Shown here: positions 1-64,000 of the stretch, in pieces | How positions within the stretch are numbered: the first letter of the stretch is position 1 | How the letters are laid out: every line of letters starts with the position of its first letter | From: Chalara sp. BL73 | Lineage: Eukaryota; Ascomycota; Leotiomycetes; Helotiales | Assembly: GCA_918026815.1 (NCBI GenBank) | Contig: CAKJVC010000091.1 | Location: forward strand, 1-64,000 | Reading direction: 5' to 3' | DNA length: 64,000 nt | Notes under the pieces: model-generated | Told to the model about the DNA's origin: nothing | Databases searched by the model: none | What the model saw: only the letters and a program-made list of their open reading frames with translations | Position numbers and translations under genes: made by a program

Positions 1-1049
1 CTAAAAAACTTAAAAAGTCAAAAACAAAAAAAAGATTTTAAAAACAAAGTTGTATAGTTTAAATAACTTCGAAAAAAGCTAAAAACTAGCCGAAAAACTA
101 AAGCGAAACGCCGCCGATATATCGGTAAAACGCTTTCGAACAAAACAAAGTTTAAAAAAAAGCGCTAGCTATTTTTTAGTAACCGGTATTAAAACTTAAA
201 ATCTATTTAATTTTAAAAAACTTTATTAAAAATGCAGTTTTTGTATTAATTGCAAAACGCTGTTTTAAAGCAAACGAAAATTACTATTTTTTAATAATAC
301 GCGAAAATAAACTATTGTATTTTCGCTTTCGATGTAATAACAAAACGGAAATAAAACGGTTATAAGTCGAAAATAAAATCGGCAATACTATATAAAAAAG
401 TTTATAGTTTTTTTATAATTGCTTTACGAATAAAAACAATCGAAAACTAAACGCGGCTAGCAAGCTAAAAAACGCTAAGCAGCAAAAACCAGTTAGTAAA
501 AACTTTTGCAATATATTTAAAAACGCTCGAAAAAAGCTAGAAATCGTAAATAATACGTACTGTTAACGTACGCTATTCGAAAAACTTAAAATAACTTAAA
601 AACAAGTATATTGCGCTATAAAAATTTCTTTAAAGCCGGAAAGCGCTAATATTTTTGGCCCGAAAAAAAAAAGCAAAAAATTATTAGCAATTTTAGTAGC
701 TTAAATAAAAAGCTACAAAAACCTGCGGAAAAGCGCCGATGCTTTTACGTTTACAGCTGAATTAAAACGCCGGTTTAACGTTTTGCAGCAAAAATACTTA
801 AAAAACACAAAAAGCATTTTAAGTAAACGAATCGTATTTTTATCGGTACTAGCACAAAAATAAACGTAGCATTATTCGATATTATCGGTACAATAAAAAA
901 GTTATTTATTTTTAAATACTTTAATATAAAATGCTACAATTAAAAAAAGTTATATTTTTACTAATTGCTTAAAACTTAAACAAAAACGAAAAAGTTTGTT
1001 TTAATATTTTTTTACTAAAAAACAAGCAAAACGCAAAAAACGAATAGTT

Positions 1050-4000
1050 ATTTCGGTACAAGTATTTAATGCCGAAAAAACGAAAAATACAAGCGTTTAT
1101 CGACAGCAATACAAAGCAAAACTATGTAAAACAGTTTTTAGCTATATAGCATAATTAAAAATCGAAAAACGCTTAATTCCAACTAGTTACAGTAAAAAAA
1201 AAGTTGTTATTTACGGAATTAACAATATCGAGCTAGCAATTACTGATTTCGAAAACACTACAAAACTTTACCGATACGACTTTGTAGCGTACGACTTTAA
1301 TATACTAAACGTTTTTTTATATTAAAGTACTTTTAGCTAAAACAAATCGATTTAGTTATACGTTTTTTACAAAAGCTAACAATACTTTTTAAAATGTTTT
1401 AAATTAAAGTATTTAATATTAAAACTTTTGCAAAACTAGCAAAACTAAATAATTTATTGTTTAGTTTTACAGCGAATAAAAAAAGCTTAATATTGCTTTT
1501 TTTACAAATTATACTAATATATTTAACAACGTTTTCGCAAGCATTTTACTAAAGCATTATTCGATAAAATACCGAATTAATTTCAAGCCGGAAACAGTAC
1601 TACTATAAAACTTTGTTTACTTGTTTTAAAAAAATTATTAACAATAAAAAATATTTCGAATTTTTTTATTAAAAAGTAAATCCGCCGATTTACTAGTTTT
1701 GCAAAAGCGCTGATTTTATTCGTATTTAAAAAAACGGTTTTTTAAACTATGCGTAAACTACAAAAATTAAATAAAGTTACGATTAAAAATAAAACGCTGT
1801 TATTTTTAATTAGTAAAATACTAAATAAGCTTCGTTGCTTAAAACGATTTATAAAAATAAATTTTTAATACTACAGAATACGCATTAAAAAACGACAACA
1901 AAAACGGCGTTTTGTACTCGATACAGCTATTTCGAGTATTTAGTTTTTTTTTAAATTTTCGAACGTTTTAACTATGTTTTTGCTTATATCAACTAAGCGC
2001 TAGTCGGCTTTGTCGATGTGATTTGCGTAATTTACTTTAATAATATACTTATTTTTTTAAAGAAAATCGAAAACTATACGAAAGCAGTTTATAAAGTTTT
2101 CGAAAAGCTATAAAAGTATAAGCTATACGCAAACTTTTTAAGTGCTGTTTTAATACAAATACTATTAAGTTTCTAGGTTTTATTGTAAAGCTAAAAGCAT
2201 AAAATAGATTTTTTCGCGTAAAAACCGTAAAAGAATAGTTTGTGTTTACGTGCTATAAAAATATTTAAGTGTTTTAAAGTTTATTAATTTTTATAAACGA
2301 TTTATTAAAAATACGTTCGTATTTATATACTGCTAATAAACTTTTAAAAAAATAAAAAGCTTACAGTTTTTTCCGAGTAAAGCTCGAAGCGCTAGCGAGC
2401 TTTAAAGTTTTGAAATCGAAATTCGAAAAACACTTTTGTTTAAACATTTTAATTCGCAACGTAGAATTAAAGTAAAAACAAATAGCTTTAAATAAGCTAT
2501 AGCCGGGATTTTTTGCAGCTGTTCAAAAAAAAAAGCTAAATAGTACTTTATCGCTTTTACTTAAAAAACTTACTTTGTTAAGTTTCGATATAATACTTAC
2601 AATATAAAGTTAATAATTATAGTTTATGCTTTTCGACAATAAAAACAATACTTTCGAAGCAATGTTAATACCGTTACAGTTCGTATCGATTACAACAATT
2701 TAAAATATTTTATAAAAAAAAGCTTACAAACTGTTAAACGAAATAAGCCGAAAACTTAAACGAGTTTAATTTTGTAATTAAGTTTAAACTAAGCAAAACT
2801 AATTTTGCAAACGGACTTTACAAAAGCCGGACTATAAAAAGTTAACGCCGAATCGAAAGCGAAGCGAAAAAAAGCAAAAACGTTTTTTTGACTTTGTATA
2901 ACAAACTGCGTGTAGCAAAATTGTTTTATGCTTTAAAAACTATTTAAAAAGTGTACTTTAAATAATACGAGTTGCGCTTGTGTAAAGTCGCGTTTATTCT
3001 GAGAAATAAACGTTTTCGAACCGGTAAAATGCCGAAGCTAAAACAAATATAACAAAGTTATAAGCTAAAAAGTATTGTAGCGTAATCCGAAAAGTTAAAT
3101 TTAAGCTTATTGTTAGTATAGCTAGTTGTAAACAGCGCGTGCTACGAAAAGTAGCGATTATATTGTTATCGACTGAAACAGTATATAATAAAGTAACGAA
3201 GCCGATTTAAAACGTTTTAACGAAACTGCAAAACTAATTTTTTTAGTTCGAAAATTACTGAAAAACTACAAAGCGAAGCTAAACCGAAGCGAAAAAGCTA
3301 TAAAGCATAAGTTAAAAATAGCTTATTCCGTTATAAAAAGCTGTATATGTTTTTAACGAAAAGTTAATACGCGCAGAAATAATTCACGTGCATTATAATA
3401 AAAGCTTCTATTTTAGCGTGCGTAAAACGCACGAGCTAATAAGCCGAAAGTACTATTAGTTTAGTTTAAAAATAATATTAAAAATATGTTAAAACGTGCA
3501 CGAAATACTAAAAAGCAAACCGAAAAAGCATTGAATTTACAGCGAGTTAGTTTCGATTTTTATTTTTTGAAACTATAAAAAAAATAACTATAGATTTTAT
3601 TACAAATTTACTGCTCAGCAAAAAGCACAACTAAATATATAACTTTGTATTAGTTATAGTTAACAAATATACTAAACTAGCACGCTATATAGCTGTACAG
3701 AAAAGTATTTAAGCTTATAAGCTTGCGAAACTGTTTATAAACTACATTTATAAAAATTTCGGATTTTTAAAAAAATTACTAATAAAAAGTTTGTTTTACA
3801 AACAAATTCTAAAAACTTTATGTATTACTTTAAGATTCGCCGCCGACTTTTTACTGCTTTTACTCGCAAACAAACGGCTAAACGAAACAACAAAATTAAA
3901 CTTTAGAATTTTATTTAAAAACGTATTGCAATTATAAGCAAAATAACTAAATTTCGAAATTAGTTTTAGCGGAATTTATATACAACAATTTTGTTTATAC

Positions 4001-4640
4001 AAACACCGGTAATACTTTGTTTAAACTACTTTACAGCTTCGATTTTAAGCTAGATTTAAACGTCGGAAACGACGTTTTAAAAAAAAGCCGGCAGTTAAAA
4101 AAATCAAGCTTTTAGTAAAACAAAAAAGCTTTCGAGTATTTCCGAAAAGCTTACAAAAGCACAAAAGTACTACAACGCAAAATACAAGCTAACTTGTTTT
4201 CGCGTAAAAAAAGTAATGCTAGCTTTAAAAATATTCGACAATTTAAGCTTAGCCGCAAGCTTGCAGACAAATATTTAAAACTATTCAAAATTTTAAAAAT
4301 TATAAAAATCACGAACAAGTTTACAAACTAGAACTACTGCTATTTTACAAGATTTACAATATGTTTTATGTATTTTTATTAAAGCCGTAGTATAAACGTA
4401 AAAAGCCGTCGAAAAACCGGCGCCGATTTTAGTACAAAAAAAAAAGTACAAAGTAAAAGCTATTTAAGCTTACCGAACTAAAAAAAATAAAGTATTTAGT
4501 ACGCTAAAAAGTATTCTTTGCGGAAAACTTATAAAAGCTTGCGAAGAACTTTTAAAGCGCCGACGAAATAGTGCAAAAGTATTACTAAAAACTACGTTCG
4601 AAATAGCAAAAAATCGAAAAACAAAAAAGCAAAATAGTCA
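1050..4640 (+). pseudogene. G copy 1 pol: protease-RT-RNase H-integrase-chromodomain remnant
   Basis: Many stops and frameshifts, but the family motifs are clear. The protease active site reads AFIDSNTKQNY at 1093-1125 (DSGA has become DSNT). RT: NYKNLNKVTIKN from about 1750, then TRYSYFEYLV and YFNNILIF near 1915-2060 (the YxDD box has lost both Asp to Asn by G-to-A change). RNase H: IDYNNLKYFI-like and FNFVIKF-like segments at 2640-2800. Integrase: zinc-finger HVHY near 3385, first catalytic Asp in ITIDFITN at about 3584-3613, KIRRRL near 3832. The C-terminal LSRKLADKYL segment is at about 4250, and a chromodomain with YLVR and ADEIVQKYY ends at about 4585. Cannot make protein. A possible gag CCHC knuckle near 929-966 is too damaged to call. 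Confidence 0.85.
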
Positions 4641-5743
4641 ATTTTTATACTCGAAAGCAAATAGCAAAAGCTCGGAGGCGAAACGATAAGTGCTCGAAAG
4701 CGAAGCTAAACGTCTAAAAACTACTCGCCGCCAGCAGCCGCTACTTTTTTTACTACTTTTTTTTCCGACTTTTCTTTTTTTTCTTTTTTTATTATTTTTT
4801 CCTTTTTTTTTTCGGAAACAAACTTATTTTTATTTTTATTTTTGTTATTTTTATTTTCGTTTTGTTTTTGTTGATGCCGGTTTAGCTAAATTAAATCGGC
4901 TACAAGTCGAAAAAGTTCGATTACTTACTGTTACTTGTTGCAATTTAACTCCAAAAGAAAATTGGTTTTTGGCTTTTGTAAAAAGCCAAAAACCGCTTTT
5001 ATTTTTTAAAATAAGCTTGTTAACAAAACAAAACTTTCGAACGATTTTTAATTTCCGAAAAACCCGGGCGATAGTTTTACGGAAGCGTTTTTTGCAGTTG
5101 TTAAAACCGGAACGTTTTTAAAGCAAACGAAACTAGCGTGCGAAGCGCGACTACAGCGACGAAAAACAGCCGGCAGCTAGCCGGAGTTAAATCGAAAGTA
5201 TTAAAACTACAAAATACTTACAAAAAACATTTAGCTTTAAAGCCGCGGCAGCGAAAGATTTATCATTTTTTATCGAAAAAGCAGCAGACTTCGAGTTTAA
5301 AGCTCGCAATTTTCGCGCAGCAAAAGCAAACGAAAGTAGCCGAAGCCGAAACGGAAGCGAAACGCAAAACAAATATAGTAGTAGTAGTAGTAGTAATAGT
5401 AGTAATAGTGTTAGTAATAATGTTGTAAAAAAAAACGCAGCTAAACAGAAAAAGCGCTTATTTATAGGCTGAAATTCGACTATTACTTATTTTTATTTAT
5501 AATTAAAAAATTATTATTGCTGTTACTTATTTATTTTAAAAGTATTGTTAATTGTTTTTATTGTACTCAGTTTCCGCTTTTATTGTACTTAAATTGTTGT
5601 TTGCTACGAGCTTTTTTCGGTTTACTTTCGATTGCTTTACAAGCTAGCTACAATACTAAGCTATTATACTCGCGTTTAAAGCTTAATACTAGTATAAACG
5701 TCGGAACAACGTTTTAAAAAAGGAGCAATATTAGGCGCCAGAA
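4640..5743 (+). other. 3' tail of element G: polypyrimidine tract, GTA microsatellite, polypurine tract
   Basis: Between the chromodomain and the 3' LTR lies 1.1 kb without recognisable domains. It contains a T/C-rich tract (4744-4862), a GC-richer stretch around 5130-5360 that is much less mutated than the pol region, a (GTA)n microsatellite (5377-5422) and a purine run AAAAAAGGAG at about 5716-5725. That run lies just before the LTR and may be the plus-strand primer. Open frames of 143 and 96 codons here are biased in composition (poly-Phe/Leu, poly-Val) and the first is not conserved in frame in the second copy, so I do not call them genes. Confidence 0.55.
5377..5422. repeat. (GTA)n microsatellite in the G tail
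   Basis: Runs of GTA broken by AAT units. The same array, slightly longer, is at 18329-18375 in the second copy. Confidence 0.85.
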
Positions 5744-5928
5744 TGTCACGTGCTAAAAGGCACTAAAAGGGCTCGGTAAAAGCACTGAAGCTTGGCATGT
5801 ATAAACACGTAGAAAGTCGCCAGGAGTTCGGAGGGTATAAATAGACTCGGGACGTAGTAAAGAAAGTAAAGATTAGTTTTGTATCAATTGCAGTTGACTT
5901 GTGCCACCCTACTCCAGCACTTTACACA
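5744..5928 (+). repeat. 3' LTR of G copy 1 (185 bp)
   Basis: Begins TGTCACGTGC and ends CTTTACACA, the usual TG...CA limits. It contains a good TATA box, TATAAATA, at 5836-5843. It is far less mutated than the pol region upstream. The second copy is at 18700-18888 with only small differences. The orientation (tail and purine run on its left) makes it the 3' LTR of a + strand element. Confidence 0.88.
5836..5843 (+). promoter_or_regulatory. TATA box in the G LTR
   Basis: TATAAATA in a GC-richer context inside the LTR, where a U3 promoter is expected. The equivalent box in copy 2 is at 18792-18799. Confidence 0.6.
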
Positions 5929-5933
5929 AATAC

Positions 5934-7634
5934 TGTTAGTATTTATAAACAATTTTCTAAATATTTTATATTTTTATTTAATAATTCAATTGCTTTATTT
6001 TTAAATGCTTTTAATTTAAATATAAATATAACCGATTTAATAAGCTTATATAAATTTAAAAATTATAAAACATATTAGCTGTCGAAAACTATCAAGTTTT
6101 TTGATTTAAAAAATTAGTTAGTTTTTTAATTATAAAAAAATTTTGTGTTGCAAAAAAATAAAAATACTTTACTTAATTGCGGAATATTATAATTTTTATT
6201 CTTTAAGCTAAAATTTGCTTTTTAATAATCGACGATTTTTTAGTTATATTTAAGTCCGATAATAATTTTTCGGACTTTTTTAAATTAAAATTTCTATTAA
6301 GTTAATTATATTTTTTTAAATTTGTTGTTAATAAAACTTACTAGAAAAATCTTTTTCGATATTTTTATTGTTTTCTATATTATAAACTTTTGTAAATCGG
6401 TAAAAAATTTTAATAATAACTTTTAAAATATTTTGTACAACAAAATTTAATATATAAGCGACACAATATATATCGCCTTGAAATTTAATAGCTTTTTATT
6501 GTAATGTTGTTTAAAAGCTAACAACAAAATATTGTTCGAAAAAGCGTTATTTCGAGTAATATTAATTTATATATTAATAAAAAGTAAAAATTAAAAACAA
6601 AAAAAAAAACTTTGTAATATTATACTCAATATTATATTTTTTAAAACTTGTAATAAAATATTATTTAAATATACATTAAATTTTTTTTTTAATTCTCGAA
6701 TAGCTAAATAATAAGATTTTAATTCAAAGTTTTTATTAATAAAATATTTAAAATTGTTAGTAAATTTTTAATAATAATAATATTAATACAAATACGTACA
6801 AAGTAATTCCGAGATAAAAATCTTAATTAATAGTTGTTTAAAAATCTAAAGTTATTAAAAACTACCGTTACTGTTTATTTGTTCGTTTAATTCTGTTTTA
6901 ATAAGATTTTGTTTTAGTAAAACAAAGAATTTAAATCGTTTTTAAAACTTTATAATACAGCAGCGGTATATTACTATAATATATTAATAATAGCTTTTTT
7001 TAAAAAAAAAAATGAAAACTTACAAAATAATTAATTTAATAATTTTTAAAAGAATTACTTGTAATAGCTCGAAAAAATATATTATTTGTTATAGCAAAAT
7101 TTAAAAGTAAATTTTTGAATTGTACTACATTAAATTCGGGAGATTTTAGTTTTTTAAAGCTCGATTTTTATTAAAATAGTCGGATATAGTCGAAGTTTGA
7201 CTATTTTCTTTAATATCGAAATCTATAGAATTTTATTATTTTTTTTAAAAAGTTTTAGCTTACCGGACTCAGAGTCGTTTATTATAGCTTTTATATTAAA
7301 AGATTTATGAGAGCTATTATAATGTGCAATATAATTGCTTGTTGAATGATTTATTTTTTGATTTTCCTAAATTTTACTATTATATAATTAGTAAATAATT
7401 AGTTTTTATAAATAGTTCTACTTACTTGCATTTTTTTGTAAACACTTAACAGTAATAGTTCGAGGTATATTAATATTTTTTGTGGCGGATTTAAAATTTT
7501 TGAAATAAATTTTTTTAAAAATAATAGGTTAAGTATTTATATCAATTTCAAAATCCAAAGAATTTTGTAAACGTATAATACGATTCGATTGAGTTTGTTG
7601 AGACATTTTGTAATAAAAATATAAAAGCGTAATA
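5934..7634 (-). pseudogene. hAT transposase remnant, copy a (minus)
   Basis: On the minus strand a start codon at 7604-7606 opens MSQQTQSNRIIRLQN, followed by a short intron (7377-7425). A second exon carries STSN...H...H, like the end of a BED zinc finger, then a region resembling the hAT core. The strongest mark is CVAYILNFVVQNIL at 6424-6465, the conserved Cys/His helix motif of hAT transposases. Further upstream on the minus strand is NNAFSNN, the damaged form of the catalytic Asp motif. The copy is cut by element E on its 5' side (7639) and by element G on its 3' side (5928). Same family as copies b (18889-20630 plus 31178-31589) and c (36834 onward). Confidence 0.8.
7377..7425 (-). other. 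Spliceosomal intron of the hAT gene, copy a (49 bp)
   Basis: Minus strand: donor GTAAGTAG, branch-like CTAAT, acceptor ATAG. The same intron lies at 20365-20413 in copy b and, with a different interior, at 43065-43116 in copy c. Position and borders agree in all three. Confidence 0.65.
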
Positions 7635-7638
7635 ATAT

Positions 7639-7942
7639 TGTGGCGAGGAACATGCTAAAAGCAAGAACAGCAACAGGATTTAGCACAAAACTCATAGGCG
7701 TGATAGCGGTGGCTGCAGCATATAAGGAGAGCACCGGCGAGCTTAAGCTTTATATAATAAATAAACGTTAATAGCTTATAGTAGTGTAAAATATAGAAAA
7801 ATAGAAAAGTGTGTTGTATAATAATAGTGCGCTTTTTACCGGAAACGCAGATTATATACAATTTATGCTTATTAAGTCATATAACTGACTATTTATAAGT
7901 ATTACGTGACAAAGTATAAAATAAAAAATCGTTTTTACTATA
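7639..7942 (-). repeat. 3' LTR of E copy 1
   Basis: Left end TGTGGCGAGGAACATGC is intact. The right, inner end has been mutated to ACTATA from ACCACA, as the less mutated LTR at 30869-31177 shows. The damage is concentrated on the inner side. Confidence 0.85.
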
Positions 7943-10900
7943 TTCGTTTTTTTATACGTGTTCGCTTTAAGCACTAATTAGTAAAAGTTTGCGTTTAGTT
8001 AAATCGAGTTTTTTTTTAATATTGCTTTATGAATTGTTGCATTACATAATTTACTTTTTACTTTTAAAAATAAATATTAATTTGCTTAACTAGCAATAAA
8101 ATATCGACTTTTTATATTACTTTTTTAATTTTTTAATTTACAACTTTACAATAACAACAACAACTCGATTTTTAATAATTATAATTTTTTCGAGCAATAT
8201 TATAAAAATTTAATTTATTATTTGTATAATATTTAACTGCTTAATTTTTTAAAAATTAATTGTTAACTGTTTATTTTTAATAAGTTTTTTTACAATTACT
8301 TTTTATTCGAGTTTTTATACAATTTTTATTTGATTTTTTATATTCAACTGTATTAAATATACAATTAAATTAAATAAACTATTAGTATAAAAAAATTGTG
8401 TTTTTTATTGCAACGTTTTTAATACGTTGTTGTTATGTAAATCGATTTTTAATCGGTTTTTGTTTTTATTTAATTTAATTTTTTATAATTTTTATATTTA
8501 AATTTTATTTTACACTTAATTTTTATTTTACATTTAATTTTTTACTTTATATTTGCTGTCGATACAAATTAAAACTAAATCGTTTTTTAATTTGTTTTTA
8601 TTACTAATTAGTATTAAAAACAAAATTATCGAGCAAAGTAAATTTCGCGACTATATATTAAAAATAAAATAAAGCGTTAGTAAAGTTGCGTTAACGAAAC
8701 TGTAACGCAAAAACTATAAATATACTAAATTTTTTATTTTTATTTTTATTGTTAATTGTTGTTTGTAGCTTTTAACTACTTTTAACAGTTATATAATTAA
8801 AAATAAAATTAAAACTTGAACAAAACAACAATTACGTTATATTTTTTTATTTTTTTTCGAACAATTTTAAAAAATGTTAAAATAAAATATTAAAATAAAA
8901 ACTATTGTATTTATTAACGTTATTTTTAACTTTTCAATATATACAAATCGTAATAAATAAAACAAAACTAAAACTTTAGCAAAATTATAAATAAAACAAA
9001 TCGTTTTATAATTTTTATTGCTAACTGTTATTTTAGCATTTTTTAATTTTTAACAATTATACAATTAAAAACAAAATTAAAACTTAAATAAAATAACAAA
9101 TACAATTTTATTTTTTATTTTTAAACTATATTTCGAACTAAAATATTATTTAAAAATAAAGCAAAACAACAAAATAACAAATTTTACAGTTTAATAATAT
9201 TATAATTTTAACGTTGTTATAATATTGCAAATTATAGTGTTAAAACGTAAATTTAAAAAATTTAATAAATTTAATTTTAATATAACTATTTGCAATTAAA
9301 CTGTACCGGTTAACTTAAAAACGTGTATATTTTTGTTTATATTAATTTTTTTTTTCGAATATAGTTACTATAAAGTTTTCGGGTTTTTACTGTTTTTAAG
9401 TTAAAAATACTGTTAATATAAGTTTTAATTTTCGAAAAGTAATACTTGCTATTTTTATTGCATTTTTTGTTAAACTATTTGTTTTTTAATACAGCAATTT
9501 TTTATTTGTATTTTTACTAATTAATTATAAAAATTTTATTCGAAACAGTTTAACGCGTTGTTATTAATAGCAGTATTAAAATTATTCGGCTTAAACGTTA
9601 CGCAATTGTTTTTAGTTAACAAAATTTTTATTTGTAACTTATTTTGTTTATTAAGTTTTAATTGTTTTTAATAGCAAAAACAAAATTTATTTATTAAAAA
9701 CTTGTTTTTTAAACAAGTTTTAAAATATTTAATATATTACGTTTTTTATTATTATAAAGTTGAATTTTAAGTTTTTATATTTTGTATATTGTTTATTTGT
9801 TAATACTCGAAATTGTTTATTTATAAATTTTTAATTTTATTTCCGAAAAACAATAAACTAAATTCGGTTTAAGTTTGTTGTAACTAAATATTTTTGTTAT
9901 TAAATTTTTTATCGTTTTTTTTAATTAATAACGTTACAAAATAAAAACTTTTAAAATCGAAATAAACTTTTTAAAACTAAAATTAAATTTACTAAAACTA
10001 TTAAATTTAAATTTGAATTGTAAATTATAAAAATATTTTCGAATTATTAAAGTATTATTTGCTAAAAACTTAAAATTATTTTAAAGTTTAAAGTTTTTTA
10101 AATTATTAATTTTACAAGCTTAAAATTAAGTTAAATACTAAAATAACTGTTTTAACGTTTTTTTAAACTTTAAAAGTTTGCTAAAAAACTGTATTTCGCT
10201 TATTTTTTTAATAATTTTTTTTTAAAATAGCTAAAAAAAATTATTTTTTAATTGTTTTGATTTTTTTACTATAATTTTAAAAGTTTTTTTATAAAACTTT
10301 TTATAATTTTGAAATATATACAGTTTTAAAATTGTTTAATTTAATTAATTTATTTAAAAATAGCTTGCTGTTTTTTATTTTATTTTTTGTAAACTTTTAA
10401 AAATTACGTTTTATTTGCTAGTACAATAATTATTAAAGTTTTTTTTTGTATTTATAAATATTTAAACTATAATTACGACTTTTATTTATATAATAAAATA
10501 CTAAATTGTGCGCGTTTTAGTTTACAAAAACAAAAATAAAAATATTGTTAAAAAATTATTGTTAAATTAGTAAATAAAACGTGTAATAACTAATAATAAT
10601 TACTGTTAACAATTTAATTTAAAACTTGTTGTAATACTAGTTAAAACCTTTTTTATTATAAAAAGCTTTTAAACTAATAAATAGCGCTTTAAATTTTAGT
10701 AATTCGAAAGTTTTTTAAAATTTATTCGAACGTATAAGTTTTTTGTGCGTTTATTAAATAAAATAACCGAACTATAAATTGTCGATTGTTTTTTTTTTTT
10801 TTAATATTTTTAAACTTTTTAAAATTAAGTTTAAAGTTTAAATTACTATTTATTACTTTATTATTCAATATATAAAATAACTTTTTCTTTAATTAAAAAA

Positions 10901-13900
10901 ATAGTTTAAATTTTTTTTTAAAATTGACGAAAATAATTTATTGTTTTTTTATAGTAGTTTAACTTTAATTTTATATTTAGTTTTAAAACTTTAATAAAAA
11001 AATTTTTTACTGTTAACAAGTTTTTTATATTTAGTTTTTTCGACTTTTTTTTTATTTAAAATTGTTTTGTTTTTAGTTTAATAAACTTAAAACAATTAAT
11101 TTTTTGTAAAAATTTTTAAATAAAAATCGTAATTTTATAAACAAAATAAACTTTTGTTTATAAACTATATAAAACAATATATATTTAATAAATTTGTAAA
11201 CTATAGTACGTTTTACAAATAAAACAATTGTTAAATTGTTAATTTAGTTTTTTTTACACAAAACGTTTTTAAAAATTTATAATTACGTTCAATTATTTTA
11301 TTTACTATAATATAATATGCAAAAATTTGAATTTTGTTTATTTTTTATTTCGAAAATAATTTTAGCACTTTTTTTGAAATTTTTTATTATTAATTACTAT
11401 TTTAAAATTTTATAACAGTAAATAACGTTTTTTAAATAAACTGTATAATTGTAAAAATATTTTTATTTGTAATAGTTTTTGTTTTCAGCTAGCTATTTAT
11501 ATTGTTTTTAGCTACAACTAAATATTTTTTATTTTTAAACAAATATATAAATAATATTAATTGCTTATTTTTTATTAGTTTATTTAACGTTGTAAAATAT
11601 ATATATATATATATTTTTTTTTCGGCTGTTTTAAATTAATATTTTTTATACGTTTTAATATAGTTTTTTACATTTTTATAATAATTGTACTAAAAATATT
11701 GTTAAAAAATTTTATAATAAATGCTTTTTTTATAGCTGTTTTAGTAGTATATATTTTAAAAAATTTATTTCGGATTTATTTATTATTGATTATAAACTTA
11801 ATAAATTTTTTTTTATTAATAAACGTTATAATTTTTGTTTGTAAACGTTATATTTTAATGTTTTTTTTAAATTTGTAAAATTTTAAAATATTTATATTTT
11901 TAAACTTTTTAAATATTGTTAAATAGCGTATTATTTTAATAAATTTTTACTGTATTTAAAACTAGAAATAAATGTTTTGTATTTAAGTTTTTTAAATTTA
12001 ATTCGATTTCGATTTTTTGTTGCGTAAAAAACTATTTTATTTTTATTTTTTAAAATATTAGTTTTTATTTTACAATTTAAAATTCGTTTTATACTTAAAA
12101 TTTATATTTTGTTTTGTTTTTACAAAATATATTTTGTACACTTTAATTTCGCTAATATTTAATTGTTAATATTTTCGCTTTTTAAATCGGTATTTTTAAA
12201 ATAAAAAGTTTTTTAATAGTGTATTAACAGTTGTATATTATTTTTAAATATATATTATACTTTAAAATTAAATAGTCGTATTTAAATAAACTATCGAATA
12301 ATTAAAGTTTTTAATAATTTGTAATAGTTTTGTTTAATTATACTATAAATATATTTGTATTTGTTTTTAATATAAAGTAAATCGTAATAATTTAAATTTG
12401 CAATTTTTTAAAATTTTAAAAATATTTTTGTATTTTTGTTTTATAACGTTGTAATTACGTTCGGTTTTTAACTACGTTTTGTTTTATTTAGCAAATTTAA
12501 TTTTATTTAAAACAAAGTTTTTTAGTTTAAATAACTGTTATAATTATTTAAACTAGTATTTACTTTTACAACAATTTTTTCGATATTTAGTTTATAGTCG
12601 ATTTAAATAAATACTAACGTTATAATTATAGCGTTTTATAATGTTTTTATAGTTATTTTTAAACTTTAAAATTTTAATACTATATAACACTTTTTTTATT
12701 AAGTTGTAAATAAGTATTATAATAATACTAAAAATTTTATTTAAATTCGAAAATATATATACAAATTTATAAAACTTTAGTTTTGTAATATTTTTAAATA
12801 TTTTTAATTTATAATTTTAACGATTTTGTTTATAAAATTTTTTTTTTAAGTTATATACGAAATTTACAATATTTAGCTTGTTTTGCAAATTAAAACTTAA
12901 AACTTATAAAGTTTTTACACGTTTAATCTTGTTTTTAGCGTTTTATCGAAATTTTAAATATATTTAAAAATATATTGTTGTATTTCGAGCAATATTTTTT
13001 TTGTTATAATTTATATAAAGTTTTTAACGTTTATATTGTTTAAAAAATATAATTATTTTAAAACAAATTATAGCTAAAACAAGTATTATAATTTTTATAC
13101 ATTTTATAATTAAATTTGTAACGTTTTAAAATAATATTATATATTTTAGCAATTCGAATAATATAAAAATACTGTTATATTTTTACAAATAAAATGCAAC
13201 GTTATTTAATTATATTTAAAATATAAATTAATTAAGTTCGCAATATAATATTTTACAAATTTATTAACAAATTCGTTTATTAAAAAAATAAATTCGCATT
13301 TTTAGTATAATAGCATTTATAAATATTACTAAATTAATTAATTTGTAATTACTAAGTTTTTTTAGCAATTAAAAACTATAAGTTTTAATATAGTTTATTA
13401 CAGTATTTTAATATATTACAATTTGGTTTTTTTAAATATTTTACTATTAAAAGTTTTAATATTTTCGAAATAAAAAACTTGCTGTTTGTTATACTGTATA
13501 TTTTATTGTTTTAATTATAATAAATAATAATACATTTTTATAAAATTGTTCGTATTTAAACTAATCGAATATAAAAACTTTTTTTATTAATTAAAACTTT
13601 TTTTTTTTTTTTTGCAAATTGTAGTATATTTTTAATATTTAAATTTTTAGTTTTTTAAACGTAAATTTTAACTTTTAAAATATTTAAAACTTAAAAATAA
13701 TATATTTTTAATATATTTTAGTTTATTTTTAAAAAACGTTTTTTATTTTAAATTTTTATACTAGTTTTTTGTTTTTAAAAATATTGTTTATTTCGTTAGT
13801 TTTATTAATTAAATAAATTTTTTGTTTTTGTTTTGTATATAGTATTTATATTAAAATATTACGTTGCTTTTTTTGTAAAAAAAATATATAATTAAAGTTA

Positions 13901-16446
13901 AACTTTATTTTTACAAAATTTAAAACTAAATAAATATTTATATTTTACAAATTATTTATAAATTCGTTTTTTTTTTAAAAATAAAATTTGTTTTTAAGTT
14001 TTTAAATATTAAAATAAACTAAAACTTTTTAAAACATTTTTGCATTTATTATACAAAAACTATTTATAACTATACAGTTAATTACAAATATTGCTAGTTT
14101 TTAAATTTGCTGTATATTCGTTATTATTATTAAATTTAATTATTTCGATAGTATTTTAAATTCGATATATTATAGTTTTTTTATAAATTTTGTTTTAGTA
14201 TTTATTTTTATTATAGTAATTAAACTAGTTTTTAAGTTTCGAATAAAAACAAAAATAAAACTGTTAAAATTTTTTAAAATAATAAAATACTATTTTAATT
14301 TTGCATATAAATAAAAAACTTAAAATTAGTTTAAAACTAAAAAGTTATAATATAAAATCGAGTTTTTATAGTTGTATTGTTAATAGTAACTAACAAATTA
14401 TTTATAAATTTTATAAATTTTAATATATTTTTATAATAGTTTTTAAAGCTATATTATTATTTCGAATAATAAAAATATTTATTTTGTTATAATTTTAGCG
14501 TTATTAAACTAATTTCGGCATTTACATTAAACGTAGTTTTAATATTTATAAATTTTAAACAGTTTATTAATATAATAACTATTTTAGCGTAAAAAATAAA
14601 TTTTCGAATATTTCGAATAAAACTTAATTAAACTAAAATTAATGTTAACTGTATTTTTATTACAATTTACTAGCTTTTTAAATTTATTATATTTTTTTAA
14701 ATGTTTGTTTAACAGTTGTATTAAAATTAATACTAAAATAAATTACTAGTTTTTTAAGTTTATTATACTTTTTTAATAAATGTATACTTTATTTTTTTAT
14801 TTAAAGTTTTTTTAAATTTTAAATTGTTTTTAAAAACAAAACCGGATTTGTTAGCAATAACAGTTTTTTAATATAAATTTTTAAAATCGATTTTAAGTTA
14901 TAAGTTTTATTAATAAACTTTATAGCTATAATTAAATTTAACTAGCGTATTTATTATAGTAAGTTTTAATTTTTAAACTTTTATAACTTTTGTTTTAAGT
15001 TAGTTTTTTAGTTTTTTAAACTTGTTTTAAATTTTTTTTAAAAAATACTGTTTTTAACTGTAATATTTTAATTATACTATATTTCGTTTGTTTTTAAAAC
15101 TTTTGTTATAATATAAATTTAAAGTTATATAGTATTTAACGTTTTGTTTTTTAGTAAATAGTTTAATTTTTATAAACTTTATTTTAGCTTTTTTGTAATA
15201 AAGTTTTATATTTAAATATTCGTTTTATTATTTAGTTTTGTTTTTATTAGTATATCGTTAGTTTTATAAACGTAAGTTTTAATATTGTTAATTACGCTTT
15301 TTTTTAGTTTAAACTTTTTTATTTTAAATTAAGTTTTTTTGAAATTTGTTTTTATTTTTAAAAATGTAATTAAATTTAGTATTAATAGTTCGCGCTATAA
15401 TTTAGTTTCGACGCAAAAAATCGTTGTTAAACTATATAACTATTAAAAAATTTTAACTTTTAAAATTTTAAATAAATATAATAATTTTGTTAAACTTATA
15501 AATAATATTTAAATTAATAAATTTTGTATAATCGTAATACTAGTTTATATATTTATAAAACTTTTAAAATTTTATATTACTTAATTGCTAATTTTGCATT
15601 ATTTACAAATATTATTATTTCGAAACTTTTTTTTTTTAATTTTTTGTAATTTATTTTATATTTTTAATATAATTTTTTTTAAATAGTTAAAGTTAACTAT
15701 TCGAGTTTTTGTTAAATTTATTTTATAACAATTTACAAAATTCGTAAACGTTTTAAACTTTTATAATATTTTTTTTTAGTTTATAATTAAACAATTTTTT
15801 AAAAAAAATTAACAAAAACAATGTAGTTTTGTTGCGTTTTTTAGTTTTAACGCTAAAAATACCGAAAATACTAAACAAGTTTTTTAAACATAAATAAAAT
15901 ATTTATTTTAAACTATTAAACTTTGTAAATAGTTTTTTATTTTTGTTTTTATACTAAATTTTTTTTTTTTAATACTGTATATTCGTTTTAATGTATTTAT
16001 AAACTTTTTATAAAATTTAATGTTTTTAATATTTAGTTTTTTAGTTTTACTATATATTTAAAAACTTTTACGCGCAGTTTATAGAGCAATTTATATAAAA
16101 TTTCAACGTTAATATTTTGTTTATAATAACTTTTTTTTAAATATTTTAATTTTGTTTAGTTAATTTTTTTGTAATAAAAGTATATTTGTTTTTATATTAC
16201 GTAATTTTAATTACTAATAGTTTTAAAATTTTTAACATATTTGTCGAAGTATATAATAGTATATAAAAAGTTGTTTCGAATTTTGTACTAATACTTTTTA
16301 ACAATTTTTATTAAAAAGTTTTTACGTTATAATTAAGTTATTGTATTTGTTTAACTGTTTAATTTTTTTTTTTAACTAAACCGAAACGTATTTTGCTGCT
16401 TTTTTTTTTTTTATATTTTAAATTTATAGTTTTTAAAGTTTTTGTT
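7639..16446 (-). mobile_element. LTR element 'E', copy 1, truncated at its 5' end
   Basis: Starts on the left with an E-family LTR in minus orientation (3' LTR, 7639-7942) and runs right through 8.5 kb of very AT-rich internal sequence that matches copy 2 (20631-29913) along its length. It stops abruptly at 16446, where sequence of element G begins, so the 5' LTR and about 1 kb of 5' internal sequence are missing. The four bases before the LTR are ATAT (7635-7638). The + strand here is T-rich, so the sense (minus) strand is A-rich. About 170 bp found at about 24050-24215 in copy 2 are absent near 10915. Confidence 0.82.
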
Positions 16447-16447
16447 T

Positions 16448-17560
16448 ATTTTTATTTTTTGAAACTATAAAAAAAATAACTATAGATTTTATTACAAATT
16501 TACTGCTCAGCAAAAGCACAACTAAATATATAACTTTGTATTAGTTATAGTTAACAAATATACTAAACTAGCACGCTATATAGCTGTACAGAAAAGTATT
16601 TAAGCTTATAAGCTTGCGAAACTGTTTATAAACTACATTTATAAAAATTTCGGATTTTAAAAAAATTACTACTAATAAAAAAGTTTTTTACAAACAAATT
16701 CTAAAAAACTTTATGTATTACTTTAAGATTCGCCGCCGACTTTTTACTGCTTTTACTCGCAAACAAACGGCTAAACGAAACAACAAAATTAAACTTTAGA
16801 ATTTTATTTAAAAACGTATTGCAATTATAAGCAAAATAACTAAATTTCGAAATTAGTTTTAGCGGAATTTATATACAACAATTTTGTTTATACAAACACC
16901 GGTAATACTTTGTTTAAACTACTTTACAGCTTCGATTTTAAGCTAGATTTAAACGTCGGAAACGACGTTTTAAAAAAAAAGCCGGCAGTTAAAAAAATCA
17001 AGCTTTTAGTAAAAACAAAAAGCTTTCGAGTAATTTCGAAAAGCTTACAAAAGCACAAAGTACTACAACGCAAAATACAAGCTAACTTGTTTTCGCGTAA
17101 AAAAAGTAATGCTAGCTTTAAAAAATATTCGACAATTTAAGCTTAGCCGCAAGCTTGCAGACAAATATTTAAAACTATTCAAAATTTTAAAATTATAAAA
17201 ATCACGAACAAGTTTACAAACTAGAACTACTGCTATTTTACAAGATTTACAATATGTTTTATGTATTTTTATTAAAGCCGTAGTATAAACGTAAAAAGCC
17301 GTCGAAAAACCGGCGCCGATTTTAGTACAAAAAAAAAAGTACAAAGTAAAAGCTATTTAAGCTTACCGAACTACAAAAAAGAATAAAGTATTTAGTACGC
17401 TAAAAAGTATTCTTTTGCGGAAAACTTATAAAAGCTTGCGAAGAACTTTTAAAGCGCCGACGAAATAGTGCAAAAGTATTACTAAAAACTACGTTCGAAA
17501 TAGCAAAAATCGAAAAAAAAAAAAACAAAAAAAAAGCAAAATAGTCAATTTTTATACTCG
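16448..17560 (+). pseudogene. G copy 2 integrase core and chromodomain remnant
   Basis: The same domains as in copy 1 from the catalytic-core start. The open stretch 16910-17140 reads LDLNVGNDVLKKKPAVKK, a typical Gypsy integrase C-terminal region upstream of the GPY/F-like part. LSRKLADKYL follows at about 17143-17175, and the chromodomain lies at about 17340-17485, ending with ADEIVQKYY. Stops and frameshifts make it non-functional. One of the longer open pieces survives here because homopolymer lengths differ from copy 1. Confidence 0.75.
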
Positions 17561-17692
17561 AAAGCAAATAGCAAAAGCTCGGAGGCGAAACGATAAGTGC
17601 TCGAAAGCGAAGCTAAACGTCTAAAAAACTACTCGCCGCTAAAGCAGCCGCTACTACTTTTTTTACTACTTTTTTTTTTTCCGACTTTTTTC

Positions 17693-17723
<31 letters not shown>

Positions 17724-18699
17724 TTTATTATTTTTTTTTTTTTTTTTTCGGAAACAAACTTATTTTTATTTTTTTTTTTTTTTTTATTTTTTTTGTTTTT
17801 GTTGATGCCGGTTTAGCTAAATTAAATCGGCTACAAGTCGAAAAAGTTCGATTACTTACTGTTACTTGTTGCAATTTAACTAACTTTTGCAAAAGAAAAT
17901 TGGTTTTTGGCTTTTGTAAAAAAAGCCAAAAAAACCGCTTTTACTTTTTTTAAAATAAGCTTGTTAACAAAACAAAACTTTCGAACGATTTTTAATTTCC
18001 GAAAAACCCGGGCGATAGTTTTACGGAAGCGTTTTTTGCAGTTGTTAAAACCGGAACGTTTTTAAAGCAAACGAAACTAGCGTGCGAAGCGACTACTACA
18101 GCGACGAAAAACAGCCGGCAGCTAGCCGGAGTTAAATCGAAAAGTATTAAAACTACAAAATACTTACAAAAAACATTTAGCTTTAAAGCCGCGGCAGCGA
18201 AAGCATTTAATACTGCTTTTTTTTATCGAAAAAGCAGCAGACTTCGAGTTTAAAGCTCGCAATTTTCGCGCAGCAAAAGCAAACGAAAGTAGCCGAAGCC
18301 GAAACGGAAGCGAAACGCAAAACAAATATAGTAGTAGTAGTAGTAGTAATAGTAGTAATAGTGTTAGTAATAATGTTGTAAAAAAAAAAACGCAGCTAAA
18401 CAGAAAAAGCGCTTATTTATAGGCTGAAATTCGACTATTACTTATTTTTATTTATAATTAAAAAATTATTATTGCTGTTACTTATTTATTTTAAAAGTAT
18501 TGTTAATTGTTTTTATTGTACTCAGTTTCCGCTTTTATTGTACTTAAATTGTTGTTTGCTACGAGCTTTTTCGGTTTACTTTCGATTGCTTTACAAGCTA
18601 GCTACAATACTAAGCTATTATACTCGCGTTTAAAGCTTACAATACTAGTATAAACGTCGGAACAACGTTTTAAAAAAGGAGCAATATTAGGCGCCAGAA

Positions 18700-18888
18700 T
18701 GTCACGTGCTAAAAGGCACTAAAAGGGCTCGGTAAAAGCACTGAAGCTTGGCATGTATAAACACGTAGAAAGTCGCCAGGAGTTCGGAGGGTATAAATAG
18801 AAGACTCGGGACGTAGTAAAGAAAGTAAAGATTAGTTTTTGTATCAATTGCAGTTGACTTGTGCCACCCTACTCCAGCACTTTACACA
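18700..18888 (+). repeat. 3' LTR of G copy 2 (189 bp)
   Basis: TGTCACGTGC at the start, CTTTACACA at the end, TATAAATA at 18792-18799. It differs from copy 1 by a few inserted bases. Confidence 0.87.
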
Positions 18889-20630
18889 AATACTGTTAGT
18901 ATTTATAAACAATTTTCTAAATATTTTATATTTTTATTTAATAATTCAATTGCTTTATTTTTAAATGCTTTTAATTTAAATATAAATATAACCGATTTAA
19001 TAAGCTTATATAAATTTAAAAATTATAAAACATATTAGCTGTCGAAAACTATCAAGTTTTTGATTTAAAAAATTAGTTAGTTTTTTAATTATAAACAAAT
19101 TTTGTGTTGCAAAAAAATAAAAAATACTTTACTTAATTGCGGAATATTATAATTTTTATTCTTTAAGCTAAAATTTGCTTTTTAATAATCGACGATTTTT
19201 TAGTTATATTTAAGTCCGATAATAATTTTTCGGACTTTTTTTTAAATTAAAATTTCTATTAAGTTAATTATATTTTTTTAAATTTGTTGTTAATAAAACT
19301 TACTAGAAAAATCTTTTTCGATATTTTTATTGTTTTCTATATTATAAACTTTTTGTAAATCGGTAAAAAATTTTAATAATAACTTTTAAAATATTTTGTA
19401 CAACAAAATTTAATATATAAGCGACACAATATATATCGCCTTGAAATTTAATAGCTTTTTATTGTAATGTTGTTTAAAAGCTAACAACAAAATATTGTTC
19501 GAAAAAGCGTTATTTCGAGTAATATTAATTTATATATTAATAAAAAGTAAAAAATTAAAAAACAAAAAAAAAAAAAAACTTTGTAATATTATACTCAATA
19601 TTATATTTTTTAAAACTTGTAATAAAATATTATTTAAATATACATTAAAATGTTTTTTTTAATTCTCGAATAGCTAAATAATAAGATTTTAATTCAAAGT
19701 TTTTATTAATAAAATATTTAAAAATTGTTAGTAAATTTTTTAATAATAATAATATTAATACAAATACGTACAAAGTAATTCCGAGATAAAAATCTTAATT
19801 AATAGTTGTTTAAAAATCTAAAGTTATTAAAAAACTACCGTTACTGTTTATTTGTCCGTTTAATTCGTTTTTAATAAGATTTTGTTTTAGTAAAAACAAA
19901 GAATTTAAATCGTTTTTTAAAACTTTATAATACAGCAGCGGTATATTACTATAATATATTAATAATAGCTTTTTTTTAAAAAAAAAAAAATGAAAACTTA
20001 CAAAAATAATTAATTTAATAATTTTTTAAAAGAATTACTTGTAATAGCTCGAAAAAATATATTATTTGTTATAGCAAAATTTAAAAGTAAATTTTTGAAT
20101 TGTACTACATTAAATTCGGGAGATTTTAGTTTTTTTAAAGCTCGATTTTTATTAAAATAGTCGGATATAGTCGAAGTTTGACTATTTTCTTTAATATCGA
20201 AATCTATAGAATTTTATTAATATTTTTTTTTTAAAAAAAGTTTTAGCTTACCGGACTCAGAGTCGTTTATTATAGCTTTTATATTAAAAGATTTATGAGA
20301 GCTATTATAATGTGCAATATAATTGCTTGTTGAATGATTTATTTTTTGATTTTCCTAAATTTTACTATTATATAATTAGTAAATAATTAGTTTTTATAAA
20401 TAGTTCTACTTACTTGCATTTTTTTTGTAAACACTTAACAGTAATAGTTCGAGGTATATTAATATTTTTTTGTGGCGGATTTAAAATTTTTTGAAATAAA
20501 TTTTTTTTAAAAATAATAGGTTAAGTATTTATATCAATTTCAAAATCCAAAGAATTTTGTAAACGTATAATACGATTCGATTGAGTTTGTTGAGACATTT
20601 TGTAATAAAAATATAAAAGCGTAATAATAT
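18889..20630 (-). pseudogene. hAT transposase remnant, copy b, coding part (minus)
   Basis: Counterpart of copy a inside the duplication. Start codon at 20596-20598, intron 20365-20413, second exon with BED-like STSN...H...H, and CVAYILNFVVQNIL at 19387-19428. On its 5' side it is interrupted by complete element E (20631-31177). The 5' leader and terminal repeat of the same transposon continue on the far side of E at 31178-31589. On its 3' side it is cut by G. The AT-only spacers contain no other recognisable gene. Confidence 0.8.
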
Positions 20631-20938
20631 TGTGGCGAGGAACATGCTAAAAGCAAGAACAGCAACAGGATTTAGCACAAAACTCATAGGCGTGATAGCG
20701 GTGGCTGCAGCATACTAAGGAGAGCACCGGCGAGCTTAAGCTTTATATAATAAATAAACGTTAATAGCTTATAGTAGTGTAAAATATAGAAAAATAGAAA
20801 AGTGTGTTGTATAATAATAGTGCGCTTTTTTACCGGAAACGCAGATTATATACAATTTATGCTTATTAAGTCATATAACTGACTATTTATAAGTATTACG
20901 TGACAAAGTATAAAATAAAAAAAATCGTTTTTACTATA
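20631..20938 (-). repeat. 3' LTR of E copy 2 (308 bp)
   Basis: The outer (left) third keeps GC-rich text such as GCGGTGGCTGCAGC. The inner right end is degraded to ACTATA. Next to it on the inner side is an A-rich run on the minus strand (about 20939-20965) that could be a mutated polypurine tract. Confidence 0.87.
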
Positions 20939-23900
20939 TTCGTTTTTTTTTTATACGTGTTCGCTTTAAGCACTAATTAGTAAAAGTTTGCGTTTAGTTA
21001 AATCGAGTTTTTTTTTTTTAATATTGCTTTATGAATTGTTATTGCATTACATAATTTACTTTTTACTTTTAAAAATAAATATTAATTTGCTTAACTAGCA
21101 ATAAAATATCGACTTTTTTATATTACTTTTTTTTAATTTTTTTTAATTTACAACTTTACAATAACAACAACAACTCGATTTTTAATAATTATAATTTTTT
21201 TCGAGCAATATTATAAAAATTTAATTTATTATTTGTATAATATTTAACTGCTTAATTTTTTGCAAAAATTAATTGTTAACTGTTTATTTTTTAATAAGTT
21301 TTTTTTTACAATTACTTTTTATTCGAGTTTTTTATACAATTTTTTATTTGATTTTTTTATATTCAACTGTATTAAATATACAATTAAATTAAATAAACTA
21401 TTAGTATAAAAAAATTAAAAAGTGTTTTTTTATTGCAACGTTTTTAATACGTTGTTGTTATGTAAATCGATTTTTTAATCGGTTTTTGTTTTTACTTTTA
21501 ATTTACAATTTTTTTATAATTTTTTTTTTTTTTATATTTAAATTTTTATTTTACACTTAATTTTTTATTTTACATTTAATTTTTTACTTTATATTTGCTG
21601 TCGATACAAATTAAAACTAAATCGTTTTTTTTTAATTTGTTTTTATTACTAATTAGTATTAAAAACAAAAATTATCGAGCAAAGTAAATTTCGCGACTAT
21701 ATATTAAAAATAAAATAAAGCGTTAGTAAAGTTGCGTTAACGAAACTGTAACGCAAAAACTATAAATATACTAAATTTTTTATTTTTATTTTTATTGTTA
21801 ATTGTTGTTTGTAGCTTTTTAACTACTTTTAACAGTTATATAATTAAAAATAAAATTAAAACTTGAACAAAACAACAATTACGTTATATTTTTTTTTATT
21901 TTTTTTTTCGAACAATTTTAAAAAAATGTTAAAATAAAATATTAAAATAAAAAACTATTGTATTTATTAACGTTATATTTTTAACTTTTCAATATATACA
22001 AATCGTAATAAATAAAACAAAACTAAAACTTTAGCAAAATTATAAATAAAACAAATCGTTTTATAATTTTTATTGCTAACTGTTATTTTTAGCATTTTTT
22101 TAATTTTTAACAATTATACAATTAAAAACAAAATTAAAACTTAAATAAAATAACAAATACAATTTTTATTTTTTTATTTTTAAACTATATTTCGAACTAA
22201 AATATTATTTAAAAATAAAGCAAAACAACAAAATAACAAATTTTTACAGTTTAATAATATTATAATTTTAACGTTGTTATAATATTGCAAATTATAGTGT
22301 TAAAAACGTAAATTTAAAAAAATTTAATAAATTTAATTTTAATATAACTATTTGCAATTAAACTGTACCGGTTAACTTTAAAAACGTGTATATTTTTGTT
22401 TATATTAATTTTTTTTTTTTCGAATATAGTTACTATAAAGTTTTCGGGTTTTTTTACTGTTTTTTTAAGTTAAAAAATACTGTTAATATAAGTTTTAATT
22501 TTCGAAAAGTAATACTTGCTATTTTTATTGCATTTTTTTGTTAAACTATTTGTTTTTTTAATACAGCAATTTTTTATTTGTATTTTTACTAATTAATTAT
22601 AAAAAAATTTTATTCGAAACAGTTTAACGCGTTGTTATTAATAGCAGTATTAAAATTATTCGGCTTAAACGTTACGCAATTGTTTTTTAGTTAACAAAAT
22701 TTTTTATTTGTAACTTATTTTGTTTATTAAGTTTTAATTGTTTTTAATAGCAAAAACAAAAATTTATTTATTAAAAAACTTGTTTTTTTAAACAAGTTTT
22801 AAAATATTTAATATATTACGTTTTTTATTATTATAAAGTTGAATTTTAAGTTTTTATATTTTGTATATTGTTTATTTGTTAATACTCGAAATTGTTTATT
22901 TATAAATTTTTAATTTTATTTCCGAAAAACAATAAACTAAATTCGGTTTAAGTTTGTTGTAACTAAATATTTTTAAGCGTTATTAAATTTTTTTATCGTT
23001 TTTTTTTTAATTAATAACGTTACAAAATAAAAACTTTTAAAATCGAAATAAACTTTTTTAAAACTAAAATTAAATTTACTAAAACTATTAAATTTAAATT
23101 TGAATTGTAAATTATAAAAATATTTTCGAATTATTAAAGTATATTAAATTTGCTAAAAACTTGTAAAATTATTTTAAAGTTTAAAGTTTTTTTTAAATTA
23201 TTAATTTTTACAAGCTTAAAATTAAGTTAAATACTAAAAATAACTGTTTTAACGTTTTTTTTTTAAACTTTAAAAAGTTTGCTAAAAAAACTGTATTTCG
23301 CTTAGTTTTTTTTTAATAATTTTTTTTTTTTTAAAATAGCTAAAAAAAAAATTATTTTTTTAATTGTTTTGATTTTTTTTACTATAATTTTAAAAGTTTT
23401 TTTTATAAAACTTTTTATAATTTTGAAATATATACAGTTTTAAAAATTGTTTAATTTAATTAATTTATTTAAAAATAGCTTGCTGTTTTTTTATTTTTAT
23501 TTTTTTGTAAACTTTTAAAAATTACGTTTTATTTGCTAGTACAATAATTATTAAAGTTTTTTTTTTTTGTATTTATAAATATTTAAACTATAATTACGAC
23601 TTTTATTTATATAATAAAATACTAAATTGTGCGCGTTTTAGTTTACAAAAAACAAAAATAAAAATATTGTTAAAAAAATTATTGTTAAATTAGTAAATAA
23701 AACGTGTAATAACTAATAATAATTACTGTTAACAATTTAATTTAAAACTTGTTGTAATACTAGTTAAAACCTTTTTTTTATTATAAAAAAGCTTTTAAAC
23801 TAATAAATAGCGCTTTAAATTTTTAGTAATTCGAAAGTTTTTTAAAATTTATTCGAACGTATAAGTTTTTTTGTGCGTTTATTAAATAAAATAACCGAAC

Positions 23901-26900
23901 TATAAATTGTCGATTGTTTTTTTTTTTGTTTTTTAATATTTTTAAACTTTTTAAAATTAAGTTTAAAGTTTAAATTACTATTTATTACTTTATTATTCAA
24001 TATATAAAAATAACTTTTTCGTTAAAAAAATAGTTTAAGTTTGTTTTTTAAAAAAGTTTTTTTTAAAATTACTTTATTAAATTTAAATTTTTTAAATTTA
24101 TAGTACTTTTTATTATTGTTAACGCTAAATATTTAATATAGTTTTAGTTATTTAAAATTAAACTTTTTATTAAAAAACATATTAATTTTTTTAATAAAAT
24201 TATAACAAAATACAATATTGTTTTTTTATAGCAGTTTAACTTTAATTTTATATTTAGTATTAAAAACTTTTTTTTTTTTTTTACTGTTAACAAGTTTTTT
24301 TATATTTAGTTTTTTCGACTTTTTTTTTTTATTTAAAATTGTTTTGTTTTTAGTTTAATAAACTTAAAACAATTAATAATTTTTTTTGTAAAAAAAATTT
24401 TTTAAATAAAAAATCGTAATTTTATAAACAAAATAAACTTTTGTTTATAAACTATATAAAACAATATATATTTAATAAATTTGTAAACTATAGTACGTTT
24501 TACAAATAAAACAATTGTTAAATTGTTAATTTAGTTTTTTTTTAGTTTAAACAAAACGTTTTTTAAAAATTTATAATTACGTTCAATTATTTTATTTACT
24601 ATAATATAATATGCAAAAATTTGAATTTTGTTTATTTTTTATTTCGAAAATAATTTTAGCACTTTTTTTTTGAAATTTTTTTATTATTAATTACTATTTT
24701 TTTAAAAATTTTATAACAGTAAATAACGTTTTTTTAAATAAACTGTATAATTGTAAAAATATTTTTATTTGTAATAGTTTTTGTTTTCAGCTAGCTATTT
24801 ATATTGTTTTTAGCTACAACTAAATATTTTTTTTATTTTTAAACAAATATATAAATAATATTAATTGCTTATTTTTTTATTAGTTTATTTAACGTTGTAA
24901 AATATATATATATATATATATTTTTTTTTCGGCTGTTTTAAATTAATATTTTTTATACGTTTTAATATAGTTTTTTACATTTTTATAATAATTGTACTAA
25001 AAATATTGTTAAAAAATTTTATAATAAATGCTTTTTTTTTATAGCTGTTTTAGTAGTATATATTTTAAAAAAATTTATTTCGGATTTATTTATTATTGAT
25101 TATAAACTTAATAAATTTTTTTTTTTATTAATAAACGTTATAATTTTTGTTTGTAAACGTTATATTTTAATGTTTTTTTTTTAAATTTGTAAAATTTTAA
25201 AATATTTATATTTTTAAACTTTTTAAATATTGTTAAATAGCGTATTATTTTAATAAATTTTTTACTGTATTTAAAACTAGAAATAAATGTTTTGTATTTA
25301 AGTTTTTTTAAATTTAATTCGATTTCGATTTTTTTGTTGCGTAAAAAAACTATTTTATTTTTTATTTTTTAAAATATTAGTTTTTTATTTTACAATTTAA
25401 AATTCGTTTTATACTTAAAATTTATATTTTGTTTTGTTTTTACAAAATATATTTTGTACACTTTTAATTTCGCTAATATTTAATTGTTAATATTTTCGCT
25501 TTTTAAATCGGTATTTTTAAAATAAAAAAGTTTTTTTAATAGTGTATTAACAGTTGTATATTATTTTTTAAATATATATTATACTTTAAAATTAAATAGT
25601 CGTATTTAAATAAACTATCGAATAATTAAAGTTTTTTAATAATTTGTAATAGTTTTGTTTAATTATACTATAAATATATTTGTATTTGTTTTTAATATAA
25701 AGTAAATCGTAATAATTTAAATTTGCAATTTTTTTAAAATTTTAAAAATATTTTTGTATTTTTGTTTTATAACGTTGTAATTACGTTCGGTTTTTAACTA
25801 CGTTTTGTTTTTGTATTTAGCAAATTTAATTTTATTTAAAACAAAGTTTTTTTAGTTTAAATAACTGTTATAATTATTTAAACTAGTATTTACTTTTACA
25901 ACAATTTTTTCGATATTTAGTTTATAGTCGATTTAAATAAATACTAACGTTATAATTATAGCGTTTTATAATGTTTTTATAGTTATTTTTTAAACTTTAA
26001 AATTTTAATACTATATAACACTTTTTTTTATTAAGTTGTAAATAAGTATTATAATAATACTAAAAAATTTTATTTAAATTCGAAAATATATATACAAATT
26101 TATAAAAACTTTAGTTTTTGTAATATTTTTAAATATTTTTTAATTTATAATTTTAACGATTTTGTTTATAAAAAATTTTTTTTTTTTTAAGTTATATACG
26201 AAATTTACAATATTTAGCTTGTTTTTGCAAATTAAAACTTAAAACTTATAAAGTTTTTTACACGTTTAATTCGTTTTAGCGTTTTATCGAAATTTTAAAT
26301 ATATTTAAAAATATATTGTTGTATTTCGAGCAATATTTTTTTTTTGTTATAATTTATATAAAGTTTTTTAACGTTTATATTGTTTAAAAAAAATATAATT
26401 ATTTTAAAACAAATTATAGCTAAAACAAGTATTATAATTTTTATACATTTTATAATTAAATTTGTAACGTTTTAAAATAATATTATATATTTTAGCAATT
26501 CGAATAATATAAAAAATACTGTTATATTTTTACAAATAAAATGCAACGTTATTTAATTATATTTAAAATATAAATTAATTAAGTTCGCAATATAATATTT
26601 TACAAATTTATTAACAAATTCGTTTATTAAAAAAAATAAATTCGCATTTTTTAGTATAATAGCATTTATAAATATTACTAAATTAATTAATTTGTAATTA
26701 CTAAGTTTTTTTTTAGCAATTAAAAACTATAAGTTTTAATATAGTTTATTACAGTATTTTAATATATTACAATTTGGTTTTTTTTTAAATATTTTTACTA
26801 TTAAAAGTTTTAATATTTTCGAAATAAAAAAACTTGCTGTTTGTTATACTGTATATTTTATTGTTTTAATTATAATAAATAATAATACATTTTTATAAAA

Positions 26901-27699
26901 TTGTTCGTATTTAAACTAATCGAATATAAAAACTTTTTTTTTATTAATTAAAACTTTTTTTTTTTTTTTTTTTTTTGCAAATTGTAGTATATTTTTAATA
27001 TTTAAATTTTTTAGTTTTTTAAACGTAAATTTTAACTTTTTAAAAATATTTAAAAACTTAAAAATAATATATTTTTAATATATTTTAGTTTATTTTTAAA
27101 AAACGTTTTTTATTTTAAATTTTTTATACTAGTTTTTTTTGTTTTTAAAAATATTGTTTATTTCGTTAGTTTTATTAATTAAATAAATTTTTTTGTTTTT
27201 TGTTTTGTATATAGTATTTATATTAAAATATTACGTTGCTTTTTTTTTGTAAAAAAAAAATATATAATTAAAGTTAAACTTTATTTTTACAAAATTTAAA
27301 ACTAAATAAATATTTATATTTTACAAATTATTTATAAATTCGTTTTTTTTTTTTAAAAAATAAAATTTGTTTTTAAGTTTTTTAAATATTAAAATAAACT
27401 AAAAACTTTTTTAAAACATTTTTGCATTTATTATACAAAAACTATTTATAACTATACAGTTAATTACAAATATTGCTAGTTTTTTAAATTTGTTATATAT
27501 TCGTTATTATTATTAAATTTAATTATTTCGATAGTATTTTAAATTCGATATATTATAGCGTTTTTTATAAATTTTGTTTTAGTATTTATTTTTATTATAG
27601 TAATTAAACTAGTTTTTAAGTTTCGAATAAAAACAAAAATAAAACTGTTAAAAATTTTTTTAAAATAATAAAATACTATTTTAATTTTGCATATAAATA

Positions 27700-28259
27700 A
27701 AAAACTTAAAAATTAGTTTAAAACTAAAAAAAGTTATAATATAAAATCGAGTTTTTATAGTTGTATTGTTAATAGTAACTAACAAATTATTTATAAATTT
27801 TATAAATTTTAATATATTTTTTATAATAGTTTTTAAAGCTATATTATTATTTCGAATAATAAAAATATTTATTTTTGTTATAATTTTTAGCGTTATTAAA
27901 CTAATTTCGGCATTTACATTAAACGTAGTTTTAATATTTATAAATTTTAAACAGTTTATTAATATAATAACTATTTTTAGCGTAAAAAAATAAATTTTCG
28001 AATATTTCGAATAAAACTTAATTAAACTAAAATTAATGTTAACTGTATTTTTATTACAATTTACTAGCTTTTTTAAATTTATTATATTTTTTTTAAATGT
28101 TTGTTTAACAGTTGTATTAAAATTAATACTAAAATAAATTACTAGTTTTTTTAAGTTTATTATACTTTTTTTAATAAATGTATACTTTATTTTTTTATTT
28201 AAAGTTTTTTTTAAAATTTTAAATTGTTTTTTAAAAAACAAAACCGGATTTGTTAGCAA
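27700..28259 (-). pseudogene. E element protease-like segment (minus)
   Basis: A 192-codon open stretch on the minus strand (27681-28259) has an Asn/Ile/Lys-rich composition typical of mutated coding sequence. Within it, FNVNAEISLITLKI resembles the retroviral-type aspartic protease motif D-S/T-G-A-E-I-N-L-I with Asp and Gly changed by G-to-A mutation. About 85 residues further, KLIFKFFIYMQN is placed like the second conserved protease block (LILGxPF). The match is by eye through mutated residues. Location about 3 kb from the 5' LTR suits a gag-pro order. The + strand frame 27766-27993 is its shadow. Confidence 0.5.
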
Positions 28260-30868
28260 TAACAGTTTTTTTAATATAAATTTTTTAAAAATCGATTTTT
28301 AAGTTATAAGTTTTATTAATAAACTTTTATAGCTATAATTAAATTTAACTAGCGTATTTATTATAGTAAGTTTTAATTTTTAAACTTTTATAACTTTTTG
28401 TTTTAAGTTAGTTTTTTTTAGTTTTTTAAACTTGTTTTTAAATTTTTTTTTTAAAAAAATACTGTTTTTAACTGTAATATTTTAATTATACTATATTTCG
28501 TTTGTTTTTAAAACTTTTGTTATAATATAAATTTAAAGTTATATAGTATTTAACGTTTTGTTTTTTTAGTAAATAGTTTAATTTTTATAAACTTTATTTT
28601 AGCTTTTTTTGTAATAAAGTTTTATATTTAAATATTCGTTTTATTATTTAGTTTTGTTTTTATTAGTATATCGTTAGTTTTATAAACGTAAGTTTTAATA
28701 TTGTTAATTACGCTTTTTTTTTTAGTTTAAACTTTTTTTATTTTAAATTAAGCTTTTTTTTTTGAAATTTGTTTTTTATTTTTAAAAATGTAATTAAATT
28801 TAGTATTAATAGTTCGCGCTATAATTTAGTTTCGACGCAAAAAATCGTTGTTAAACTATATAACTATTAAAAAAATTTTAACTTTTTAAAATTTTAAATA
28901 AATATAATAATTTTTGTTAAACTTATAAATAATATTTAAATTAATAAATTTTGTATAATCGTAATACTAGTTTATATATTTATAAAACTTTTAAAATTTT
29001 ATATTACTTAATTGCTAATTTTTGCATTATTTACAAATATTATTATTTCGAAACTTTTTTTTTTTTTTAATTTTTTTGTAATTTATTTTATATTTTTTAA
29101 TATAATTTTTTTTTAAATAGTTAAAGTTAACTATTCGAGTTTTTTGTTAAATTTATTTTATAACAATTTACAAAATTCGTAAACGTTTTAAACTTTTTAT
29201 AATATTTTTTTTTTTTTAGTTTATAATTAAACAATTTTTTAAAAAAAAAAATTAACAAAAAACAATGTAGTTTTGTTGCGTTTTTTTAGTTTTAACGCTA
29301 AAAATACCGAAAATACTAAACAAGTTTTTTTAAACATAAATAAAATATTTATTTTTAAACTATTAAACTTTGTAAATAGTTTTTTTATTTTTTGTTTTTA
29401 TACTAAATTTTTTTTTTTTTTTAATACTGTATATTCGTTTTTAATGTATTTATAAACTTTTTTATAAAATTTAATGTTTTTAATATTTAGTTTTTTTAGT
29501 TTTACTATATATTTAAAAACTTTTACGCGCAGTTTATAGAGCAATTTATATAAAAATTTCAACGTTAATATTTTGTTTATAATAACTTTTTTTTTAAATA
29601 TTTTAATTTTGTTTAGTTAATTTTTTTTGTAATAAAAGTATATTTGCTTTTATATTACGTAATTTTAATTACTAATAGTTTTAAAATTTTTAACATATTT
29701 GTCGAAGTATATAATAGTATATAAAAGTTGTTTCGAATTTTTGTACTAATACTTTTTTAACAATTTTTATTAAAAAGTTTTTTACGTTATAATTAAGTTA
29801 TTGTATTTGTTTAACTGTTTAATTTTTTTTTTTAACTAAACCGAAACGTATTTTGCTGCTTTTTTTTTTTTTTTTTTGTTATTTTAAATTTTATAGTTTT
29901 TAAAGTTTTTGTTAAAAAACTTAAAGTATACAATAACTTTTTTACTATTAAAAAAAAAACTACTATATTTTTTAAATACCGGCATAAATTAAAAGTAAGC
30001 ACAGTTATATATTCGACTCGAGTTTGTAAAAACAACCGATTGTTTTTTAAATTTTTTAAATTTGTGTATTTTGTCGAAAAATAAGTTTAAAGTAAAATTT
30101 TTAAACGTTATTTTAAGCTTTTTAACTGTAAATACAAACTTTAGTACAAAAGTAAAAAACATTGTATATAGTATAAATGCTATAACAATAATAATAAACA
30201 AAAAGTTGTTTTGTTAAAAAATTTTTAAACGCAAAAAAAAAAATTAATGTAATTAGTCGTTGTTATTAAAGCAATTTATATATTTAATAATACGTAAAAG
30301 TAGTAATACAAAAAGTTTTTTATACGAAGTTTTTATAACGTTTAAACTTTAATAACATTTACTGTTTTGCTCGAAAGTTTAAATTTTTTTAATAAAACTT
30401 TTTTATGCCGTAAATTAGCGTATATACAGTTTATGCCGAAGTTTTGTAGCTTTTGCTTTTTAGTGTAATTTTAATTACTGTACTAAATTTCAGTATTTTT
30501 AAGCTTTTTATTTTTTAAGCGTTGTTTAAGCGTTTAGCTTTAACGTTTGCACGCTAATTTTTATTTTTAAAATATCGTTTAAAAAAGTCGTTTATTAGCA
30601 AAAATTATTTAATTAAATAAGTTTTTGTAAACTATTGTAATATTTTTTAAATTTCGTGTTGCTTTATAAAAGCTTGTAACGTTTTTTTTTGTATAATAAA
30701 AGTATTGCTGTAGTACTTTTTATTGCGTAACTTGTTAGTAAAACGTATTTTAAAAAAAAGAAATACTAATGTTTTTTTTTTTGCTTTTTTTGTACTGTAT
30801 ATCGAATTTATAAGCTTTGCTGTTACTATAAAAAGTGTTTAATTTTTTGCGTAAGTCACTAAAATACA

Positions 30869-31177
30869 TATAGCAAAAAATATACTAAAAGCAAAAACAG
30901 CAACAAGATTTAGCACAAAACTTATAAGCGTAATAACAATAGTTGCAGTATACTAAAAAAAGCATTAGCGAACTTAAGTTTTATATAATAAATAAATATT
31001 AATAACTTATAGTAGTGTAAAATATAAAAAAGTAGAAAAATGTATTGTATAATAATAGTGCGCCTTTTTACCGGAAGCGCAGGTTATATACAACTTATGC
31101 TTATTAGGTCACATAACTGACCACTTATGAGTATTACGTGACAAAGTGTAAAAGGAAAGAAAATCGTCCCCACCACA
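30869..31177 (-). repeat. 5' LTR of E copy 2 (309 bp)
   Basis: Aligns with 20631-20938 along its length. The inner left end is heavily mutated (TATAGCAAAAAATATAC against TGTGGCGAGGAACATGC). The outer right end is intact (CGTCCCCACCACA). Confidence 0.87.
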
Positions 31178-31589
31178 ATATAATGTTACGTAAATGTTTA
31201 TAAGTAAAAGTAAATTACAAAAAAAAAAAGTAAAAACAATTTGTGTTGTTATATAGATTAAAAAAAAGTTCTAAAGTATTTTTTTACTTGATTTATAATA
31301 AAAGTTTTATTAGAAATCAAGTATTACAAGTTTATAATAAATCGTTGAATTAGTAATAAGCTAATTAGTAATTAAATTCTTGAAAATTCTGGAAGTTTCT
31401 GCTTTTGTGCCGGCAGAATTTTCACCGCCTTCCTAATTAGGCTGACCGCCTGTCTAATTAGTCACTACTCAACTACTCAATGAATACTCTGAGCTGAGTT
31501 TGAGTTGAGTTTGATTAGTGATATTTAGAGTTGAGTTGAGTATGAGTAGTGAACTGACTACTCAACTACTCAACTCATTTCTCACACTG
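31178..31589 (-). mobile_element. 5' end of hAT copy b: leader and terminal inverted repeat
   Basis: Read on the minus strand from 31589 it starts CAGTGTGAGAAATGAG, a hAT-type terminus. Then come many copies of ACTCAACT/ACTACTC (31465-31585), the block AGGCGGT...AGGCGGT, TGCCGGCA (31408-31415) and an AT-rich leader that meets element E at 31177. The same order is found at 36834-37260 (copy c) and 43813-44019 (D1). The eight bases outside the terminus, GCGTTTAC (31590-31597), are the expected target-site duplication; its partner would be beyond the left edge of the window. Almost unmutated. Confidence 0.78.
31408..31415. promoter_or_regulatory. Conserved TGCCGGCA palindrome in the hAT leader
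   Basis: Also TTTTTGCCGGCAAAAA at 37004-37019 (copy c) and TTTTGCCGGCAAAA at 43994-44007 (D1). In all three it lies about 180 bp from the terminus, just after two AGGCGGT-like repeats. A binding site for transposase or a leader hairpin is possible; this is inference. Confidence 0.4.
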
Positions 31590-31597
31590 GCGTTTAC

Positions 31598-34560
31598 GAA
31601 TATAAAAAACACTGCAAATTAATTTATAGCTTTAATTAATTGCTTTTAACGCTACAGTACTTGTATTTAAAGTTACTGTTTACAAACGAAAAAAAGCTTG
31701 TTAGCTTTTTCGATTTATCGATTTTTTTTTCGAAACTTTTATTTAATACTGCAGTAGTAACTAAAAATATTAATTACAAACATTTGATTTTTTTTTTAAT
31801 TCGAAATTATGCTATTTTAAACTAAATAACATTTGTAATTACGTTAAGCTAGTTAACTAATACTAATATTTAACTGTTTGTTACAATTTATACAGTGTTA
31901 TTTTATTTAAAAAAATACGTTTTTAAAGCCGAAAAGTTTTTGGTATTATATATAAAGTTTTAAATTTAAAAATTTTTTTATATTAATAACTACGCTTTTT
32001 TGCTGTTTTTTGTTTTTTAACTATTAAATAAACTAATTAAAAAACGTAACTAGTTTGTTTAAAAAGTATTTTATATTTTATTAAAGTTTCCGGTACAAAA
32101 TTTTATTTAGCAAATTATAAATTTTAACTGTTGCTCGAAAAAGCAACAAAAAAATTTAATATTTTTTAAATTTAAAAAAGTTTTCGCACAAAGTTTTACT
32201 TTACAGTAATATCGAAAACAGTGTTAAAATTTAGTTGATTTTGCGTTTATTAATTTTTTTTTGTTTAAGTATTTACAAAGTTAAAATTAAATTAAATAGT
32301 TACACCGACTTCGAGCTAAATTTCGTGTTATTAACTATTATTTATAGTATTTAAACTATTTTGCTTCGTTTAAATATATAAACTATTGCCGAATAAAACT
32401 TATACTATATTATTCGTTTACAAAATAAAATAATTTACTTTTAGTTAATAAGCGAATTTACGAATTTTACAGCAACGCGTTTTTAGTTTGTATATAAACG
32501 CATTTTTATTTTTTTAAACTACTATACCGACTTAGTATTTAACAAAAACTTAAAGTCCGATAATAACAATATTAAACTAAATTCGAAAAAAAACGATACT
32601 TTATTAAATAAATTTAAGTTTTTAGTTTGCCGACATTTAAATTATAATTTTTTACAAATCGATACTACTAAACTAAATTAACGTTTACTTAATTAACAAT
32701 ATAACTAGTCGGTATATATTAATTGCTGTAATATATACTCGGATATATAAAAACAGTTTAAAAATAATAATTGTAACAATCGAAAGCACATGGACTCCTG
32801 ATCACGTGGCAAGGTACGGACCCAAAATAGGGAAAAGCTTATACAAACTCTTTTCGGACATGGCACTTATCTCCTTTACGGACTTAAACACAACACGAAC
32901 TCCGGAAAAATATAGAAAAAAATATAAAAAGTGTTTTTTTTACTACAAGATTATTTCTTCTTTATGTTTTTTATATTTTTCGTAGTAGACTTTTTAGAAT
33001 GCTACTATTAGCTTAAAAAACGTACTCCCATATACCTCTACTTAGCCTGTAGTGTTTTAGCGTCGTTACAATAATTAAACTGTACAAACTGTTATAATTA
33101 ATTTTTCGTTCGAAAATTTAAATACGAAACAGTTAAAATTTTATAATACAGTTGTTTTTTAATACGTTTATAAGTTTAGTGTAACAGTACTAAAAAAGCT
33201 TTTATTTTTTTAACTACTATTAAATATAAATAATATTGCCGAGTCCGGAAAAACGTATATACTGTTAAAAATTTATACTTGCTTTTAAAAATTTGTAATC
33301 GAAACCGAAAAAAACAATTTAGTATTTCGAAATATTTTTACAAATGTAATAGTTTTTAATATTATAAACTAAATATTATATAGCTTATTTTAGCTTTTAG
33401 TTAAAAACAAAAAATTTAATATTAGTACGTTAATTTTACAAACTTTACAAAGTCAGTTTTAATATTGTCGATTTTTAATTATTAATAAAAAATTTATAGT
33501 AAACTTAAAAATTTTATTACTAATTAACAATCGTTTACAAACGATTTTTTTTTTAAATATACTTTTTTTCGGAAATATAAACGTTTTGTTGTATAAAAAT
33601 TTTTTTAATTGCTATTTATAAAAAAAAAGCTATTATATATTTCGGCTGTTTAAACCGAGCTTTATACTATTAAAAACTAGTATTTATATCGAGCTTTTAA
33701 TCGATTTATTCGATTAACTTAAGTTATACAACAACAAAAAAAAAACAATTTTTTAACTAATTTTTAAACTGTTTTAAATAAGCTACAAATTTTTTAGTTG
33801 TTAATTTTTAGCTAAAAACTGTTTTGTACACGTATCGTAAATACGTTTTTTGTATTCGAAATTTAAAGTTTTACGACTGTTTTACAGTTTTATTACACTA
33901 AAAACGAAATTACAAAATAAAACTTTGCTTTTTTAGCTATACTATAACAGTTTGTTATTAAAATTACAGTTCGATATACCGGCTGTAACGCTGTTTAAGC
34001 TACCGAAAATAAAACCGATAATTTGTTACTAAAACTTTATATATATATCGGCGCTCGTATTATGTTTACAGTTAATTTATAAACTAAATATAGCTTAGTT
34101 AACGGCTTTATAAAAACTATTATTAATATATCGTAGTTTACAAGTACAACGCTTTTTACAGCTATATTTTCGGTATTGCTTATTCGCTTTAATATTTATA
34201 CCGGCTCGGATTTTTTAAATTGTTCGCTTAAAGTTGTTTTTATTTTTATTTTTTTTATATTTATAATTATAAAAGCGTTTTTTGTTTACGGACTTAGTTT
34301 TTTTTATAGTTTGCTTACGTTATTATAGTTTACAAAAGTTAAGAATTAACTTTTTTTTAAGTTGTATTAAATTTAAATCAAAAAAAACACTATATTAGCT
34401 TTTTATATATTGCGGTTTTACGAGTAAAAACTTTAAATAGTTTGCTTTTTAAAAGTTTTTTTAACTTTAAACAATTTACAAACAAAAAATCAGCTATTTT
34501 CAAAAATCGAAAACTAAATTTTACTTGTAAAAATGCGCAATTACTATAACTATACATTTG
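31598..34560 (+). pseudogene. Helitron-type Rep/PIF1-like helicase remnant
   Basis: The left part (31640-32300) matches the region before the helicase in Helitron proteins: NYKHLIF, then YLKKYVFKAEK, then LLNKLI with the RDWSAQEVCH-type segment in mutated form. The helicase begins at about 33110. Walker A reads NIAESGKTYIL at 33231-33263. FNIINQILYS and QFQYCRFLIID (Walker B region) follow at about 33360-33490, then NINVLLYKNFFQL. ISIGARIMF and YSLVNGFIKTII lie at about 34045-34130, and the C-terminal part with VLNLNQKKHYISFLYIAV, LNSLLFKSFF ends near 34550. The catalytic residues of the Rep nuclease were not found, since the N-terminal part lies beyond the hAT insertion at its left. Interrupted by solo LTR H (32772-33070). 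Could also be a captured PIF1-like gene, but the upstream domain favours a Helitron. Confidence 0.75.
32772..33070. repeat. Solo LTR 'H' (299 bp) inside the helicase remnant
   Basis: Begins TGTAACAATCG and ends GCGTCGTTACA, flanked by a 5-bp duplication ATAAT (32767-32771 and 33071-33075). Left and right parts are almost free of mutation, unlike the surrounding helicase. It has no internal domain, so it is the product of LTR-LTR recombination. I see no other member of this family in the window. Confidence 0.85.
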
Positions 34561-35279
34561 TAAAACTTGTAATACTCGTAATTGTAAAAAGCAAAAACTG
34601 TTTGTAACTTATTTGCTTAGTTTTACTATTTTAAAATAATTTTAACTTTTTAGCTTTTTTTTATACAACAACTACAACTACTACTACAACTATTACTACA
34701 ACTACTTAAAATTAATTAATAATACTATCGTAATGCTTTTTGCTTTTACAAAATTTATATTTTACTATTTTAAAAAAAAAAAAAAAAAACAATTATTTTT
34801 GTTGTTTTAACTTAAATTCGGCTTAATAGTAATAAATATAAAAATAAAAATAAAAAAACCGATAACTACAGTAGACTTACAAGTATTTTTTAAATTGATT
34901 TTATTATTGTTAACTATATTAAACTCGAAACTTGTTTTTTCGATTTATTTTATTATCGTTATAGTTGTTTTAGCTGTTATGCTAATTATTCGAAATTCCG
35001 TTTTACGCTCGAATCGATTTGCTAATACAAATTGCTTTTCAAATATAAAAGCGCTATTAAGTTATATAATTGAAAAAAAAAAGCTATAAGCTGTAAATAC
35101 TGTATTTGTATTCGGCCGACTAAAGTTTAAATTGTTTATATTATAGTAAATAAGTATTTCGAAAATAGTTGTACTAATTGCTACTATAATAATAAAAAAA
35201 TTCGGTACAGTTTTTATAAGTTTACAAGTTGTTTTTTTTGTTTTTCGATTTATAACTAACGTTACAAACTTGTAAATAG
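34561..35279. other. No gene recognised; ACA/ACT microsatellite and AT-rich sequence
   Basis: Contains a low-complexity (ACA/ACT)n array at 34665-34706 and a long A run near 34772. The 64-codon + frame at 34895-35089 is Leu/Ile/Val-rich without a motif and I do not call it a gene. Confidence 0.5.
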
Positions 35280-35474
35280 TTAAACTACAGCTGTTACAAT
35301 TGCTGCGGCCGTAAATGCAGCTACAGCTGTTAATTTTGTTGCTTTTATTGTTTTTGTTGTTTTTTCGGCTGCTAAAAGTTTTTTTACTTGTTTTTTTCGG
35401 CGTATTGCTTTTATTAATATATTTTCGGTATTTTGTAGCTATATTGCTTGTAAGTTTATATTTAGTATATACAT
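35280..35474 (-). pseudogene. Unidentified Lys/Ala-rich coding remnant (minus)
   Basis: On the minus strand, from ATG at 35472-35474 to TAA at 35280-35282, 64 codons with a single internal stop read LQNTENILIKAIRRKKQVKK, then LLAAEKTTKTIKATK and an Ala/Val-rich end. This is less damaged than its surroundings and has a coiled-coil-like Lys/Gln/Glu pattern. It recalls the basic C-terminal tails of pogo/Tc1-type transposases, but no catalytic motif was found near it and the resemblance is weak. It lies between the helicase remnant and the solo E LTR. Confidence 0.3.
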
Positions 35475-35850
35475 TTTAATTGTTTGTAACTAACGATTTT
35501 TATTTGTAAACTGAAACTACAAATCAAATTCGAGTTTTTTGTTGTTTTTATACAAAACGTATATATTAAATTGCAAAGTACTACAAAAAATTTTTAAAGC
35601 GCTATGTTTAACTAGCGGAGTTATATACAAAAAAAGCTAGTAAACTAAATAAAAATAGTAATATTTTTTAGTTTTCGAGCTTGTAACATAGTTTTCAAAT
35701 AGTTACAAACCGAATACAAGCCGTAAAGTTTTTTAAGCGCAGCGAAATATAAAGGTTTGGAGGCTAGCCCCTATATAAATATGTGATAATTTATAGAATT
35801 AAAAAGCAAGCTTTCTATTTTCGATTGTTACACTTAACTAGCGCTTTTAT
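35475..35850. other. No gene recognised; partly unmutated 3' part
   Basis: AT-rich sequence. About 35740-35800 contains GGTTTGGAGGCTAGCCCC, which is free of mutation and has no assigned family. No open frame or RNA motif. Confidence 0.4.
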
Positions 35851-36162
35851 TGTGGTAGGGTCGATTTTCTTTCCTCTGATGCACTGTCACGTGATACTCA
35901 TGAGTGGTCAGTCATGTGACCTGAGGAGCATGAGTTGTATATAATCTTCGCTTTCGGTATAAAAGCGCACCACTATTAATACAACACACTTTTTTCACCT
36001 TTTTATATTTCACACTTTTATAAGCTATTGACGTTTATTTATTATATAAAGCTTAGGCTTGCCGGTGCTCTCCCGAGTGTGCTACAGCCACTGCTACCGC
36101 GCCTATAAGTTTTGTGCTAAATCCTGTTACTGTTTTTGCTTTTCAGCATGTTCCCCGCCACA
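35851..36162 (+). repeat. Solo LTR of the E family (312 bp, + orientation)
   Basis: Starts TGTGGTAGGGTCG and ends CCCCGCCACA. It is the reverse complement of the E LTRs at 20631-20938 and 30869-31177. A 4-bp duplication TTAT flanks it (35847-35850, 36163-36166). It is the least mutated member of the family and shows the promoter: GGTATAAAAGCG with TATA box at 35958-35965. Confidence 0.88.
35958..35965 (+). promoter_or_regulatory. TATA box of the E LTR
   Basis: TATAAAAG about 105 bp into the LTR, in a GC-richer, unmutated context. In the mutated E copies the equivalent site is still visible on the minus strand. Confidence 0.5.
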
Positions 36163-36166
36163 TTAT

Positions 36167-36825
36167 AATATTGTATATATTTGTATATTTATTTTACAAA
36201 CTTTAATTATTTAATATTAGTTATTTTCGCGCGTTAAACAGTTTGTACAATACTGAAATTAAAAAATTAATACAAGTCAATATATATATTTTTTAAAATA
36301 AAAAATTGCTTTTTATACTGCATTTTGTATAATAATAACAATACTTAATATTTAAAAAAATTCCGCAAAACAAAGCTTGTACTATACAATTCAAGATATA
36401 TAATTTTACAGTTTAATATCAAGTTTTTTACACTAGCTTTTTCAACAATATTATTTAGTTTGCTTTTAGTTTAAAAGTTAAAAACACTACACAATTTAAT
36501 TGAAACGCAATTTTAAACAATTTATAGTAAAAAAAATTGCACAATATTAAAATAGTTTTCTGATTTCATTTTTGTTAAGTATAAATTAATTCGCAAAAAA
36601 TGCAACTCGTGCAATATATAAACTAGTTTTACTACGAAAAAAAAAAACGCAGCATTAAGCAGATCAAATAATACGCTTAGTCGGCGTTATTGTACAAAAA
36701 AGCGCTTAACTTTTAAAAAAAAATTATTTAGTTTACAAAATGCGTAAGATTTTGATGTTTAAAGTAATGTTAATATACAATTACACACTGATTTAGTTTA
36801 AAGTAGTAGTTATGTGAAGTTTTTT
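36167..36825. other. No gene recognised
   Basis: AT-rich sequence between the solo E LTR and the left end of hAT copy c. No motif, repeat or open frame that I can assign. Confidence 0.5.
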
Positions 36826-36849
36826 ATACAACACAGTGTGACAAATCTA

Positions 36850-36960
36850 TAATTAATTGATTAATAAACCTATTAATCATAATCAAATCAAATCAAAGCA
36901 CCTATTAATCATAGCTTTGATTAATTATATTTAATTAATTATGATTAATTATAATTAATG
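36850..36960. repeat. Subterminal repeats of hAT copy c (TTAATCA type)
   Basis: Clusters of TTAATCAT, AATCAAATCAAATCA and GATTAATTAT directly inside the terminus. Copies b and D1 have ACTCAACT-type repeats at the same place, although terminus, AGGCGGT block and palindrome are shared. Confidence 0.6.
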
Positions 36961-37343
36961 CTAAAAACAGAAGGCGGTTAATCTAATTAAAAAAGCGATT
37001 AACTTTTTGCCGGCAAAAAAGTTCAGAATCTTTTAGTTAATTCTAAAATAGTTATAAATCAATTAATTATAAATCAACGATTTATAATAAACAATTAAAA
37101 ATCAAAACTCGATTAAAAATTTAATTTTAAAAAAGTTTTTAGACTATTTTATTATTTTATATAAAAGTTAATTGCAACTACTGAATAGTTTTTTTGTTAC
37201 TTAACTTTAAATACAATTACTTTACAACTGTTTTACAACTGCTTTACAATTGCTTTTAAAATGTCGAAACAGCAAACTTAAGCTAATCGTATTATTCGAT
37301 TACAAAACAATATTGATTTTGAACTTAATTTAAATAATTAAGC

Positions 37344-37545
37344 TGTTGAGAATTGGTGGTGTAGCCTACCCGTAAAGCATGGGCCATATTTTATGTAATA
37401 GCTTAGTTATTAGTGAAAGGGCCAAACTCCTTTTACTGAGCAACTTTCAAATTGCTTTACAATTAAGTCAATTTATTCTTTTTGAACTACTGCACTTAAG
37501 CAGACTTTGCGTACAGCACAAGCTTTTATTAATACTTTTTTAATA
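37344..37545 (+). repeat. 5' LTR of F (202 bp)
   Basis: The outer left half is intact (GTGTAGCCTACCCGTAAAGC). The inner right end is mutated (CTTTTATTAATACTTTTTT against CTTCCATTAATACCCTTTT in the other LTR). Confidence 0.92.
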
Positions 37546-37546
37546 A

Positions 37547-37561
37547 GTTATAAGCCCGGCT
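37547..37561 (+). promoter_or_regulatory. Primer-binding site of F, matching the initiator tRNA-Met anticodon arm
   Basis: GTTATAAGCCCGGC one base after the LTR. With one G restored (A from G), GTTATGAGCCC is complementary to GGGCUCAUAAC, the anticodon stem-loop of tRNA-iMet. Copia elements are known to prime from half-tRNA-iMet. Confidence 0.6.
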
Positions 37562-40500
37562 TTGCACTGTAAGCGTACAAAAAAAGCCAGAAAAAAAAAA
37601 CTAATCGAAAATAAAATAAACTGCCAAAAACGATTACTTGCAGTTTAACGGACTTATTACAACAGTAAAAGCTATATAAAAAACAACGAACAGCTAATAA
37701 CACGAAAATAACAAACTGCTAAAAGCAACGAACAGCCAATAAAACAGCAACAAACTGTTAGTCGAATTTACGAAATATACAAATTGCTATTTTAATTATA
37801 TTAACAAACTTCAACTCGAAAACTACTGTACAACAGTTTTTATATTTTATTTACAATACAGAAACTATTATACAACAGTTTTTTGCTTTTTTACTTCGAA
37901 CTTTACTAAACGTGTTTAATAAAAAACTAAGCGCAATTCGACATAAATTACATTAGCAAAACAAAGCGATTTGTAAAAACGCTTACGCAAAAAATATAGC
38001 AAAAATAATTTAAGTTATTCGAGCTATATATAATAAAAAAAAAAATAAAGTTTGTTTTAAAAAAAACAGTAGTAAAATATATATAAATAGTTTTTATATT
38101 TAAAACAAACGAAACGCTAAAAAAGTTATAAAACATCGAAAAGTAAAAAAAGCACAAAATAATATTTGCGAAAGTATTTTATATACTAACAATTTATATA
38201 AACTTTATAAACGACAAATATATAAAAAAATTCGATTTTATAAAAAAAAAATAAACAAATCTGCGATTTAAATACTTTAAATTTCGACTGCAAACTCGTC
38301 GCAAAAACTTAAACAAGCTTACAATATTTAAAATAAAATTAAGCGCAAGTATTTAAAACTTTTAAATTAAACTTAAAAAACTACAACGTTATATTACAAA
38401 TACCGAATTTATTTTAGCTACAGTTTTTAACAAAAGTCGACTGTTTAAATATTTATTTGCAAAATTGCTGTTAAACTATACAGTAATTCGCGTAACTTTA
38501 AACACTTAACTAAACTTAACTGTTTAAAATAAACTGTTTATTTTGCAAATTTAAAAAAATCAGTTTAAAGCAAATTGAATTAAAACTGCAGCAATTGCGA
38601 TTTAACAGTTTGCAAATCGCAAAATATATTTTAAAATTCGAAATACAAATTTTAAAACTAAAAAGCTAAAATGTTAACTATACAATAGTTGCAACTACTG
38701 ATTTTTTAACTGCAAATAAAAAAAAACTGTTAAAAATACAATTCGCGAAAAAAAACAAGTTTAGCGCTAATATCGTAAACAGTAAAACACTTAAAAACTA
38801 AAATATAAACATATAAAAAAAAAACATTACAAAGTTAAGTTAAACTTAAAAACGCTATTGTTAAATTCTAATTTAAAAAAGTTTATTTACAACTTAAAAA
38901 ACAAAAAAACAACTGCAATTTTTTTAAAAAACGCTTGTAAAATTTTTTATTTTTAATAAGCTTTAAATTTCGAAGTTTTTTTTTATATAATTAACTAACT
39001 TTACTTTTTTAAACGTTTTTTAATTAAAATACCGAAACGCAAAATAAAAGTTAAAAAAAAGCGGTTAAGTTTAAATTATATAAATACAGTTAAGTTATAA
39101 GTTAAAAGTAAAAAATCTTTTTTGTTGTTAAATATATTATATGTTTTTAAATTAAAAGTAAATTTTTTTTTTAAGTAAAAAAGTTTGTATAAAAAATTTT
39201 ACAAGTTTTTTTAATAATAAATGCATATAGTACAAAAAAAATAACTGTATAATTATTACAGCACGTTTTACAAATAAAGTTTATATAGTTTTTAATATTG
39301 TTAATAATTACAACAAAACGGCGTTTATAGCAAAAAATGCTTAATTAACAACTTTTTTTAAAGTAATTTTAAATTAACTTAAAAAACTTATTACAAACTT
39401 GCAAATTTGCTGTTGCGCTTTTTTTATAGCCGAAAAGTTAAACACGAATATAGTAAATAACTTAACTATAAACTGCAACGTTAAAACAACAGCTCGTTAT
39501 TAATTATATTACTAACAATTTGCATATTTCGAAAAAAAAGTAATTTGTAAATTTTATACAGTAACAACTTTAAAAAACAAAATTAAAGTTTTACTTTTTA
39601 ATTATATTTGTAAAGTTTATACTTTAATTAAATTAAAAAATCGTTTTAATTGTAAGTTAATACTATAAAAGCTTTATATTTTCGACTTAGTATTTGTAAA
39701 CGTATACAGACTTTTTTTTATTACAGCTCGCAAAAACAAATATTTCGCTAAAATAATTAACAACGCAATTCGCAAAATATAAATTTTAGTTATAAAAACA
39801 AAACGAAAAGTAGTTTTTAACTTTTAGTTTTAAAAAAAATAAGTAAAACTAAAGTTCGGCTGTAAAGTCGTAAATGTAAAGTTAAACAATACTACAAAAC
39901 TAAAAAAGTTTTTAAATAATTAGTACTAGCAAAACAGTATTCGATTATAATATACTGTTATTTTTAAATTATACTAAAACGGCATTATTGAAAAATATAT
40001 TTAAACAGTCGAAAACTTTGCAAAAACTATACTTAAAAAAGCAAGTTTATTTATAAAATTTTAAAATAAAACTGTAAAAACCGATACGTATTTACAAAAC
40101 TGTATTGCAACAAAACTAATAATTAACAATAAAAAATTTTTACTTAAAAAAGCTTATACAAGTAAAAAGCTTTTAATCGACTATATTCGCGTATAAAAAA
40201 ACAAGTGCTATTTATATATAAACTCGAAATTACTTTTTGTTAAAAAAAAGTATAACAAACTTATTAACAAAAGTCGTGTTAGCGTGTTTATAAATTACTG
40301 CTAAAATACAACTTATTAACTAAAAGTTTACGCGCTAAACTTAAAATATACAATTAAAACTAAAGTAATACGAATCGACAAAAACGTTAAAAAAAAAACA
40401 ATAAAACTAAAACTACAAAGCGCAAACAGCTTGCAAAGCACACTAAACTTGCTTTTAAACAAAGTTTTAAAAAAGCGCTTTTTTAGTACTAGTACAGCAA

Positions 40501-42740
40501 AAAAAAAAACTACTTTTTAAACTGTTAATTTAAAGTTAATATTTAAAATTATAAACAATTTCGAAATTCAAATATTAACAACAATTAAGTTTGTAAAAAA
40601 CAGCGAACTCGCTGTAAAAATTTAAAAAATTTTTACAGCTAAACTAATTACAGTCGAGCTTTTTAACAAAACAAACAGCGAGCTACTTAGTAAAAAGTTA
40701 ACGATTTTAAAGTTCGAATTTAAGTTTTTATTAAATACGTTTAACGAGCTAATTACTAAACATGTTTAACAAAATACTGCTTTAACGTTATAAACTAAAA
40801 TAACTGTTAAAACTAAGTTGAAGTTACTTTAAAATAAATTATTAAACTCGAAGCTTTTTTAATTTTTTTAGTTTAGCTTAAAAAATCAAACTGAACTTGT
40901 TTGTAAAAAATACTTTTTACAAAAACGCAATAAAAACTAAACAGTCGAAAATAATAACGAAAAGCCTGCAAAAAAAATGTTTAAAATTATACTAATATTT
41001 GTAACGAACAATTTTTTTGCTAACTTTTTTTCGATCGAGTTAAACAAATTAGCATTAGCTAATACTATTATTAGCAAAATTTTTATTTTTGCAAATTACA
41101 AGCAAGCTGTAAATAACTTTAATTACAAACTGTAATAGCAAAAAGCTATAAAAATAAAACTTGTTTTTTTTGCTGTTAACGAAACTTAAAAAAAAAAACT
41201 TAAGCTAAAAAACTGTAACGAAGTTTTTACTAAATAAGTTTTTACTGTTAAAACAATTTTAAAAAAATTAGTAAAACGTTTTAAAACTAAACTAGTTGCT
41301 TAAAAATTTTCGCAAATTTACAAGTAAAACTATTTTAAAACTTTTGTATTAATAGTTTAAATAAACACGTTACGGATTTTGCTAGTTATAGTCGCAGTTA
41401 AAAACTTAAAATATTACTATTTTAACATTAAAAACGCTTTTACTAAGTTTACTTTTTAAAAAAAATTTATTTAGCAAAGCTTAACAGTATAACAGTTCGC
41501 GATAAATACATTTTACATATATTACAAAACTTTTATAAACTAAAACAAACCGTAAAAAACTAAAACTTGTTTTACAAATTTTTTTTGTTTACAAAAAGTT
41601 TCGTTTAAAATTTAATAAACTTATACTTGTTTATACACGCAAAGCTCGGCTTAATTTTACTTGTTTATATTAACGATATAGTATTTGCAGTTTTTCGAAT
41701 AACCGACATCGAATAGTTCGACAATTATTTTTTTTCGCGATTTACAGCTAAAAACTTAAAAAAAATCAAAAAATTTTTAAATATACAAATTACTTAAAAC
41801 TAAAAAACAAAAAAACTGTAAATTAATTAAAAACAGTATTTAAACGCTGTTTTGAACTGTTACGAATTTACGCACAGCATTTACAAAAAAAAGTATACTT
41901 TTATCGAAAACTACAACAATTTACAGCTCGCAAAACTTAAAAACTAACAAATCGACGCTAACGAATACTAATAAGTTATAAATAGTTTAATATACAGTAT
42001 AGTTTATATTTGTTTAAACAAAGTTTTTAGCTTTAAAAAACTTAGCTAGTTTATAAAAAATTCTGCAAATTACTATAATAACGCATTTAAAAAACTTATA
42101 CGATATTTACAAACTACTATAATACAAAAAATGCGCTACAAGTCCGAAAAAAATCGCAACTTAGTACTTTATTTAAACGCAAATTAAACAAAAAACAAAA
42201 CGAACTGTAAAAGCATTTTAAACAACATTGTTATATTTTACAAAAAGTTTGTTTTTTAGCGAAGTATAAAACAAATTTCAATAGCTGTATTTAGCACAAA
42301 ATCAAAGTACGTTGTAATAGTTATATGTACTAAAACAAGCTAGTAGCTAGCACAGATTTTCCGTAACATAAAATACGCAAAGTATATTGAAAAACTATTA
42401 CAAACCGTAAAAATTTTCGAGAACAATTAAAAAGCGCTAACTTTAGTTAAAAACCTTTATTTGCACGAACGCTTAAAATATATCGATATTTGCTATTATT
42501 ATATTTGTAACTTGTTTAAAAAAAAACAAATACAAGTAATATACATGCTTACAGAATTTATAGCAGCGAACGGACTAACAAAGCTTTTTAAGTGCGTTGC
42601 TTTTAAAAAGTACTGTCGCTTATTAAAGCTAATAAAAAAAAAAGCGGCTTTTTGCTCGAAGAAAAAAAGCTAAAGTTAAGTAAAAGTAAAAAAGCAGTAA
42701 AAGAATAGTAAAAACTAAGTATATGCTTTATTACAAGTGT
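37562..42740 (+). pseudogene. F gag-pol remnant (Copia)
   Basis: Heavily stopped. The 5' two thirds (gag, protease, integrase) cannot be read domain by domain. The RT is clear: SQ.Y...ETFA...R region at 41290-41370, IKNAFTKFTF at about 41428-41458 and the catalytic box LILLVYINDIVFAVF at 41651-41695 (YVDD changed to YIND). RNase H-like sequence follows to about 42100. The C-terminal end is an open 70-codon stretch at 42461-42673 (ERLKYIDICYYYI, QVIYMLTEFIAANGLTKLFK), the typical Copia KHIDIRYHYI...ADGLTK segment. An open minus frame at 37948-38157 is a shadow. Confidence 0.85.
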
Positions 42741-42752
42741 GCTAAATAAAAG

Positions 42753-42954
42753 TGTTAAAAATTAGTAGTGTAGCTTACTTGTAAAGCATAAGCTATACTT
42801 TATGTAATAGTTTAGTTATTAGTGAAAAGGCCAAACCCTTTTTACTGAGCAACCTTTAAATTGCTCTACAATTAAGTCAATTTATTCTTCTTGAACCACT
42901 GCACTTGGGCAGACTTTGCGTACAGCACAAGCTTCCATTAATACCCTTTTAATA
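42753..42954 (+). repeat. 3' LTR of F (202 bp)
   Basis: The inner left end is mutated (TGTTAAAAATTAGTAG) and the outer right end is intact (CACTTGGGCAGACTTTGCG). Mirror image of the pattern in the 5' LTR. Confidence 0.92.
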
Positions 42955-43064
42955 TAAGCTAATATTTTTTAAAAAAAACTATTAAAAAAAACGTTAAACT
43001 TACTGCAAAAAAACAAAAATAAACTTAAAACTACTACAGGTAAATGTTTGTAAAAAAATTGCAC

Positions 43065-43116
43065 GTAAGTTTTAATTTTTTAAAAAATTTAAAAGTTTTT
43101 GCTAATTTAATTGTAG
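43065..43116 (+). other. Intron of the hAT gene, copy c (52 bp)
   Basis: Donor GTAAGT, branch GCTAAT at about 43101, acceptor TTGTAG. Position equals the introns in copies a and b. Confidence 0.6.
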
Positions 43117-43829
43117 TAAAATTTAAAAAAATCAAAAAATATATCATTTTACTAGTAATTATATTACACATTATAAATATTCGCATTTTTTTATTAATAT
43201 ACAAACTATATTAAATAAATCAGAATTAAGTAAATTAAATATATATTATTTATATTAATTTAATGCTAATGTATTAATAAAGGCCGATTTAAAAAAAGCT
43301 AGTTAAACTTCGACTATAAACAATTACTTTAACAAAACTCGAATACTTAAAAGACTTAAATCGCTTACTTTTAATACAATCGAATTTAAAAATTACTTTT
43401 AAATTTTATTATATTAAATAATATATTTTTTCGAGCAGTATTAAGTAAAATTTTTAAAACTTTATTAAACTATTTATTATTGTAAGTTTATTATATATAT
43501 TAATTTTAAATTTTAAATTTTAAATTACTAATTAATTAATTTTAGAAATATTCCGCATTTTTATTATAAAGTTTTAAAAAATAATTTAAATTTTTTGTTT
43601 TTACTTAAACAAGAAATTATAAAAAAAGTTTACAAAACTAAATAAAAAATAACGAAAGTTTTTTTATTACTTTAAACACTTGGACAGCTATAAATTAGAA
43701 CTTTTATTTAAAAGTAACTTTGTAAGTTTTTATTTAATATTTTGTAATAATTACTAATAAATGATTAAACACTTTATTAATAAAAACTTTAAATTAAAGT
43801 TTTATTATTTAGCAGTGTGATAAAAAATT

Positions 43830-43950
43830 GAGTAGTGTGAGTATTAAGCCTACTACTTATACTCAACTCAACTCTATTATACTACTACTTATAATCATGA
43901 GTAGTTATTCAAGACTAATCAATAAGAAGTTTGAGTAATTGAGTAGTACT
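43830..43950. repeat. Left subterminal repeats of D1 (ACTCAACT type)
   Basis: Several ACTCAACTC, GAGTAGT and ACTACTTAT units directly inside the terminus, in both orientations. The same motif class is found in 31465-31585. Confidence 0.65.
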
Positions 43951-43993
43951 AAAATTAGAAAGCGGTAAGCCTAAAAAGGAAAGCGGTAAAAGG

Positions 43994-44007
43994 TTTTGCC
44001 GGCAAAA
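43994..44007. promoter_or_regulatory. TTTTGCCGGCAAAA palindrome in D1
   Basis: Perfect 14-bp palindrome preceded by two AGCGGTAA-type repeats at 43960 and 43982. Shared with hAT copies b and c. Confidence 0.4.
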
Positions 44008-44019
44008 AACCGAATTTTC

Positions 44020-44181
44020 TGTCACGATCATGAATCATGTGACTTAAAAAGCTTGGCATGTTATGTGATGACTTTTTATTTCTATTATAGTCGACAATTG
44101 CCTTTTCTTTTTAGTTTAGTATTTTGTAATAGAACCACTTTATTAGCCGTTTCAACAAGCCAAAGAATTGGCTTTGTAATA
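44020..44181 (+). repeat. Probable solo LTR of an A-related family inside D1
   Basis: Starts TGTCACGATCATG and contains TTTTTAGTTTAGTATTTTG, then ACCACTTTATTAGCC and TTTCAACAAGCC, in the same order as in the LTRs of A (44280-44471). The end at TGTAATA is inferred from the alignment with CGTGACA. I see no target duplication, so it may be an old, rearranged copy. The short open frame over it has no meaning. Confidence 0.5.
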
Positions 44182-44279
44182 AAATATATTAATATTTAAA
44201 CTATATAATTTTTTTTTAAAACTATTCAAACTACTCATAAGTAGTCAAAATTTACTACTCAACTCAACTCAAAGCTTTG

Positions 44280-44471
44280 TGTCACGCTCCTCAATATCGC
44301 ACCAGACGCCCATTGGTTCGCTTACCAGCTCGCCTATAGTGGTCACGTGGTCACGGTCTTGATATCAGGGATGCCACAGCAACAGCTACACTTTTCCTCC
44401 TTAGTTTAGTATTTTCGTATTAAAGCACTTATTATACGCCTTAACAAGCTCATAAAATCGTAATCGTGACA
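44280..44471 (+). repeat. 5' LTR of A (192 bp)
   Basis: TGTCACGCTCC...CGTGACA. Outer left part intact (CACCAGACGCCCATTGG), inner right part mutated (CATAAAATCGTAATCG). Confidence 0.93.
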
Positions 44472-44473
44472 TT

Positions 44474-44483
44474 ATACTAAACT
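44474..44483 (+). promoter_or_regulatory. Candidate self-priming site of A
   Basis: ATACTAAACT starts two bases after the LTR. It is the exact complement of AGTTTAGTAT at 44403-44412 inside the LTR. In Tf1-type Gypsy elements the 5' end of the RNA folds back on such a site to prime reverse transcription. The same pair occurs in B. Confidence 0.5.
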
Positions 44484-45007
44484 TAACTAACTTTTATTTT
44501 TGCGAAAGAACTAAAACTACTTTTTTTTAAGCGTGCAAAGCTTACGCTTAGCGTATTGTTTTAGTACAACTCGAAAAGCTTTTACTGCTACCGATTTACT
44601 AATTATTAATTACTAATACTGTTTACTTGCGATTTACTAAATATAGCACGTTTTTCAAATAACGAAACTTTAGCGTTTCGAGTTAACGATGACTTTTTTA
44701 ACAACAATTTACTTAACAATAACTTTTTTAAAAAAAAATTTATAATGTTCGACTAGTTAAATACAGCTTTAAAATTAATTCGATTTTTAAATTGCAAAAC
44801 TTTTAAAAATATAACAAATTTAAATGTAAAAAACTTGTTTGCAACCGCAAAGCAAGTTAAACATACAATAAAAAATTAAAAAGTAAAAATTGTAAAATTA
44901 AAAAAACAAATAACAATTTTAATTGTTACTATAGCTAACAATAAAACGGTTATTGTATACTTAAAACGCTTTAAAACTTTGTTAGTTGCAGCTGAAATTG
45001 CTACTAA

Positions 45008-45191
45008 TGTCACGATCACGATCCTATGGCCTGTAGAGGCGCTGAATAGGTGCTTCAATTACGAGAATACTAAACTAAGGAGGAAAGGTGTAGCTGTGGG
45101 TGTGGCATCCCTTATAAGTAAAACCATGATCACGTGACCCACATTGGCGAACTGGTAAGCGAACCAATGAGCATTATTAAGAAGCGTGACA
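45008..45191 (-). repeat. 3' LTR of B (184 bp)
   Basis: TGTCACGATCACG at the left, GCGTGACA at the right. Outer left part keeps CTGTAGAGGCGCTGAATAGG. The inner right part has changes such as AAGAAG for GAGGAG. Confidence 0.93.
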
Positions 45192-45199
45192 ATACCCTT

Positions 45200-48100
45200 T
45201 TCTCCAAATAAGCTCGCTTTTAAGCTTGAAACTCGTAACTTGATATTTTTTTTTTACGGCTTGTTACGGCTATACTTTTTTTTAATAACGCTTTACTTTA
45301 CTCGTAACTGATCTGCAAATTAGCGTGGCTTATTGTTATTTTTTTTCGGTTCTGGATATTTATTACGTTCAGCACATTCGAGCTAATACGCAAAGTTTTT
45401 TAGTAAGCTAGATTTGTTAAGATTGTTGTTGTAAAAGCTTTTAAGTACTAATAAGCTATTTGCTAAAACAGCCGTAAAGTACTATTCAGAGTTGTTATTT
45501 TATTTTTTTTATTTAATGCGGTATTTCAGCGTTTTATTAACACGACGTACAGTTAATACTTTTTGAACTTCGTACTTTTTAGTGTTATTTAATATAATAA
45601 GCAGTAAATCAAGGTTTTTTTAGCTAAGTAGTAAGTTGTTAGCGGCTTTTCGAAGTTTTTTAGCATAAAATACAGAGTATACGCGCATAAAATCCGGTAG
45701 CTTTAACTTGTACGAGTAGTTTATTTGTTTTATAATTTCGAACGAGCTTTTTATTTAATTTGCAAGTTTGCGGCTTGGCCGATGATTTTTTTAATGCTTT
45801 GTAGTAATTTATACGAAATCGCTTACTCCGAAATTAAGCTTTCGTCGATGCTTGTTAGTTTGTTTAGCGTATCGTTTTTGCAAACGAACTATATTACTAC
45901 GAGCCGATTTTCAAAAATTATAAATACAGGTCATTAATGCTTTTGCTTTTTTTTTATTAAGCTTTTTTTTAAGCGTAAGTTTTTTTTTTAGTTTTGCTTT
46001 TACAAACGTTTTTTAATCGAATAACGTACGCGTTTTATAACTACGTTTTGTAAAAAAAAAAAATTGCTTTGTAGTTTTATACTACAACGAAGCTTGCTAA
46101 AAGTCAATAATAGCTACTTATCGATCCTAATTATTTTAATAGTGGTTTATATAAAAGCGTAAGCGCTAATTAAAGTACTAATTTACGATTTTAGTTTAGC
46201 CGTTTGTTTACGAGTAATTTGCCGTTAAAAATTGTAATTTAATTTGTAGCTTAGTACAAAACTCGTTTTAGAAATCAAATATAAACTGCAGTTTTTAATT
46301 CGACGTAATAAAATTAAAAATTTCGGTATAGTATATAACATATAATAAAAACAACAGTACTAGTTTTTTACCTGTAATTGTATCGCGAACAGAAATAGTA
46401 ATCGGTTTTTTGCTTAGTCGATTTACAAATATTGCTACTATATTAAACTCGCTTTTGCTTTTAAAGCATTTTTTAAAGTTAACTGTAATATACTGCTATA
46501 GCCGATTAAGTATTAGCAGCTAGTATAGCAAACTAAGCTTTTTATTTCGAGAAACGTGCGAACGTCGGCAAATATAGCAATTGTCGCAATAGCGAGCAAT
46601 ATTACTTGCTTGGCTTAGCTAGTAGTATCGGCTGCGAATAAACTTATTTAGTTTTATACGTTTTAAATGTTTCGTTAATAGCTGATCGTAAGCTTTTTGT
46701 ATTACAGTTGTTCGTAAAAACATGTTTATAGTTAGTATTACGTTAAGCATATACAGTTTTTTATGCTGTAGCAATAAGCTATTTTAAAGCATTTACGTAT
46801 TTTCTAATTCAGCTCGAGCTTTTGTATGTAGATTTTTAATGTTAGTAACAGTTTTATTAACTAACAGCAATTTGTCGGTAAATTGTAAACTGTTGTACTT
46901 TTCTGGAAGCACTTTATTGCTTTCGATCGGTGCAAGTTTTAGTTTAAGCTTAAAATTTTTGACTATTTCCGAGTTTAGTTTAGCTTTCGGAATTATTATT
47001 TGCGTGCAGTGTTTAGCAATTGCTTGCTTTTAAGCTTTTACGTTTTTTGATCGACGGCTAAAAGCGTCAGTTCGCTAATTTGCTTTTTTTTCGCAATATA
47101 TAAACTTGAAATTGTATTGTAACAATAGTTTTGTTTATCGAGCTTAACGCGCTAATAGCTTTTTTGTTGTTATAAAACATTTTAAAATTCGGTAATTAGA
47201 ATAAATTAAAAATAAAGTTTTTGTTTGTAATTTTTGCAGTTCGAGCTGCTATTAATTTAACGCTCGTATAATAACTAGCATTTTTTTGTTATAAATGTCG
47301 TAATTCAGCTTAGCAGCTTGTATTGTTTTCGTGAAAAACGCTATAAAGTGCTAAAGTTTTAAATTAAAGTTTTGTTGTAATAAAACACTAGCTGCTACTT
47401 TATTCGACGTATTAGTTTTTAGTATAATTTGTAATTTTGGCTTATAATAGCGTAATATCGAAAAATTAATTAAAACATGTTTTAATGCTTCGAATGCTTT
47501 TTTACAATTAGTACTTTATAAATACGGTATATTTTTGACTATTAAGCAATATAACGGCTTTGCAATACGCTCGTAATTTTTAATAAACTGTTTATAAAAA
47601 TTGTAAAACTTTAAAAACGATTGCACGCTTTTTACAGCAGTAAAAAGTTGTTAATTTTTAATTACTTCGATTTTTTAAAAGTTTGTTGTAACGTTTTTAG
47701 TTAAAATAATAAACTTTAAATATTTAGTACTGCTAACGCTAAATTCTGATTTTTTAATATTAACTTGTAAACTAGCTTTACGTAACTGTTTTAGTACTTG
47801 TTTTATATATTGCTTATACTCGCGAAAATTTAACGAGTAAATTAAAATATTATTTAAATATATTGTGCAAAATACGTCGAAATAGTCGAACAAAATATTA
47901 TTTATATAATACTAATATATAACAAGCTTATTTGTTAGTTTTTTAAACAAAACTTTGTATTTGTAAGTTTTGTAACGAGTTCGAAACGTTGTTAGTTTTT
48001 TTGAATTAAAATTTATACGAATTTGGTAAAATGTTTGCTTAATATTTAATTTAGTAAAAATTTTAATTTTTGAAATTCGAGCTAACGTTTTTTTAATTAG

Positions 48101-50690
48101 TAGTAATAAGTATCGATTTTTTTTTGTAAAATTGTTTAGCTTACAAAAATCAATACAAAACCGTAAGTTTTCGTTAAGTTTTTGTACAAATAATACAAAA
48201 GCAGCGAAAAGTGTTTAACTAGTTTTTATAAAACTTTTGTTTAAATTTTCGATTAAAAACCGTTTAATTTTTTTTAATTTCTGTGTAAACTGTTAATGTA
48301 ATAAATTATAACTTAAGCTTTTTTTGCTATTTGAATTTTTAAGTTTAATTTTGTAATTATACGGCCGATAAAACAGCAACTTATTAAAAACTATTTTCGA
48401 AAAAACGTTAGCGTAGTATCGATATTTTTTCGGCAAAATACGTCGCAATTACTGTATTTTTGTTTTTTCAGTTTGTTGTTTATTAAACTCGAATTTAGCA
48501 ATTTTGCGTTTTTTTAAAATTTCGTCGATTTTGTACAAACTAGTAGCAAAAAGCACGTTTTTTTTTTGCTGTAAACTAATATAAAATTTAACAGCAGAAA
48601 CGCTGCAAATATCGATAGTTAGTTTTTGTTTCGAAAATTGAATAAACTAATATTTACAAGTTGTTACAAATTGTTAGCTTTTTAACTCGCTTTTTATTAC
48701 TTTGTATTGTTTTTGTTAATTTTTTTGCTATAAGCTAATGCTCGACTGCTGTAATAGCTTTTTCGATTTTTAAAAATTTTTGTATAATTAATTTCGCCGA
48801 GTAGCATTTAATTAGTGTATTAAATTAAGTTTTGTAATTAAATTTTTTTGTTTAACTGTAATAATTCGATTTTAAACTTAATTTGCAAATCGATTTTTTA
48901 GCTATATTGATTAATAGTTTTCGCAATTAATAAAGATTTTGCTGTTAGCCGCTTATTTTTTGCTTAGTATTATATTTTTGTTTTTTAGCTTAGTAATAAG
49001 TATCGGCACTTTTTTTTGAAAATATTAATTTATCGTTAAATTAATAACAAGAATGTAAAAAAAAGTAATACTGTTTTTATTATTGTATTTATATATAGTA
49101 CTAAATGTTAAAAAAGCATGTAAACTAGTATTTAAATACTTGTAAACTAAATTAGCAAGATTTGTATTAATAAACAATAAATTGTTTACTTTTGTATTAA
49201 TAAGTGTTGTAGTTTAAATACTAATTCTATTTTGATTAATTACGCAAAAAAAAATAAAGTTTTGTTTTTTAAACAATTGACTTAAATTAATGTTACTAAT
49301 ATTAACGTCGCTTATTTTTAAAAAAAAGTTTTGTTTTAAAAATCGGCTTTTTTCGATTTTTTAATTTATTGCTTCGACACTTTTTTAATTGTTGTTACTG
49401 CTAATTTTAAAAATTGAAAATAATTTTTCGAAATATAACTAAACGTTTTGCAATAAAAACACACTTTATTTATATATTCTTGTCGGCGAGCTGCGTTAAC
49501 AAACGAAAGTACTAGTCGAAAAAGTTTAATTTTCGAAGTAATAATTGTTTTTACAGCTTTAAATAACTAGCTAAACAATCGAGTATTTACTGCTGTTGCT
49601 AAAACTACAAACAGTACAGCTTTTGCTTTTTAAAAACGATCAATACGTTTTTTAATTTTTTTGAAACTTTAATCGAGCAATAAATATTAATTAGCGAAAG
49701 TTTTGCAAGTATTAAAGCTATTAAGCATAAAAAAAATTGCGGTTTAAAGTTTTATTGTAAGTTTGTTGTATAAATTAAGCTTTTAGTCGTTTTTAAAAAT
49801 TTAAGCAATATTAGCAAAGTGCAAAAACTAAATATAAAATTCGAAAAAAAACTGTAAACTTTTTATTGTAAACTGTCGATAATTGTTGCGAGTGTTTTGA
49901 ACTTTATAAAAATCGGTGTAAATATTTAACAAATGCTAAATTATTTTTTAAGCTAAAACGAACTTGTTTGTAGTTTTTGATTTGTATTAAGCTCGTAAAT
50001 GCTTTTAAGTATTTTTATTAATACAGCTATACAAATAACTTATTTTAGCTCGTTTTATAACAAAATAGTCGGCATTAACTTCAAATTTGTTTTTAATTTG
50101 AATTTTCTAGTTTTCGAAACTAGTACTATTTATTAAAAAGTTAGGATTAAAGATTTTTTTTAATAAAACTAGTTTAGCAGCAATTTTAGCTGCAGCTAAC
50201 AAAGCTTTAAAGCGTTCCAAATGTACAATAACCGCTTTATTGTTAGCTATAGTAGCAGTTAAAATTGTTGCTTGTTTTTTCAATTTCACAATTCTTGCTT
50301 TTCAATTTTTTATTGTGTGCTTAGCTTGTTTTGCGGTTGCGAGCAAGCTTTTTACACTTAAATCTGTTATGTTTTTAAGAATTTTGCAATTCAGGAATCG
50401 AGTCAATTCTAAAACTGTATTTAGCTGGCTAAACGCTATAAAATTTTTTTTAAGAAAGTTATCGTTAAGTAAGTTGTCGTTAAAAAAATTATTGTTAGCT
50501 CGAAACGCTGAAACTTTGTTATTTAAAAAGCGTGCTATTTTCAGTAAATCGCGAGTAGGCGGTATTAGTAATTAATAATCAGTAAATCGGTAGCAATAAA
50601 AGCTTTTCGAGTTGTGCTAAAGCAATACGCTAAGCGTAGGCTTTGCACGCTCGAAAAAAAAGTAGTTTTGGTTTTTTCGCAAAAATAAAA
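45200..50690 (-). pseudogene. B gag-pol remnant (minus)
   Basis: Read from right to left. Gag begins below 50690; the open 60-codon stretch 50107-50289 (TATIANNKAVIVHLERFKAL) is real gag sequence matching A. The gag continues with a region like KISYLYSCINKN (about 50000). The zinc knuckle CFYCKTFSYISKNY is at 49420-49461. RT: open stretch 47675-47893 with YLNNILIYS, VLKQLRKASLQVNIKK and STKYLKFII. RNase H and integrase follow at about 47550-45800 and a chromodomain at about 45440-45600 (KKYEVQKVLTVRRVNKTLKY). Plus-strand frames at 45725, 46839 and 50240 are shadows. Non-functional: YxDD has become YLNN and stops are frequent. Confidence 0.87.
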
Positions 50691-50698
50691 GTTGACTG

Positions 50699-50708
50699 AG
50701 TTTAGTAT
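50699..50708 (-). promoter_or_regulatory. Candidate self-priming site of B
   Basis: ATACTAAACT on the minus strand, two bases after the 5' LTR, complementary to AGTTTAGTAT in the LTR (minus strand, 50770-50779). Same arrangement as A. Confidence 0.5.
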
Positions 50709-50710
50709 AA

Positions 50711-50894
50711 TGTCACGATCACGATCCTATGGCCTGTAAAGGCGCTGAATAAGTGCTTTAATTACGAGAATACTAAACTAAGGAGGAAAAGTGTAGCTGT
50801 GGGTGTGGCATCCCTCATAAGTAAAACCATGATCACGTGACCCACATTGGCGAACTGGTAAGCGAACCAATAAGCATTATTGAGGAGCGTGACA
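50711..50894 (-). repeat. 5' LTR of B (184 bp)
   Basis: Pairs with 45008-45191. Inner left part mutated (GTAAAGGCGCTGAATAAG), outer right part keeps GAGGAGCG. Confidence 0.93.
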
Positions 50895-53800
50895 ACTAAA
50901 CTAGTTTTATTAAAAAAAAAATTTAATTTTAACTTTTTAATAAATAGTACTAATTTTAAAAACTGAAAAATTTAAATTAAAAACAAATTTAAAGTTAATG
51001 CCGACTATTTTGCTACAAAACGAGCTAAAATAAATTATTTGTATAACTGTACTAATAAAAATGCTTAAAAGTATTTATAAACTTAATACAAATTAAAAAC
51101 TATAAACAAATTCGTTTTAGTTTAAAAAATAATTTAGTATTTGTTAAATATTTATACCGATTTTTATAAAGTTTAAAACGTTCGTAACAATTATCGACAG
51201 TTTACAATAAAAAGTTTACAGTTTTTTTTCGAATTTTATACTTAGTTTTTATATTTTGCTAGTATTGTTTAAATTTTTAAAAACAACTAAAAATTTAATT
51301 TGTACAACAAACTTTAAACCGCAATTATTTTTATATTTAATAACTTCGATATTTACAAAGTTTTTGCTAATTAATATTTATTGCTCGATTAAAGTTTCAA
51401 AAAAATTAAAAAATATACTAATCGTTTTTTAAAAAAAAAATTGCACTATTTGTAATTTTAGTAGTAACAGTAAACACTCGATTATTTAGTTAGTTATTTA
51501 AAGCTGTAAAAACAACTGTTACTTTAAAAATTAAACTTTTTCGACTAGTATTTTCGTTTGTTAACGCGGCTCGCCGATAAAAATATATAAATAAAGTATG
51601 TTTTTATTGCAAAACGCTTAATTATATTTCGAAAAATTGTTTTTAACTGTTAAAGTCAACAGTTACAATAATTAAAAAAGTGTTAAAACAATAAACTAAA
51701 AAATCGAAAAAACTCGATTTTTAAAATAAAACTTTTTTTTTAAAAATAAGCAACGTTAATATTAGTAACGTTAATTTAAATTAATTATTTAAAAAACAAA
51801 ACTTTATTTTTTTTTTGCGTAATTAGTTAAAATAAAATTTGTATTTAAACTATAACATTTATTAATACAAAAACAAACAGTTTATTATTTATTAATACAA
51901 ATTTTGCTAATTTAGTTTACAAGTAATTAAATACTAGTTTATATGCTTTTTCGACACTTAGTATTATACGTAAATACAATAGTAAAAACAGTACTACTTT
52001 TTTTTATATTTTTGTTATTGATTTAACAATAAATTAACATTTTCAAAAAAAAGTGCCGATATTCGTTACTAAACTAAAAAAAAAAAAATAAACGGCTAAC
52101 AATAAAATTTTTATTAATTGCGAAAATTATCGACTAATATAGCTAAAAAATCGATTTGTAAATTAAGTTTAAAATTGAATTATTATAGTTAAACAAAAAA
52201 ATTTAATTATAAAGTTTAATTTAGTATATTAGCTAAATACTACTCGGCGAAATTAGTTATATAAAAACTTTTAAAAATCAAAAAAGCTATTATAGTAGTC
52301 GAGCATTAGTTTATAGTAAAAAAATTAACAAAAGCAATACAAAGTAATAAAAAGCAAATTAAAAAACTAACGTTTTAAAACGACTTGTAAATATTAGTTT
52401 ATGCAATTTTCGAAGTAAAAACTAATTATCGATATTTGCAACGTTTTTACTGTTGAATTTTATACTAGTTTACAGCAGAAAAAAAACGTGCTTTTTGTTA
52501 CTAGCTTATACGAAATCGACAAAATTTTAAAAAAACGCAAAATTGCTAAACTCGAGTTTAACGAACAATAAACTAAAAAAACAAAAATACAATAATTACA
52601 ACGTATTTTACAAAAAAAAATTTAGTATTATACTAACGTTTTTTCGAAAATAGCTTTTAATAAACTATTGTTTTATCGGTTGTATAATTATAAAATTAAA
52701 TTTAAAAATTTAAATAACAAAAAAAGTTTAAATTATAATTTGCTACGTTAACAGTTTACGCAAAAGCTAAAAAAAAATTAAACGATTTTTAATCGAGAAT
52801 TTAAACAAAAAATTTATTGCTGCGAATTAAATACTTTTTGCTGTTTTTATACTATTTGTGCAAAAGTTTAATAAAAACTTACGGTTTTGTATCGATTTTT
52901 GTAAACTAAACAGTTTTACAAAAAAAAACCGCTTTTTATTACTATTAATCGAAAAAACGCTAGCTCGGATTTTAAAAGCTAAAATTTTTATTAAATTAAA
53001 TATTAAATAAACGTTTTACAGAATTCGTATAAACTTTAATTTAAAAAAGCTAACAACGTTTTAAACGCAATACAAAGTTTATAAGTACAAAGTTTTGTTC
53101 GAAAAACTAATTAATAAATTTGCTACGTATTAGCATTATATAAATAATATTTTGTTCGACTATTTCGACGTATTTTATACAGTGTATTTAAATAATATTT
53201 TAATTTATTTTTTAAATTTTTACAAATACAAACAGCACGTAAAGCAAGTATTAAAACGGCTGTATAAAGCCGGTTTACAAATTAATATTAAAAAATTAAA
53301 ATTTAACGTTAACAGTACTAAGTATTTAAAGTTTATTATTTTAATTAAAAATGTTACAATAAACTTTTAAAAAATCGAAATAATTAAAAATTAGCAATTT
53401 TTTACTGTTGTAAAAAGCGTGTAATCGTTTTTAAAGTTTTGTAATTTTTATCGGCAGTTTATTAAAAATTACGAGCGTATAGTAAAACTGTTATATCGTT
53501 TAACAGTTAAAAATACTTCGTATTTATAAACTATTAAATGCAAAAAAGCGTTTAAAACTTTAAAGTATATTTTAGTTAATTTTTCGATATTACGCTATTG
53601 CAAGCTTAAATTACAAATTATATTAAAAACTAACACGTTGAATAAAGTAGCAATTAGCGTTTTTTTACAATAAAACTTTAATTTAAAAATTTAGTATTTT
53701 ATAGCGTTTTTTACGAAAACAATATAAACTGCTAAATTGAATTATAATATTTATAACAAAAAAATGTTAGCGATTATACGAACGTTAAATTAATAACAGT

Positions 53801-54029
53801 TTAAATTGCAAAAGCTATAAACAGAAATTTTATTTTTAATTTATTCGGACTATCGAGCATTAAAGTGTTTTATAACAACTAAAAAACTATTAGTACGTTA
53901 AGTTCGATAAGCAAAACTATTATTACAGTATAATTTCAAGCTTATATACTGCGAAAAAAAAACGAATTAGCGAATTAACGTTTTTAGCTATCGATTAAAA
54001 AACGTAAAAGTTTAAAAACAAGCAATTAC

Positions 54030-54482
54030 TGTAACGTACAAAATAGCCCTGGGCCTAAGTAGCTGGGCTTGGGGCTCGTTGGTTAGTATAGTATATATAA
54101 AATAAGCTAGACACTACTTTTCACGTAGAAGTGAAACGTTACAAGTATAACAAAAACTATATTACTAAACTATAATAAAAGTTGAGCACGAAGCTTTTAA
54201 ACTATAAAACTACGACTATTTATATATTATATTTAAACTGAAGTTTTCTGGAGTTTTTAAAGTTTATATAAACTTTTAAAACTTTTTCAGACTTTATTAC
54301 GTAACGTAGTTGTAGTTTTCGGAGTTTAAAAAACCGTTCGCTTTTTTATTTACTTAAAGTTTTAAAATACTAGCTAATTTTAAAATTTACATTTTTAGAA
54401 TTTTTATTAGTCTCGAAACGCTAAAGCGTTTTAAAGTTTTTTTTTTAAAACTTTAGCAAGTTTTAAAATTCGGTTCGTAACA
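54030..54482 (-). repeat. 3' LTR of C (453 bp)
   Basis: Outer left part intact (AGCCCTGGGCCTAAGTAGC), inner right part strongly mutated (TTTTAAAATTCGG for TCCCAGGATTCGG). Confidence 0.93.
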
Positions 54483-54499
54483 CTATTTTTTTTTTGTTT

Positions 54500-57400
54500 T
54501 AGCGTGCTTTTACGCTTAAATACAAGTAAAGAAATTTCGCGCGAAAAGTATAGCTTTTTTTTTTTTTTACTATACTACTTTAGCGTACGAGCAAAATTAA
54601 AAATCGTAGTAAAAGTTTGTTTAAAAAAAAATTCGTAAAAAATTCGAACTAGCTGATTTTATTAAGTTTGTTAACGAAAAAATGTTTTTGTGTACTTAGT
54701 ATAAAAAAAAAAATTTAAAATGTATTGCTAATCCAAAAAAAAAGCGTTTAGCAAAATGTTTAAAATATATACAAGCGAAATGTTTTTGTAATACAAGCGT
54801 TTTTTTGTTTAAGCGCTAAAACTCCGAAATTTCGCGTTTAGCTAATTGAATATTTTTCGATTGTTAGCTAAAAAAACTAAACAATAAAAAAAAAAAAGCT
54901 TCGGTTTAAGTTTAAAAAACTATAGTTAAAATATTTTGTTTTCGAAAATAAAAAGCATTTATTAAAAATTGTTGAAAAAAAATAGCTCGTTGTAGTTTTC
55001 GCTATTTAAAAAAGTTGAATACTGCTAAAAAAAAAACGAAAAACAAAAACAAGCCGCTGCTGTTAACGTCGCTTTTGCTGCTAGCGAATTTTATAGCGAT
55101 TTTTTAGCAGGATTTTTTAATTTTTTTAATTTTTTTTAAATAAATTAGAATTTTGTTAATAAAATTCTGTTAACAATTTAAAACAATTAAAGTTGTTTTT
55201 AAGTTTTTATATATTTTTTAAATATAAGTAGTTTTTTTATTTAACGAAATACTTAACTTGTATTTTAATATATTTGCAATTTAGAATTTGTTTTATTTTA
55301 TATTCAGCGTTTAAATTAACTAAAAAAATTTCGGTTTTCGATAGTAATAAAACGTTTAATAATGCTTTTTTAAACAAAAATACGTAAAACACTAAATAAA
55401 TATTTATGTTTTTAAGTAAATTCAATTTGTAGTTTAAAAGTTTTTTAATTTTTTTGATTTTGTACAGTTTTAATTTTTTGTAGTTAGTTTATTGCTTAAT
55501 TTTTTAATATTAATGTTTTTTTTAAATAAATAAACTTTTTTTTTTTTTTTAAAAATAAACTTTTAGCTACGTTTTTTGTTATAGTAATAAACGTTTTTTT
55601 TTACTACAAATTATAAATTTTCTGCTAGTTTTTTGTGCAGTTTTTTAATGTTTTAAATTTAGATTTAAATATATTTATTGTTAATATTTGTAATTTTTAG
55701 TTTTTTGTATATTACTAGTTTATAGCTGTAATTAACAAAAAATAGTAAAACTGCGGTTGTTTCGGTAACTAAACTGTTGTATGCAAACTGCGCAAGTAGT
55801 AACAGCTATACTTAGTTGTTTTGTTTGTAGTTAATATAGTATTTAAAATATGTTTTTATTATTTAGTTTATTTTTTTTGTTTAGCTGTTTATTTGTAAAT
55901 AAAAAAATATAAATAGTTTTTTTTTAGCGCTTAACTGCGCTATTAAGCTTGTTTAAAACTTAAACATAAAAAACTTGTTTTTGTTTAATATAATTTTTTT
56001 TAATAATTTGTATAAAACAACTACTTTTTTAAAAAAAATATATATAAAGTTTTTTGCTGTGTTTAACTCGTAGTATAAAACGAGTATTATATACTTTGTT
56101 AATTTTTTTACTATAATTAAAATAAAATTATATTTTACTTTTGTTGTTAAGTTTTTGAATTTTAAAAATTTAACAATAAAGTTTTAAAATATCGATTTTT
56201 ATAATGCAAATAATATCGAAGTTGTTTTTATTTGTTTATAAAAAGTTCAGCAAAGTGTTTTGTTTTTAATACAAGTATTACAACTGTTAACTACTGTTTT
56301 TATTGTATTTTTTAGTTTTAAATATTAAAAAATTTTCGTAATTTTTTTATAGGTTTTTTTGATTTTTTAGTAACTGTATACAAAAAAGCTGTGCTGTTTT
56401 TTAATAAAACTTTTTTTGATTTTTTTCGGTATATACAGTTTTTTTGTACTTTTTTGTTGAAAAATTTCGTTGTTTTTTTCGTTTTTTTGCAAAATAAGCT
56501 TTAATATACGCTGTGCGCTAAAGTCTTTTTTCGCGCTATTTTTGAAGCGCGCTAACTAAAGTTTACTAAAGTCGTGTTTTACTATAGCTGCGATTTTTTT
56601 AATATTAAAAATAAAGTTTTTATTTTTAAGTATTTTAAATAAAACTGTTTTTTTATATACTTTAAAGTTTTTGTACTTTGGTTTTTTACTAAACGCGTCG
56701 GTTTTCGCGTTGTTTGTTTTGCTAATATATTTAATAACTAAGTCGAATCCGGCTAGTTTTTTTGTTTATTTAACTAATTTTCGATTTTTTAAAACTTTAG
56801 TAGTAATAAAAGTTCGAAAGTTTATATAGTCGGTGTAAATAGTAACTGTAAACTTAGTTTTTTGCAAGTAAATGCGCTAGTGTTTAAATGCTTTTACAAT
56901 TGCAAATAGTTTTTTTTTGTATATATTGTAATTTTGCTCGGCTAATAATATAGTTTTTAAAAAATAAGCAACAAAGTATAGTTTGCTGTTATTGTTTTTT
57001 TAAAAATATATTACTTTTATTGTTGTATCGAAAGCGTTAGTTTTTACTATGTTTGTTTTGTTGTTATTGTAGTATTTAAAAATAAGTTTTTTAGCGAACT
57101 TATTTTTAATTTTTTTAAAAACTGCTTTTTAGTTTATTTTTTATTTAAAAAATACATTTTTTTTAGTTAACTGCGTTAAAAAGTGTACGAGTTTTAAGTA
57201 TTTTTTAATAAATTGTCGGCAAAAGTTAGCGAATTTCAAAAATAACTGTACGTTTTTAACGTTGCGTAATGTTTTTTATTTTTAAATATTTTTAATTTTA
57301 ATAAAATCGATTGCGAAATATTTTGTTTTAACAATATATTTTAAAAAGTTTACTTTAGTAATACTAAATTTATATTTTAATAGTTTTAGCCGAAAATTTA

Positions 57401-60190
57401 CTCGAACGAACTTTTTTATAACTTGCTTTATATATTTTTCGTGTTTTTTTAACTTTTTTAAAAAAATCAAAATATTATCGAAATAGTATACAATAGTTTT
57501 TTAAAAAAAAATTTTAGTATATTTTCGTTTTGTTTTTAGTATATAGTTAAAACATTAGTTAAACTAAAAAGTATAATTGTATATTTTTATAATTTCGAAA
57601 ACAATATAAAAACTGTTTTTTATTTATAGTTTTTTTTAATTCGTATTAAAACAAACGAACTTTTTTAATTAAGTTTAGTAAATATTTTTATTTTAATTAA
57701 ACTGTTTTGCAAATACTAGCTATTAAACACAAAGTATACATTTTTTATTATAACGTTGTTTAAGCTACAATAGTTTACGCAAAGTTTTTTTTTAAAGTTT
57801 TTTTTTTTTTTTTTTTTTTTGCGTATTAGCAGTATATTCGATATTGCCGGCAATTTGAATTTTTTAATTTATTTTTTTTTCGCTAATTTTTGCATATATT
57901 TTTTAAGCGTTTTTAAAGTTTGTAAATTGTAAAGTTTTAGTTTTTTAAAAAATAGCTTTTTTTTTTTTTTAAATTAATTTTATAGTTCTATAATTAATGT
58001 TTTAGCAAAATACGTATATTCTATAAATTTTTAAACAGCTGTAAAAACTTTTTGTATAGTACAAGTATTTAGTCGAACGCATTTTTTATGTTTTGCTATA
58101 TCGAATTTTTAAGTTTTTAAAGTTTTAATTTAAAAAAAGCAGCGCTAGCTTTTTTTTCGTTATACGTATTTTGTAAATTATTTTTTATACAAGTGTATTT
58201 ATTAAACCGAATACTGTTATTCGTTTAGTTTATATTTAAATTATATTTTTTAACTTAAAAAGTTTCGAAAATAATATTATGCTTTTTAATTAACATAACG
58301 TTAAAAACTATTTTTTCGATATGTTTTTTTAGTATAACTATTTTTATAAACAAAGTTTTTTTTTTGATTTATTTATTTATGCCGACGTTTTTGTTATCGA
58401 TTGCTGTTACTTAGTATAAGCGTTTTTTGTATTTTATTTTAATTGTTTTTTTTTAAACGTATTTTGTATTAATATACAAGTTTATAGTTTTAGTATTAAT
58501 TATAACTTTTGTATTCGCGTTTTTTAGCTTTACGGTTTTTTTAAGCTAATATAATTTCGAAATAACTACAGTTTATTTTAGTTTTTGCTTTTTAATAGCG
58601 TTGCTGTATATAATATTTAATTATAGTTTGTAATCGAGTTTTTTTTTTATTAGTTTATAAAGCTTGTTTTCGACTATATAACTAGTTTTCAGCTTTTTAT
58701 TTTCAGCGAATATTTTATAGTTAAAATTTTTAGTTATACGTTGCTAAATACAGCGTTTTTTTAAATTGTTTATTATTTTTTAAATGTTTTTTTTTTTTAA
58801 GTGTTGTTTAAACTTAAAAATCGTTTTTTAGCTATATATTTTTCGATAATTTTTTTATTAGCTAGTTTAAACGCTACGCAACGCTCGTTTTTATAAATAA
58901 TTTCGGTTTTTATTTCGAAAAGTTTTGTATTTATACTTTTTTTTTATAGTTTTTTTTAATAATTAAACTTTTTTATATCGGTTAAAAAAAACTATATTTT
59001 AGCTTTTTTTTCGAACAAAACTAGCTTTTATTTTTTTTTTACTTTCGAGTAAAACTTCGAAACTAGTGTTAAACTTATAGTTTTTAAAATAAAAAACTCG
59101 AATTTCGAAAATTGCGTAGTTATTTTTATGTTTTCGAGTTTTTTTTTTAAAAAATTTATAAAAATTTTTTCGTGTTTTATATTTTTTTACTCGTTTTTTT
59201 GTACAAACTTTTTTAATTTAAATAGTATTAGTTTGTTTTTTGTTTTCGTTTTTTTTATAAAATAAAACTATATGTTTTTTTTTGCTGTAAGTATAATATA
59301 GTTTTTTTTTTTTTTGTATTGCATTTTTTTTTTAAATATAAACTTTTTTTTTTTTTGTAGCGTTTATTTTTATAAATTTTAGTTAACGGTTTAGCTTTTT
59401 TTTTTAAATTACGTTTTTTTTTTTCGTTTTTGTAATAGCAGCGTTTTTTTATAAATTTTTAGTTTTTGTAAAAGTCGCTAATTTTATTGTTTATTAGTAT
59501 AAACATTTCGATTAAAAAATTTATATTTGTAAAATTGTTTATTTAAACGAATTTAGCTTAAATATAAATTTTAAGTTTTTTTATATAATAGCTAATTAAA
59601 GCTTGTACGTTTTAACTAGTTTAAACAGTATATTTTTTAAATTTTGTAATATAAGCAATAGTCGTTTTTGTTTGTTATAAACTATACAAGTATTGCTCGA
59701 CAGTTTTTTTTTTATTTATATTTCCGAATACTGTTTTAATTGCTTTTTTAAATTTCGATTACTTTTTTAACGTTATTTTAATAATTGCTATATATTTGTC
59801 GATATTTTCGTTGTGTTAAAAATAGTTTTTTAAAAGCGGCATAATTTATTTAGCTGCGTTTTTTTTAAAGTAAAAAACAGTAAACAAACAGTAAACTTTT
59901 TTATAAAAAAATTTATTATTGTTGAATTTCTAATAAATTTTTATTTAAAAAAAAAAAGTTTTAAATTTTTTTTGGTTTTTGTAGTATTTGTCCGGCAAAA
60001 AAACTTTTAAAGTTTCCGAAATTTCGACTTTAGTAAATTCGACGTTAAAAAACTCGATATTTTCGTTTTTGTTAATAACAGTAATGTTTAAAGTAATTAC
60101 TTTTTTTTTTGCTTTTTGTTTTATTGTACTAGCAAAAAAGCTTTTAGTGTTAAATGCTATATTGTTTAGTTATTTCAAAACTTAGTACTT
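54500..60190 (-). pseudogene. C gag-pol remnant (minus)
   Basis: The RT is readable at about 57282-57500 on the minus strand: YYFDNILIFLKKLKKHEKY, then IKQVIKKFVRVNFRLKL and VNFLKYIVKTKYF, a Ty3/Gypsy RT with the YxDD box changed to FDN. This family differs clearly from A, B and G. RNase H and integrase should lie between about 57200 and 54600, gag between 60190 and about 58500, but I could not identify their motifs with certainty. The open minus frame 55237-55425 and plus frame 59988-60185 carry no recognisable domain. Confidence 0.72.
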
Positions 60191-60194
60191 AAAA

Positions 60195-60647
60195 TATAAT
60201 ATACGAAATAGTTTTAAACTTAAATAGCTAAATTTAGAACTCGTTAATTAGTATAATATATATAAAATAAACTAAACACTACTTTTCACGTAAAAGTAAA
60301 ACGTTACAAATATAACAAAAACTATATTGCTAAACTATAATAAAAGTTAAATACGAAACTTTTAAATTATAAAACTACAACTATTTATATATTATACTTA
60401 AACTAAAGTTTTTTAAAATTTTTAAAGTTTATATAAACTTTTAAAACTTTTCCAAATTTTATTACGTAACGTAGTTGTAGTTTTCGAAGTTTAAAAAGCC
60501 GTTTGCTTTTTTATTTACTTAAAGTCTTAAAACACTAGCTGATTTTAAGACTTACATTTTTAGGATCCTTATTAGTCCCGGGACGCCAAAGCGTCCTGAG
60601 GTTTTTCTTCTGGGACTTTAGCGGGTCCCAGGATTCGGTTCGTGACA
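60195..60647 (-). repeat. 5' LTR of C (453 bp)
   Basis: Inner left end TATAATATAC corresponds to TGTAACGTAC of the other LTR. Outer right part is intact (CCCGGGACGCCAAAGCGTCC, an inverted-repeat-like stretch, and GCGGGTCCCAGG). Confidence 0.93.
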
Positions 60648-62445
60648 ATTACTAAGCATTGTACGCAAATTATAATACCGAAAACTAAACTAAACTCGGA
60701 AATAGTGCACGATTTTTAATTAGCACCGATCGAAAATAATAAAGTACTTTTAAAAAAGTACAATAGTTTACAGTTTACTAACAAATTGTTGTTTACTAAT
60801 AAAACTGTTACTAACTTAAAAAATTTGCGTACTAAAATTAAAACAAAATTAGAAAATACGTAAAAATTTTAAAAAAGTTTATTGTTACGCTATAAAAAGC
60901 TGTACGTGTTTAACGTAATACTAATTGCAAGCATATTTTTGTAAATAGTCGTAATCCGGAAAGTTTACAATTAGCTTTTAACAAAGCATTTAAAAAAAAC
61001 TAAACTAAGCAAACTTATTTGCAGTCGATATTATTAATTAAACTAAGCAAATAATATTGCTTGTTATTACGATAATTATTATATTTGTCGACGCTTGTAT
61101 ATTTTTCGAAATAAAAAACTTGGTTTATTATACTAGTTACTAGTACTTAACAAACTGTAGCAATATATTATAGTTAATTTTAAAAAGTGTTTTAAAAGTA
61201 AAAATAAATTTAATATAGTAGTTATATTTGTAAACTGTTTAAACAAAAAACCGATTACTATTTTTGTTCGAAATACAATTATAGCTAAAAAACTAGTTTC
61301 GTTATTTTTGTTGCATATTATACATTATACCGGTATTTCTGATTTTATTATGTTAAATCGAAAACTATAATTTATATCGGATTTTTAAAATAAGTTTTAC
61401 ACTAAATTACAAATTAAAATACAGTTTTCAATTGCAAATTATTCGCAAATAAATAGCTAAACAGAAATTGTAAATTAGTACTTCGATTAGCGTTTACAGC
61501 CGTATATTAATTACTATTAAAATAATTGAAATTAGTAAGTAGCTATTATCGACTTTTAATAAGCATTTTTGTAGCATAAAACAACTAGTTAATTTTTTTT
61601 TTTTACAAAACGTAATTGCGAAACGCGTACGTTATTCGACTAAAAAACATTTGTAAAAACAAAGCCAAAAACAAAACTTATACTAAAAAAAAAGCTTAAT
61701 AAAAAAAAGCAAAAACACTAGTAATTTGTATTTACGATTTTTAAAAATTAGTTCGTAAAAATATAGCTCGCTCGCAAAAACGATACGCTAAACAAATTAA
61801 CAAGCACCGACAAAAACTTAATTTCGAAATAAAATTTTTTATATAAATATCGACAAAAAGCTAAAAAAATCACAAATTAAGCTGCAAACTAGCAAATTAA
61901 ATAAAAAGCTCGTTCGAAATTATAAAGCAAATAAACTATTTGTACAAGCTAAAACTACTAAATTTTATGCGCGTACATTTTGTATTTTATGCTAAAAAGC
62001 TTCGAAAAGCCGCAAGTAACTCGCTATTTAACTAAAACAATTTTGATTTACTATTAATTATAGTAAATAACGCTAAAAAGTATAAAGTTTAAAAAGTATT
62101 AGCAGTTCGACGTGTTAATAAAACGCTGAAATATCGAGTCAAATAAAAAAAATAAAATAACGACTTTAAATAGTATTTTGCAGTTGTTTTAGCAAATAGT
62201 TTGTTAGTTTTTAAAAGCTATTAGCTTATTAAAAAATTTTACGTATTAGTGTAAATGTACTAAACGTAATAAATATTTAAAGCCGAGAAAAAATAACAAC
62301 AAGCAAAGCTAGCTTGCAAATACGTTACGAGTAAAAAAAAGCAAATTAAAAAAGAATATAGCCGTAACAAGCCGTAAAGAATAAATATTAAATATTACAA
62401 ATAGTTTTTAAGCTCGAAAACGAGTTTATTTAGAAAGGAGGGTAT
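60648..62445 (+). pseudogene. A integrase and chromodomain remnant (after C)
   Basis: Continuation of A pol. The integrase core is read at about 61250-61560 (the QPQTDGQTEIVN-type region appears as QIIRK...AKQKL, then LITIK), followed by the integrase tail. A chromodomain lies at about 62065-62240: EEYEVEEVLAVRR-like segment in mutated form (KKYKV*KVLAVRR) and NKTLKYRVK. The same chromodomain is readable in B at about 45440-45600. Ends at the polypurine tract before 62446. Confidence 0.75.
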
Positions 62446-62637
62446 TGTCACGCTTTTTAATATCGCACCAGACGCTTATTGGTTCGCTTACCAGCTCGCT
62501 TATGGTGGTCACGTGGTCATGGTCTTGATATCAGGGATGCTACAGCAACAGCTACACTTTTTCTCCTTAGTTTAGTATTTTCGTATTGAAGCACTTATTA
62601 TACGCCCCAACAGGCTCATAGGATCGTGATCGTGACA
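62446..62637 (+). repeat. 3' LTR of A (192 bp)
   Basis: Inner left end mutated (TGTCACGCTTTTTAATATCG), outer right end intact (CGCCCCAACAGGCTCATAGG). Confidence 0.93.
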
Positions 62638-62642
62638 CTTTG

Positions 62643-62720
62643 TACTACTCAAACTTAAATTTACTACTTAATTACTACTTAATTACTACTTAAGTAGTTG
62701 AGTATTTTTTTGTTACACTG
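62643..62720. repeat. Right subterminal repeats and terminus of D1
   Basis: Repeated ACTACTTAATT/ACTACTCAA units followed by TTGTTACACTG, the inverted terminus of D1. Pairs with 43813-43960. Confidence 0.7.
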
Positions 62721-64000
62721 TTATTTAGCTATTCGAAAACTAAAACAGAAACATTCCGGTAATTATTTAAATGAAGTTTTTTTTAAAGTTTTAAAAAAAT
62801 ATAATATTAAATATAATATTACAAAGTTAGTTTTTTAGTAAAATCTTTTAGAATTTACATTATTAACTGTATTTACAGTATAACTCGAAATAACGCTTTT
62901 TCGAACAATACTTTATTACTAGCGTTTAAAAAGCATTATAATTTATAAGCAATAAAATTTCAAAACGATATTTACTGCATTGTACACGTTTTAAATTTAG
63001 TTGCGCAAAATATTTTAAAAACTATTATTGAAAACGACTATAACAATATACAAAACGTATATAATACTAAAAATAATATAAACATTAAAAAAAATATTTT
63101 TAGCAAGTTTTATTTTATTTTATATTAAAAATAAATAACTAATAAAAAATAAAACTATTTGTTTAAAAAAAAGTTCGAAAAATAATAATCGGTTTAAAAT
63201 ATAGTCAAAAAATCGACGCTTATTTAAAAATTAAATTAAAACTTAAAAAATTGAAAATTACAATTTTCTGTAATTAAGTAAATATTTTTTTTAAAACAAA
63301 TTGTTTTTTTGGAATTTATTAACTAATTAATATAAATCAATTAACTCGCTAGTCGTTAACTGCTAATATGCTTAAAAATTTCATATATTTATATAAGCTT
63401 ATTAAATCAGTTGTATCGATTTTTAAATTAAACACTTTTAAAAATAAAGCTATTTTATTATTAAATTCCGAAATGAATTATTTAAAAAAAAGTGTTTACA
63501 AATATTAAATATATTTGTTAAAACTACTACTAAATTACAAGTTGAACATTATTTTACAATTTATTATATTATTCTGGAATTATATATTATATATAATAAG
63601 CTTGAAATATTAAGAATTAAATTTAATAATGTAAGTATTTGTTTTAAATTTAAAAAATTTAAAAAACCGTAAAAAAAAAAAACCTAATTATACAAATAGA
63701 ATTCAGTTTTGAAAAATACTATAAATCGCGGAATAGCAAAATTATTAAAATATTATTCTAAAAAAAATATATTTACAACGATAATAAAGCTATTTATTTA
63801 GCTTTAATATTAAACTTTAAAATTAAAAAAGAAAGTTAAGTAATATAAATTTAATTACCGGTTAAATAAACAATATTAAAACTCGATTAAAATTAAACTT
63901 TAATACGTAAGTTAAACTTAAAATTGAATTTTTTTTAATTTAAATTAACTTTTATAAATATAAAAAAATTATTTGAAAAACAATTTTATAATTGAAAAAA

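Follow-up and report, generated by a model that had tools for sequence, protein, structure and literature searches.

Fresh repeat copies in this helotialean ascomycete carry C-to-T (or G-to-A) mutations at YpCpH, that is, at cytosines preceded by C or T and followed by A, C or T. The pattern indicates that the fungus probably has a RIP-type genome defence with a YpCpH target, most likely catalyzed by a RID-class cytosine methyltransferase. The window (the whole stretch of 64,000 nucleotides analyzed here) is an AT-rich, repeat-dense part of the 58.7-Mb genome. A preliminary description of this DNA proposed a pyrimidine-C rule with CpG sparing, which proved to be real and to extend beyond the window, a class II transposon included. 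The RPC2-like protein of this genome matches Bisporella sp. PMI_857 at 98%.

Compared with a third copy, two copies of a DNA transposon (a class II DDE_1 element) each show 32 substitutions, all of them C-to-T or G-to-A (32/32 and 32/32), with a pyrimidine 5′ of the changed cytosine in 31/32 and 30/32 cases. These pieces were not a blind pick, having been selected after their DDE_1 part had displayed the rule. Both strands were mutated in each copy (C>T versus G>A, 23/9 and 10/22) and CpG was never changed (0/118 and 0/116). Only about 10% of the YCH sites were mutated (31/300 and 30/292). The same rule operates in LTR retrotransposons. In the 40-copy LTR family F1, 128 of the 146 C>T/G>A changes are at YpC, compared with 76 changes of other types, and the strands are similarly represented (67 C>T, 79 G>A). 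YCG sites changed in 3/200 cases (all TCG) versus 125/1500 for YCH. The load is uneven: 20 of the 40 copies have at most one C-to-T change at the counted columns, and 13 have none. Differing copy age may contribute to this unevenness.

The preliminary description also raised the possibility that the 3′ base (CpA) explains the changes better than the 5′ base. In the fresh families the log-likelihood gain was larger for the 5′ base (49.7 versus 19.2 and 42.0 versus 2.3), while in the old family F3 the two nearly tied (8.2 versus 6.3). The 5′-base rule is thus upheld with a refinement: G is almost excluded 3′ of the target in fresh copies, so the 3′ base matters as well and the rule is YpCpH.

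Base composition places the mutations in repeats. In 169 kb of GC-rich, non-repeat DNA sampled from contig C82, TpC and CpC are not in deficit (1.12 and 0.98 of expectation) whereas both are depleted in the window (Table 1); unmutated DNA does not, therefore, already lack YpC, as the preliminary description had allowed. Its listing of TCA, TCT, TCC and CCN as rare, with TCG kept and ACA surviving, agrees with the ratios of NCN frequencies in the window to those in GC-rich DNA: CCA 0.05, CCC 0.04, CCT 0.07, TCC 0.09, TCT 0.11 and TCA 0.17, versus CCG 0.35, TCG 0.82 and ACA 1.10. ACC and GCC are also low (0.15 each), and the adjoining C in each is itself a YpC target. One isolated element (locus L024) allowed a comparison with its flanks. 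The YpC/RpC ratio is about 1 across most of the flank, 0.96–1.0 in the 100-bp block at the outer end of each LTR and 0.26–0.42 in the inner blocks of the element. The restriction to repeats is read from the sampled DNA and from this one element, whose left boundary is not clean, as 300 bp beyond its left LTR are also AT-rich and YpC-poor.

Table 1. Repeat features of the window, with counts of changes in successive bins along the mutated copies.
Feature	Position	Strand	Observation
AT-rich repeat-dense region	1..64000		TpC 0.46 and CpC 0.55 (depleted); CpG 2.73 and GpC 2.67 (over-represented)
Repeat copy, more heavily mutated	20641..20928	+	left-copy bins 0,0,1,5,7
Partner of 20641..20928	30879..31167	+	right-copy bins 8,13,6,0,1
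F2 left LTR	37336..37545	+	mutated toward inner (right) end; bins outer to inner 0,1,3,4,4
F2 right LTR	42745..42954	+	mutated toward inner (left) end; bins inner to outer 8,4,3,0,0
Outer-pair LTR, lightly mutated	44280..44471	+	left-copy bins 0,1,0,1,6
Partner of 44280..44471	62446..62637	+	right-copy bins 5,2,2,0,0
F1 LTR	45005..45192	+	44 genome matches at E<=0.001
F1 partner LTR	50708..50895	+	right-copy bins 1,2,1,0,1
Heavily mutated repeat body	47015..50177	+	inverted partner of 50896..54030; shows second-tier contexts
Inverted partner of 47015..50177	50896..54030	-	
F3 left LTR	54032..54482	+	outer edge nearly unmutated; bins 1,1,2,6,24
F3 right LTR	60197..60647	+	outer edge nearly unmutated; bins 22,8,8,2,0

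Repeat pairs inside the window follow the rule to a degree that varies with their mutation load. With contexts taken from the C-bearing copy and transitions counted when C or T lies 5′ of the changed C, YpC accounts for 24/27 transitions in the F2 pair (37336/42745), 8/8 in the F1 pair (45005/50708), 16/17 in the pair 44280/62446 and 51/74 in the F3 pair (54032/60197). The F3 pair is apparently the one for which the preliminary description counted about 24 changes, some 22 of them at YpC. That count resembles the right edge only (columns 320–451, 27/29 at YpC), as just 10/20 changes at the left edge fit. At the F3 left edge a GCCC run is mutated at every one of its three Cs, contrary to the statement of that description that the first C of a GCC or ACCC run stays.

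The rule is blurred in old, heavily mutated pairs. The copy at 20641–20928 resembles 30879–31167, 7649–7926 and, inverted, 35866–36189, and the YpC share is 20/41 in 20641/30879, 17/38 in 7649/30879 and 26/42 in 20604/35866. The corresponding values are 44/87 for 44312/50174, 111/309 for 45008/60646 and 37/94 for 6703/42955. The inverted pair 47015/50896 (86% identical over aligned bases) has 97/384 transitions at YpC. YpC sites are few in such pairs, and their per-site rates with 5′ T or C are at least as high as with A or G, narrowly so in 47015/50896 (C 10/23, T 87/167, A 165/391, G 122/268). RpC sites join in as second-tier targets where copies are heavily mutated, with ACT and GCT ranking above ACG and GCG; the preliminary description had likewise noted some loss of ApC and GpC in heavily damaged zones. 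Repeat copies elsewhere in the genome keep to the rule more closely (128/146 in F1, 31/32 and 30/32 in the DNA transposon).

The mutations also depend on position within the homologous stretch. Their density rises from the outer edge inward in LTR pairs and is mirror-imaged between the two LTRs: summed over 11 pairs, left copies have 4, 6, 16, 31 and 57 changes from outer to inner bins and right copies 64, 34, 24, 9 and 8 from inner to outer. The nearly unmutated LTR edge reported previously is evident in the outer bins of F3 (1 in the left copy, 0 in the right). Among seven further same-strand pairs, three show the same gradient (on C134 and C55, and 20641/30879 in the window), two have no C/T difference and one (C85, 86470/106774) shows 10 differences without an evident trend. 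The gradient is reversed in the pair 275318/288954 of C127, which is what one would predict, given that 288954 belongs to the next element as its left LTR. Mutation of both strands, in both transposon classes and with mirror-image gradients, is consistent with RIP directed by homology; it speaks against UV damage and against editing of cDNA.

We also identified candidate enzymes. A six-frame search of the genome with PF00145 gave four matches at three loci (C79, C82 and C164). C164 carries a RID-like gene with an open spliced model and the motifs PPCQ and EQT; its top four database matches have 44–45% identity over 79–89% of the query, and Sclerotinia, Chlorociboria and Coleophoma (three) are named among its 25 matches. 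C79 encodes a rare, divergent RID-like paralogue and C82 a DNMT5-like protein with a SNF2 domain. The database matches of C164 and C79 and their motif likeness suggest that both belong to Class I (RID-class). No DIM-2-type gene was found among the PF00145 matches, as judged without a DIM-2 reference in an assembly that may be incomplete. In Neurospora, RIP on new duplicates depends on RID (PMC11969663).

The repeat restriction, the involvement of both strands, the edge gradient and the RID-class genes favour, among the alternatives offered by the preliminary description, a variant of RIP whose target context has changed. Multi-copy DNA would be recognized by homology, possibly during the sexual cycle, and cytosines within the homologous stretch would be converted to thymine on either strand. 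The preferred target would be 5′-(C/T)C(A/C/T)-3′, with RpC used under heavy mutation and CpG least of all. The catalyst would most likely be the C164 enzyme or its C79 paralogue, deaminating C directly or via 5mC. Several observations speak against a RIP variant: a 5′-base preference is more deaminase-like, a tandem duplication of 13 kb in the window has gained no hypermutation since its origin, and a 99%-identical transposase pair (L138/L144) has five substitutions, three of which are transversions. The small fraction of YCH sites used, the many untouched F1 copies and the blurred left boundary of L024 point the same way. On balance we lean toward the view that homology-directed mutation in fungi has acquired an enzyme that reads the 5′ base (YpCpH) rather than the 3′ base, be it the rare C79 paralogue, a RID whose active site has changed or a deaminase acting as partner.

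Alternatively, the YpCpH rule could come from a dedicated cytidine deaminase that acts on DNA and is brought to repeats when these are paired or silenced; we regard this as unlikely. Methyltransferases usually read the 3′ base, whereas reading of the 5′ base is more usual for deaminases; APOBEC3/AID and DddA-type enzymes prefer a pyrimidine before the target C. The genome has 8 PF00383 and 11 OTT_1508_deam matches. However, the seven PF00383 matches that were scanned look ordinary (presumably DCD1-, TAD2-, CDA- and Rib2-like), the eighth being TAD3-like by eye and left out of the scan. Two PF00383 proteins (C89 and C114) matched Inv-AAD, and the C89 protein matches PDB 7drz/7dry, which we take to be the Aspergillus Rib2 riboflavin enzyme. 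A search of the genome for DddA-like proteins gave no match, though its controls gave none either. OTT_1508 proteins of Neurospora are A-to-I RNA editors (PMC12754623). No APOBEC3/AID- or DddA-type gene was identified here; the present system also differs from these in that DNA transposons are mutated as well and there is a homology edge gradient.

Slow spontaneous deamination of 5mC placed at repeat YpCpH sites, a MIP-like process in which mutation would be incidental, is improbable. Methyltransferase genes are present, the DNMT5-like one included, yet DNMT5 is a CpG maintenance enzyme and CpG is spared. Furthermore, some F1 copies carry clusters of changes while others have none, a distribution that slow deamination would not easily produce, even if copies of different age may account for part of it.

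Ordinary CpA RIP, with the 5′ rule as an illusion of base composition, is more doubtful still. CpA-based indices are positive in the window and CCA is the most-mutated site in one transposon copy (12/54). Against this, newly arising RIP mutations in a duplication of Zymoseptoria were at CpA in 240/242 cases (PMC10294615), whereas RpCpA was unchanged in both transposon copies (0/57 and 0/57) versus 14/202 (p=0.045) and 19/196 (p=0.009) for YpC(C/T). Thus, we did not classify the system as canonical RIP. Similarly, F1 has 7/397 changes at RCA versus 69/716 at YCC and YCT (p=8e-8). An APOBEC-like activity that edits retrotransposon cDNA while it is being reverse-transcribed, which would share the APOBEC3-like YpC context, has next to no credibility, being contradicted by a DNA transposon under the same rule, by changes on both strands in one copy and by mirror-image gradients in two LTRs made from one template. 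Equally implausible is UV damage or repair bias: C-to-T at TpC and CpC is a dipyrimidine signature, but UV damage does not spare YCG, and the edge gradient and the normal YpC of sampled non-repeat DNA contradict it.

The proposed RIP variant shares with RIP in Neurospora and Zymoseptoria the C-to-T changes on both strands, the restriction to repeats, a RID-class gene and mutations inside the homologous stretch; it differs in that its target depends on a 5′ pyrimidine and the lack of a 3′ G rather than on a 3′ A. Neurospora RIP is also efficient, whereas many copies are untouched here, and no DIM-2-type gene was recognized among the PF00145 matches. The RIP-like hypermutation of Microbotryum and other Pucciniomycotina resembles the present rule in that a 5′ T matters, but its target is TpCpG (PMC5381629) and a RID-type gene is lacking (PMC4352252), whereas CpG is avoided here and two RID-like genes are present. 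Botrytis, Sclerotinia and Magnaporthe have CpT/CpA signatures (Amselem 2015). GpC/TpC depletion is described for Monilinia, Botrytis and Sclerotinia, leotiomycete relatives with RID-class genes, and PMC8959702 (citing Clutterbuck 2011) mentions a 5′-neighbour effect in Sclerotiniaceae. The pattern stated for these fungi is CpA, accompanied by double mutations at CpG and CpC, and their GpC depletion exceeds that of TpC. In the present genome GpC is instead in excess, and the dinucleotides lost are CpC and TpC. In agreement with the preliminary description, which recognized no published fungal equivalent, our literature searches, which covered an open-access library, showed no published fungal YpCpH rule, the Microbotryum and Sclerotiniaceae patterns being nearest.

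Standard CpA indices score the window as ordinary RIP (TpA/ApT 1.40, substrate index 0.58), with positive values in 56 of the 64 1-kb windows. The usual substrate index has ApC+GpT as its denominator, and a YpC mutator spares ApC; hence, the RIP-positive score is partly for the wrong reason. RID may deaminate cytosine itself or may recruit another enzyme, and a natural shift of the target rule offers a readout for which enzyme makes RIP mutations. RIPCAL tallies CpN and, by its authors' account, was not designed for trinucleotide bias (PMC2621366). A 2025 kingdom-wide survey arrived at a CpA preference shared by RIP-like defences (PMC12543289), to which YpCpH hypermutation is a counter-case. 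If the proposed reading is true, RIP specificity would be evolvable and invisible to CpA-based indices, and other genomes scored as CpA-RIP may hide different rules.

Hypermutation in Chalara sp. BL73 follows a rule that we regard as very well supported: the target is a cytosine with C or T on its 5' side and a base other than G on its 3' side (YpCpH), changed C-to-T or, on the other strand, G-to-A. The window forms the first 64,000 bases of contig C85 in a genome of 58,659,784 bases and 199 contigs. GC content is 12-32% across the 2-kb blocks of the window and 43-50% in 18 of 20 10-kb pieces sampled from contig C82. The dinucleotide values of the window (TpC 0.46, CpC 0.55, CpG 2.73) recur in AT-rich sequence (L027) from the end of contig C82 (0.40, 0.50, 2.76). 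The preliminary description had reported a shortage of TpC and CpC in which TCG and CCG are often kept. This holds, as YCH triplets stand at 4-17% of their level in GC-rich DNA, TCG at 82%, CCG at 35% and ACA at 110%, ratios inflated for A/T flanks because the region as a whole has turned AT-rich. Nor does unmutated DNA already lack these sites, for 169 kb of GC-rich C82 sequence has values of 1.12 for TpC, 0.98 for CpC and 0.83 for CpG. The YpC shortage is not due to base composition. Scans of the whole window for RNA families and tRNAs gave no matches, and its stretches of lowest GC (see table) possibly reflect several mutation rounds or centromere-like DNA. Judged by a single RPC2-like protein (98% identity to Bisporella sp. 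PMI_857, next 87%, Cudoniella 83%) and the NCBI placement of Bisporella in Helotiales, the organism is a helotialean ascomycete.

The rule is sharpest in a DNA transposon. We compared three 1.6-kb pieces around a DDE_1 domain (PF03184), L146, L147 and L148, picked after the domain had already displayed the rule. L146 differs from L147 at 32/1592 positions and from L148 at 32/1553, always carrying C (or G) where the other has T (or A). The direction is clear because L148 equals L146 at the L147-only changed sites aligned in all three. A 5' pyrimidine precedes 31 (L147) and 30 (L148) of the 32 changes each, the three exceptions being GCC; none of the ApC (0/138 and 0/136) or CpG sites (0/118 and 0/116) changed. 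Between L147 and L148, 56/57 differences are at YpC and none at ApC or CpG. Strand runs are unclustered in L147 (z 0.48) and somewhat clustered in L148 (z -2.42). Among the comparisons listed, the rule is also clean in a class II group of 95-99.6% identity (L109/L113/L124/L125/L136) and blurred in distant class II pairs; YpC shares in other pairs are 8/10 (L111/L115), 19/25 (L107/L108) and 1/2 (L138/L144).

Apparently identical copies of one hypermutated transposon, with in-frame TAG stops, lie on different contigs. For example, L124 (C7:549230-549742) and L136 (C78:230-652) agree at 100% over 423 bases, and equal scores indicate further putative copies at C10:49846, C33:105405 and C90:60488, so that a mutated copy was later duplicated or mobilised. 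DDE_1 transposases with long open frames are concentrated on C22, C24, C27, C80, C92 and C98, contigs that may represent accessory or young, TE-rich chromosomes exempt from the mutation.

The DNA transposon follows the same target rule as the LTR families, which we tabulated from copies inside and outside the window after discarding columns with a majority below 60%. Copies outside the window were fetched about best first (38/42 matches for family F1, 20/38 for F2 and 20/38 long matches for F3; 14 short reverse F3 matches were excluded). F1, with 44 genomic matches, was tabulated from 40 copies including the window's two, 20 of which carry at most one C-to-T change. Its changes by 5' base are A 9/911, C 64/754, G 9/796 and T 64/946, and by 3' base A 63/1181, C 34/798, G 4/635 and T 45/793. 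YpC exceeds RpC (p=9e-23) and YCH exceeds YCG (125/1500 vs 3/200, p=1.5e-4), p-values that are indicative because the copies are related. Ordinary CpA-directed RIP is rejected on the evidence of the same family, in which RpCpA changed at 7/397 sites and YpC followed by C or T at 69/716 (p=8e-8, likewise indicative). Nor does the 3' base explain F1 better than the 5' base. The 5' preference extends to F2 (22 copies; 5' A 0.063, C 0.243, G 0.066, T 0.251; 3' A 0.122, C 0.133, G 0.057, T 0.115) but ends in a near tie in the old family F3, a weak witness because its majority states are already mutated and its 5' effect (0.111, 0.143, 0.097, 0.168) almost equals the 3' effect. The F3 spectrum holds A>G 163 and T>C 97 alongside C>T 224 and G>A 150.

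Within the window, LTR pairs were found by self-comparison, and the context of each C/T or G/A difference was read from the C-bearing copy on both strands (see table). The lower YpC share of the heavily mutated pairs arises partly because few YpC sites are left. Rates pooled over 11 non-independent pairs, the 13-kb tandem duplication kept out, are 0.61-0.79 for YCH, 0.42-0.43 for YCG, 0.41 for ACT, 0.45 for GCT, 0.32 for ACA, 0.37 for GCA, 0.26 for ACG and 0.14 for GCG, which bears out a strong preference rather than an absolute rule. The tandem duplication (97.8% identity over 10,711 aligned bases compared) has C/T or G/A at only 60/233 differences and seems to postdate the hypermutation of the region.

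Repeats and low-GC stretches of the window, with the share of C/T or G/A differences at YpC
Feature	Coordinates	At YpC
LTR pair, F1	45005-45192/50708-50895	8/8
LTR pair	44280/62446	16/17
LTR pair, F2	37336-37545/42745-42954	24/27
LTR pair, F3	54032-54482/60197-60647	51/74
Heavily mutated pair	47015/50896	97/384
Heavily mutated pair	45008/60646	111/309
Pair of 71% identity, in pooled rates	6703/42955	no clear rule
Inverted partners (nested repeats within 44280-62637)	45008-47022/60646-62637	
Inverted partners (same nest)	47015-50177/50896-54030	
Inverted partners (same nest)	44312-45007/50174-50871	
Tandem duplication, ~13 kb	3545-16446/16437-29913	
Lowest GC, 12-15%	8001-16000; 22001-30000	

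The distribution of changes makes homology-directed RIP the likely process, in preference to another repeat-targeted mutator. In 11 hand-picked pairs, changes by fifths rise from outer to inner edge in left LTRs (4, 6, 16, 31, 57) and fall from inner to outer edge in right LTRs (64, 34, 24, 9, 8), counting differences between the two LTRs only, so that sites lost in both are invisible. The opposite gradients are not compositional because the sequence is common to both LTRs, and the spared outer edges, which adjoin other DNA, fit a need for pairing with another copy. Seven further pairs on the same strand, from the loci available, served as a check. The gradient recurs in three of them (C134, C55 and window 20641/30879). 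It is reversed in C127 275318/288954, as expected with 288954 being the left LTR of the following element, and C85 86470/106774 has ten differences and an unclear gradient. The remaining two, L038/L039 (C100) and L101/L105 (C126), gave no C/T differences; lying 8 and 10 kb apart and unlike the other pairs in this respect, they are perhaps recent local duplications. Restriction to repeats is visible at L024, where an isolated F2 element lies amid DNA of otherwise normal GC. Its nine inner blocks have a YpC/RpC of 0.26-0.42, the two that contain most LTR sequence 0.57-0.59, and the outermost complete 100-bp block of either LTR 0.96-1.0; in the flanks, 8/9 blocks of 500 bp have 0.87-1.35. Roughly 300 bp on the left side of the element are AT-rich and poor in YpC too. 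Editing of cDNA is ruled out by the rule in the DNA transposon and by the mirror-image gradients, since both LTRs are copied from one template during reverse transcription. UV damage is dismissed by normal YpC in the GC-rich DNA sampled and in most of the L024 flank, and by the edge gradient.

With rather less assurance, we favour a RID-class enzyme as what sets the YpCpH rule. A six-frame genome search with PF00145 gave four matches at three loci. The C82 gene joins a methyltransferase to an SNF2 domain, an architecture that we take to be DNMT5-like. The C164 gene is RID-like, with a spliced open frame of 806 residues whose start codon is not fixed, and the C79 gene (L005, C79:12667-22605, 4268-6499) has an open model of 697 residues from the first ATG; GT-AG introns of both were set by eye. 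C79 has six homologues at E<=1e-3 among 7,994 candidates scored, the best from Cytospora mali at 33% identity, and appears to be a rare, divergent RID-like methyltransferase. Of 84 positions that at least 85% of 23 homologues share, the aligned catalytic part of C164 departs at nine (0-11 departures among those homologues, median 2). Two of the nine are F in 23/23 homologues: A replaces the one right behind the EQT motif, and K the one seven residues beyond. C164 or C79 could carry the changed specificity, as a correlation only. The name Bisporella sp. PMI_857 is absent among the 25 C164 and six C79 matches, while its RPC2-like protein is in the collection; gene models, or limits on length in the search, could account for this.

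A cytidine deaminase is a less likely candidate. PF00383 has eight genomic matches, of which the seven scanned look ordinary. The Inv-AAD deaminases were rejected as mutators because the C89 protein matches 7drz/7dry, presumably Rib2. OTT_1508_deam has 11 matches, and one study describes such proteins as A-to-I RNA editors in Neurospora antiviral defence (PMC12754623). A DddA-like search of the genome, itself uninformative, returned zero matches.

Known systems differ from this rule, as far as the available portions of the sources describe them. In a Zymoseptoria duplication, 240/242 de novo RIP mutations fell at CpA (PMC10294615), whereas here the target is YpCpH; Microbotryum targets TpCpG (PMC5381629); and Monilinia, Botrytis and Sclerotinia combine CpA with GpC and some TpC depletion (PMC8959702). 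A kingdom survey describes CpA preference as common to RIP-like defences (PMC12543289), and RIPCAL (PMC2621366) and Amselem 2015 tabulate CpN, that is, the 3' base. The window has a TpA/ApT of 1.40 and a substrate index of 0.58, and 56/64 1-kb windows exceed the product and substrate cut-offs quoted in PMC7882544. Standard CpA indices would file it as ordinary RIP.
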